A stretch of 47,672 nucleotides of DNA from Pseudomonadota bacterium (GTDB lineage Bacteria > Pseudomonadota > Gammaproteobacteria > Burkholderiales > Burkholderiaceae_C). The DNA lies in contig JAUNHQ010000016.1 in NCBI GenBank assembly GCA_030535425.1, positions 1 through 47,672 on the forward strand. Reading direction: 5' to 3'. The translations under genes and the position numbers were made by a program. A model generated the notes under the pieces. It made no database searches, had not been told where the DNA came from, and saw only the letters and a list, made by a program, of their open reading frames with translations. How positions within the stretch are numbered: position 1 is the stretch's first letter; every line of letters starts with the position of its first letter. This document shows, piece after piece, positions 1 to 47,672 of the stretch.

Positions 1-210
1 GGGCCATTTACTTGGTCGCTGCCAGGATTTGGATGATTTGATGACACGCCCTAGCCCAGCCAATCGAAAAGCCGCACGGGCCTGGCCCGCATCACGAACC
101 AGACCCGTGCTCATGGTCTTCACATCACGCGAATCAGCACAGCCATTGCACTGCCCGCCGCAACCCTTGCGTCCGGTCAGGCGTGCAAAAACAGCTTCGG
201 CTTGACCGCA

Positions 211-858
211 TCACCAAGTCGTTTGGTTTGGCAGCGGAACCGCTGCTACACCAGGCGGCAACGACGCACCCACCTGCGGCATCGGAACCGGCTTGAGAGT
301 CGCCTCGGAGACATAGGTGGGAACCGGCTTGGGCATGGGAATCGCCTCCGGCTTGGGCATCGGAATCGGCCTGGGTATGGGCATCGGCAAAAGCCGCATC
401 GGCGGCCAGTCAAACCCGGGCTTTTGCTCACCGCTTCCGCGCCGCTCCAGTTCCACGGGCTGCGGGTTCTCCCTGCGGTCGGCATAGGAGCGACGATCCT
501 GGATCTGCACGTTGTCGTTGTTGTCCACGACAACGCTCATCCCGTTTTCCATTTGCTCGCGTGTGTAGTGGTATTCCTTTCCATTGACCGTCACGGTGGC
601 ACCGCCGTCCTCATGGATTTCGACATTGACCATGTCCGGGCCAAAACGGCCGGTGTCCAGCTTGGGCTGGATCGTGATTCCCCCATTTCCGTCAGGGCTG
701 ATGCGCCAGCCCTCCTTGGTGTCATTGATGCCTGCCGGCGGCACCCATATGTCATCGCCGGGCAGGCAATCAATGATCCCTGCCTTTGTCGCCGGCTGAT
801 CGACAGGGGCTTGCAGAGCCTGCGTGGCAAAAGAGTGGGTAGAGGTAATAGCGGTCAT
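211..858 (-). CDS. Proline-rich hypothetical protein
   Basis: I do not recognise this 215-aa protein. The ATG at 858 is chosen because GGAG lies 8 nt upstream; a frame-open extension to 957 would run into the iteron array at 946. It has no signal peptide or membrane segment. Residues 48-120 look like a soluble beta-rich domain (GWRISPDGNGG, then alternating hydrophobic stretches and VDNNDN). Residues 152-196 are a low-complexity PMPIPRP/IPMPKP tract built from repeating Pro-Met-Pro-X units, followed by a short tail ending in NQTTW. Its base composition looks less GC-rich than the housekeeping genes to the right. It is divergent from trkH. The Pro tract could be an extended spacer or a binding segment; that is inference only. 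Confidence 0.6.
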   Translation of the reverse strand: MTAITSTHSFATQALQAPVDQPATKAGIIDCLPGDDIWVPPAGINDTKEGWRISPDGNGGITIQPKLDTGRFGPDMVNVEIHEDGGATVTVNGKEYHYTREQMENGMSVVVDNNDNVQIQDRRSYADRRENPQPVELERRGSGEQKPGFDWPPMRLLPMPIPRPIPMPKPEAIPMPKPVPTYVSEATLKPVPMPQVGASLPPGVAAVPLPNQTTW

Positions 859-945
859 AGGAAGTTCTCCATGACAGAGGTTGCAAAAATCGAATCCAGA
901 GCTGGACTGTAGGCACCCAGGCACTGCCGCAACAGTCGCATCGAT

Positions 946-1009
946 CCCAACTGGCAATCACCCCAGCTGGGAACATCCCCAACTGGTAAAGCCCCCTACG
1001 GGCAAACCC
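946..1009. repeat. Array of four 16-bp iterons
   Basis: Three units start with CCCAACTGG (946), CCCAGCTGG (962) and CCCAACTGG (978), exactly 16 bp apart. A fourth, degenerate unit CCCTACGGG follows at 994. Each unit continues with a base, then AA, and ends in C. The core is nearly palindromic (CCAGCTGG). The array lies in the 198-bp gap between the proline-rich gene (start 858) and trkH (start 1057). It could be an operator for one or both genes. Confidence 0.65.
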
Positions 1010-1056
1010 GGGCATCGGCGCACACCCCCCTGGCCGCTCACGTAGGATTGCGCCCC

Positions 1057-2517
1057 ATGCAGCGCTTTGCCGCCACTTTCCATGTGCTCTCCTGGGTCAT
1101 CATGGGCTTTTCTTTCGCCTTCGTGGTGCCCTTGGCCTGGGACTGGCTGGGCGAAGGCGGGCGTAACGCCTGGGTCTGGGCCTGGTGCTTTGCCTTTACC
1201 CTGGCCACGGGCGCGTGGCTGTGGGTGCGCACACGCCATACGCAGCGCGAACTGGCCGTGCGCGATGGTTTTTTGCTCGTGTCCCTGGTGTGGATGGTGC
1301 TGCCCGCCTACGCGGCGCTGCCGCTGCTGCACGTGGTGCCAGGCATCAGCGTGACCAATGCCTATTTCGAGGCCATGAGCGCACTCACTGCCACGGGGGC
1401 CACAACCTTGTCGGGGCTGGATCTGCTGGCCACGTCCGTCAACATCTGGCGCTGCTTTTTGCAGCTGATTGGGGGGCTGGGCATCATCTTGCTGGCCGTG
1501 GCCATCCTGCCGCTGCTGGGCCTGGGCGGCACGCAGCTTTACAAGGCCGAAACCCCCGGCCCCATGAAAGACCAGCGTCTGACGCCCCGCATGGCCGAAA
1601 CGGCGCGCGGCCTGTGGGGCGTGTACTTCGTGCTGTCGGCCGCCTGCATGCTGGCTTATCGCGCCGGGGGCATGAGCTGGCCCGACGCGTTCATGCACAT
1701 GTGCACCACGGTGGGGCTGGGCGGGCTGTCATCGCATGACAAGAGCTTTGGCTTTTGGGAGTCGCCCGCGCTGGAGTGGACGGCGGTGCTGTTCATGCTG
1801 CTGTCGGGCATCAGCTTTGCACGCTATTTCATGCTGTGGCGGCTGCGCTCGTGGGCGCCCGTCACGCAAGATACCGAGGTGCGCGCCTATGGCGCCATCT
1901 TGCTGGCGGCCACGCTGCTGGTGGGGCTGATGCTGCTGGGCCACGAGGTGTATCCCGACGCAGGCACGGCCATGCGGCAGGCAGCGTTTCAGGTCGTGTC
2001 GGTGGCTACTACCACGGGCTACGCCACCACTGACTACCTGCTGTGGCCCAGCTTCGTGCCGGTGCTGCTGCTGTTTCTGGGCTGCTTTGTGTCGTGCGCA
2101 GGCTCTACGGGCGGGGGGATCAAGCTGGTGCGCATGCTGGTGCTGGTGAAACTGGCGCAACGCGAGCTGGTGCGCATCGTCCATCCGCGCGTGGTGCATC
2201 CGATTGTGCTGGGACGCGGCGTGGTGCCCAATGACGTGGTGTCTGCCGTGATGGCCTTCATGCTCATCTACGGCGGCGTGATGGTGCTGCTGACCATGGC
2301 GCTGCTGGCTTCAGGCATGGACGTGGTGACGGCCTTCACGGCCATCATCGGTTGTCTCAACAACATCGGCCCCGGCATGGGCCAGGTGGGGCCGGCCGGC
2401 AACTATGGGCACTTGAGCGCGTTCCAGATCTGGGTGTGCAGCCTGGCCATGCTGCTGGGGCGCCTGGAGCTGCTGTCGGTGCTGGTGCTGCTGACGCCGC
2501 AGTTCTGGCGCAAGTAG
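1057..2517 (+). CDS. trkH: TrkH family potassium uptake protein
   Basis: Membrane subunit of a Trk-type K+ transporter in the inner membrane, 486 aa, close to the usual TrkH length. Start is the ATG at 1057; a TTG three codons earlier is less likely. The four pore-loop repeats with their selectivity-filter glycines are visible: ALTATGATT near residue 109, TTVGLGGLS near 218, TTTGYATTDY near 318 and LNNIGPGMG near 435. About ten hydrophobic segments surround them. No trkA gene is adjacent, so the regulatory NAD-binding subunit must be encoded elsewhere. It converges on mnmE with a 53-bp gap that shows no obvious terminator. Confidence 0.93.
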   Translation: MQRFAATFHVLSWVIMGFSFAFVVPLAWDWLGEGGRNAWVWAWCFAFTLATGAWLWVRTRHTQRELAVRDGFLLVSLVWMVLPAYAALPLLHVVPGISVTNAYFEAMSALTATGATTLSGLDLLATSVNIWRCFLQLIGGLGIILLAVAILPLLGLGGTQLYKAETPGPMKDQRLTPRMAETARGLWGVYFVLSAACMLAYRAGGMSWPDAFMHMCTTVGLGGLSSHDKSFGFWESPALEWTAVLFMLLSGISFARYFMLWRLRSWAPVTQDTEVRAYGAILLAATLLVGLMLLGHEVYPDAGTAMRQAAFQVVSVATTTGYATTDYLLWPSFVPVLLLFLGCFVSCAGSTGGGIKLVRMLVLVKLAQRELVRIVHPRVVHPIVLGRGVVPNDVVSAVMAFMLIYGGVMVLLTMALLASGMDVVTAFTAIIGCLNNIGPGMGQVGPAGNYGHLSAFQIWVCSLAMLLGRLELLSVLVLLTPQFWRK

Positions 2518-2570
2518 GCAGCCTGGGGCAGCCTCTGCCTGCCTCTCCCCTCTCCTCTGTGCGCGGCCAG

Positions 2571-4040
2571 CTATTTGCCAATGCAAAAGCGCGAGAAGAT
2601 CACGCCCAGCAGGTCGTCGGCGCTGAATTCGCCCGTGATCTCGCCCAGCGCGGTTTGCGCCAGACGCAGCTCTTCAGCCAGCAAGTCCAGCATGGGCTGC
2701 GGGCCTTGCAGGTGGCTGGCCGCCGCGTGCAGGTGCGCGGCGGCGCGGGCCAGGGCGTGCAGGTGGCGTTCGCGGGCGATGAACACGCCTTCGCCCGCGC
2801 CGGCCTGCCAGCCGGCCAGGTGCAGCAGACGCTGGCGCAGCGCGGCCAGGCCCTCGCCCGTTTTGGCCGACAGGGCCACGCTGTCTTCACCTTGTGCATC
2901 GCCTCGCCCGCCGCCTTGCCCATGGCCCTGCACCTGCGGCGGCAGTGCGCCGGTGGCCGCGTCGCGCTTGTTCCACACGTGCAGCACGGGCACGCTGGCG
3001 GGCAGCTGGCGGGCCACTTCGGCGGCGATGCGCGCGTCTTCGCCCACGCAGGCCGCGTCGTGCTGGCGCGTCAAATCGTGCAGCAGCAGCAGCACGTCGG
3101 CGCTGGCAATGTGCTGCCAGGCGCGGGCGATGCCGATGCGCTCGACCTCGTCGGTGCTGTCGCGCAGGCCGGCGGTGTCCAGCACGTGCAGGGGCACGCC
3201 TTCGATCTGAATGGTTTGCTGCACCACGTCGCGCGTGGTGCCGGCCAGGGGGGTGACGATGGCCAGCTCGGCCCCGGCCAGGGCGTTGAGCAGGCTGCTT
3301 TTGCCCGCGTTGGGCTGGCCGGCAATGACCACTTTCAGCCCTTCGCGCAGCAGCGCGCCCTGGCGTGCGCGGGCTTGCACGGCGGCTAGGTTTTGCTGCA
3401 ATTGTGATAGCTGTCCGCGCACGTCCTGCGCGCGCAAAACGTCGATTTCTTCTTCAGGAAAATCCAGCGTGGCTTCGATCAGCATGCGCAGGTGGATCAG
3501 GCCATCGCGCAGGCCATGCACTTCGTGCGAGAAGGCGCCGGCCAGCGAGCGGCTGGCCGAGCGCGCGGCGCTTTCGGTGCTGGCGTCGATCAGGTCCATG
3601 ACCGCCTCGGCCTGGGCCAGGTCGAGCTTGCCGTTCAAAAACGCGCGTTCGGTGAATTCGCCCGGCCGCGCCAGGCGCAGGCGGGGCAGGCGCGCAGCGT
3701 GGGTGGCGGGGTCGGTTTCGGCGGCGGCTTGCAGGCAGCGCGCCAGCAGCAGTTGCAGCACCACGGGGCCGCCGTGGGCTTGCAGCTCCAGCACGTCTTC
3801 GCCGGTGTAGGAGTGCGGGGCCGGAAAAAACAGCGCCAGCCCTTGGTCGATGGCGCTGCCGTCGGCGTCTTGAAACGGCCCGTAGGTGGCCACGCGCGGG
3901 GCCAGCTCGCGCCCGGTGATGGCGCGCGCCAGCGGCATCAGCTGCCGGCCAGACACGCGCACGATGCCCACCGCGCCGCGCCCGGGGGCGGTGGCAATGG
4001 CGGCAATGGGGTCGGGCGAGGTCAGGGGCGGCTCAGGCAT
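2571..4040 (-). CDS. mnmE: tRNA uridine-5-carboxymethylaminomethyl(34) synthesis GTPase MnmE
   Basis: GTPase that, with MnmG, modifies the wobble uridine of tRNAs reading NNA/NNG codons. The ATG at 4040 gives 489 aa beginning with the family N-terminus ([18 protein letters not shown]). The GTPase motifs are clear: GQPNAGKSS (about residues 236-244), TTRD, DTAGLR and NKRD. The catalytic C-terminal FCIGK, with the essential Cys, is intact. The protein is somewhat longer than the usual ~454 aa, partly because of a Gly/Gln-rich insert after NKRD and before SAKTGEGL. No mnmG, rnpA or yidC is next to it; the adjoining genes are trkH and a LysR regulator. Confidence 0.95.
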
Positions 4041-4109
4041 GGCCGGATTGTCCGCCACGGCTGCCCCGCAGGCTTCGGCCCGCCCCAGAGAAAGCGGTGA
4101 AGCAGAAAG

Positions 4110-4164
4110 AAAAAAGCATTTGCGCGCAATGGACAAGGGTTTTCAGCTATTTAATGAATAGCTG
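4110..4164 (-). repeat. Dispersed intergenic element, copy A
   Basis: On the minus strand this reads CAGCTATT-CATTA-AATAGCTG (perfect 8-bp stem, 4144-4164), then GAAAACC, then GCGCGCAAA and a six-T run. The head contains the stop codon of the LysR gene (4151-4153), so the element supplies its last codons. Head-to-tail direction matches that gene. See the finding on the family. Confidence 0.75.
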
Positions 4165-5074
4165 CGGCACGGCGCCAGAATGCCTCGTCGCCATAACGGA
4201 CCTTGAGGTAATCGACCCACAGCCTCAAGCGCAGCGGCAGGTGGCGCGTGGCATGGGGCAAGATGGCGTAGATGCCATTGGGCGGCGCGGCATAGGCTTG
4301 CAGCAGCGGCACCAGGCGGCCAGCGGCAATGTCGCCCTCCACTTCCCAGGTGCTGCGCCAGGCAATGCCATGACCGGCCAGGCACCAGTCGTGCAGCACC
4401 TGGCCGTCAGAGCAGTCCAGCGGGCCGCCAGGGCGCAGGTGAATGACCTGCCCGTTGTCGCTGAAGGCCCAGCCGCGCGTTTGCGATGCGCCGGATGACA
4501 GCACCAGGCAGTCGTGCTGCGCCAGATCGCGCGGGTGGCGCGGGGTGCCGCGCCGGCGCAAGTACGAAGGCGCGGCCACGGTCAGGCGCCGGTTGTCGGC
4601 CAGGCGGATGCTGACCAGGGACGAGTCGGGCAAATCCCCCACGCGCACGGCGCAGTCATAGCCTTCGGCGGCCAGGTCCACCACGCGGTCGGACAGGTTC
4701 AGCGATATGCGCAGGCGCGGGTGCTCGGTATGAAACAGCGGCACCAGCGGTGCCACGTGCCGCCGCCCAAAGCCCGCCGGGGCAGTGATGCGCAAATGCC
4801 CGCTGGCCTGCACGCCCCCGGCACTCACGCTGGCTTCGGCCCCGGCCACATCGGCCAGGATGCGCTGGCAGTCCTCCAGAAACGCCGCGCCTTCGTGCGT
4901 GAGCGCAATGCGCCGCGTGCTGCGCACCAGCAGTTTCACGCCCAGGTGCGCCTCCAGCGCGTCCAGCCGCCGGCCGACGACGGCGGGGGCCACGCCTTCG
5001 GCACGCGCGGCCGCGCTCAAAGAGCCGCGCGCGGCCACCGAGGCGAAGGTCTCGAAGGCCTTGAGCTTGTCCAT
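4151..5074 (-). CDS. LysR-family transcriptional regulator
   Basis: 307-aa LysR-type regulator. Residues 1-60 form the winged helix-turn-helix (FETFASVAARGSLSAAARAEG, with the recognition part APAVVGRRLDALEAHLG), and residues about 90-295 are the two-lobed co-inducer domain (HLRITAPAGFGRRHVAPLV). This opening is typical of the large subgroup related to DsdC/AaeR-like regulators; the ligand cannot be read from sequence. It is divergent from the membrane protein at 5192, a possible target. A CATAAT hexamer ends 8 nt before the ATG with no Shine-Dalgarno, so the mRNA may be leaderless. The last codons fall inside repeat copy A. Confidence 0.9.
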   Translation of the reverse strand: MDKLKAFETFASVAARGSLSAAARAEGVAPAVVGRRLDALEAHLGVKLLVRSTRRIALTHEGAAFLEDCQRILADVAGAEASVSAGGVQASGHLRITAPAGFGRRHVAPLVPLFHTEHPRLRISLNLSDRVVDLAAEGYDCAVRVGDLPDSSLVSIRLADNRRLTVAAPSYLRRRGTPRHPRDLAQHDCLVLSSGASQTRGWAFSDNGQVIHLRPGGPLDCSDGQVLHDWCLAGHGIAWRSTWEVEGDIAAGRLVPLLQAYAAPPNGIYAILPHATRHLPLRLRLWVDYLKVRYGDEAFWRRAAAIH

Positions 5075-5093
5075 GTGCGGGCATTATGCGCAC
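5075..5093 (-). promoter_or_regulatory. Possible leaderless promoter and inverted repeat of the LysR gene
   Basis: GTGCG (5075-5079) and CGCAC (5089-5093) form an inverted repeat directly before the ATG. On the minus strand CATAAT (5083-5088) lies inside it, 8 nt from the start codon. This could be a -10 element with an overlapping operator. No convincing -35 is seen. Confidence 0.3.
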
Positions 5094-5191
5094 CTGTACG
5101 CGGCAAACGCGTGCCCGGCGCCACACCCGCTTTGGCATCGCGCGCAGGCTGTGCGATCATGGCGCGCCTACTTGTTGTCACACTTTTTGCC

Positions 5192-5959
5192 ATGCCTGCC
5201 GCGCCGTCCAAGCCCTCTTCCGACAAGCCCCGCGTCGATGTTCGCGCGCTCAGCCTGACGCAGTTGCAAAAGCTGGCCGAGCGCGGCAGCCGCCGCGCCA
5301 AGGCCGAGCTGGAAGGCCGCATGCGCGCCCTCGCCAGCACGGCATCGCCTACCGCCGCACCCGAAGCGGCGTCTGCGCCTGCCTACGCCCCCACGCCTGC
5401 GCCCACCCCGTCTGCTCCGCGCGCGCCGCTGCGCCCTGCACCACAGGCCGTGCCCGTGCTCACAGAACGTGCCGTTGCGGCGGGCACAGGCGCGCCCGCC
5501 CAGCCGCCGCTCGCAGCCGCGCCCCTGGGCGGCAGTGCCGCACCCGCCAGCGAAGGCTCGCCCGCCGCCTTGCCCCAGCAGGGATTGCTCGAACAACTGG
5601 AACTGATGGCACGGCAGGAGCAGGCCAGCCGCCGCGTGGACGGCCCGCCCCGGCTGGTGGGCATGGCGCTGCTGGCCTGGGGCGCGCTGATGGGGCTGGG
5701 CGGGCTGGTCATGCTCGCCAGCGGCGGCGGGCTGTATTACTTTTTCTGCGGCCTGAGCGCGGCCGCCGTGGGCTGGCTGCTGCTGCAATGCAGCCGCTGG
5801 GCCATGGCGCTGCACGGTGTGCTGCTGCTGCTGGCCCTGGGCTGGGCCTGGCGCGGCCAGGCCGCAGGCAGCGTGGCCATGACCGTCATTCAGGCCGCAC
5901 CACTGCTTATCCCGGCCATGTGGATGCTGGTGCGGCCCGTGCGCGAGCCGCTGGCATAA
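5192..5959 (+). CDS. Hypothetical membrane protein, Pro/Ala-rich N-terminus
   Basis: 255 aa from the ATG at 5192; an in-frame ATG at 5159 would add 11 residues. The N-terminus carries the short motif LSLTQLQKLAERGSRRAKAELEGRM, a likely helix. Residues about 50-130 are a disordered Pro/Ala-rich linker. The last ~100 residues hold four hydrophobic segments (starting near residues 153, 177, 204 and 230), predicting an inner-membrane domain. I know no function for it. It is divergent from the LysR gene at 4151-5074, which may control it. Confidence 0.7.
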   Translation: MPAAPSKPSSDKPRVDVRALSLTQLQKLAERGSRRAKAELEGRMRALASTASPTAAPEAASAPAYAPTPAPTPSAPRAPLRPAPQAVPVLTERAVAAGTGAPAQPPLAAAPLGGSAAPASEGSPAALPQQGLLEQLELMARQEQASRRVDGPPRLVGMALLAWGALMGLGGLVMLASGGGLYYFFCGLSAAAVGWLLLQCSRWAMALHGVLLLLALGWAWRGQAAGSVAMTVIQAAPLLIPAMWMLVRPVREPLA

Positions 5960-6194
5960 ACGCCGCTCGCACAGCCTGCACCCCTTGCGCCAAGCCCCGG
6001 CGCCTGAGCGCCCCGTGGGTTGCCGGGCAAGCGGTGGCGCGCCTTTATTTGTGCAAAAAAGTCAAAGGTATTTCACCATTGGCTGAATTCATATACCCAA
6101 AAGATTGCAATACAGTCGTCGCCTGAGGGCTGTCCCGAGCGGGATGTGCCCCTGGCTTTCACACAAGCTCCTGTACCAGGAAAGGACCCACTGC
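5960..6194 (+). promoter_or_regulatory. Upstream region of malate synthase
   Basis: This 235-bp gap is GC-rich to about 6040, then clearly AT-rich from 6045 to 6120, as expected for a promoter region of a regulated gene. I cannot pick a unique -35/-10 pair. AGGAAAGG just before 6195 is the ribosome-binding site. Confidence 0.4.
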
Positions 6195-8414
6195 ATGACC
6201 GAGCGCACCTCCACCGGCAATTTGCGCGTTGCCACCGAGCTTTACGACTTCATCAACAGCCAGGTGCTGCCCGGCACCGGCGTGGCGGCTGACGCCTTCT
6301 GGGCCGGCTTTTCACGCATCGTCACCGACCTGGCACCCAAGAACGCGGCCCTGCTGGCCGAGCGTGAGCGCCTGCAGAAAGAGCTGGACACCTGGCACAG
6401 CGCCAACCCCGGCCCCATTGCCGACATGCGCGCCTACCGCGCGTTTTTGGAGCGCATTGGCTACCTGGTGCCCGCGCCGGCCAAGGTGAAGGTGAGCACC
6501 GCCCGCGTCGATGACGAGCTGGCCGTGCAGGCTGGCCCGCAGCTGGTGGTGCCCATTCTCAACGCCCGCTACGCGCTCAACGCCGCCAACGCGCGCTGGG
6601 GCAGCCTGTACGACGCGCTGTACGGCACCGACGTGATTGCCGAAACCAAGGGCTTGGAAAAAGGCGCCAAATACAACCCCAAGCGCGGCGCCAAGGTGAT
6701 CGAGTGGGCGCGCTACGTGCTCGACCGCACCGCGCCGCTGAAAAAAGGCTCGCACATCGACGCCACCGGCTACGTGGTCAAAGACGGCAAGCTGGTGGTC
6801 AAGCTCAAGGGTGGCAAAAGCAGCCAGCTGCAAGAGCCGGCGCAGTTCGTGGGCTACCAGGGCGAAGCCAAGGCGCCCTCGTCCATCCTGCTGGTGCACA
6901 ACGGCCTGCACCTGGACATCCGCATCGACCCCAAATCCCCCATCGGCAAGAACGACCCCGCCGGTGTGGCCGATGTGGTGGTGGAAGCGGCCGTGTCCAC
7001 CATTTTGGATCTGGAAGACTCGGTGGCCGCCGTCGATGCGCAAGACAAGCTGCTGGGCTACAGCAACTGGCTGGGCATTTTGCGCGGCACGCTGACCGAA
7101 ACCTTTGACAAAGGTGGCCAGCCCATGACGCGCGGGCTCAACCCCGACCGCCACTACACCGCCCCCAACGGCAAGGGCAAGGTCCGGCTGCATGGCCGCT
7201 CGCTCATGTTCGTGCGCAACGTGGGCCACCTGATGACCAATCCCGCCATCCTGTACCAGGCCACAGACGGCAGCGAGCAGGAAATCCCCGAAGGCATCAT
7301 GGACGCGGTCATCACCACCGCCATTGCCCTGCACGACCTCAAGGGCCTGGGCACCAAGGGCATCCGCAACAGCCGCAAAGGCAGCGTCTACATCGTCAAG
7401 CCCAAGATGCACGGCCCCGCCGAAGTGGCCTTTGCCAACGAGCTGTTTGGCCGCGTGGAAGAGCTGCTGGGCCTCAAGCCCCACACCGTCAAGCTCGGCA
7501 TCATGGACGAGGAGCGCCGCACCAGCGTCAACTTGGCCGCCTGCATCGACGCGGCCAAGGCCCGCGTGGCCTTCATCAACACCGGCTTTTTGGACCGCAC
7601 CGGCGACGAAATGCACAGCTGCATGCAGGCCGGCCCGGTGTACCGCAAGGGCGACATGAAAACCAGCGCCTGGATTCAGGCCTACGAGCGCAACAACGTG
7701 CTCGTGGGCTTGGCCTGTGGCCTGCGCGGCAAGGCGCAAATCGGCAAAGGCATGTGGGCCATGCCCGACCTGATGGCCGCCATGCTGGAGCAGAAAATCG
7801 CCCACCCCAAGGCCGGTGCCAACACCGCCTGGGTGCCCAGCCCCACCGGCGCCACCTTGCACGCCATGCACTACCACCAGCTGCGCGTGAGCGACGTGCA
7901 AAAGCAGCTGGAAAAAGAGCTGGCCAAGACCGACCCCACCGCGCTGCGCGACGAGCTGCTGACCGGCCTGCTGACCATTCCCGTGGTGCGCGAAGCCAAA
8001 TGGAGCGCCGCCGAAAAACAGCAGGAGCTGGACAACAACGCCCAGGGCATTTTGGGCTACGTGGTGCGCTGGGTGGACCAGGGCGTGGGCTGCTCCAAGG
8101 TGCCCGACATCCACGGCGTGGGCCTGATGGAAGACCGCGCCACGCTGCGCATCAGCAGCCAGCACATGGCCAACTGGCTGCTGCACGGCGTGGTCACGCA
8201 AAGCCAAGTGCAGCAAACGCTGGAGCGCATGGCCGCGCTGGTGGACAAGCAAAACGCAGGCGACAAGGCCTACCGCAAGATGGCAGGCCGCTTTCAGGAA
8301 TCGGCCGCCTTCCAGGCCGCGTGCGACCTGGTCTTCAAAGGCGTGGAGCAGCCCAGCGGCTACACCGAGCCGCTGCTGCACGCCTGGCGGCAGAAAGTGA
8401 AAGCGGCGGACTGA
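6195..8414 (+). CDS. glcB: Malate synthase G
   Basis: Condenses glyoxylate with acetyl-CoA to malate, allowing growth on glycolate, acetate or fatty acids. It is 739 aa, the length of the monomeric G isoform. ATG at 6195 follows AGGAAAGG. Recognisable blocks include [11 protein letters not shown] (catalytic Arg region), [38 protein letters not shown] (metal-binding acidic residues) and [22 protein letters not shown] near the C-terminus with the catalytic Asp. No aceA (isocitrate lyase) or glc operon genes are adjacent, so it is probably transcribed alone and ends at inverted repeat copy B. Confidence 0.97.
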
Positions 8415-8427
8415 ACAGCCCCAGTCC

Positions 8428-8529
8428 GCTTCAAAAACCATAGCTGCTTGCGCGCGCCCCGCACCAGATTTTGAGAAAATCTCTTGAAATCCACGTGTGA
8501 CGCGCGCAAGCAGCTATCTTTATTGAAGC
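8428..8529. repeat. Dispersed intergenic element, copy B (two halves in inverted orientation)
   Basis: Arms 8428-8456 and 8501-8529 are inverted repeats matching at 26 of 29 positions, including a perfect 16-bp block TAGCTGCTTGCGCGCG at 8441-8456 and its complement at 8501-8516. Between them lies a second perfect hairpin, AGATTTT-GAG-AAAATCT (8466-8482). Each arm is the head plus TGCTTGCGCGCG box of the dispersed element. The composite would form a strong hairpin in the glcB 3' region. Confidence 0.75.
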
Positions 8530-8578
8530 GCCCAAGTGCCGTATCATGCCCCGCGCCGCCTGAACAGCCCACCCCGCC

Positions 8579-9295
8579 ATGCCCACCCTTGACGACGAAG
8601 ACCGCCCCTTTGCCCCGCCCGAGATGGACACGGGTGCAGGTGCGCTGCGCTGGGTCGTCGGCGGCGTGGCCAGCGTGCTGCTCATCGTCGGGGCATGGCG
8701 AGCCTACGAATGGCTGGTCGCCGACGTCGAGCGCCGCCGCACCGCCGCGGAACAAGCGCCAACCATGCAGGCCACCCCCGAAGCGCCCGCCGATGCCCTG
8801 CTCGCCCCTCCGGCGCCTACGAGTCCCAGCCCCCCTGCGCCCGCACCGCCCCCCACGGCCAGCCGCCGCGCCCAGCCGCCTGTCGTGGCAGGCGCTGCGG
8901 GCGTCAACAAGTGCGTCAGCAACGGCCGCGTCACCTACACCAATGCGCCCTGCCCCGAAAACGATGCAGAGCCCGCCCCCCTGACAGACCTAGGCGCCGC
9001 CACCCCGGATGCCGCGGCAGGTGCGCCCCCATCTCCTGCCCCCCTCGTCCTGAGTGCCAACAGCCCAGCCAGCGCGCGCCATGCGGCCTGCAATCACCTC
9101 CTGGCCGAAATCGCGCGGCTGGATTTTGAGTTCCAGCAACCCTTGCCGCCACCGGTGCTGGACCACATCTCCACCCATCTAGGCGTGCTGCGCAGCCAGC
9201 ACGCCGAGGCGCAATGCCCGCCATTGCCCAAGTCCCTGGCCCAGCAGGTGCCGCGCACTCAAGCCCCCGTGGTAGATGAAAAGAACGGCCATTGA
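8579..9295 (+). CDS. Membrane-anchored protein with DUF4124-like motif
   Basis: 238 aa, probably periplasmic with an N-terminal anchor. Residues 25-43 form one membrane segment (WVVGGVASVLLIVGAW). A Pro/Ala-rich linker (60-105) leads to a DUF4124-like motif at about 108-130 (KCVSNGRVTYTNAPCP), with paired cysteines and the typical aromatic/Pro/Cys spacing. The C-terminal part has two more cysteines and an HLGVLRSQHAEAQCP helix. DUF4124 proteins are common in Comamonadaceae; their role is unknown. A strong bidirectional terminator follows at 9341-9371. Confidence 0.75.
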   Translation: MPTLDDEDRPFAPPEMDTGAGALRWVVGGVASVLLIVGAWRAYEWLVADVERRRTAAEQAPTMQATPEAPADALLAPPAPTSPSPPAPAPPPTASRRAQPPVVAGAAGVNKCVSNGRVTYTNAPCPENDAEPAPLTDLGAATPDAAAGAPPSPAPLVLSANSPASARHAACNHLLAEIARLDFEFQQPLPPPVLDHISTHLGVLRSQHAEAQCPPLPKSLAQQVPRTQAPVVDEKNGH

Positions 9296-9340
9296 CGACG
9301 CGCGCGCCTTCAAAACGCCTTTCGTACCGCCTGACATGAA

Positions 9341-9371
9341 AAAAACCCGGCCCCCTAGAGGCCGGGTTTTT
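9341..9371. terminator. Bidirectional Rho-independent terminator
   Basis: AAAAACCCGGCC (9341-9352) pairs perfectly with GGCCGGGTTTTT (9360-9371) across a 7-nt loop, giving a GC stem flanked by A-run and T-run on either strand. It lies between convergent genes ending at 9295 (+) and 9440 (-). Confidence 0.9.
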
Positions 9372-9439
9372 CATGCGCGCGCATGGCACGCGCATGGCTG
9401 ACGTGGCCCACTACCCAAAGTGAGCCACGCAAGGACGCA

Positions 9440-9817
9440 TCAGCGCGTCTTGGCGGGCATGCTCGCCGTCGTCGCAGGCATGGCCGGCGTGGTCAGCGCC
9501 GCGCCAGAACCGGCACTGATGCCAGTACCCGTGCTCGCGCCAGTGCCCGCGCCCGGCACGGCCGCCGAACCCGTCACGCCCGCTGCACCGGCTGCACCGG
9601 CACCCGTATCCACCGCGTCGCGCACCGGCGCGGGCACCGACGTGCCCCCGCCTGCCTGGCCTGCGGTTGCCGCGCCACCACCAAACGTGGCGGCCGCTGG
9701 CGCAGAGGCCTTGGCACCCGCAGATGTCGTCTGCGCCACGGCCGACAGGTTCCAGGACAAAGCCGTGGTCATCAGCAAGGCGGCGGGGATGGTACGCAGA
9801 ATGCGTTGAGGCTTCAT
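9440..9817 (-). CDS. Secreted Ala/Gly/Thr-rich small protein
   Basis: 125 aa. ATG at 9817 is preceded by GGAAAGG at good spacing. Residues 1-29 are a classic signal peptide (basic MKPQR, hydrophobic ALLMTTALSWNL, cleavage after AVA). The mature part is low complexity, dominated by Ala, Gly, Thr, Ser, Pro and Val, with no Cys or aromatic residue. No domain is recognisable. It may be a periplasmic or surface filler protein; its function is unknown. It sits between a strong terminator and the divergent hpf gene, so it is probably monocistronic. Confidence 0.6.
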   Translation of the reverse strand: MKPQRILRTIPAALLMTTALSWNLSAVAQTTSAGAKASAPAAATFGGGAATAGQAGGGTSVPAPVRDAVDTGAGAAGAAGVTGSAAVPGAGTGASTGTGISAGSGAALTTPAMPATTASMPAKTR

Positions 9818-10117
9818 GAGTTGCCTTTCCATGTGGTTGAACACGGCGCCAGTGTGCATGCCTTTGCCCGTTACATCATGGCCGGAGTTGTTGGCGTTGT
9901 AACGATGTGAATGCACACTAACATTACAGATGCTCGCACATGCACCGCCTGACGCCCAGCGGCCAGCTTGTCCCGCCGGGATTGCCTTTGCCGTTGAACG
10001 GGTGCATAGTGGCTCCACATGACGATGTGATGAATCCCCACGGCGCCTGTCACAGGCTCCTTCCCGGCCACTGGCTTGCCAGTGGCTTTTTTCCCAGTCC
10101 TTCTAAGGAGACGCCTT

Positions 10118-10447
10118 ATGAACCTGACGATCAGCGGACACCATCTGGAAGTCACCCCCGCCCTGCGTGAATACGTGACCAGCAAGCTGGATCGGATTAC
10201 CCGGCATTTCGACCAGGTGATGGACATCAAGGTGCTGCTGTCTGTGGAGCAGAAGAAGGAAAAGGACAAACGCCAGAAAGCCGAGTGCAACATCCACGTC
10301 AAAGGCAGCGACCTGTTTGCCGAAAGCTCGCATGAAGACCTGTACGCCGCCGTCGATGAATTGATGGACAAGCTCGACCGCCAGGTGGTCAAGCACAAGG
10401 ACAAGCTCCAGTCTCACGACCGCGCCGCAGCCAAGCACTTGATGTGA
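10118..10447 (+). CDS. hpf: Ribosome hibernation promoting factor, short form
   Basis: 109-aa S30AE-domain protein ([20 protein letters not shown], then [25 protein letters not shown]). It binds the 30S decoding region in stationary phase and helps form inactive 100S ribosomes. ATG at 10118 has a strong AAGGAG 7 nt upstream. The length is that of short HPF/YfiA proteins without the long-HPF dimerisation tail. It precedes ptsN, as in the classic rpoN-hpf-ptsN cluster, but rpoN is not upstream here. A terminator-like hairpin separates it from ptsN. Confidence 0.93.
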
Positions 10448-10524
10448 CAGCGGCGGCCCAAGCCACTCACAGGCGCGCGGCAAGCCGTCCCAAGCTGCCA
10501 TGACGCCTTGGTCTTTCAAGCTGC

Positions 10525-10555
10525 GCTGGCCCCCGGCCAGCCGGCTTTTCTTTTT
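10525..10555 (+). terminator. Likely Rho-independent terminator after hpf
   Basis: GCTGGCC (10525-10531), loop CCC, GGCCAGC (10535-10541), then CGGC and a T-rich run TTTTCTTTTT ending at 10555. It follows hpf by about 80 bp and suggests that ptsN has its own promoter. Confidence 0.65.
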
Positions 10556-10678
10556 GGAGGGTCTGTTCGCGCTGTTTTGTCCCCAGGCGAAAGGGACGTT
10601 CACCGTGAGGCAGATCTTGAGGCCATGCCATCCCCGCCAGAGGGATGCGCTGGCGGGGCATAATCCGCGACCAGACCC

Positions 10679-11149
10679 ATGAACCGTCTTGCATCCATCC
10701 TTCCCGCTCCCCAGGTGCTCGTTGGCGTTGACGCCACCAGCAAAAAGCGCGCCTTTGAAGAGGCGGGCCTGCTGTTCGAGAGCCTGCATGGCCTCTCCCG
10801 CGCGCTCATCACCGACAGCCTGTTCGCCCGCGAGCGGCTGGGCTCCACTGGGCTTGGCCATGGCGTGGCCATTCCGCATGGGCGCATCAAGGGGCTCAAG
10901 GCGCCCATGGCTGCCGTGCTTCAGCTGGCGCAGCCCATTGGTTTTGACGCCCCGGACGAGCAGCCCGTGGGCCTGCTGATCTTCTTGCTGGTGCCCGAGG
11001 CCGCCACGCAAAAGCACCTGGAAATCCTGTCGGAAATCGCCGAGCTGCTCAGCGACGCCAGCCTGCGCGAGCGCATCAAGACGGCCGCGTCGGCGCAAGA
11101 CCTGCATAGCCTGATTGCCGACTGGCGTTCAACCCAGACAGCGGCTTGA
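10679..11149 (+). CDS. ptsN: Nitrogen-regulatory PTS protein EIIA(Ntr)
   Basis: 156-aa phosphocarrier of the nitrogen PTS. It receives phosphate from NPr and, depending on phosphorylation state, regulates K+ transport, sensor kinases and metabolic enzymes. The active His lies in GHGVAIPHGR, and the fold blocks LQLAQPIGFDAPD and LLIFLLVPEAATQKHLEIL are typical. A CATAAT hexamer lies 14 nt before the ATG with no clear Shine-Dalgarno. hprK, which often follows ptsN in Burkholderiales, is absent; repeat copy C and the convergent amgK follow instead. Confidence 0.94.
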   Translation: MNRLASILPAPQVLVGVDATSKKRAFEEAGLLFESLHGLSRALITDSLFARERLGSTGLGHGVAIPHGRIKGLKAPMAAVLQLAQPIGFDAPDEQPVGLLIFLLVPEAATQKHLEILSEIAELLSDASLRERIKTAASAQDLHSLIADWRSTQTAA

Positions 11150-11159
11150 GGCATCATTT

Positions 11160-11214
11160 ACTATTATTTCAATAGCTTAAAAAGCTTATCCAGCGCGCGC
11201 AAACGCGCCTTTTT
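11160..11214 (+). repeat. Dispersed intergenic element, copy C
   Basis: Head CTATT-ATTTC-AATAG (11161-11175), then CTTAAAA, then GCGCGCGCAAA and the T-run at 11210-11214. Here the tail alone forms a terminator: GCGCG (11195-11199), loop CAAA, CGCGC (11204-11208), C, TTTTT. It starts about 10 bp after the ptsN stop and points the same way. Confidence 0.75.
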
Positions 11215-11285
11215 AGTTTGCGCCTCATGCCAACCAAGACCATGTGCGGTGCGGGCCGCCACCAGCAGCCGACCCACACGCCGCG

Positions 11286-12410
11286 CTACACCATCCGTCC
11301 GAAGGCCCAGCCCGTGGCAGGCTGGGTGCCCTCCACTTCATCGAGCAGCCGCATCAGCGGCGCCAGTTCGCGGTAGCGTGCGGCGGTGTGGCGGATGTAG
11401 CCGATAAAGCGCGGCGCATCGGCCAGGTACTTGGGCTTGCCATCGCGCAGCGTCAGGCGGGCAAAGATGCCCGCCACCTTCAGGTGGCGCTGCAGCCCCA
11501 TCCATTCCACGGCGCGCCAGAAGCTGCCAAAGTCGCTGTGCCAGTCCTCGAAATCCATCAACCCGGCTTTGCGCGCACGCTCCCAATAGCGCACGGTGAT
11601 GTCGAGCACGAACTCCTCATCCCAGCTCAGGAACGCATCGCGCATCAGGCTGGCGATGTCGTACGTCAAGGGGCCATGCACCGCGTCCTGAAAGTCCAGC
11701 ACCCCCAGCGGGCCGCCAGGCGACTCGGGCAGCATGAGGTTGCGCGGCATGAAGTCACGGTGCACAAACACCTGCGGCGCCGCCAGATTGCGCGCCACGA
11801 TCTGATCGAACATGGCCGCCAGCGTCTGCCGCTGCGCCTCAGACAAAGACACCCCTCTGTGGCGAGCCAGATACCAGTCTGGGAACAGTTGCAACTCACG
11901 TTGCAGCAGCGCCTGGTCATAAGGCGGCAGCACGCCAGGGCGGCTGGCCTGCTGCCAGGGCAGCAGCGCGCCCAGCGCCGCTTCATACAGCGGGCGGTTG
12001 GCCGCTGGCGCATCCGGGTCGATCGCCTGCATCATGGTGCGCGCGCCCAGATCGGTCAGCAGCATGAAGCCCTGCGCCTGCTCCCAGTCCAGCACGTGGG
12101 GCACGTGCAGACCCGCCGCACGCATCAACCCGGCCACCTGCACGAAAGGCGCACAGTTCTCGTGCGCAGGCGGCGCATCCATGATGATGCGGCTGGCGCC
12201 TTCAGCGGTGTCGATGCGCAGGTAGCGCCTGAAACTCGCGTCCGCCGAGGCCACGCGCAAACTGGCGGGCAGCAGCGCATGTGCAGGCGCCACGCGGGCC
12301 AGCCAGCGCGCAAACGCCTCGTGGCGCGCCGCATCCGCCCATAAGGGGGGGGCGTGGGAAACCGCTGGTAAAGACGGGGGGACGGCAGGTTCAGGGGGGG
12401 CGGCGCTCAT
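11286..12410 (-). CDS. amgK: Anomeric N-acetylglucosamine/N-acetylmuramate kinase (AmgK-like phosphotransferase)
   Basis: 374-aa aminoglycoside-phosphotransferase-fold kinase. Motifs are FVHRDFMPRNLML (catalytic loop, with the Asp and Asn) and GVLDFQDAVHGPLTYDIASL (metal-binding Asp); the N-terminus SFRRYLRI and IIMDAPP is typical of AmgK. The family phosphorylates MurNAc/GlcNAc at C1 in the fosfomycin-resistance-linked cell-wall recycling shortcut. The usual partner murU does not follow it here. It is divergent from lptD, as in many proteobacteria. TAGAAT lies 9 nt before the ATG without a Shine-Dalgarno. Confidence 0.85.
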   Translation of the reverse strand: MSAAPPEPAVPPSLPAVSHAPPLWADAARHEAFARWLARVAPAHALLPASLRVASADASFRRYLRIDTAEGASRIIMDAPPAHENCAPFVQVAGLMRAAGLHVPHVLDWEQAQGFMLLTDLGARTMMQAIDPDAPAANRPLYEAALGALLPWQQASRPGVLPPYDQALLQRELQLFPDWYLARHRGVSLSEAQRQTLAAMFDQIVARNLAAPQVFVHRDFMPRNLMLPESPGGPLGVLDFQDAVHGPLTYDIASLMRDAFLSWDEEFVLDITVRYWERARKAGLMDFEDWHSDFGSFWRAVEWMGLQRHLKVAGIFARLTLRDGKPKYLADAPRFIGYIRHTAARYRELAPLMRLLDEVEGTQPATGWAFGRMV

Positions 12411-12419
12411 GGATAATCG

Positions 12420-12425
12420 ATTCTA
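12420..12425 (-). promoter_or_regulatory. Candidate -10 of amgK (leaderless type)
   Basis: TAGAAT on the minus strand ends 9 nt before the amgK ATG, so transcription would begin at or within about 2 nt of the start codon. No good -35 is seen. Confidence 0.4.
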
Positions 12426-12549
12426 CAAATCGCGCGCCTTGCGGCGTGCTTGGTTTTTTCTGCACGACTGACGCGCCCCAGGCCAGATCCGGCAGCCCGG
12501 CGCTCAAGAGCCTGCCAGCAGGGCCGTTGTGCGTTCTTTTCCTGAGGGC

Positions 12550-14964
12550 ATGCCAGTCCAGTCTCCACGTCTTCGCACCGCGCCACCTCTGCCGTCTGGG
12601 CCGTCCGGGCCGCTGGCCCGCTGGTTGCCACACCCGCTTGCGCTGGGCGTGGCGGCACTGTTGGCCAGTACAGCCGCAGCCCAGCCGGCGCTGCCGCCCT
12701 TGCCCCCCTTGCAACTGCACACCAGCCCCATGCTGGCCGAGCAGCCGCCTGCGCAGGACGCGCCTGCGGCCACGTTCATCCGGGGCGACCGCATCACCGG
12801 CCGCGCCGAGCTGGAAACCATCATCGAAGGCCAGGCCGAGCTGCGCCGCCCCGGCCTGGTTGTGCATGGCGATACGCTGCGCTATGACCATACCAGCGAC
12901 ATTGCCACCGCCACGGGCGACGTGCGTATCAACCAGATGGGCAACCGCTACACCGGCACCGAGGCGCGCGTGCAGGTGGATGCGTTTGAAGGCTTCGTGC
13001 TGCAACCCACCTATCAATTTCTCGTCAATGGCGGCCACGGCCAGGCTAAGCAGCTGGACTTTCACGACCCCGATCGCGCCACCGCCTACCAAGCCAACTA
13101 CACCACCTGCCCGCGCGGCGGGCCCGATTGGGCACCCGACTGGCTCTTGCGCGCCGACCGGCTGGATGTGGACGCGCAAGAGGACGAAGGCCGCGCGCAC
13201 GGCGCAGTGCTCGAATTCATGGGCATGCCGCTGCTGCCGCTGCCCTCGGTCAGCTTCCCCCTTTCCGGACGCCGCAAATCCGGCTGGCTGCCGCCGACCA
13301 TCGGACTGGACAACAAAAGCGGCCTGAACCTGACGCTGCCGTACTACTGGAACATCGCGCCCAACCGCGACGCCACCTTCTCTCCCGAGCTCATGCTGCG
13401 CCGCGGCCTGGACCTGGCAGGCGAGTTCCGTTACCTCGAAAACAACTACAGCGGCCGCATCGATGCGCATTACATGCCCAACGACCGCCTGCGCCAACGC
13501 GACCGCTGGGGCTACTTCGCGCGGCACAACGGCAGCATCGACACCGGCATCGACGCCATCGGCAACGTGGGCCTGGGGCTGAACCTCAACCGCGTAAGCG
13601 ACAGCGACCACTGGCGCGACTTCACCCGGCGCGGCCTCTCGCTCACCACCCGTCTGCTGGCCAACGAAGGCACGCTCCACTGGGCGCGGGGCGATGTCTC
13701 GCTGCAAGCGCGCGCGCTGAAATGGCAAACGCTGCAAACCGTGGACACCGACGTCATCATCCCGCCCTACGACCGCCTGCCACAGCTGACCGGGCGCTTC
13801 GCACGCACCAACGACCGGGGCTTTGACTACTCGGTCGAAACCGACTTCTCCCGCTTTCGCGGCGACCGCCTGCTGACCGGCCAGCCCAATGCCGACCGCG
13901 CCTACCTGCACGCGCAGCTGGCGCACCCCTTCCTGCGGCCCTGGGGGTTTTTCACCCCCAAGGTACAACTACACAGCAGCCACTACCGCTTCGACACCCC
14001 CCTGTCCAACGGCGCCAGCAGTGCCAGCCGCACCGTTCCCACGCTCAGCCTGGACAGCGGCCTGGTCTTCGAGCGCGACGCCAGCTACTTTGGCCGCGCC
14101 TTCCGGCAGACGCTGGAGCCGCGCCTGATGTACGTCTACACGCCGTACCGCAACCAAAACATGCTGCCCAACTACGACACGGGCGCCTACGACTTCAACT
14201 TCGCCACCATCTGGGCCGAAAACGCCTTTGCCGGCCACGACCGGATCGTGGACAACAACCTCATCACCGCCGGCCTGACCACCCGCCTGCTCGACCCCGC
14301 CACCGGTGCTGAAGCCGTGCGCCTGGGGCTGGCGCAGCGTTACCGCTTCTCGTCCCAGCAAGTAGTGCTGCCTGGCGGCACCTCTGCCGGGCGCGGCCTG
14401 TCAGACCTGATGCTGGGCGGCACCATCCAGTGGAACCCCCGCTGGGCCCTGGACACCGTGGTGCAGTACAACCACGACACGCGCCGCAACACCCGCACCA
14501 CCTTGCAAACGCGCTACTCCCCCGGCCCCTACCGCACCGTGAGCCTGGCCTACCGCCACCAGCGCGATTTGAAAAGCGAATCCATCGACGTGGGCTGGCA
14601 ATGGCCCCTCAGCCGCCTGGCCGGCCAGCGCGGCGAGCTGGGCCGCACCCGCTCGGGCGGTGGCAGCTGCGGCGGCGCCTGGTACAGCGTGGGGCGCCTG
14701 AACTACAGCCTCAGCGACCGCAAGCTCGTGGACGCCATCCTGGGCGTGGAATACGACGCAGGCTGCTGGATTGGCCGCGTGGTGCTGGAAAAACTCAACA
14801 GCACCTCCACTTCATCCACCAAGCGCATCATGTTCCAGCTCGAATTCGTTGGCCTCTCGCGCATCGGCAGCAACCCCTTGAGCAGCCTGCGCAACAACAT
14901 CCCGCGCTACCAGCACCTGCGGCAGGAAACCGTGACGCCGAGCCGGTTCGTCGAGTATGAGTAA
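12550..14964 (+). CDS. lptD: LPS-assembly protein LptD
   Basis: Outer-membrane beta-barrel that, with LptE, inserts lipopolysaccharide into the outer leaflet. 804 aa from the ATG at 12550; a GTG seven codons earlier is an alternative. A signal peptide ends near ASTAAAQ. The N-terminal OstA/jellyroll part (about residues 60-200; IRGDRITGRAELETI, ATGDVRINQMGNRYTG) precedes the barrel domain, which has the typical GFFTPKVQLHSSHY and FEPR-like blocks (TLEPRLMYVYTPYRNQ). Cysteines occur at residues 187, 707 and 739 only: the N-terminal Cys of the E. coli disulfide set is missing. It is the first gene of lptD-surA-rsmA. Confidence 0.95.
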   Translation: MPVQSPRLRTAPPLPSGPSGPLARWLPHPLALGVAALLASTAAAQPALPPLPPLQLHTSPMLAEQPPAQDAPAATFIRGDRITGRAELETIIEGQAELRRPGLVVHGDTLRYDHTSDIATATGDVRINQMGNRYTGTEARVQVDAFEGFVLQPTYQFLVNGGHGQAKQLDFHDPDRATAYQANYTTCPRGGPDWAPDWLLRADRLDVDAQEDEGRAHGAVLEFMGMPLLPLPSVSFPLSGRRKSGWLPPTIGLDNKSGLNLTLPYYWNIAPNRDATFSPELMLRRGLDLAGEFRYLENNYSGRIDAHYMPNDRLRQRDRWGYFARHNGSIDTGIDAIGNVGLGLNLNRVSDSDHWRDFTRRGLSLTTRLLANEGTLHWARGDVSLQARALKWQTLQTVDTDVIIPPYDRLPQLTGRFARTNDRGFDYSVETDFSRFRGDRLLTGQPNADRAYLHAQLAHPFLRPWGFFTPKVQLHSSHYRFDTPLSNGASSASRTVPTLSLDSGLVFERDASYFGRAFRQTLEPRLMYVYTPYRNQNMLPNYDTGAYDFNFATIWAENAFAGHDRIVDNNLITAGLTTRLLDPATGAEAVRLGLAQRYRFSSQQVVLPGGTSAGRGLSDLMLGGTIQWNPRWALDTVVQYNHDTRRNTRTTLQTRYSPGPYRTVSLAYRHQRDLKSESIDVGWQWPLSRLAGQRGELGRTRSGGGSCGGAWYSVGRLNYSLSDRKLVDAILGVEYDAGCWIGRVVLEKLNSTSTSSTKRIMFQLEFVGLSRIGSNPLSSLRNNIPRYQHLRQETVTPSRFVEYE

Positions 14965-15139
14965 CCCCCTGCCTGTGCCGTCTTCGGTGCCATCCCTGCC
15001 GGCAAGGAAAGCCCGCCTGACGCCAAGGCTCACCCCTGCGCGCACACCCCCCTCATTCTCGCCGGGGCCACTCACCAGCCCCGGCCCCATTGGCATCAAC
15101 ACGCCGCGCCTGCTGCGGCGTTTCTGGAAAGTGATGGAC

Positions 15140-16684
15140 ATGTCCCTCCACAAGCACGCACTGCGCTCCTCCGCCCGCTGGGCACTGCTGCCCCTGTTGT
15201 GCGCGGCGCTGGCCCTGCCCGCCCAGGCACAAAGCCAGGCCGCAGGCCAGGCCAAAGCCAAGACCACCAAGAAAGCCGCCCCGCCATCCAAGGCGCGTCA
15301 GGCGGCCAAACCCACCGCCTCGTCCAAGAAAACCACCCCAGCCCGCCAGGCCGCAGGTGCAACTGCGGCAGGTGCGGCAGCCGCAGCGGCCACCGCAGCC
15401 AGCGCCCCGGCCCCCGCCAGCACGCCCAAGGCCGCCGCGGCCGCCGTGCGCGAGGCCGACTTCATCGTCGCCATCGTCAACAGCGAACCCGTGACCAACC
15501 ACGAAGTGCGCACGCGCATGGTGCGCCTGCAAAAGCAGCTGGCCGGGCAAGGCGCCAGCCTGCCCCCCGAAGCGCAGCTGCGCAAGGACGTGATGGAACG
15601 CCTGATTGCCGAGCGCGCACAGTTGCAGCACGCACGCGAAACCGGCCTGCAAGTGGACGATGCCGCCCTGGCCCAGGCCGAGCTGTCCATTGCCCGGCAA
15701 AACCAGCTGGCCACGGTGCAGGAGCTGCACCAGCGCGTGCAGCAGGAGGGGCTGAGCGTCAAGGAGTTTCAGGACGATGTGCGCAACCAGGTGCTGCTGG
15801 CGCGCCTGCGCGAACGCGAGATCGAGCCGCGCCTGCAAATCACCGACACCGAAGTGGACAACTTCATCCGTCAGCAAACCGGCGCGCGCGTGGGCGGGCA
15901 GGATGTGAACATGGCCATGATCCTGGTTGCCGTGCCCGAAGGCGCCAGCACCGAGGACACCGCGCGCCTGCAAGCCCGCGCCGCCGAGGCGGCCCGCCGC
16001 GCCCGCGCTGGCGAAGACTTTGGCGCCCTGGCTCGCGAATTCTCCGACGCCAACAACCGCGGCGCCGACGACGGCGTGCTGGGCCTGCGCCCCGCCGACA
16101 AATACCCCGAACTGTTCGTGCGCAGCATCCAGCGCGCCCGCGTGGGCGACATCGTCGGACCGGTGAAGTCAGACGCGGGCTTTCACGTGCTCAAGCTGCT
16201 GGAGCGCAAGCAAAACAACGAGCTGCCCGAAGTGCGCATCCCGCAGACACATGTGCGCCACATCCTGCTGACCACCGGCCCCGGCCAAAGCCAGCAAGTG
16301 GTGCGCGAACGTGCCGAAGACCTGCGCCGCCGCATCCTCGCGGGCCAGGCCCGTTTTGAAGACCTGGCACGCCAGCACTCGCAAGACGCCAGCGCCGCCG
16401 AAGGCGGCGATCTGGGCTGGGCCAGCCCGGGGCAATTCGTGCCCGAATTCGAGCAGGCCATGAACAACCTCGACCCTGGCCAGATCAGCCCGCCCATCAC
16501 CAGCCGCTTTGGCGTGCACCTGATCCGCGTGGACGATCGTCGCGAACGCACCCTCTCCTCCGCCGAGCAGCGCCAGCTCGCACGCAACATGCTGCGCGAG
16601 CAAAAAGCGCAGGAAGCGTTCGACACCTGGGCGAGCGAAGTGCGCGGACGCGCTTACGTGGAATACCGCGACGCGCCGAAATAA
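15140..16684 (+). CDS. surA: Periplasmic peptidyl-prolyl isomerase and chaperone SurA
   Basis: Chaperone for outer-membrane proteins, including LptD encoded just upstream. GGAAAG at 15126 favours the ATG at 15140 (514 aa); a longer frame reaches back to 14957 and overlaps lptD. Residues 1-30 are a signal peptide (ALALPAQA). Residues 31-102 are an unusual Lys/Ala/Pro/Thr-rich linker. The SurA N-domain follows (FIVAIVNSEPVTNHEV), then two parvulin domains (GEDFGALAREFSDANNRGADDGVLG and VRHILLTTGPGQS with RFEDLARQHSQDASAAEGGDLGW) and a short C-terminal helix. pdxA, common between surA and rsmA, is absent. Confidence 0.94.
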   Translation: MSLHKHALRSSARWALLPLLCAALALPAQAQSQAAGQAKAKTTKKAAPPSKARQAAKPTASSKKTTPARQAAGATAAGAAAAAATAASAPAPASTPKAAAAAVREADFIVAIVNSEPVTNHEVRTRMVRLQKQLAGQGASLPPEAQLRKDVMERLIAERAQLQHARETGLQVDDAALAQAELSIARQNQLATVQELHQRVQQEGLSVKEFQDDVRNQVLLARLREREIEPRLQITDTEVDNFIRQQTGARVGGQDVNMAMILVAVPEGASTEDTARLQARAAEAARRARAGEDFGALAREFSDANNRGADDGVLGLRPADKYPELFVRSIQRARVGDIVGPVKSDAGFHVLKLLERKQNNELPEVRIPQTHVRHILLTTGPGQSQQVVRERAEDLRRRILAGQARFEDLARQHSQDASAAEGGDLGWASPGQFVPEFEQAMNNLDPGQISPPITSRFGVHLIRVDDRRERTLSSAEQRQLARNMLREQKAQEAFDTWASEVRGRAYVEYRDAPK

Positions 16685-16761
16685 GCCCCTCCTGCCAGGC
16701 CACGGCCTGGCTCCCGGCCAGCCGCGCGCCACCCTTTCAAAGCACGCCGCCTTGCATTTTT

Positions 16762-16815
16762 GCTATTTATTCAGTAGCTAGAAACCCTTTCCAATAAAGC
16801 GCAAACAGCCTTTTT
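16762..16815 (+). repeat. Dispersed intergenic element, copy D
   Basis: Head GCTA...TAGC (16762-16778, shorter stem than other copies), GAAACCC, AGCGCAAA and a five-T run at 16811-16815. It lies 77 bp after the surA stop, in the same direction, before rsmA. It is more diverged than most copies. Confidence 0.65.
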
Positions 16816-16877
16816 ACACAATCTCCGCCAACCAGCGCCACCGGCCAGAAAGCTGCCCCTACCTGCCGACGCCCTCC

Positions 16878-17669
16878 ATGAAACACATTCCCCGCAAGCG
16901 ATTCGGCCAGCACTTTTTGAGCGATCCGGCCATCATCGACGCCATCGTGCGCGCCATCGCCCCCCAGCCCGGCCAGGCCGTGGTGGAAATCGGCCCCGGC
17001 CTGGCCGCGCTGACCCAGCCGCTGGCCGAGCGCCTGGGGCGCCTGACCGTGATCGAGCTGGACCGCGACCTGGCCGCGCGGCTGCGCACGCACCCGCAGC
17101 TCAACGTCATCGAAAGCGACGTGCTGAAAGTCGACTTCGCCCAGGTGGCCCGCAGCTTGCACACCCCCCTCATCCGCGTGGTCGGCAACCTGCCCTACAA
17201 CATCTCCACCCCCATTTTGTTTCACCTGCTGCCCGTGGCCGGCAGCGTGCAGGATCAGCACTTCATGCTGCAAAAAGAAGTCATCGACCGCATGGTCGCC
17301 AGCCCCTGCACGGGCAGCTACGGGCGCCTGTCGGTCATGCTGCAATGGCGCTACGCCATGCAAGACGTGCTGTTCGTTCCCCCCGAAGCATTCGACCCGC
17401 CCCCCAGGGTCAACTCTGCCGTGGTGCGCATGCTGCCGCACGAAAACCCCGCGCCCGTGTCGCTGCCCATTCTTTCGGAGCTGGTGCAAGTGGCTTTCAG
17501 CCAGCGCCGCAAACTGCTGCGCCACACCCTGGGCGCATGGCTCAGTGCGCGCGGCTTTGCCGGCCACTTTGATGTGCAGCGCCGTGCCGAAGAAGTGCCC
17601 GTGGACGAATACGTGGCCCTGGCGCTGGCCTTGGCACCATCGCCCCTGCCAGCAGCACCCGGCGCCTAG
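16878..17669 (+). CDS. rsmA: 16S rRNA (adenine(1518)-N(6)/adenine(1519)-N(6))-dimethyltransferase
   Basis: 263-aa RsmA/KsgA. It dimethylates A1518 and A1519 in helix 45 of 16S rRNA during late 30S maturation; loss gives kasugamycin resistance. The start [14 protein letters not shown] is canonical. SAM-binding motif I is [10 protein letters not shown], the catalytic motif NLPYNIS is near residue 108, and the C-terminal helical domain is complete ([13 protein letters not shown]). Neighbours are surA upstream and a convergent EamA exporter downstream. Confidence 0.96.
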
Positions 17670-17722
17670 ATGGGCGCGGCGGGGCCGGCTCCTCGCACGG
17701 ACCCAAGCAGGATGAACACGCC

Positions 17723-18631
17723 CTAACGCCCGCGCAGCACGGCCAGCAGCGCCGCCAGCACGATCAGCGCGCCGCCGGCCCAAGTGGCTGCCCCCGGCCA
17801 GGCCGCCCCCAGCGCCACGGCCGAGACACTGGCAAACACCACCTCCGACAGCATGATGAGCGACGTGGTCTGCGCCGGCAAACGCGCGGCACCATATTGC
17901 AGCGCCAGGTTTCCGCTAAGAAACGCCACCCCCAGCAGCAGCGCCCAGGGCGCCCAGCCCCAGTGCAAGGCCGGCAGCGCCCCCGCAGCGGGCAACAGCA
18001 GCGCCAGGGCCGCCGGCATCACACACGCCCCGCCGAACATGGCCAGCGCACGCGCCTGGGCAGGCGCGCCGCGCCAGCGGCGCAGCAGCGTGTTAGTCAG
18101 CGCAAAGCAAAAACCCGCCATCAGCGCCAGCCCATCGGCCAGCACGGGCTGCGCAGGCGCCTGCGCAGCCGATGGCCGCCACAGCACCAGCGCCACCCCG
18201 GCCAGCGCCAGCACCAGCCGCAGCAACGCGGCTGCCGTGGGCCGCTCGCCCAGCAGCCACCAGGCCAGCAAAATGGACCATGCGGGCATCAAATAAAACA
18301 GCAGCACCACGCGCATCACATCGCCGATGGTCACGCCCCAGTTAAAGCCCACGTTCGTCAGCCCCGCCGACGCCGCCAGCAACAGCAGCCAGGGCCGCTC
18401 GCGCACCTGCCTGGGCCCCGCCGGGCGCCAGGCCAGCAGCAGCGCCAGCGCCCCGCCATACGTCAGCGCCGTAGCCCACAGCGGATGCAGACCTTGCCCG
18501 TGCAGGGCCTTGAACGCGATCCACGATAGCCCCCATACCAGGGCATTGAACAGCAGTGCCAGCACAGGCAGCACTGCCGTGCTCATCCCGGCGCCGCCTG
18601 GGCCGCGCGGTGCCATGTGCGCGGCGCCCAT
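17723..18631 (-). CDS. EamA/DMT-family transporter
   Basis: 302 aa, ten predicted membrane segments in two five-helix EamA repeats (first from ALVWGLSWIAFKAL, second from LMAGFCFALTNTLLRR). Such exporters move amino acids or other small metabolites out of the cytoplasm; the substrate is unknown. The ATG at 18631 is chosen because AAGGA, inside the end of lplT, lies 5 nt upstream and the lplT stop codon overlaps it (TGAGATG), implying translational coupling. An ATG at 18586 would give 287 aa and start closer to the first helix. Confidence 0.85.
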   Translation of the reverse strand: MGAAHMAPRGPGGAGMSTAVLPVLALLFNALVWGLSWIAFKALHGQGLHPLWATALTYGGALALLLAWRPAGPRQVRERPWLLLLAASAGLTNVGFNWGVTIGDVMRVVLLFYLMPAWSILLAWWLLGERPTAAALLRLVLALAGVALVLWRPSAAQAPAQPVLADGLALMAGFCFALTNTLLRRWRGAPAQARALAMFGGACVMPAALALLLPAAGALPALHWGWAPWALLLGVAFLSGNLALQYGAARLPAQTTSLIMLSEVVFASVSAVALGAAWPGAATWAGGALIVLAALLAVLRGR

Positions 18632-18632
18632 C

Positions 18633-19904
18633 TCATTCCTTGCGGGCGATGTGCAGCAGGCTCTGCACCTCTGCCGCGTGGTGGCGCAGGTTGTAGCCAT
18701 GCCATAGCTGCACCAGCGCCATCGACAACACCACCACCGCGCCAAACAGCGCAATGGCGCCAAACGCCGACAGCCCCATGCCGGTCGCGGCGCTGTACAG
18801 CAGCCCCAGGCCCAGAATGCAGGCCTGCTCGTTGAAGTTCTGCACCGCGATGGAGCGGCCCGCGCCCATCAGGTTGTGGCCGCGGTGCTGAAGCAGCGCG
18901 TTCATCGGCACCACGATGTAGCCGCCCAGCGCGCCCATGCCAATCAGAAACGGCACCGCCACCCACAGGCTGTCGATGAACACCATGCAAATCACCAGCG
19001 CGCCCATCAGCATGCCCAGCGGCATCACGCCCGTGGCGCGGTCCAGCCGCACCCGCATGGACGCATAAATGGCCCCCACCGCCGTGCCAATGGCCACCAC
19101 TCCCACCAGGCTGGCCGCCTGTGCCGTGCTGTAGTGCAGCGCCGCCGCCGCCCAGGCCAGCACGATGTAGCGCATGTTGCCCGACACCCCCCAAAACAGC
19201 GTCGTGGTGGCCAGCGAGATCTGCCCCAGCCGGTCACGCCACAGCCGCATATTGCATTGCCAGAAATCGGGCAGCAGCGCCAGCTTGTTGCGCGGCATGG
19301 GCCGCATCTGCACCCCCGTGTCCGGGATGCGCAGGTTGATCGCCGCCGCCAGCGCGTACACACCCATCAGCGTGGCCACCGCCACCTCTGGTGCGGTGGT
19401 GATGCCCAGGTCAACAAAGGGCACGTCCACCTGCATCAGCAGCGATGACAGCGCCGGCCCCACCAGTTGCCCGCCCAGCAGCACGCCCAGGATGATGGAG
19501 CTGATCGTCAGCCCCTCGATCCAGCCATTGGCCTTGACCAGTTGCGACGGCGGCAGCAGCTCCGTCAGGATGCCGTACTTGGCCGGCGAATACGCCGCTG
19601 CGCCCAGCCCCACGACGGCATAGGCCAGCAGCGGGTGGCTGCCCAGCAGCATGGCCACGCAGCCCACCACCTTGACCGCGTTGCTGATGAACATGACCTG
19701 CCCCTTGGGCCGCGCGTCGGCAAACGCCCCCACCCAGGGCGCCAGCACCACGTAGAACAGCGCGAACATGGGCACCAGCGCTGCTTCCTGCCAGCCATGC
19801 GCCCCGCTGGCACGCAGCAGCTCCACGGCCGCCACGAACAGCGCGTTGTCGGCCAGCGAGCTGAAAAACTGCGCGGCCATGATGGTGTAGAAGCCGGGTT
19901 TCAT
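18633..19904 (-). CDS. lplT: Lysophospholipid transporter LplT-like MFS protein
   Basis: 423-aa major-facilitator protein with about 12 membrane segments. The N-terminus (FYTIMAAQFFSSLADNALFVAAVELL), the AYSPAKYGILTELLP block and GWIEG are hallmarks of LplT, which flips lysophospholipids across the inner membrane for reacylation. No separate aas acyltransferase gene is next to it. ATG at 19904 follows GAGGGAA. It is divergent from alr, as in other Comamonadaceae, and is coupled to the EamA gene downstream. Confidence 0.88.
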   Translation of the reverse strand: MKPGFYTIMAAQFFSSLADNALFVAAVELLRASGAHGWQEAALVPMFALFYVVLAPWVGAFADARPKGQVMFISNAVKVVGCVAMLLGSHPLLAYAVVGLGAAAYSPAKYGILTELLPPSQLVKANGWIEGLTISSIILGVLLGGQLVGPALSSLLMQVDVPFVDLGITTAPEVAVATLMGVYALAAAINLRIPDTGVQMRPMPRNKLALLPDFWQCNMRLWRDRLGQISLATTTLFWGVSGNMRYIVLAWAAAALHYSTAQAASLVGVVAIGTAVGAIYASMRVRLDRATGVMPLGMLMGALVICMVFIDSLWVAVPFLIGMGALGGYIVVPMNALLQHRGHNLMGAGRSIAVQNFNEQACILGLGLLYSAATGMGLSAFGAIALFGAVVVLSMALVQLWHGYNLRHHAAEVQSLLHIARKE

Positions 19905-20286
19905 GGGCGCTTCCCTCTAAGGCGCTGCGCGCCTGGGCCTGGCCTGCTGTGCGGCCCTTTTCCCGGCACCTTAAGGGCACAGGCCGCGATGGAGGCATGG
20001 CGCAACTGGCGCCAGCCTGCGCCTTGCGCCCCCGCCCTTTTCAAAAGAAAAAGGGGGTAAGAAAGCGCCCCGGCCAGCGCACAGGCGGGCGCGGCGGCAG
20101 ATCGCTGGCATGAGAGAAGGGGCGCAGACAAAAGCGGGGAAGCAGTGGGCAAAAAGAGCGGCGGTTATAGCACGCAGACAGCACGCAGACATCCCGGCCA
20201 GCCCGCCCCGGCAGGCACGCGCCCACAGGGCGGCGGTGCCACAATTGGCCGGCAAGCAAGCCATTGCTGCCCGCCCGTTTTGCCCC
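19905..20286. other. Intergenic region between lplT and alr
   Basis: 382 bp without a credible gene. It must hold both divergent promoters, but I see no clear -35/-10 pair. Two features stand out: a hairpin CCCTTTT...AAAAGGG around 20035-20055, and a tandem 11-bp duplication AGCACGCAGAC at 20169-20179 and 20180-20190. Confidence 0.5.
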
Positions 20287-21402
20287 ATGCCCCGCCCCAT
20301 CCAAGCCCACATCCATACCGGCGCGCTGCGCCACAACATCGAGCGCCTGCGCGCGGCTGCCCCCGGCGCGCGCGTGTGGGCCGTGGTCAAGGCCAATGCC
20401 TATGGCCACGGCATCGAGCGCGCGTTCGACGGCCTGCGCGGCGCCGATGGCTTTGCCCTGCTCGATCTGGCCGAAGCCGAGCGCGTGCGCGCCCTGGGCT
20501 GGCGCGGGCCGGTGCTGCTGCTCGAAGGCGTGTTCGAGCCGCGCGATCTGGAGCTGTGCTCGCGCCTGGAGCTGTGGCACACCGTGCATTGCGATGAGCA
20601 GATCGACTGGCTGTCTATGCACAAGACGCAGCAGCCGCACCGCGTGTTTCTCAAGCTCAACAGCGGCATGAACCGCCTGGGCTTTGCGCCCGCGCGCTAC
20701 CGCAGCGCCTATGCGCGCCTGGCCGCGCTGCCGCAGGTAGACGAAATCGCCCACATGACCCACCTGGCCAATGCCGACCTGCCCGGCGGGCTGCACGCCC
20801 CCCTGGCCGCCTTTGCCCAGGCCACCGAGGCGCTGGCGGGCGAGCGCAGCGTGGCCAACAGCGCCGCCGTGCTGCGCCACGGCACGCAAGACAGCGTGCG
20901 TGCCGACTGGGTGCGCCCCGGCATCGCCGCCTATGGCTCCTCGCCCGACGCCCCCACGCACAGCGCCGCACACTGGGGCCTGCAACCGGCCATGACGCTG
21001 CAAGCGCGCGTGCTGGCCGTGCAAACCCTGCAAGCCGGGCAAAGCACCGGCTATGGCGCCTGCTTCACCGCCGACGCCCCCATGCGCATCGGCATCGTCG
21101 CCTGCGGCTATGCCGACGGCTACCCGCGCGTGGCCCCCAGCGGCACCCCCGTGCTCATCGACGGCCAGCGCAGCCGCACCCTGGGCCGCGTGAGCATGGA
21201 CATGCTCACCGTGGACTTGAGCGCCCTGCCCCACGCTGGCGTGGGCAGCACCGTCACGCTGTGGGGGCGCGCCGCGCCCGAGCACGGCGGCGCCGTGCTG
21301 CCCATCGACGAAGTGGCCCTGGCCGCCGGCACGCTGAGCTATGAGCTGATGTGCGCCCTCGCCCCCCGGGTGCCCGTGACGGCAGACGGGGAAGCACCGT
21401 AG
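20287..21402 (+). CDS. alr: Alanine racemase
   Basis: PLP-dependent racemase making D-alanine for peptidoglycan, 371 aa. ATG at 20287 gives the family start PRPIQAHIHTGALRHNI. The PLP lysine is K35 (AVVKANAYGHG) and the second catalytic base is Y256 (STGYGACF). LGRVSMDMLTVDLS and the C-terminal DEVALAAGTLSYELMCAL block are conserved. radA, which often follows alr in beta-proteobacteria, is absent. Repeat copy E begins directly after the stop codon. Confidence 0.95.
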   Translation: MPRPIQAHIHTGALRHNIERLRAAAPGARVWAVVKANAYGHGIERAFDGLRGADGFALLDLAEAERVRALGWRGPVLLLEGVFEPRDLELCSRLELWHTVHCDEQIDWLSMHKTQQPHRVFLKLNSGMNRLGFAPARYRSAYARLAALPQVDEIAHMTHLANADLPGGLHAPLAAFAQATEALAGERSVANSAAVLRHGTQDSVRADWVRPGIAAYGSSPDAPTHSAAHWGLQPAMTLQARVLAVQTLQAGQSTGYGACFTADAPMRIGIVACGYADGYPRVAPSGTPVLIDGQRSRTLGRVSMDMLTVDLSALPHAGVGSTVTLWGRAAPEHGGAVLPIDEVALAAGTLSYELMCALAPRVPVTADGEAP

Positions 21403-21460
21403 AAAGCTATTGTTTATATAGCTTAAAACCCTTGTGTATTGCGCGCAAATGCCGTTTTTT
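21403..21460 (+). repeat. Dispersed intergenic element, copy E
   Basis: Head AAGCTAT-TGTTTAT-ATAGCTT (21404-21424), AAAACCC, GCGCGCAAA and a six-T run at 21455-21460. It begins at the base after the alr stop TAG and points the same way. Confidence 0.78.
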
Positions 21461-21486
21461 ATTAGGCAACCATCACACCATCACCC

Positions 21487-23148
21487 ATGCCCCGCTTAAG
21501 CCAGCTTCTGCACCCCCAGCGCGCGCCAGCCGCGCCCCAACCCGCCGCCACCGTGCTGCTGCTGCGCGACGGCGCGCAGGGGCTGGAGGTGCTGATGACC
21601 CGCCGCAGCCCCACCGCCAGCTTTGCACCCGGCGCCTACGTGTTTCCCGGCGGTGGCATTGACACGGCCGACGCACAGGCCCACGCCCAGGCCGCGCGCC
21701 GCCCCACGCAAAGCGACGAGCACCTCACCCAGGCCATCGCCGCCATCCGCGAAAGCTTTGAAGAGCTGGGCGTGCTGCTGGCCCGCCATGCCGACGGCCG
21801 CCCCGCCACCGCTGCCGACGTGGCCGCGCTCAACCGCCAGGCACCCCTGCTGCCCCAGTGCGCCGCGCGCGGCCTGACCCTGGCCGCCGACAGCGTTTTT
21901 GTGCTGGCGCGCTGGATCACCGACCGCGACCTGCCCCGCCGCTTTGACGTGCCCTTTCTCGTGGCCCGCATGCCCGAAGGGCAAACCCCCGTGGCCGACG
22001 AGGCCGAGCAGTTCGAGCCCGTGTGGGTGCGCCCGCAGGATGCCCTGGCGCGCCACGCCGCCGGGCAGTTCTTCATCATCTACCCCACCATCCGCACGCT
22101 GGAGCGCCTGCAGGCCCACGCCAGCGTGCAGTCCGTGCTCAACGCCTGCGCCAGCGAAGCCCCCTGGTTCACCAGCTGCCCGCGCGGCGGCTGGCTGGCG
22201 GGCAAGGAAGCGCGCTACATGGAGCATGAGCCGCCCTTTGGCGAGCTGGCCCTGGTCTGCCCCGACGGGCAACTGCTGCACACGCTGGACTGGCAGGCCG
22301 AGCAGCCCGTGCCCCTGCTGAAAAACGTGCAGCGCCTCACCGCCCCCAATCCCGGCTTCATGACCGGCCCCGGCACCAACAGCTATCTCGTGGGCGACCC
22401 GCACACCGGCTACATCGCCATCGACCCCGGCCCCGCCGACCCGGCGCACCTGCAACGCCTGTGGCGCGCCGCCGGGGGCGACATCCGCTTCATCGTCTGC
22501 ACCCACTCGCACCCCGACCACTCCCCCGGCGCTGCGCCGCTGCAAGCCCTGTGCGCCCACGCCCCGCACGGCCAGCCGCCCATCCTGGGCCTGCCCTCGC
22601 AGCCCACCGCGCGCGCGGCCAGCGCCTTCACGCCCGACCGGGCGCTGCAAGACAACGAGCGCCTGGTGCTTTGCGGGCAAACACCCGACGGCCCCATCAC
22701 CCACACCCTGCGCGCCGTGCACACCCCCGGCCACGCCGCCAACCACGTGTGCCTGCTGCTGCAAGAAGACGGGCTGCTGTTCTCCGGCGACCACATCCTC
22801 AACGGCAGCACCACCGTGGTGGACCCGCCCGACGGCAACATGGGCGATTACCTGGCCTCGCTGGACAAGCTGGCCGCGCTGTGCGCCGCCGAAGACGCGG
22901 CCTTCATCCTGCCCGCCCATGGCCACGTGCTGCACGCGGCCCCGCGCGTCATCCAGCAGCTCCGGCAGCATCGCCTGGCGCGCGAAGCCAAAGTGCTGGC
23001 CGCCATGCAGGCCAGGCCCGATGGCACGCTGGACGACTGGGTCGCCCTGGCCTATGACGACGTACCCCCGCGCGTATGGCCCGTGGCCAAGCGCTCGCTG
23101 CTGGCGCATGTGGAGCACATTCAGGCCATGGGGCCTGGCAACGACTGA
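21487..23148 (+). CDS. NUDIX hydrolase / metallo-beta-lactamase fold fusion protein
   Basis: 553-aa two-domain protein. Residues about 20-230 are a NUDIX domain of the NUDT19/acyl-CoA hydrolase type (YVFPGGG, then RESFEELGV, with a long insert between them). Residues about 285-540 are a metallo-beta-lactamase domain of the LACTB2 type: NPGFMTGPGTNSYLVG, then HSHPDH (340-345), HTPGH (412-416), SGDH near 434-437 and AHGH near 477-480 as metal ligands. LACTB2 relatives are RNases or thioesterase-like hydrolases, so CoA-ester turnover or RNA decay are both possible. No Shine-Dalgarno is visible. It follows alr by 84 bp, across repeat copy E. Confidence 0.88.
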   Translation: MPRLSQLLHPQRAPAAPQPAATVLLLRDGAQGLEVLMTRRSPTASFAPGAYVFPGGGIDTADAQAHAQAARRPTQSDEHLTQAIAAIRESFEELGVLLARHADGRPATAADVAALNRQAPLLPQCAARGLTLAADSVFVLARWITDRDLPRRFDVPFLVARMPEGQTPVADEAEQFEPVWVRPQDALARHAAGQFFIIYPTIRTLERLQAHASVQSVLNACASEAPWFTSCPRGGWLAGKEARYMEHEPPFGELALVCPDGQLLHTLDWQAEQPVPLLKNVQRLTAPNPGFMTGPGTNSYLVGDPHTGYIAIDPGPADPAHLQRLWRAAGGDIRFIVCTHSHPDHSPGAAPLQALCAHAPHGQPPILGLPSQPTARAASAFTPDRALQDNERLVLCGQTPDGPITHTLRAVHTPGHAANHVCLLLQEDGLLFSGDHILNGSTTVVDPPDGNMGDYLASLDKLAALCAAEDAAFILPAHGHVLHAAPRVIQQLRQHRLAREAKVLAAMQARPDGTLDDWVALAYDDVPPRVWPVAKRSLLAHVEHIQAMGPGND

Positions 23149-23160
23149 CACACACCTCAA

Positions 23161-23216
23161 AACTACTAAATTAATAGCGAAAAACCATTGCACAACGCGC
23201 GCAAACGGCCTTTTTT
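23161..23216 (+). repeat. Dispersed intergenic element, copy F
   Basis: Head CTACTAA-A-TTAATAG (23163-23177, one mismatch), CGAAAAACC, GCGCGCAAA, CGGCC and a six-T run at 23211-23216. It starts 12 bp after the stop of the NUDIX fusion, same direction. Confidence 0.75.
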
Positions 23217-23260
23217 ACCCATAACCCCTTACACTGCCTGCGCACCGCCCCCCCCCCGCC

Positions 23261-24535
23261 ATGCCTGACGCCACCTTCCCGCCCCTGCCGCCTACCGACG
23301 CGGCCCCAGCCGGCATGCGCCCGCAGCCGTACCCCATCGTCTTCACCGGCTCGGGCCGTGAATACTTTCGCGTGTGGATCGTCAACGTGCTGCTCACGAT
23401 CGTCACCCTGGCGCTGTACACCCCGCTGGCCCGCCGGCGCACTGCGCAGTATTTCTATGGCCACACGCTGGTGGCGGGCACGCCGCTGGCCTTTTCCGCC
23501 TCGGTGCAGCGCATGTTCCTGGGCTTTCTGGTGTTCCTGCTGCTGTACGCGGTGATGGAGCTGACCAACCAGTTTGGCGGGCGCGCCCTGCGCGTGCTAC
23601 TGAGCCTGGCCGTGGTGGTGCTCACGCCTTTTTTCTGGGGCAGCGCCATGCGCTTTCGGCTGCGCGCCACCCGCTGGCGCGGCGTGCGCATGGCCTTTCG
23701 TGCCAGCTGGATGCAGGTGTACCGCGCCAGCTGGCCGCTGCTGCTGCTGCTGACCGTGTGGCTGATGGGGTTGGAGCTGACGCTGTACGCCGTCGAGCAA
23801 GGCCTGACGCACATGCGCGATGAGCAGCCTCTGCCCTGGACGCTGTCGCTGATAGAGCTGATGTCATCGCCCTGGCTGTGGACCGCCCTCTCGCTGCTGA
23901 TCTTCATCCTACCTCTGCTCGTGCCGCTGGTGCTGGCCTTGCAGGAGTTTCACTACCGCCGCCTGCTGGTGCGGCGCGCGCAGGTGGGCCAGCAGGCCGG
24001 GTACTGGGCGCAGCCGCGGCGGTGGCCCTTCATCAAGGCATGGTATGGCGCCATACCGCTGGCGCTGGCGGGCCTGGCCGTCGTCGGTGTGACACTCGCC
24101 TTCCTGATCGCTGGCGTGCTCAAGCCGCTGGGCGGGCCAGCCTCATCGCAGGGGGCGGAGATCCTCATCACCTTGCTGGGCGCCGTACTCGCGCTTGCGC
24201 TGCTGTGGCTGGCCCTCTCGCCCGCCCTGGCCTACCACGAAGCCACTGTGTTCCGCACGGTCTGGAACGAAATCGGCCTGGGCCGCGTGGTGCGCGCGCG
24301 CTGCTCGCTCAGCGTATGGGGCTTTGTGGGCCTGCGCCTCAAGCACACGCTGCTGTCCGTGCTGACCCTGGGCTTTTACCGCCCCTTTGCCCGCGCAGCC
24401 GAATACCGGCGCAAGACCGAATCCGTCACCCTCTACGTCAAGGGCGATCTGGCCCAGCTGGAAGGCCAGCTCGTGCGGGAACAGGGCATGCTGGGCGATG
24501 CCGTGGCCGACGCCATCGGGCTGGACATCATCTGA
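23261..24535 (+). CDS. YjgN family (DUF898) membrane protein
   Basis: 424 aa with about eight membrane segments. The signature blocks FTGSGREYFRVWIVNVLLTIVTLALYTPLARRRT and, near the C-terminus, LRLKHTLLSVLTLGFYRPFARAAEYRR are two copies of the DUF898 motif (F-G-G...Y...N..L...TLG.Y.PWA), which supports an internal duplication. Its function is unknown in any organism I know. It overlaps in context with an M48 peptidase gene 12 bp downstream, a pairing seen repeatedly in proteobacteria. TACACT about 29 nt upstream of the start could be a -10. Confidence 0.85.
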   Translation: MPDATFPPLPPTDAAPAGMRPQPYPIVFTGSGREYFRVWIVNVLLTIVTLALYTPLARRRTAQYFYGHTLVAGTPLAFSASVQRMFLGFLVFLLLYAVMELTNQFGGRALRVLLSLAVVVLTPFFWGSAMRFRLRATRWRGVRMAFRASWMQVYRASWPLLLLLTVWLMGLELTLYAVEQGLTHMRDEQPLPWTLSLIELMSSPWLWTALSLLIFILPLLVPLVLALQEFHYRRLLVRRAQVGQQAGYWAQPRRWPFIKAWYGAIPLALAGLAVVGVTLAFLIAGVLKPLGGPASSQGAEILITLLGAVLALALLWLALSPALAYHEATVFRTVWNEIGLGRVVRARCSLSVWGFVGLRLKHTLLSVLTLGFYRPFARAAEYRRKTESVTLYVKGDLAQLEGQLVREQGMLGDAVADAIGLDII

Positions 24536-24547
24536 CCCCCTGAACGC

Positions 24548-25750
24548 ATGGCCACCTTTGCACACACTGCCGCGCCAGCGCCCGCGCCCCGCCTGCCCGC
24601 CCAGTGGTTTGACGGCCGCACCAGCCGCGCCCAGCCCGTGACGCTGACCCTGCTGCCCGGCCCGCGCGGGCCGGATGTGCTACTGGCCGCCGCCAGCGGC
24701 CAGCGCCTGCGCGTTGCGCACCAGCACATCGACTGGCCCGAAAGCTGGGCCAGCCCCGAGCGCGCAGGCCTGCGCGCGCTGATGCTGGACCTGCGCGAAC
24801 ACGGCAGCGTGCAAATCGACGACATCGCCGCCTGGCAGGCCGCCCTGGCCGCCGCCGGCCACCGCCCCAGCCTGGCCGCGCGCATGCAAACCCAGCTCAA
24901 GGTGCTGCTGGCCGTGGCCGTGCTGGCCGCGGGCGGCCTGTGGGCCTTTCACCGCTGGGGCACCCCCTGGGTCGCCACACAACTGGCCGCCCACGTGCCC
25001 CTGAGCTGGGAACAGGCGCTGGCCGAGCAAGCCCTGCAGCAAATCGACAAACGCTGGCTGTCCCCCAGCCAGCTGCCCCCCGAGCGGCAAGCCGAGCTGC
25101 GCGCCGGCTTTGACCGGCTGGCCGCCGCCATGCAGGCCGATGCCGCGCACCGGCCCTACCGCGCCTACTCGCCGCCGCTGCGGCTGGAATTTCGCTCAGG
25201 CATGGGCGCCAACGCCTTTGCCCTGCCCGGCGGCACCATCATCCTCACCGACGGCATCGTCAAAAGCGCCCACATAACCCCCGGCACGGGCGACGAGGCA
25301 CTGCGCGGTGTCATGGCCCACGAAATCGGCCATGTGCTGCACCGCCACACCACGCGCATGGTGGTCGAGCAAGGCGTGCTGGGCATCGGGCTGGGGCTGG
25401 CGCTGGGCGATGTCTCCTCCATCGTGAGCACCGGCGCATCGGTGCTCACCGGCCTGGCCTACAGCCGCAGCCATGAGCGCCAGGCCGACTGCTACGCCAT
25501 GCACCTGATGCGCGCCACCGGCCAGTCTGCCGCCCCCATGGGCACGCTGCTGCTGGCCCTGTCAACCGGCAGCGCCGGCGACACCCCCGCCCCCCACAGC
25601 GGCCCTGGCAGCAGCACCGACAACGGCACTGGCAACAGCGCCGACAGCGGCAGCCAGCCCCCCAGCGGGCTGGACTGGTTCAGCACCCATCCCGACACCG
25701 CCAGCCGCGCCCAGCGCCTGCGCGCAGGCGATATCTCAGCCTGCGGCTGA
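24548..25750 (+). CDS. M48 family membrane metallopeptidase
   Basis: 400-aa protein. Residues 1-110 are a cytoplasmic DUF-like domain, residues about 118-137 one membrane segment (LLAVAVLAAGGLWAF), and the rest an M48 zinc peptidase facing the periplasm. Zinc motif HEIGH is at 258-262 and the third ligand is in SHERQADCYA near 308. FALPGGTIILTDGIV is the usual substrate-strand block. A Gly/Ser/Asn-rich stretch near 350-375 precedes the closing STHPDTASRAQRLR motif. M48 proteases of this type act in envelope quality control. It is in an operon with the YjgN gene. Confidence 0.9.
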   Translation: MATFAHTAAPAPAPRLPAQWFDGRTSRAQPVTLTLLPGPRGPDVLLAAASGQRLRVAHQHIDWPESWASPERAGLRALMLDLREHGSVQIDDIAAWQAALAAAGHRPSLAARMQTQLKVLLAVAVLAAGGLWAFHRWGTPWVATQLAAHVPLSWEQALAEQALQQIDKRWLSPSQLPPERQAELRAGFDRLAAAMQADAAHRPYRAYSPPLRLEFRSGMGANAFALPGGTIILTDGIVKSAHITPGTGDEALRGVMAHEIGHVLHRHTTRMVVEQGVLGIGLGLALGDVSSIVSTGASVLTGLAYSRSHERQADCYAMHLMRATGQSAAPMGTLLLALSTGSAGDTPAPHSGPGSSTDNGTGNSADSGSQPPSGLDWFSTHPDTASRAQRLRAGDISACG

Positions 25751-25791
25751 CCCCCTGCCCGGCAGCCTTTTCCCAGCCCAAGGGCATTTGC

Positions 25792-25848
25792 AAAAAGGCC
25801 AATTGCGCTTCATGCACAAGCGTTTTAAGCTATATAAAAAATAGCATT
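25792..25848 (-). repeat. Dispersed intergenic element, copy G
   Basis: On the minus strand: GCTAT-TTTTTAT-ATAGC (head at 25829-25845), TTAAAACGCTTG, AGCGCAA, TTGGCC and a five-T run. It begins about 6 bp after the stop of the LysR gene (25855) and points the same way; it also separates that gene from the convergent M48 gene. Confidence 0.75.
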
Positions 25849-25854
25849 CGGTTT

Positions 25855-26793
25855 TTACACCCCACCCGGCAAACGCAGGCAGCGCCCCTGGGCAATCAGG
25901 CCGACAAAACCCTCGGCCAGCGCATCCAGCAGCGCACGCACGGCAGGACGCATGCCCTGGCGGGTGGCATAGACCGCCTGCACCACACCGGGCGGCGGCG
26001 CCCAGCCGGGCAGCACCTCTTGCAAATCGCCCCGCACCAGCCACTCATGCGCCAGCAGACGCGGCAAGGCGGCGCAGCCCACCCCGGCCAGGGCGGCGCG
26101 CAGCAGCGCGTCCATGTCGTCGGCCACCAGGCGCGGCGCCAGCGGCACCGCCAGCGACTGGCCATCCGGCCCACGGAGCTGCCACTGCCCCGCCTCGGGC
26201 GAGTTGCCCAGCGCCAGCGTGGGCAGGCGCGCCAGCGCCTGCGGCGTGGCCGCCGGTGCGGCATTGGCCAGCAGCGCGGGCGCAGCCACCAGCACATGCG
26301 GGCTCAGGGCCAGCGCACGCACCGTTTCTTCGCGCGGCAGCGGCGCCTGCGGCGCACGCACGCGCAAAGCCACGTCTACCCCGCCTTCCCAAACGTCCAC
26401 ATTGGCGTTGGTGGACTGCACCTGCAATTGCACGTTCGGCCAAGCGTTGAGAAAGCGCGTCAGCATCGGCCCGGCCGCGTGCTGCAACAGCGCTGGCGGG
26501 CAGCTGATACGCACCTGCCCGCGCGGCTCCACCGCCTGCGCGGCGGCCAGGCTCTGCGCCGCCTCGGCCTCGGCACGCATGGCGCGGGCATGGCGCAGCA
26601 CCTGCTGCCCCACGTCGGTCACGGCAAAGCGCCGCGTGGTGCGCTGAAGCAACCGCGCCCCCAGTTGCGCCTCCAGCGCCGCCACACGGCGGCTCAGGCG
26701 CGACTTCGGAAGGCCCGTGGCGCGCTCGGCAGCGGCAAAGCCGCCCGCATCGGCCACCAGGGCAAAGTAAGCGAGATCGTTGAGGTCTTGCAT
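25855..26793 (-). CDS. LysR-family transcriptional regulator
   Basis: 312-aa LysR regulator. HTH is in residues 1-60 (YFALVADAGGFAAAERATGLPKSRLSRRVAALEAQLG), and RTTRRFAVTDVGQQ plus a co-inducer domain from about residue 88 (QVRISCPPALLQHAAGPML) follow. This is the AaeR/PtxR-like subgroup that often controls quinone or aromatic-stress oxidoreductases. There is no divergent partner gene, so targets cannot be inferred from position. A short inverted repeat GTGC-TATCCG-GCAC (26796-26809) sits just before the ATG and could be an autoregulatory site. Confidence 0.9.
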   Translation of the reverse strand: MQDLNDLAYFALVADAGGFAAAERATGLPKSRLSRRVAALEAQLGARLLQRTTRRFAVTDVGQQVLRHARAMRAEAEAAQSLAAAQAVEPRGQVRISCPPALLQHAAGPMLTRFLNAWPNVQLQVQSTNANVDVWEGGVDVALRVRAPQAPLPREETVRALALSPHVLVAAPALLANAAPAATPQALARLPTLALGNSPEAGQWQLRGPDGQSLAVPLAPRLVADDMDALLRAALAGVGCAALPRLLAHEWLVRGDLQEVLPGWAPPPGVVQAVYATRQGMRPAVRALLDALAEGFVGLIAQGRCLRLPGGV

Positions 26794-27126
26794 AGGTGCT
26801 ATCCGGCACTAAAAGCCATGGTGCGCATGGGATGAGACATGCGTGAAAAAAATCAGGCAGCGCGCCACGGCAAGCCACAGCGCAGGTGAAACAAAAGGTG
26901 CGTCCGCACTGCCATCATGCCAAAGCATTCGCAAAAAATCTTCAAAAGCCCATACCTAGAAAGAAAAGTTTGCTCCTTTTTTTATGTAACACACCCAAGC
27001 CCCCGCGCCCCAGCGGCGGCACAAGGCAACCGCTAGAATGCGGGAAAACCCGCCTACCCCTTTTGCTTGCAGCCGCAGTCATTTTTCGTCTGTCGGCTGT
27101 TTTCATATGGACTGCGCCTTTTCCTG
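26794..27126. other. Intergenic region before the mla operon
   Basis: 333 bp with no supported gene. It contains the LysR-proximal inverted repeat (26796-26809), an AT-rich stretch at about 26925-26990, a TAGAAT hexamer (27034-27039) that may be a -10 for the mla operon, and directly after it a hairpin GCGGG-AAAA-CCCGC (27040-27053). Confidence 0.45.
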
Positions 27127-27960
27127 GTGACTGCTTCTGCCGCCCCTGCGGGCGATTCCCCTCTTGTTGAACTGCGCGACGTGCGCTTTGGCTATGGCGA
27201 GCGCACCGTGCTCGACGGGCTGTCGCTGGCCGTTCCGCGCGGGCAAGTCACGGCGCTGATGGGCGCTTCCGGCGGCGGCAAGACCACCGTGCTGCGCCTG
27301 ATTGGCGGACAGGCCCGCGCCCAGTCTGGGCAGGTGCTGCTGGCCGGGCAGGACGTAGGCGCCATGGACGAAGCGCGCCTGTACGCCGCGCGCCGCCGCA
27401 TGGGCATGCTGTTTCAGTTCGGCGCGCTGTTCACCGACCTGAGCGTCTTCGAAAACGTGGCCTTTCCCTTGCGCGAGCACACGCGTCTGCCCGAGCCGCT
27501 GATCCGCGACATCGTGCTGATGAAGCTGGGCGCGGTGGGCCTGCGCGGCGCGCGCGATCTGATGCCCGCGCAGGTATCGGGCGGCATGGCGCGGCGCGTG
27601 GCGCTGGCACGCGCCATCGCACTGGACCCCGAGCTGGTGATGTACGACGAACCCTTTGCCGGGCTGGACCCCATCTCGCTGCACACTGCCGCCGGGCTGA
27701 TCCGCAAACTCAACGACGCGCTGGGCATTACCAGCCTGGTGGTATCGCACGATGTGGAAGAAACCTTCCAGATCGCCGATCAGGTCATCGTGCTGGCCGA
27801 CGGCAAGGTAGCCGCCCAGGGCACCCCCGACGAAGTGCGTGCCAGCACCGACCCGCTGGTGCGCCAGTTCATAGGCACGGGCGCGGATGGCCCCGTGCGC
27901 TTTCATTACCCCGGCCCGACGATAGAGCAGGACTTCGGCCCGCCAGGAGCCGTGTCATGA
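27127..27960 (+). CDS. mlaF: Phospholipid ABC transporter ATP-binding protein MlaF
   Basis: 277-aa ATPase of the MlaFEDB complex in the inner membrane, which moves glycerophospholipids between the inner membrane and the periplasmic carrier MlaC to keep outer-membrane asymmetry. GTG at 27127 is the likely start; an in-frame TTG at 27067 would add 20 atypical residues. Walker A is GASGGGKTT, the signature [16 protein letters not shown], Walker [14 protein letters not shown] and the switch His in SLVVSHD. The stop overlaps mlaE (ATGA). Confidence 0.94.
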
Positions 27961-28739
27961 GCTGGTGGCACCCATCCGATGTGGGCCTGGCCGTGCGCAC
28001 GCAACTGGCCGGCATGGGCTATGGCGCGCGCCTGTTCTGGCGCCTGCTGCGCCTGCTGGGGCCGACGTTCAGGCGCTTTGCACTGGTGCGGGACCAGATG
28101 CATTTCCTGGGCAATTACTCGCTGGCCATCATTGCCGTGTCGGGCCTGTTCGTGGGCTTCGTGCTGGCGCTGCAGGGCTACAACATCTTGCAGCGCTACG
28201 GCTCGGCCGAAGCGGTGGGCCTGATGGTGGCGCTGAGCCTGCTACGCGAGCTGGGGCCGGTGGTCACGGCGCTGCTGTTCGCGGGCCGCGCGGGCACCTC
28301 GCTGACAGCCGAGATCGGGCTGATGAAAGCGGGCGAGCAGCTCTCGGCCATGGAAATGATGGCCGTGGATCCGGTGCGCCGCATCATCGCCCCGCGCTTT
28401 TGGGCCGGGGTGATCGTGGTACCGCTGCTCACGGCGGTGTTCAATGCCGTGGGCATTCTAGGCGGCTGGATCGTCAGCGTGCCCATGATCGGCGTGGACC
28501 CCGGCGCTTTCTGGAGCCAGATGCAAGGCGGCGTGGACGTCTGGGCCGACCTGGGCAACGGCGTCATCAAAAGCGTGGTGTTTGGCACCACGGTCACGTT
28601 CATTGCCCTGCTGCAAGGCTACGTGGCCCGGCCCACCGCCGACGGCGTGGCACGCGCCACCACGCGCACCGTGGTCACGGCATCGCTGATGGTGCTGGGG
28701 CTGGACTTCATCCTCACGGCCATGATGTTCTCGCTGTGA
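27957..28739 (+). CDS. mlaE: Phospholipid ABC transporter permease MlaE
   Basis: 260-aa permease with five to six membrane segments. [26 protein letters not shown], the [45 protein letters not shown] coupling region and the ending [16 protein letters not shown] are typical of MlaE/YrbE. It overlaps mlaF by 4 bp, which implies translational coupling, and is followed by mlaD after 24 bp. Confidence 0.95.
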
Positions 28740-28763
28740 CCGCAAAGGCAAACACAATCAAGC

Positions 28764-29246
28764 ATGCAACGATCCAAAAATGACCTCTGGGTGGGCCTGT
28801 TCGTGATGATCGGGCTGGCGGCGCTGGTATTCCTGGCGCTGCAATCGGCCAATCTGCTGAACCTGAACCTGCACCGCACCTACCGCGTGACAGCCAGCTT
28901 CGACAACATCGGCGGACTCAAGCCCAAAGCCGCCGTGCGCAGCGCTGGCGTGCTGGTCGGACGCGTAGCCGCCATCGGTTTTGACGACCAGCGATTCCAG
29001 GCCCGGGTCGATCTGGACATGGATGCGCGGTTTCACTTTCCCAAGGACAGCGCCCTGAAGATCCTCACCAGCGGCCTGCTGGGCGAGCAATACATCGGCA
29101 TCGAGGCCGGCGCGGCAGAGGAAAACCTGGCCGCAGGCGATCACCTGACGCAAACACAATCGGCCGTGGTGCTGGAAAACCTCATCAGCCAGTTTCTTTA
29201 CAACAGCGCCAGCAACGCAGGCTCGCAAGGCAGCAGCAACAAATAA
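28764..29246 (+). CDS. mlaD: Outer membrane lipid asymmetry protein MlaD (MCE domain)
   Basis: 160-aa protein with one N-terminal membrane anchor (residues 9-29) and a single MCE domain (VTASFDNIGGLKPKAAVRSAGVLVGRV, then LTSGLLGEQYIGIEAG). MlaD hexamers form the periplasmic lipid channel on top of MlaE. The tail after the MCE domain is short and Ser/Asn/Gly-rich. Fourth partner MlaB is encoded at the end of the operon. Confidence 0.95.
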   Translation: MQRSKNDLWVGLFVMIGLAALVFLALQSANLLNLNLHRTYRVTASFDNIGGLKPKAAVRSAGVLVGRVAAIGFDDQRFQARVDLDMDARFHFPKDSALKILTSGLLGEQYIGIEAGAAEENLAAGDHLTQTQSAVVLENLISQFLYNSASNAGSQGSSNK

Positions 29247-29285
29247 GCCCCCTGCACTCACCGCCCGGCACCAAGGCAAGCTACC

Positions 29286-30092
29286 ATGACCTCACCATCC
29301 CCCCTTCGCGCCTACCCACGCCTGGGCCTGCTGGCCAGTGCCGCCACGCTGGCCCTGCTCGCCGGCTGCGCCAGCGCCCCCGGCGCCGACCCGCGCGACC
29401 CCTGGGAGCCGTACAACCGCTCCATGACCCGCTTCAACGACGCGGTGGATGACGCCGTGTTCAAACCCGTGGCCACGGCCTACCGCGATGTGGTGCCCCA
29501 GCCGATGCGCACCGGCGTGGGCAACTTCTTTGGCAACCTGAGTGACGTCTGGTCCTTCGTCAACAACGTGCTGCAGGCCAAGCCCGAGGGTGCCTTGCAC
29601 TCCTTCTGGCGTGTGCTCATCAACACCACCGTGGGGCTGGGCGGCGTGCTCGACCCCGCCAGTGAGATGCGCCTGGAGCGCCACCGTGAAGACTTTGGCC
29701 AAACCCTGGGGCGCTGGGGCATGCCCGCCGGCCCCTACCTGGTGCTGCCCTTCCTGGGCGCATCCACCCTGCGCGACACCGCTGCGCTGCCCGTGGACTG
29801 GTACGGCCAGCCGCAGATGTACGCCAACGATGCGGCGGTGCGCTGGGGTCTGACCGGCTTGCGCATGGTGCATCTGCGCTCCACCCTGCTGGGCGCCACC
29901 GACGTGCTGGAAGCCGCCGCCCTGGACAGCTACACCTTCCGCCGCGATGCCTTCCTGCAAAAGCGCCGCAACGACATTTACGATGGCAACCCACCGCAAG
30001 ACGAAGAACGCTACGACCTGGACGACGGCGCCGCTGCCGCACCTGCGGCCCCGGCCTCTTCTGCCTCCCCGCAGGCCGCGCCTGCCCGCTGA
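29286..30092 (+). CDS. mlaA: Outer membrane lipoprotein MlaA (VacJ)
   Basis: 268-aa lipoprotein. Lipobox LLAGC places the lipidated cysteine at residue 28. The VacJ core DPWEPYNRSMTRFNDAVDDAVFKPVATAYR and FGQTLGRWGMPAGPYLVLPFLG are conserved. MlaA removes misplaced phospholipids from the outer leaflet and passes them to MlaC. An Ala/Pro-rich C-terminal tail follows YDLDDG. Confidence 0.95.
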   Translation: MTSPSPLRAYPRLGLLASAATLALLAGCASAPGADPRDPWEPYNRSMTRFNDAVDDAVFKPVATAYRDVVPQPMRTGVGNFFGNLSDVWSFVNNVLQAKPEGALHSFWRVLINTTVGLGGVLDPASEMRLERHREDFGQTLGRWGMPAGPYLVLPFLGASTLRDTAALPVDWYGQPQMYANDAAVRWGLTGLRMVHLRSTLLGATDVLEAAALDSYTFRRDAFLQKRRNDIYDGNPPQDEERYDLDDGAAAAPAAPASSASPQAAPAR

Positions 30093-30222
30093 CGCCTGGC
30101 TGATGCCTGTCCCGCCAGCACGCGCAACTTGTAACAATCCAGGCGAAACCGGACAGATCCCCCCGGCTCCAAGCGCAGCTCACGGCGCAGGCCGTCAACC
30201 GATTCACCCAAAGAAAGTGCTG

Positions 30223-30900
30223 ATGCAAGCCATGACATCCCCCTTCCGCCCCACCTTGTTGCGCCGCTCCTTCGTGCGCCACGGCGCCCTTGCTCTGGGT
30301 GCGCTGGCGGCCCTGGCGGCCACACCCTGGGCACATGCGCAGTCGGGTGAAGCACCCGACGCCATGATCCAGCGTCTGTCCGATGAGGTGCTGGATCTCA
30401 TCCGCAAGGACAAGGCGCTGCAAAGCGGCCAGATCGACCGCGTGATGGCCGTGGTAGACAGCAAAATCATGCCCAACGTGAACTTCACGCGCATGACCGC
30501 CTCGGCCACCGGCCCCGCATGGCGCCAGGCCACACCTGAGCAGCGCCAGCGCCTGCAGCAAGAATTCAAGAGCCTGCTGGTGCGCACCTACGCGGGCGCG
30601 CTCAAACAGGTCAGCGATCAAACCGTTGAAGTTCGCCCCTTGCGCGCAGGCGCTGGCGACAAGGAAGTCGTTGTGCGCACCCTGGTGCGCGGCATGGGCG
30701 AGCCCGTTCAGCTGGACTACCGCATGGAACGCGCCAGCGGCCAAAACGCCGGCTGGAAAATCTATGACCTGAATGTGCTGGGTGTCTGGCTGGTAGACAA
30801 CTACCGGCCGCAGTTCGCGCAGCAGATCAACGCGGGCGGGGTGGATGCGCTCATCAAGTCCCTGTCCGAGCGCAACCGCACCAACGCCGTCAACGGCTAA
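30223..30900 (+). CDS. mlaC: Periplasmic phospholipid carrier MlaC
   Basis: 225-aa soluble shuttle (Ttg2D family). ATG at 30223 follows AAAGAAAG; a second ATG three codons later is possible. A twin-arginine-like start (LLRRSFVRHGALALGALAALAATPWAHA) is a signal peptide cleaved after residue 39. The domain contains NFTRMTASATGPAWRQATPEQRQRL and WKIYDLNVLGVWLVDNYR, both typical of MlaC. It lies between mlaA and mlaB. Confidence 0.95.
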   Translation: MQAMTSPFRPTLLRRSFVRHGALALGALAALAATPWAHAQSGEAPDAMIQRLSDEVLDLIRKDKALQSGQIDRVMAVVDSKIMPNVNFTRMTASATGPAWRQATPEQRQRLQQEFKSLLVRTYAGALKQVSDQTVEVRPLRAGAGDKEVVVRTLVRGMGEPVQLDYRMERASGQNAGWKIYDLNVLGVWLVDNYRPQFAQQINAGGVDALIKSLSERNRTNAVNG

Positions 30901-30917
30901 GCCCTTTTTTGCGCCCC

Positions 30918-31262
30918 ATGCTCGTGCTGCCCGCCGAAATCACCCACGTGCAAGCCCAGACTTGCCTGGACATGCTGCACAAGGCCGCCCGGGCCGAAGC
31001 CGGGCCGCTGGTGCTGGTGGACGCCACGGCGCTGACACGCTTTGACTCATCGGCCCTGGCCGTGCTGCTGGAATGCCGGCGCGAGTGCCTGCACGACGGC
31101 AAGCAGTTTGCCGTGCGCGGCCTGTCTGCGCGCTTGCGCGAGCTGGCCACGCTCTACGGCATCGACGCGCTGCTGGCCGAACCCACGGTGCCCGCAGTAG
31201 CCGATACGGTGGATGCGGTAGATACGGTGGACGCGCCAGCGCCGCACAGCATAAAAACGTAA
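30918..31262 (+). CDS. mlaB: STAS-domain protein MlaB
   Basis: 114-aa cytoplasmic STAS protein that stabilises the MlaFE ATPase. ATG at 30918 is preferred to the TTG at 30909. The phosphorylation-loop region VDATALTRFDSSALAVLLE carries the conserved Ser. The C-terminal tail ADTVDAVDTVDAP is encoded by an 18-bp tandem duplication (GATACGGTGG repeated around 31203-31232). Its stop codon TAA is part of the TAAAAT hexamer before the next gene. Confidence 0.88.
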   Translation: MLVLPAEITHVQAQTCLDMLHKAARAEAGPLVLVDATALTRFDSSALAVLLECRRECLHDGKQFAVRGLSARLRELATLYGIDALLAEPTVPAVADTVDAVDTVDAPAPHSIKT

Positions 31263-31265
31263 AAT
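31260..31265 (+). promoter_or_regulatory. Candidate -10 for the ABC exporter (leaderless type)
   Basis: TAAAAT, overlapping the mlaB stop codon, ends 9 nt before the ATG at 31275. There is no Shine-Dalgarno between. This could start a separate transcript inside the operon. Confidence 0.4.
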
Positions 31266-31274
31266 CCGGGCTTC

Positions 31275-32237
31275 ATGCCCGCGATCTCCTTTGAGTCGGT
31301 CAGCAAGGTTTACGCCTCTGCTGGCCAGCACGGCTCCCCCCCCTTCAAAGCCCTGGACAACGTCAGCTTCGACATCGAAGAAGGCGAGTTCTTCGGCCTG
31401 CTCGGCCCCAACGGCGCGGGCAAGACCACGCTCATCTCCATTCTGGCCGGTCTGGCCCGCGCCACCTCGGGCCGCGTCAAGGTGCACGGCTTTGACGTGC
31501 AGCAGGACTTTGCCCAGGCGCGCCGGCACCTGGGCATCGTGCCGCAGGAGCTGGTGTTCGACCCCTTCTTCACCGTGCGCGAGGCGCTGCGCTTTCAGTC
31601 CGGCTACTTCGGTCTACACCGCAACGAGGCCTGGATCGACGAGCTGCTGCACGGCCTGGGCCTGGCCGACAAGGCTGGGGCCAACATGCGCCAGCTCTCC
31701 GGCGGCATGAAGCGCCGCGTGCTGGTGGCGCAGGCGCTGGTGCACAAGCCTCCCGTCATCGTGCTGGACGAGCCCACCGCCGGGGTGGACGTGGAACTGC
31801 GCCAGACCCTGTGGCAGTTCGTTGCCGCCTTGAACCGCCAGGGCCATACCGTGCTGCTGACCACGCATTACCTGGAAGAGGCCGAAGCCCTGTGCCAGCG
31901 CCTGGCCATGCTGAAAAAAGGCCAGGTCATCGCGCTGGAGCGCACCAGCACCTTGCTGGCCAATGCCGCCGCCAGCGTGCTGCACTTCAAGACCGACGAC
32001 GCGCTGCCGCCCGCCCTGGCCGCGCAGGCGCGCGTCACGGGCCGCATCGTCGAGCTGCCCGCCTACAAGGCCGACGACGTGGAAGCCCACCTGGCCGCGC
32101 TGCGCCAGGCGGGTGTGCGCGTGGAAGACGTGGAAATCCGCAAGGCCGACCTGGAAGACGTGTTCGTCAAGATGATGGGTGGCACTGCCGAGCCGCCCAC
32201 TCCCGTGCGCGCCGACATCGTGGAGGCCAGCGTATGA
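31275..32237 (+). CDS. ABC exporter ATP-binding protein (CcmA/YadG type)
   Basis: 320-aa ATPase. Walker A GPNGAGKTT (residues 44-52), signature LSGGMKRRVLVAQALV, Walker B VIVLDEPTAGVD and a C-terminal domain typical of YadG/DrrA-like subunits. With the permease encoded next (4-bp overlap) it forms an ABC-2 exporter. Its position just after mla genes is conserved in Burkholderiales and suggests an envelope-lipid or cell-wall link, but the substrate is unknown. Confidence 0.9.
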   Translation: MPAISFESVSKVYASAGQHGSPPFKALDNVSFDIEEGEFFGLLGPNGAGKTTLISILAGLARATSGRVKVHGFDVQQDFAQARRHLGIVPQELVFDPFFTVREALRFQSGYFGLHRNEAWIDELLHGLGLADKAGANMRQLSGGMKRRVLVAQALVHKPPVIVLDEPTAGVDVELRQTLWQFVAALNRQGHTVLLTTHYLEEAEALCQRLAMLKKGQVIALERTSTLLANAAASVLHFKTDDALPPALAAQARVTGRIVELPAYKADDVEAHLAALRQAGVRVEDVEIRKADLEDVFVKMMGGTAEPPTPVRADIVEASV

Positions 32238-33061
32238 CCTCACCGCACCAGCCCCCTCAGCAGTTCCCGCGCCAGCCTCCGCATTTGCACGCCCAGCCCG
32301 CTGCCAACGACGGCTGGAAGATGCTGCTGAAAAAAGAAGTACTGCGCTTTTGGCGCGTGGCCGGGCAGACCATTGCCGCGCCCGTGCTCACCGCCGTGCT
32401 GTACCTGATGATCTTCGGCCACGTGCTGCAAGGCCGGGTGCAGGTCTACCCCGGTGTGGACTACATCGCCTTTTTGGTGCCTGGCCTGGTGATGATGAGC
32501 GTGCTGCAAAACGCCTTTGCCAACAGCGCCTCCAGCCTGGTGCAAAGCAAGATCATGGGCAGCCTGGTGTTTCAGCTGCTCACCCCGCTGTCGGCGCGGC
32601 ACTGGTTCATCGCCTACGTGGGCGCAGCCATTGTGCGCGGGCTGGCCGTGGGCCTGGGCGTGTACCTCATCACCTTGTTCTACGCCCCGCCGCAGGTCGC
32701 CTCGCTGGCGTGGGTGCTGGTCTTTGCCGTGCTGGGCGCGGCCCTGATGGGCGTGCTGGGCCTGCTGGCCGGGCTGTGGGCCGACAAGTTCGACCAGATG
32801 GCCGTGTTCCAGAACTTCCTGGTCATGCCCATGACCTTTCTGGCGGGCGTGTTCTATTCCATCCACTCCCTGCCCAGCGTCTGGCAAGGCTTGAGCCACC
32901 TCAACCCGTTTTTCTACTTGATCGATGGTTTTCGCCACGGCTTTTTCGGCGTGAGCGACGTCTCGCCCTGGCTCAGCCTGGGCGTAGCCGGCAGCGCCCT
33001 GGCCCTGCTGTCGCTGCTGTCGCTGCACCTGCTCCAAACCGGCTACAAGCTGCGGGGCTGA
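32234..33061 (+). CDS. ABC-2 type exporter permease (YadH-like)
   Basis: 275 aa. The ATG at 32234 overlaps the preceding stop (ATGA). After a Pro/His-rich cytoplasmic N-terminus, about six membrane segments follow. MIFGHVLQGRVQVYPGVDYIAFLVPGLVMMSVLQNAFANSASSLVQSKIMG and the FLAGVFYSIHSLPSVWQGLSHLNPFFYLIDGFRHGFFGVSD block are typical of the YadH/DrrB group. Partner is the ATPase upstream. Confidence 0.9.
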   Translation: MTSPHQPPQQFPRQPPHLHAQPAANDGWKMLLKKEVLRFWRVAGQTIAAPVLTAVLYLMIFGHVLQGRVQVYPGVDYIAFLVPGLVMMSVLQNAFANSASSLVQSKIMGSLVFQLLTPLSARHWFIAYVGAAIVRGLAVGLGVYLITLFYAPPQVASLAWVLVFAVLGAALMGVLGLLAGLWADKFDQMAVFQNFLVMPMTFLAGVFYSIHSLPSVWQGLSHLNPFFYLIDGFRHGFFGVSDVSPWLSLGVAGSALALLSLLSLHLLQTGYKLRG

Positions 33062-33097
33062 CCGCCATCACCTTTCACACCGCCCAACGCGCCTTTC

Positions 33098-33340
33098 ATG
33101 ACTGCCGACCAGCTCCAACACCTCATCACCGCCGGCCTGCCGTGCGACCACATCCACCTGGAAGGCGATGGCCGCCACTGGTTTGCCACCATCGTCTCCC
33201 CCGCGTTCGAGGGCAAGCGCCCCATCACCCGCCACCAGATGGTCTATGCCACCCTGGGCGAGCGGCTGCACACCGACGAGGTGCACGCCTTGTCCATGAA
33301 AACCTTCACCCCCGCCGAATGGGCCAGGCAAGCCGCTTGA
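33098..33340 (+). CDS. ibaG: BolA family protein, IbaG-like
   Basis: 80-aa BolA-fold protein. The KH-like core (CDHIHLEGDGRHWFATIVSPAFEGKRPITRHQMVYATLG) carries the conserved His pair. IbaG/BolA proteins bind Fe-S clusters with monothiol glutaredoxins and help maintain envelope and iron homeostasis. The position between an mla-type cluster and murA is the same as in E. coli. Its stop codon abuts repeat copy H. Confidence 0.92.
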   Translation: MTADQLQHLITAGLPCDHIHLEGDGRHWFATIVSPAFEGKRPITRHQMVYATLGERLHTDEVHALSMKTFTPAEWARQAA

Positions 33341-33400
33341 TATGCTCTTTATTTGATAGCTGCTCGCACGCTCTGCACGCGCGCTAACGCCCATTTTGAC
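33341..33400 (+). repeat. Dispersed intergenic element, copy H
   Basis: Head GCTCT...ATAGC (33344-33360), then the TGCTCGCACG box, then GCACGCGCGCTAACGCCC and ATTTTGAC. This is the second subtype (TGCTTGCGC-like box, ATTTTGAC tail). It starts right after the ibaG stop TGA and ends 18 bp before murA, inside the operon. Confidence 0.7.
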
Positions 33401-33418
33401 TATTCAAAACACCAGCCC

Positions 33419-34714
<1,296 letters not shown>

Positions 34715-34731
34715 ACCTGCTTTCGCTGCCT

Positions 34732-34944
34732 GTGCCTGACAACCTGAACACCCCTCCTGACGGCCTGCCCCGCTACCGCCTGCTCACCGGCCCAGACGAC
34801 GCGGCTTTTTGCCGCCGCGTCAGCCAGGCGCTGGCGCAGGGCTGGCGGCTGTACGGCTCGCCTGCGGCCACGTTCAATGGCACGCACGTCATCGTGGCGC
34901 AGGCCGTGCTGTGGCCCGACGCGCCCGCGCCCGACACCTTTTGA
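34732..34944 (+). CDS. DUF1737 domain small protein
   Basis: 70 aa with a GTG start at 34732. The whole protein is a DUF1737 domain (YRLLTGPDDAAFCRRVSQALAQGWRLYGSPAATFNG). Function unknown; such genes lie beside murA or his genes in many beta-proteobacteria. It is 12 bp upstream of hisG, so it shares its transcript. Confidence 0.82.
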   Translation: MPDNLNTPPDGLPRYRLLTGPDDAAFCRRVSQALAQGWRLYGSPAATFNGTHVIVAQAVLWPDAPAPDTF

Positions 34945-34956
34945 ACAAGCCCCCGC

Positions 34957-35616
34957 ATGATTACCCTCGCCCTGTCCAAAGGCCGCATCTTTGACGAAAC
35001 CCTGCCGCTGCTGGCCGCCGCAGGCATCGAGGTGCTGGAAGACCCCGACACCTCGCGCAAGCTCATCCTGCCCACCAACCGGCCCGATGTGCGCGTGGTG
35101 CTGGTGCGCGCCAGCGACGTGCCCACCTATGTGCAATACGGCGGGGCCGACTTGGGTGTGGCCGGGCTGGACACGCTGATCGAGCACGGCAGTGCCGATC
35201 TGTACCAGCCGCTGGACTTGCGCATTGCCCGCTGCCACATGGCCGTGGCCGCGCCCGAAGGCTTTGACTGGCCGCGCGCCGCCCGCGCGGGCAGCCGCAT
35301 CACCGTGGCCACCAAGTACACCAGCATCGCGCGCGATTTTTTTGCCGACAAGGGCATGCACGTGGACATCGTCAAGCTCTACGGCAGCATGGAGCTGGCC
35401 CCGCTCATTGGCCTGGCCGATGCCATCGTCGATCTGGTCAGCACCGGCAAAACGCTCAAGGCCAACCACCTGGCCGAAGTCGAGCACATCATGGACATCA
35501 GCGCCCGCCTGGTCGTCAACCAGGCCGCGCTCAAGCTCAAGGCCACGGCCATCCGGCCCATCATTGATGCCTTTGCGCAGGCGGTGGGCAAGGACCCGGG
35601 GCAACAGCCCTCCTGA
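34957..35616 (+). CDS. hisG: ATP phosphoribosyltransferase, short form
   Basis: First enzyme of histidine synthesis, 219 aa. The length is that of the HisG-S form, which lacks the C-terminal regulatory domain and works only with HisZ; no hisZ is in the window. [30 protein letters not shown] and the PRPP-binding block [17 protein letters not shown] are conserved. Confidence 0.95.
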
Positions 35617-35869
35617 AAGCCATGCGCGTGACCACGCGATGCGGCTGCGGCAAAGGCGGAAGCGGCGCTGCGCAGCGCGCGTCCGCATGGGCGGATAGCC
35701 CCTCCTTGACGCCCATGTTGCCCATGTGCACAAGGCCAAAGCCAGGTTAAAGGCCTCAAGGGCACGGCATAAAAGAGCGGCGTCAGGACACAGCCGGGTG
35801 AGACAATCGCCATCTGCGCGCTGGCGCATGCGGCGCGCCTGGACGGTATCTTTTCATTTGGCTGCTCCC
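35617..35869 (+). promoter_or_regulatory. hisG-hisD intergenic region
   Basis: 253 bp. A GACAAT hexamer (35802-35807) could be a -10 giving hisD its own promoter with a leader of about 55 nt. No terminator is obvious after hisG, and no gene is supported. Confidence 0.35.
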
Positions 35870-37192
35870 ATGTCTTCTGCCCTCACCGCTATCCCCTTGC
35901 GCCTGTCTACCGATCAGCCGGATTTCGAGCAACAGTTTGCCCAGCGCCTGCACTGGAGCGCCGAGCAGGACGAGGCCATTGAGCTGCGGGTCAAAAGCAT
36001 CCTGGCCGACGTGCGCACGCGCGGCGATGCGGCGGTGCTGGAATACACCGCCCGCTTTGACGGCCTGAAAGCCGCCCGCATGGCCGATCTGCAACTGAGC
36101 GCTGACGAGCTGCAAGCCGCCTTTGACGGCCTGCCCCTGGATCAGCGCGAAGCCCTCACGCAAGCGGCCGCACGCATTCGCCGCTACCACGAGTGGCAAA
36201 AAAAGCAGGGCGGCGAAACTGCTACCTACCGCGATGACGATGGCACCTTGCTGGGCCAGAAGGTCACGCCGCTGGACCGCGTGGGCATTTACGTGCCCGG
36301 CGGCAAGGCCGCCTACCCCAGCAGCGTGCTGATGAACGCCATTCCGGCCCACGTGGCAGGTGTGGGCGAGATCGTCATGGTCGTGCCCACCCCCGGCGGC
36401 GAGAAAAACCCCCTGGTGTTGGCCGCCGCGCACGTGGCCGGTGTCAGCCGCGCCTTCACCCTGGGCGGCGCGCAGGCCGTGGCGGCGCTGGCCTATGGCA
36501 CGGCCACCATCCCCAGGGTGGACAAGATCACCGGCCCGGGCAACGCCTACGTGGCCAGCGCCAAAAAGCACGTGTTTGGCCAGGTGGGCATCGACATGAT
36601 TGCCGGCCCCAGCGAAATTCTGGTGCTGGCCGATGGCAGCACCCCGCCCGATTGGGTGGCCATGGATTTGTTCAGCCAGGCCGAGCACGACGAGCTGGCG
36701 CAAAGCATTTTGCTGTGCCCTGATGCGGCCTACATCGACGCGGTGCAAGCCGCCATGGACCGCCTGCTGCCCGAGATGCCGCGCGCGGCCATCATCGCCA
36801 AAAGCCTGAGCGGGCGCGGTGCGCTCATCCACACCCGGCACATGGAAGAAGCCTGCGCCATCAGCAACCGCATCGCGCCCGAGCACCTGGAAATCTCCAG
36901 CCGCCAGCCGCAGCGCTGGGAGCCGCTGCTCAAGCACGCGGGCGCCATCTTTTTGGGGGCCTACACCAGCGAGTCCTTGGGCGACTACTGCGCTGGCCCC
37001 AACCACGTGCTGCCCACCAGCGGCACCGCGCGCTTTTCCAGCCCGCTGTCGGTGTACGACTTTCAAAAGCGCAGCAGCCTGATTGAAGTGAGTGCGCAAG
37101 GCGCCCAAACCCTGGGCCGCATCGCCAGCACCCTGGCCCACGGCGAAGGCTTGCAGGCCCACGCACGGGCGGCGGAAATGCGGCTGGCGTAA
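35870..37192 (+). CDS. hisD: Histidinol dehydrogenase
   Basis: Zinc enzyme that oxidises histidinol to histidine in two NAD+-dependent steps, 440 aa. ATG at 35870 gives the usual length. [50 protein letters not shown] and [25 protein letters not shown] are conserved, including the metal and base residues. hisC, normally next in Burkholderiales, does not follow; an intergenic mosaic and a convergent flavodoxin gene do. Confidence 0.96.
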
Positions 37193-37304
37193 AAGGCTGC
37201 GCCAGAGACCAGGCGCAGCCCTGTGGCCGCTGAAGGGCAATGGCCCGTTGCGCTTTCGGGAAAACCTTTTTAAAGCCCGTCGGCATCTAAAGTCTTTGGG
37301 CATC

Positions 37305-37358
37305 AAAAAGGCCGTTTGCGCATGACGGACGCGCGCAAGCAGCTATTGTTTTTAAAGC
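37305..37358 (-). repeat. Dispersed intergenic element, copy I
   Basis: On the minus strand: GCTTTAAAAACAATAGC (37342-37358), TGCTTGCGCGCG, GCGCAAACGGCC and a five-T run. It mixes the TGCTTGCGCGCG box of one subtype with the GCGCAAA-GGCC-T tail of the other. It lies 124 bp downstream of the flavodoxin gene, in its direction. Confidence 0.7.
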
Positions 37359-37366
37359 GCCATGCC

Positions 37367-37387
37367 CCTTCCCCCTTTGGGGGAAGG
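37367..37387. repeat. Perfect G/C hairpin
   Basis: CCTTCCCCC-TTT-GGGGGAAGG: a 9-bp perfect stem with a 3-nt loop, directly left of copy I's outer end and followed by GGGATGGGGGT. Similar palindromes are dispersed in Burkholderiales genomes. No T-run, so not a typical terminator. Confidence 0.55.
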
Positions 37388-37481
37388 CTGGGATGGGGGT
37401 ACGCGGCGCGTCACTTGCGCAGTGCCGCCCTCATATCGCGTCAAGGCGTCCTGCCCACGCAGGCGCGCATCCCAGACGAAA

Positions 37482-37973
37482 TCAAAACACCCCCATCGCC
37501 ATCCCCGCCGCCAGCGCCGCGCCCAGATCGGCTGCGCTTTGCAGGAGCTCGGGTGCCAATTGCTTGGGCGCGGCAATGGCCTCGGGGGTTTGCGCATGGG
37601 TGCAGACGATGAGCGCGGGCGCGGCCGCCTTCAGGCGCCAGCCGGTGGCAATGCGCTCGATCTGCCGCGCGGCGCCCTGGCCGTCGCTGCCCGCGCACAC
37701 CAAGCTGGCGTAGGCGCGACCTTCAATGCGGCCCAGCGCGGGGTAGTAGCAGCGGTCGAAAAAATCTTTCATCAGCCCGGCCATGCTGGCCAGGTTCTCA
37801 GGGGTGGCAAACACGTAGGCCTGCGCGCCCAGCACGTCGGCCGGGCCTGCCTGCGGCGCGTGCAGCAGGCGCACTTGCACGCTGGCCGCATCACGCGCGC
37901 CGCGCGCGGCCGCTTGGGCCAGCTGCAAGGTGGCGCCGGTCATGGAGTGATAGACGATGAGCAGGGTTTTCAT
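37482..37973 (-). CDS. Flavodoxin-fold NAD(P)H:FMN oxidoreductase-like protein
   Basis: 163 aa. N-terminus LLIVYHSMTGATLQLAQAAA is the FMN phosphate-binding loop of the flavodoxin fold, and AYVFATPENLASMAGLMKDFFDRCYYP is the second FMN loop seen in NADPH-dependent FMN reductases and WrbA relatives. Substrate unknown. It is convergent with hisD and separated by two intergenic repeats, and divergent from the FAD oxidoreductase. Confidence 0.83.
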   Translation of the reverse strand: MKTLLIVYHSMTGATLQLAQAAARGARDAASVQVRLLHAPQAGPADVLGAQAYVFATPENLASMAGLMKDFFDRCYYPALGRIEGRAYASLVCAGSDGQGAARQIERIATGWRLKAAAPALIVCTHAQTPEAIAAPKQLAPELLQSAADLGAALAAGMAMGVF

Positions 37974-38004
37974 GGGGTACGCGCCTTGGCGGCCTGAAAA
38001 GAAA

Positions 38005-38061
38005 ATACTACAAAAATAGTAGCTTAAAACATATGAACAACGCGCGCAAATGGCATTTTTT
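38005..38061 (+). repeat. Dispersed intergenic element, copy J
   Basis: Head TACTA-CAAAAA-TAGTA (38006-38021), GCTTAAAAC, GCGCGCAAA, TGGCA and a six-T run at 38056-38061. This copy is exceptional: it lies between two divergent genes (starts 37973 and 38119), not after a stop codon. Confidence 0.75.
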
Positions 38062-38103
38062 GCTTAATTCCCTGCCAGGCTTTTATGCGCGCGTGCCCGG
38101 CGC

Positions 38104-38109
38104 TACGAT
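38104..38109 (+). promoter_or_regulatory. Candidate -10 of the FAD oxidoreductase gene
   Basis: TACGAT ends 9 nt before the ATG at 38119; the T-run of copy J lies about 43 bp upstream. Only a weak AGG could serve as Shine-Dalgarno. Confidence 0.3.
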
Positions 38110-38118
38110 GCAGGCTCC

Positions 38119-39285
38119 ATGAACACCCGCATCGTCATCATTGGCGGTGGCGCCATTGGCAGCGCCATTGCATGTGCCTTGACGGCGCCGCATGCGCAAG
38201 CGCATGCGGCGCTGGACGTCATCGTGCTGGAGCGTGATTTCTCCTATGCGCGGGCCTCGTCGGCGCTATCGGCCTCTTCCATCCGGCAGCAGTTTTCCAC
38301 GGCCATCAACATGGCGATTTCGCGCCACGGCATTGACGTGCTGCGCGCCTTGCCCAGCGTGGGGCTGCATGAGGGCGGTTATCTGTATCTGGCCACACCG
38401 GCGGGTGAGCGCACGATGCGGCGCAACCACACCCTGCAACGCGCGCAAGGGGCAGATGTGGCCCTGCTGCCGCCCGAGCAGTTGCGCACGCGCTTTCCCT
38501 GGCTGAGCACCGATGATGTGGCGCTGGGGTCGCTGGGCTTGTCGGGCGAGGGCTGGTTTGACGGCTACAGCCTGCTGCAAGCGTTTCGCGGCCAGGCGCG
38601 GGCACAAGGCGCGCGCTATGTGCAGGCCGAGGCCTCAGGGCTGGAGATGGTGGCCGGCGCGGCGCCTGCCCGCGTGCGGGCGGTGGCGCTGGCCACGGGC
38701 GAGCGCCTGCCCTGCGACGCCGTGGTGAACGCAGCCGGGCCATGGGCACGCCAGGTGGCTGCCTGGGCAGAGATTGATTTGCCGGTGTTCGCCCGTCGGC
38801 GCACGGTGTTTCACGTCACCTGCCCTGCGCCGCTGCCGGGCTGCCCGCTGCTGATTGATCCCTCAGGCATCTGGCTGCGGCCAGAAGGGACGGGCTTTAT
38901 CACCGGTTTTGCGCCTGCGCCCGATGCCGATGCCAACGACCTGCCGCTGGATGCGCCTGAGCATGCGGCGTTTGAAGATTTCGTCTGGCCCACGCTGGCC
39001 GCGCGCATTCCGGCCTTCGAGGCGCTGCGCATGCAGCGCGCCTGGGCGGGGTATTACGAGATGAACGTGTTTGACCACAACGCCATCGTGGGCTTGCACC
39101 CGGCATGCGAGAACCTGTATTTCGCCAATGGTTTTTCAGGTCATGGCCTGCAACAGTCGCCAGCGGTCGGGCGCGGTGTCGCAGAGCTGATCCGGCATGG
39201 GCGCTACCAGACGCTGGACATGTCTGCGCTGGGCTGGGCGCGGGTGCTGGCTGGCCAGCCGCTGCTGGAACAAAACGTGATCTGA
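38119..39285 (+). CDS. FAD-dependent oxidoreductase, DAO family
   Basis: 388-aa flavoprotein of the glycine/D-amino-acid oxidase family. Residues 4-14 hold the dinucleotide-binding motif (IVIIGGGAIGSAI), and CDAVVNAAGPWARQVA and the closing YFANGFSGHGLQQSPAVGRGVAELI block complete the FAD fold. YEMNVFDHNAIVGLHP resembles sarcosine/dimethylglycine dehydrogenase relatives including FOXRED1. Actual amine substrate unknown. Ends 43 bp before a bidirectional terminator. Confidence 0.87.
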   Translation: MNTRIVIIGGGAIGSAIACALTAPHAQAHAALDVIVLERDFSYARASSALSASSIRQQFSTAINMAISRHGIDVLRALPSVGLHEGGYLYLATPAGERTMRRNHTLQRAQGADVALLPPEQLRTRFPWLSTDDVALGSLGLSGEGWFDGYSLLQAFRGQARAQGARYVQAEASGLEMVAGAAPARVRAVALATGERLPCDAVVNAAGPWARQVAAWAEIDLPVFARRRTVFHVTCPAPLPGCPLLIDPSGIWLRPEGTGFITGFAPAPDADANDLPLDAPEHAAFEDFVWPTLAARIPAFEALRMQRAWAGYYEMNVFDHNAIVGLHPACENLYFANGFSGHGLQQSPAVGRGVAELIRHGRYQTLDMSALGWARVLAGQPLLEQNVI

Positions 39286-39328
39286 ATGCCTTGGCGCCCG
39301 GGGATACATGGATCAGCCGCCAGGCATG

Positions 39329-39354
39329 AAAAAAGCGCCCAATGGGCGCTTTTT
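39329..39354. terminator. Bidirectional Rho-independent terminator
   Basis: AAAAAAGCGCCC (39329-39340), loop AAT, GGGCGCTTTTT (39344-39354). It serves convergent genes ending at 39285 (+) and 39383 (-). Confidence 0.9.
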
Positions 39355-39382
39355 CAAATGTGCATGCCTGTCGGCTGCATTT

Positions 39383-39679
39383 TCAGGCAATCAAAAAAGC
39401 CTCGCGGTTCTTGCCTTCAATCCATTTGGGGGCTTTGCCGCGGCCGGTCCAGGTTTGGCCGGTGGCAGGGTCGCGGTATTTAGGGGCGACTTTGCCGCCA
39501 GCACGGGGGCTTGCAGCGCGGCGGCCAGCGCCGGGAAATACGTCTTTGGCTTCCAGGCCATATTCGTCAACAATACGGCGCACCTGAGCCACGGCGTCAG
39601 CAATTTCACGCTTGCGAGCTTCTTCGATTTGTACCGCCAATGCCTGTTGCTGTTGCAGGAGCTCTTTGTAAGTTGCCAT
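39383..39679 (-). CDS. H-NS family nucleoid protein
   Basis: 98-aa histone-like protein of the H-NS/HvrA/BpH3 group. ATG at 39679 has GGAG 9 nt upstream. Residues 1-45 form the coiled-coil oligomerisation segment. After a Gly/Arg-rich linker, residues 66-90 are the DNA-binding part, KYRDPATGQTWTGRGKAPKWI, with the TGRGKAP minor-groove loop. Such proteins silence AT-rich, often acquired DNA. Single gene, with its own terminator. Confidence 0.93.
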   Translation of the reverse strand: MATYKELLQQQQALAVQIEEARKREIADAVAQVRRIVDEYGLEAKDVFPGAGRRAASPRAGGKVAPKYRDPATGQTWTGRGKAPKWIEGKNREAFLIA

Positions 39680-39765
39680 GCTTTGCATCTCCAAAAGGGG
39701 TTATTTAAGTGCAATAAATATAGCACATGCTTTGTTTTTTCAGCGCCCCAAATGTCACGATTTTT

Positions 39766-41067
39766 TTAAGTGTCCTGCGGCGGGGCCGGACGGGCCAGCA
39801 CTTTGTCGATACGGCGGCCTTCCATTTCAGCCACTTGAAATAGCCAGCCAGCAGCCTCGATTTCGTCGCCCACGTTGGGCAGATGCCCGGCTTCAGCCAG
39901 CAGCAGGCCCGCCACGGTGTTGTAGCGGCCTTTGTCCTCGCGCGGCAGGGTGTCGATGGCCAGGCGTGCTTTGAGCTCGCTGATGGGCATCAGCCCTTCG
40001 AGCAGCCAGGTGCCGCCTTCGAGCGGCGTTGCCCAGGCATCAATATGGGCGCCGGGTTTCAATTCGCCGGTAATGGCCTCGAGTAAATCGCGAGGGGTCA
40101 TCAGCCCTTGCACGACGCCATACTCGTCCACCACAAACATCATGCGGCCCGATTTGTCGCGCAACTGCTCCAGCATTTCCAGCCCGCTCAGGGTTTCGGG
40201 CACGAAAGCGGCGGCGGCAGCGTGTTTTTCCAGCAGGTCAGGCGCCTGGCGCCCCAGCGAAAGCAGGTGCGCCACGGAAATAATGCCGATGACTTCTTCC
40301 AGGCTTTCCCGGCAGACGGGATACCACGAGTGAGCGCCTTTTTCTCCCTTGGCAGCCACGAAATCCAGCGCCTGCGCCACGGTCAGGCTGGCGTCCAGCC
40401 ATTCAATATCGCCGCGCGGCACCATCATGGAGGTCAAAGGCCGGTCGTCCAGATGAAACACGTTGCGCACCATCTGGTGTTCGTGTTCTTCTATCAGGCC
40501 GGCGTCCACCCCTTCTTCCAAACTGGCGGTGATTTCCTCGGCAGTGACAGCGCGGGCGCTGTTTTCATCAATGCGCAGGAGTTTGAGCACGCCTTTGGTA
40601 CACACCGACAGCAGGGCCACGAAAGGTTTGGCCACCGTGGCCAGCCAGGTCATGGGCTGGGCGATCCAGCGGGCCACGGCCTCGGGAAACATCTGGCCGA
40701 TGCGCTTGGGCACCAACTCGCCAAAGATGATGGTGGTGAAGGTGATGCTGACCACCACGATGGCAGTGGCCGCAACGGAGGCCACGCCTTCGCTCAGCCC
40801 GCGCGCACCCAGCCATGCGGCCAGCGGGGCGCTGAAGGCTGCCTCGCCCACGATGCCGTTGAGCATGCCGATGGAGGTGATGCCCACCTGCACGGTGGAG
40901 AGAAACTGCGTGGGCTGCTCCATCAGCCTGAGCGCGGCAGCGGCGCCTTTGTCGCCACTTTCTTCCATGGCGGCCAGGCGCGCCTTGCGGCTGGATGCCA
41001 CGGCCAGCTCCGACATGGCAAAAGCGCCGTTGAGCAAGGTGAGAAAAACGATGAGCAGCAGGTCCAT
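39766..41067 (-). CDS. HlyC/CorC (CNNM) family membrane protein
   Basis: 433 aa from the ATG at 41067; a frame-open extension to a TTG at 41112 exists. Three to four membrane segments of a DUF21 domain (LLIVFLTLLNGAFAMSELAVASSRKARLAAM), two CBS domains (near PLTSMMVPRGDIEWLDAS and MMFVVDEYGVVQGLMTPRDLLEAI) and a C-terminal CorC_HlyC domain with FQVAEMEGRRIDKV. Members are linked to Mg2+/Co2+ efflux. Divergent from apaH with a 53-bp gap. Confidence 0.92.
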   Translation of the reverse strand: MDLLLIVFLTLLNGAFAMSELAVASSRKARLAAMEESGDKGAAAALRLMEQPTQFLSTVQVGITSIGMLNGIVGEAAFSAPLAAWLGARGLSEGVASVAATAIVVVSITFTTIIFGELVPKRIGQMFPEAVARWIAQPMTWLATVAKPFVALLSVCTKGVLKLLRIDENSARAVTAEEITASLEEGVDAGLIEEHEHQMVRNVFHLDDRPLTSMMVPRGDIEWLDASLTVAQALDFVAAKGEKGAHSWYPVCRESLEEVIGIISVAHLLSLGRQAPDLLEKHAAAAAFVPETLSGLEMLEQLRDKSGRMMFVVDEYGVVQGLMTPRDLLEAITGELKPGAHIDAWATPLEGGTWLLEGLMPISELKARLAIDTLPREDKGRYNTVAGLLLAEAGHLPNVGDEIEAAGWLFQVAEMEGRRIDKVLARPAPPQDT

Positions 41068-41107
41068 GAAAGGGCGCAGGGCGCGCTGGGACAGCGCGCG
41101 GGCGGTG

Positions 41108-41113
41108 GACAAT
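41108..41113 (+). promoter_or_regulatory. Candidate -10 of apaH (leaderless type)
   Basis: GACAAT ends 7 nt before the apaH ATG (41121). It lies in the 53-bp gap to the divergent CorC-like gene. Confidence 0.35.
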
Positions 41114-41120
41114 CCGGGGC

Positions 41121-41957
41121 ATGGAACTCTACCTGATTGGCGATGTGCAAGGCTGCGATGCGGCTCTGGGCCGACTGCTGGATGAAGTGGGCTTTTCCCC
41201 CAGCCGCGACCGGCTGGTGGTGCTGGGCGATCTGGTCAACCGCGGCCCGGACTCGCTGGCCGTGCTGCGCCGGCTAATGGCGCTGGGCGATGCCGCCACC
41301 TGCCTGCTGGGCAACCACGACCTGCACCTGCTGGCCGTGGCGCAGGGCGTGCGCAAGCCGCACCGCAGCGACACGCTGCACGGCATCTTGCAAGCGCCTG
41401 ACCGCGATGCGCTGATCGACTGGCTGCGCCAGCGCCCGCTGGCCTGGCGCGAGCGCGGGGTGCTGATGGTGCATGCGGGCGTGCTACCCGCGTGGACGGC
41501 CGAGCGCACCTTGCAGCTGGCCGCCGAGGTGCAGGCCGTGCTGCGCGGCGCGGACTGGGGCGTGTTCTTGCACCAGATGTACGGCAACGAGCCCGCGCAG
41601 TGGCACGACGGCCTGCAAGGCGCAGCACGCCTGCGCGTGATCGTCAACGCGCTCACGCGGCTGCGTCTGTGCACGGCGGACGGGCGCATGGATTTCGACA
41701 CCAAGGACAGCCAGGGCGCTGCGGGCGCACCCGATGGCTACATGCCCTGGTTCGATGTGCCGGGCCGCCGCACGGCCGCAGACGTGGTGGCGTTTGGCCA
41801 TTGGTCCACGCTGGGCTGGCTGGACCGCCCGGACGTGATCTCGCTGGATACCGGCTGCGTGTGGGGCGGCGCGCTCAGCGCGTTGCGGCTGGGTGAAAAC
41901 GGGCGCAGCCGCACACTCCTGCAGGTGCGCTGCCCGCAAGCGCAGGTGCCCGGGTGA
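41121..41957 (+). CDS. apaH: Bis(5'-nucleosyl)-tetraphosphatase (symmetrical)
   Basis: 278-aa metallophosphoesterase that cleaves Ap4A to two ADP, also reported to remove Np4 caps from RNA. Metal-site motifs are GDVQGC (7-12), [11 protein letters not shown] (36-46) and GNHD (64-67); HAGVLPAWT and the [11 protein letters not shown] block near the C-terminus are ApaH-specific. It overlaps the DUF445 gene by 4 bp. It is not in the E. coli surA-pdxA-rsmA-apaG-apaH operon context. Confidence 0.95.
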
Positions 41958-43231
41958 AGGGCGCCGCCTTCGCCCGCACAGGCACGGGCACGCGTGATGC
42001 CGCAGGCATGCAGCGCCTGGCGCTGGGCCTGCTGCTGCTGATGGCCGCGCTGTACGTGCTGGCCCTGACGCAGCAAGCGCGCCAGCCCGCGTGGGCCTGG
42101 GTCGCCGCGTTTGCCGAAGCGGCCATGGTGGGCGCCATTGCCGACTGGTTCGCGGTGGTCGCCCTGTTTCGCCATCCGCTGGGCCTGCCCATACCGCACA
42201 CGGCCATCATTCCGGCAGGCAAGCAGCGCATTGGCGAGAACCTGGGGCAGTTCATCACCACCCACTTTCTGTCGCAGGCGCAGGTCATGGACAAACTGCG
42301 CGAGCTGGACGTGGCCGCGCGTGTGGCGGCGTGGCTGTCGCGTCCCGAAAACGCCGCGCGCGTAGCCACCCACTTGCTGGACGTGGGCCGCTGGGCCACA
42401 GGGGCGCTGCGCGATGCGCGCGTGCAGCAGTTCGTCACCGGCCTGGCCCGGCGCGGGCTGGCACAGATCGACATCACGCGCCTGAGCGGCCAGGTGCTGC
42501 AAGCCATGACGCACGAGCGCCGCCACCAGCAGCTGCTCGATGCGGCCCTGCTGCAACTGGCGCGCCTGCTGGGCGAAGACACGGTGCAGGACACCATCAG
42601 CGACGCCATCGCGCGCGAGGTGCGCGCGCTGAAGTACGTGGGGCTTGACCAGGTGGCCGCGCGGCTGGCCACGCGCAAGGTCGTGGCCATCACCGCCCAC
42701 ACCATCATCGACATGGCGCAAGACCCGCAGCACGCACTGCGCCTGCGCTTTGACCATGTGGCAGCAGACTTTGTCGAGCGGCTCAAAAGCGATGAGGCCT
42801 TGCACGCGCGCGGCGAGCGCCTGAAAGCCGAGCTGCTGGCCAGCCCCGCCGTGGGCCAGTATGTGAATGCACTGTGGGGCGAGCTGCTGGACTGGCTGCA
42901 CGACGACATGGGCCGCGCTGACTCCAGCATCCGCCAGCGCATCGAGCAGGCAGCGCACTCGCTGGGCGAGCGGCTGGCGGGCGACGCGCACATGCGCGGC
43001 TGGATCAACGGCCAGTTGCAGGCCGCTGCACCCGCCCTCATTGACCGCTGGCGCGAGGACATCCGCCGCTACATCGCCGCGCGCGTGCAGGCATGGGACA
43101 CGCGCGAGATGAGCGAGGAGCTGGAGCGCCACATCGGGCGCGACTTGCAGTTCATCCGCATCAACGGCACGCTGGTAGGCGGACTGGTGGGGCTGTGCCT
43201 TCATGCCATCACGCAGTGGGCAATGGTATAA
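41954..43231 (+). CDS. DUF445 family (YjiN-like) membrane protein
   Basis: 425 aa, GTG start overlapping the apaH stop (GTGA). One or two N-terminal membrane segments ([33 protein letters not shown]) contain the DUF445 signature [38 protein letters not shown]. The long helical rest ends with a further membrane segment ([18 protein letters not shown]). Function unknown. Translational coupling to apaH is notable. Its stop codon touches repeat copy K. Confidence 0.9.
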
Positions 43232-43287
43232 ATGCTATTTATTTAATAGCTTAAAACCATTACCAGTTGCGCGCAAATGGCATTTTT
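43232..43287 (+). repeat. Dispersed intergenic element, copy K
   Basis: Head GCTATT-TATTT-AATAGC (43234-43250), TTAAAACC, GCGCGCAAA, TGGCA and T-run at 43283-43287. This is the cleanest copy. It begins at the stop codon of the DUF445 gene, same direction. Its left edge AAATGCTATT can also pair with the tail AATGGCATTT (43276-43285). Confidence 0.8.
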
Positions 43288-43358
43288 ATTCACTATCCTT
43301 GACGCAGACGCCCTGCTGCTGGCCGCCCGCCCTGCCGACACATCCTTTCCGATCTGCC

Positions 43359-43781
43359 ATGCCCAAGCCGGATAAACCACCCCCGACAGTCTCTGCCGAA
43401 GGCGTGCAGCTGCGCCGCCGGCTGGCGCAGCTGCTGTGGCGGGCCGTGGCCGTGCTCAGTCTGGGACTGGGGCTGGCGGGCGCGCTGATACCTGTGGTGC
43501 CCACGGTGCCTTTCGTGCTGCTGTCGGCCTGGGCTGCGGGCAAGGGCTGGCCCGCGTTTGAACGCTGGCTGCTTCAGCACCCCACACTGGGCCCGCCCGT
43601 GCGGCACTGGCGCGAGCGCGGGGCCGTGCCGCGCCGCGCCAAATGGGCCAGCACTCTGATGATGACCGCCAGCGCCGTAGGCTTGCAGTTTGTGCCCGGC
43701 GTCGCGCTTTGGCTGCGCATTGCCGTGCCTGCGGTGATGGCGGCCGTGGCGCTGTGGCTCTGGCAGCGGCCCGATGCGTGA
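43359..43781 (+). CDS. DUF454 (YbaN-like) inner-membrane protein
   Basis: 140 aa from the ATG at 43359. The DUF454 core LSLGLGLAGALIPVVPTVPFVLLSAWAAGKGWPAFERWLLQHPTLGP is clear, followed by two more hydrophobic segments. Function unknown. It follows DUF445 across repeat copy K and converges on tgt. Confidence 0.85.
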   Translation: MPKPDKPPPTVSAEGVQLRRRLAQLLWRAVAVLSLGLGLAGALIPVVPTVPFVLLSAWAAGKGWPAFERWLLQHPTLGPPVRHWRERGAVPRRAKWASTLMMTASAVGLQFVPGVALWLRIAVPAVMAAVALWLWQRPDA

Positions 43782-43817
43782 GGCCGCCCAGGCGCGCCAT
43801 GCGCCAGGCCAGAGTGC

Positions 43818-46318
<2,501 letters not shown>

Positions 46319-46379
46319 GAAGCAAAAGACCGGCCAGCCGTTGGGCCAAAGGGCGAAATTATCCCCCGGCCCTGCCCCT

Positions 46380-47408
46380 TCACACCCGCGTCAGCCACAT
46401 GGCGTCGCCATAGCTGAAAAAGCGGTAGCGCTGGGCCACGGCGTGGCGGTACAGGGCCATCACGCGCTCATAGCCGGCAAAGGCGCTGACCAGCATCATC
46501 AGCGTGCTGCGCGGCAGGTGAAAGTTGGTGACGAGCGCGTCCACCACCTGAAAGCCAAAGCCGGGGGTGATGAAGATGCCGGTGTCGCCGCTGGCGGCGC
46601 CGCTTTGCGCCCAGCTCTCCAGCGTGCGCACGCTGGTGGTGCCCACGGCCACCACGCGGCCGCCGCGCGCGCGGCAGTCGGCAATGGCTTGCAGCGTTTG
46701 GGGCGGCAGGTGGTAGCGCTCGCGGTGCATCACGTGCTCGGTCAGGTTTTCCGTCTTGACGGGCTGAAAGGTGCCCGCGCCCACGTGCAGGGTGACAAAG
46801 GCGCGCTGCACGCCCAGCGCGTCGATCTGCGCCAGCAGCGCCTCATCAAAATGCAGCGCCGCCGTGGGCGCGGCCACGGCGCCGGGGTTTTTGGCAAACA
46901 CGGTCTGGTAGCGCGCCGCGTCCTGGGCCGAGTCGGCGTGCGTGATGTAGGGCGGCAGCGGCACGTGGCCGTGCGCGGCCATCAGCGCGTAGGCGTCGCC
47001 GTCCAGGCGCAGGTGAAACAGCGGCCCGCTGGCATCGGGCCAGCGGCCCAGCAGCTCGGCGTCAAAGCCGCCGTCCATGCGCAGCACGGCGCCGGGCGGG
47101 GGCTTTTTGCTGACCTTCATGTGCGCGGCCACGCTGCCGTCGGGCAGCACGCGCTCGATCAGCAGCTCCAGCCGGCCGCCGCTGGGCTTGTGGCCAAACA
47201 GGCGGGCTTTGACCACCTGCGTGTCGTTGAACACCACCAGATCGCCCGCGCGCAGCAGCGCCGGCACATCGCGAAAAACGCGGTCCACCGGCTGCGGGCC
47301 GCTGCCGTCCAGCAGGCGCGAGGCGCTGCGCTCGGGCGCAGGGTGCTGGGCAATCAGCTCGGGCGGCAGGTCAAAGTCAAAGTCGCTGGTGGTGTGGCGC
47401 GCAGGCAT
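46380..47408 (-). CDS. queA: S-adenosylmethionine:tRNA ribosyltransferase-isomerase
   Basis: 342 aa; transfers and isomerises the ribose of SAM to preQ1-tRNA, making epoxyqueuosine. Conserved blocks are [78 protein letters not shown] and [35 protein letters not shown] ends 7 nt before the ATG, so it may be leaderless. First gene of queA-TPR-methyltransferase-tgt and divergent from the DUF4166 gene. Confidence 0.96.
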
Positions 47409-47487
47409 GGGCGGGTATTTACAAGGGCAGGCAGCAGGGCAGAGATTGTGGCCGCTGCGGCCCTACCGCGCGGGCAGAATGCGGGGC
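47409..47487. promoter_or_regulatory. Divergent promoter region queA / DUF4166
   Basis: 79-bp gap. On the minus strand TAAATA (47416-47421) ends 7 nt before the queA ATG; on the plus strand CAGAAT (47475-47480) ends 7 nt before the ATG at 47488. Both fit the leaderless pattern seen elsewhere in the window. Confidence 0.35.
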
Positions 47488-47672
47488 ATGAAACAGCATG
47501 GCAGGGCAGGCGAAGGGGGCGCCCCCGCCGCAGAAGGCGGCGCGGGCGCGGCTGGCTGCGCCCTGGGGCCCTTCAGTTTTGTGCGCGGCGAGGGCGAGCT
47601 GTTTCGCCACATCATGGGCGCCGACTGGCTGCGCCTGCACCCGGACATCCGCCGCCGGTTCGAGAAAAACCC
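47488..47672 (+). CDS. DUF4166 domain protein, 5' part (cut by window edge)
   Basis: The first 61 codons are visible. After a Gly/Ala-rich opening, FVRGEGELFRHIMGADWLRLHPDIRRRF matches the start of the DUF4166 domain (short protein module also found fused to dehydrogenases). Function unknown. The open frame continues past the right edge. Confidence 0.65.
   Translation, partial: MKQHGRAGEGGAPAAEGGAGAAGCALGPFSFVRGEGELFRHIMGADWLRLHPDIRRRFEKN

What the first reader, a model, noticed from the sequence alone, without database searches (positions are those of the whole stretch)
4110..43287. A dispersed ~55-60 bp intergenic element, 11 copies in 47.7 kb
Copies lie at 4110-4164(-), 8428-8529 (inverted pair), 11160-11214(+), 16762-16815(+), 21403-21460(+), 23161-23216(+), 25792-25848(-), 33341-33400(+), 37305-37358(-), 38005-38061(+), 43232-43287(+). 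Shared architecture: AT-rich hairpin head (GCTATT, 5-7 nt, AATAGC), then either TTAAAACC or TGCTTGCGCGCG, then GCGCGCAAA, then GGC and a T-run. Two subtypes and one hybrid (copy I) are visible. At one per ~4 kb it would number over a thousand per genome. I recall similar strings in Comamonadaceae but no named family.
Basis: partly seen in the sequence, partly recalled or inferred. Interest (0 to 1): 0.8.

Follow-up and report, generated by a model that had tools for sequence, protein, structure and literature searches.

The report
Dispersed palindromic repeat in Comamonadaceae genomes
A short DNA element repeated hundreds of times, so far found in one bacterial family, is real, unnamed and partly palindromic; it looks more like a scattered DNA recognition unit than an RNA signal, and part of a catalogued 'protein family' turns out to be this repeat read backwards.

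Summary
The repeat is real. The window holds ten full copies (52-72 bits), an inverted pair of half-copies and a likely degraded copy inside mnmE. A 448-kb sample of this 3.31-Mb assembly has 82 copies, so about 600 in all (476-739), not 'over a thousand'. An exact 'canonical' pattern is in 28 of 200 genomes of the family and in 0 of 291 genomes of the order outside it.

The AT-rich head stem does not covary. A second hairpin does in canonical copies, through Watson-Crick pairs; G-U pairs are not spared, which leans towards DNA. This genome's commonest variant has lost it. Most copies lie between genes, enriched at convergent 3' ends. No RAYT is linked.

Best reading: a REP/MITE-like DNA repeat spread by an unidentified factor, its core retained in place. 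Unnamed motif pairs printed in 2017 fit it. New here: about the first third of Pfam DUF1010 is its antisense translation. Against simple insertion: in-gene copies in MnmE and an RlmI-like protein add no 21-residue insertion.

The parts
4110..4162 (-). full copy A, A-rich middle; overlaps the 5' end (TTG start) of the longest mnmE-like ORF
   Evidence: 59.5 bits
8428..8459 (+). 5' half-copy (head + TGCTTGCGCGCG), left member of an inverted pair behind a malate synthase G gene
   Evidence: sequence; 10.7 bits by R1, 18.6 bits by R2
8492..8529 (-). 5' half-copy, right member of the inverted pair
   Evidence: sequence; 14.8 bits by R1, 18.7 bits by R2
11160..11213 (+). full copy, A-rich middle
   Evidence: 58.4 bits
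16762..16815 (+). full copy, A-rich middle
   Evidence: 63.8 bits
21406..21459 (+). full copy, A-rich middle, between alanine racemase and NUDIX/MBL genes
   Evidence: 71.5 bits; genes
23162..23215 (+). full copy, A-rich middle; the corresponding gap in L055 is about 29 bp and has no copy
   Evidence: 68.0 bits
25792..25845 (-). full copy, A-rich middle
   Evidence: 63.6 bits
33344..33397 (+). full copy, CGCACGC middle variant
   Evidence: 52.6 bits
37305..37358 (-). full copy, TTGCGC middle, closest in the window to the canonical hairpin form
   Evidence: 52.2 bits by R1, 39.5 bits by the canonical model R2
38007..38060 (+). full copy, A-rich middle
   Evidence: 61.8 bits
43234..43287 (+). 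full copy, A-rich middle
   Evidence: 71.1 bits
3392..3456 (+). probable degraded in-gene copy, antisense inside mnmE
   Evidence: 28.3 bits, E 3e-6 in 448 kb by R2; 17.2 bits by R1; read

Best explanation
A family-specific, non-autonomous palindromic repeat of about 54-65 bp that works like a REP or MITE: it was scattered by a trans-acting factor that recognises it as DNA. Its fixed blocks are a head dyad GCTAT..ATAGC, a middle with an almost invariant GCGC, GGC(C) and an A/T tract. Copies settled mainly behind gene 3' ends, where they do least harm, and their core stayed while the rest of each copy drifted. Shown: the discrete unit, copy number, restriction to the family within the order sample, species dialects, 3' bias, covariation of hairpin 2 in canonical copies, no linked RAYT. 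Inferred: copying by insertion, the DNA-binding factor, and why the core persists. The factor is not identified.
For: Sharp edges: information rises from background at about -16 and falls back at about +49 around TAGC in 58 canonical copies. Common descent: 82 own-genome copies share about 56 bits, four times the 13.4 bits needed to mark about 607 sites (somewhat inflated because a model chose the copies). Patchy amplification: 0 to 297 exact canonical places among 29 genomes of the genus, own included; the own dialect signature is 275 here against 0-18 in 24 other genomes of the genus. One clean presence/absence site: L067, L068, L079 and L096 carry a copy between two genes where L126 has 13 bp between the anchors, against 86 in L067; in L068 the extra DNA begins, by eye, at the element's 5' edge. 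DNA level: in the three variable stem pairs 97 Watson-Crick pairs against 68.9 expected (0 of 5000 shuffles), G-U 28 against 37.9 (p 0.002), A-C 12 against 21.5. Placement: 68 of 82 midpoints in called intergenic gaps (19.5% of the sequence); a copy in 20 of 48 convergent, 39 of 219 tandem, 6 of 44 divergent gaps.
Against: No mover found. PF01797 is in 24 of 28 canonical-positive genomes and 123 of 172 others, and of 31 Y1_Tnp loci only 2 or 3 have anything element-like within about 1.5 kb. No target duplication seen. Only one clean empty site, which a deletion in L126 would also give. No recent copies: the best of 3321 pairs among 82 copies is 84% identical (one of the two a partial copy), the median 57%. 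In-gene copies in MnmE and an RlmI-like protein align to solved homologues with gaps of at most 3 residues; the MBL gene (weak alignment, an 8-residue gap beside the copy) and the DapF loop (about 10 residues longer) also lack a 21-residue insertion. An excess of Watson-Crick pairs by itself lowers all other classes, so the G-U result is only a lean. Core retention at orthologous sites is inflated because only detected copies were counted.
Confidence: 0.5

Rival explanations
1. Sites for a chromosomal DNA-binding protein (nucleoid, gyrase-like or segregation factor), kept by selection where they stand; spread is secondary.
For: Columns that never vary (T10, A24-G25-C26, G49, A52, T61-62 of the 82-copy alignment) at 57% median identity; in all eight orthologous groups the core differs less than the rest; dyad head; hairpin 2 covaries through Watson-Crick pairs; in-gene copies in place.
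Against: Genomes of the genus range from 0 to 297 exact canonical places and 11 of 29 have none, some of these incomplete. Spacing looks random: gap CV 1.15 and 1.07 in two genomes. About 56 bits is far more than a binding site needs.
Confidence: 0.2
2. An RNA signal: intrinsic terminator or 3'-end stabilising hairpin of the upstream gene.
For: T-run at the 3' edge, near 3' ends of genes, sense bias in tandem gaps 27 to 14; 3 of 4 canonical copies tested fold well (z -2.8 to -4.0; the fourth -0.4).
Against: G-U pairs are not spared; four A-rich copies of this genome are matched or beaten by 24, 75, 169 and 36 of 200 shuffles; of 58 canonical tails 39 have TTT, 7 an A-run without TTT, 12 neither; none of six copies in 20001-40000 was flagged as a terminator on its own strand; 14 of 41 tandem copies are antisense.
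Confidence: 0.13
3. An uptake-sequence-like motif that accumulates in place by biased DNA uptake and recombination, in species dialects.
For: In-gene copies without length change, dialects between congeners, both orientations, convergent 3' enrichment, no linked RAYT.
Against: Known uptake sequences are much shorter (recalled); 56 shared bits and a covarying hairpin argue for copying. Competence was not examined.
Confidence: 0.1

Closest known systems
Anonymous motif pairs in Acidovorax ebreus TPSY, GCTTAT(N)5AAGCG (114 copies), and Polaromonas naphthalenivorans CJ2, ATAGCT(N)22CAAAAG (125 copies) (PMC5217627, section 13 read)
   Same: Letters and spacings fit this family: the reverse complement of the first is CGCTT(N)5ATAAGC, the canonical hairpin; the second is ATAGCT, 22 bases, then the last C of GCGC and an A-run. 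Mostly intergenic, often between convergent genes (44 of 107; 34 of 101). By arithmetic; those two genomes were not searched by name.
   Different: Listed there as potential novel motifs, unnamed, without a full element, structure or family-wide distribution.
REP / REPIN with RAYT (PMC3116915, passages read)
   Same: Short, intergenic, imperfect palindrome, hundreds of copies; one REPIN-like inverted pair of half-copies in the window.
   Different: No RAYT beside it; copies are mostly single, not doublets.
Beta-proteobacterial repeat element BRE (PMC3110155, section 14 read)
   Same: Small repeat in Bordetella and Comamonadaceae genomes.
   Different: About 90 bp full length, 69% mean GC in Bordetella, sometimes tandem, at most 29 per genome; its sequence is in figures and files I could not read, so the comparison rests on size, GC and layout.
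Rickettsia palindromic elements (mentioned in PMC10969869, passages read)
   Same: Palindromic repeats found inside reading frames.
   Different: About 150 bp; no sequence comparison made.
Pfam PF06231 DUF1010
   Same: About model positions 1-22 of 66 are this repeat read on its other strand.
   Different: Filed as a protein family; in an integron cassette its C-terminal part runs into what looks like an attC site (my reading of the sequence, not tested).
MITE reported in Polaromonas sp. JS666 (cited in PMC10969869; the paper PMC2570305 is not held)
   Same: Possibly related; unknown.
   Different: Could not be compared.

Membership tests
REP/REPIN (RAYT-associated) | Imperfect palindrome, extragenic, high copy | tested here: met
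   Canonical copies: hairpin 2 covaries; 68 of 82 own-genome copies in called gaps
REP/REPIN (RAYT-associated) | Cognate RAYT flanked by the element | tested here: not met
   31 Y1_Tnp loci, 2 or 3 with anything element-like within about 1.5 kb; canonical-positive genomes G134, G180 and G234, 99-100% complete, are not among those with a PF01797 match
REP/REPIN (RAYT-associated) | Mostly inverted doublets | tested here: not met
   One inverted half-copy pair recognised in 448 kb against 82 model hits listed singly
MITE | Terminal inverted repeats shared with an autonomous element | tested here: inconclusive
   Some copies read TCAAAAA..TTTTTGA-like end to end, many do not; no parent element was systematically sought
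MITE | Target site duplication at precise insertion | tested here: inconclusive
   One clean empty site, no duplication visible
Intrinsic terminator | GC-rich hairpin directly before a T-run, co-oriented with the upstream gene | tested here: not met
   window 20001-40000 only for the scan
Rfam RNA family | Match above gathering score | tested here: not met
   0 in the window; no match at a copy in 6 loci at E up to 1
DNA uptake sequence | Preferential uptake of DNA bearing it | not testable with these tools
   -

The most novel reading that the evidence does not exclude
A long recognition unit that spreads by converting sequence in place as well as by insertion, in species-specific dialects: this genome's commonest dialect has dropped the covarying hairpin yet keeps head, GCGC, GGC and T-tract in hundreds of copies, and old copies sit inside conserved genes (MnmE, RlmI-like) without adding length to the protein. 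The driver would be a single-strand annealing or uptake process not yet described.
Probability: 0.15. Interest if true: 0.8.

Novelty: new member of a known kind. Interest (0 to 1): 0.52.

Why it matters
It measures a repeat that fills intergenic space in many Comamonadaceae and that others had printed only as unexplained motif pairs. It shows that a Pfam family, DUF1010, is in part a misread DNA repeat, so proteins so named (including a class 1 integron cassette product on enterobacterial plasmids) should be re-examined; the repeat also hints that this cassette came from a Comamonadaceae genome. In-gene copies that add no protein length would be a test case for how bacterial repeats enter genes.

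Tried and rejected
RAYT as the mover: rejected. RNA head stem: no covariation in three alignments. Replication-strand bias: it seemed visible in the truncated list (which lists mostly + places first); the full list for G044 is mixed. G043 (21 places, the last two one palindromic site read both ways) still looks blocked by strand and was not pursued. Tile GC skew against orientation in the own genome showed nothing clear by eye. Regular spacing: not seen. BRE identity: judged different by size, GC and layout. Phages: no match. Literature for sequence strings: 0 papers; for names. In-gene tests on five own-genome ORFs: one loop 8 residues longer than its homologue; one copy lies before the murC domain, so its ORF start is probably wrong; three lie where no homologue aligned, or only over the first few residues.
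Full report
Observation. The eleven places in the finding are correct. Ten are full copies of one unit; the eleventh, 8428-8529, is an inverted pair of 5' half-copies. The signature GCGCAAANNNNNTTTTT gives 275 exact places in the 3.31-Mb, 144-contig, 88.6%-complete assembly in which the window lies and 1 for the reversed pattern. A covariance model (R1, 40 copies: 10 from the window, 30 from the genome) finds 82 copies at E up to 0.01 in the window plus 20 tiles of 20 kb, which I took from large contigs and not at random. That extrapolates to about 607, range 476-739. R1 was seeded mostly by the 3' signature, so copies without it may be missed; the genome-wide R1 search scored only 150 candidates and is not a count.

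Anatomy. In 82 own-genome copies T10, A24, G25, C26, G49, A52 and, where read (75 copies), two bases of the T-run never vary, while the median pair is 57% identical and the best 84%. The copies share about 56 bits, against 13.4 bits needed to mark about 607 sites; choosing copies by a model inflates the first figure somewhat. The middle comes in at least three variants.

Structure test. The head stem does not covary beyond shuffles in 40, 82 and 58 copies. Hairpin 2 does in the canonical set: 0 of 500 shuffles reach the covariation score of the two helices together, and the changes on both sides are all in hairpin 2. RNAalifold predicted no consensus structure for the own-genome sets. In the three hairpin-2 pairs that the pattern leaves free and that both vary, 97 Watson-Crick pairs stand against 68.9 expected, with G-U 28 against 37.9 and A-C 12 against 21.5. 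In 49 canonical-model hits left after dropping 32 of 81, meant to be redundant in-gene copies, Watson-Crick is 303 against 276.9, G-U 32 against 46.7 and A-C 27 against 34.1. Selection on one RNA strand should spare G-U over A-C; it is spared a little in the first set (0.74 against 0.56 of expectation) and not in the second (0.69 against 0.79). So the evidence leans towards DNA but is not strong. Four A-rich copies of this genome fold no better than chance, one of them with a different short stem; canonical copies fold well in 3 of 4.

Distribution. The exact canonical pattern is in 28 of 200 genomes of the family, 18 of 29 of the genus (0 to 297 places each, own genome included) and 3 of 300 genomes drawn from the order. 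These three are in the own family, which supplied 9 of the 300, so 0 of 291 outside it; the reversed control was 0 in every row listed. The own dialect signature is 275 here and 0-18 in 24 congeners. Named relatives around one gene include Ottowia, Acidovorax, Limnohabitans, Polaromonas and Hydrogenophaga; in those 80 loci (1.42 Mb) R1 has 39 hits at E up to 0.1 and the canonical model R2 81 at E up to 0.01.

Placement. Genes in the tiles were called by a simple codon-model script, so starts are rough. 68 of 82 copy midpoints fall in called gaps, which are 19.5% of the sequence. A copy is in 20 of 48 convergent, 39 of 219 tandem and 6 of 44 divergent gaps; tandem copies are 27 sense and 14 antisense.

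Movement or selection in place. For movement: shared information, patchy amplification, one clean empty site. The window copy at 23162-23215 lies in a 112-bp gap where L055 has about 29 bp, consistent with insertion but not clean. For retention: in all eight orthologous groups the core columns differ less than the rest; for the three groups that I take as intergenic and that have more than two members the core differs by 6.5%, 11.6% and 18.4% and the rest by 43.0%, 34.2% and 42.4%, with the detection bias stated above. Against simple insertion: the in-gene groups in dapF (21 loci), a NUDIX/MBL gene (8) and an RlmI-like gene (6) have the same or a slightly different length in most of the orthologous pairs that one search printed (at most six per copy), with or without a detected copy. 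Solved homologues show no 21-residue insertion: MnmE none against 9hip and 3gee and two single-residue gaps against 1xzp; the RlmI-like protein one 1-residue and one 3-residue gap against 3c0k; the DapF loop about 10 residues longer; the MBL alignment is weak, with an 8-residue gap beside the copy. The tension is real and I cannot resolve it.

RAYT. Two Y1 transposase genes exist in the own genome. Presence of PF01797 does not track the repeat (24 of 28 against 123 of 172; the four negatives, G134, G170, G180 and G234, read off the lists), and the repeat does not flank these genes.

DUF1010. A blastn search of plasmids with one canonical copy found 63 records, 20 shown: three Comamonadaceae plasmids first, then 17 enterobacterial plasmids with the match under 'DUF1010 domain-containing protein'. 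In one of these the frame lies in a class 1 integron next to aadB and carries a 50.9-bit copy antisense to the frame. Pfam PF06231 matches 7, 56, 105, 44 and 35 times in the own genome, G014, G018, G003 and G044 at E up to 0.1: all five have a match over the family's cut-off, most matches are below it, four of the five searches were capped at 150 scored candidates, and the same search rings in 4 of 14 control genomes, none over the cut-off. Of the 50 rows listed for G044 and G003, 10 overlap an exact canonical copy, all antisense, against 0.075 expected; the other 40 were not tested against inexact copies. Of eight DUF1010 loci, six have a canonical-model hit overlapping the match on the opposite strand; of the other two, L223 is the C-terminal neighbour of one of the six and L228 has none at the match. 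The matches mostly cover model positions 1 to about 22 of 66, so about the first third of DUF1010 is the translated repeat.

Prior print. PMC5217627 (section 13 read) lists two motif pairs whose letters and spacing fit this family. Searches of the open library for names and strings showed no named family in their listings. The Polaromonas JS666 genome paper, cited for MITEs, is not held.

Verdict. Real, unnamed as far as searched, family-specific within the order sample; a new member of the kind 'interspersed palindromic repeat', DNA-level rather than RNA-level on present evidence, mover unknown.

Noticed in passing
L220:2363-2608 (plasmid pKPN5) and PF06231: About positions 1-22 of Pfam DUF1010 are the antisense translation of this repeat; a class 1 integron cassette next to aadB on enterobacterial plasmids carries a copy, suggesting the cassette came from a Comamonadaceae genome.
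   Followed up: partly
L065:6367-6431 and orthologues in 20 other loci: An old copy lies inside dapF coding sequence; another in an RlmI-like methyltransferase gene (L065:3085-3149) and one in the NUDIX/MBL gene (L065:11173-11237).
   Followed up: partly
L032 (G000:C92): One of the two Y1 transposase genes of this genome has four matches to a GWRGGAGCGGGC string within 3.3 kb, like classical REPs, and so may serve a different repeat.
   Followed up: no
G043:C1, 21 canonical places: Copy orientation seems to switch in large blocks along the chromosome, unlike G044; too few to judge.
   Followed up: no
G014:C1: Twenty Y1 transposase matches, several with identical scores, so perhaps a multi-copy IS200-like element, in a congener that also has 286 canonical places of the repeat.
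   Followed up: no
window:8428-8529: Inverted pair of 5' half-copies behind the malate synthase G gene, REPIN-like, the only such pair recognised in 448 kb.
   Followed up: partly
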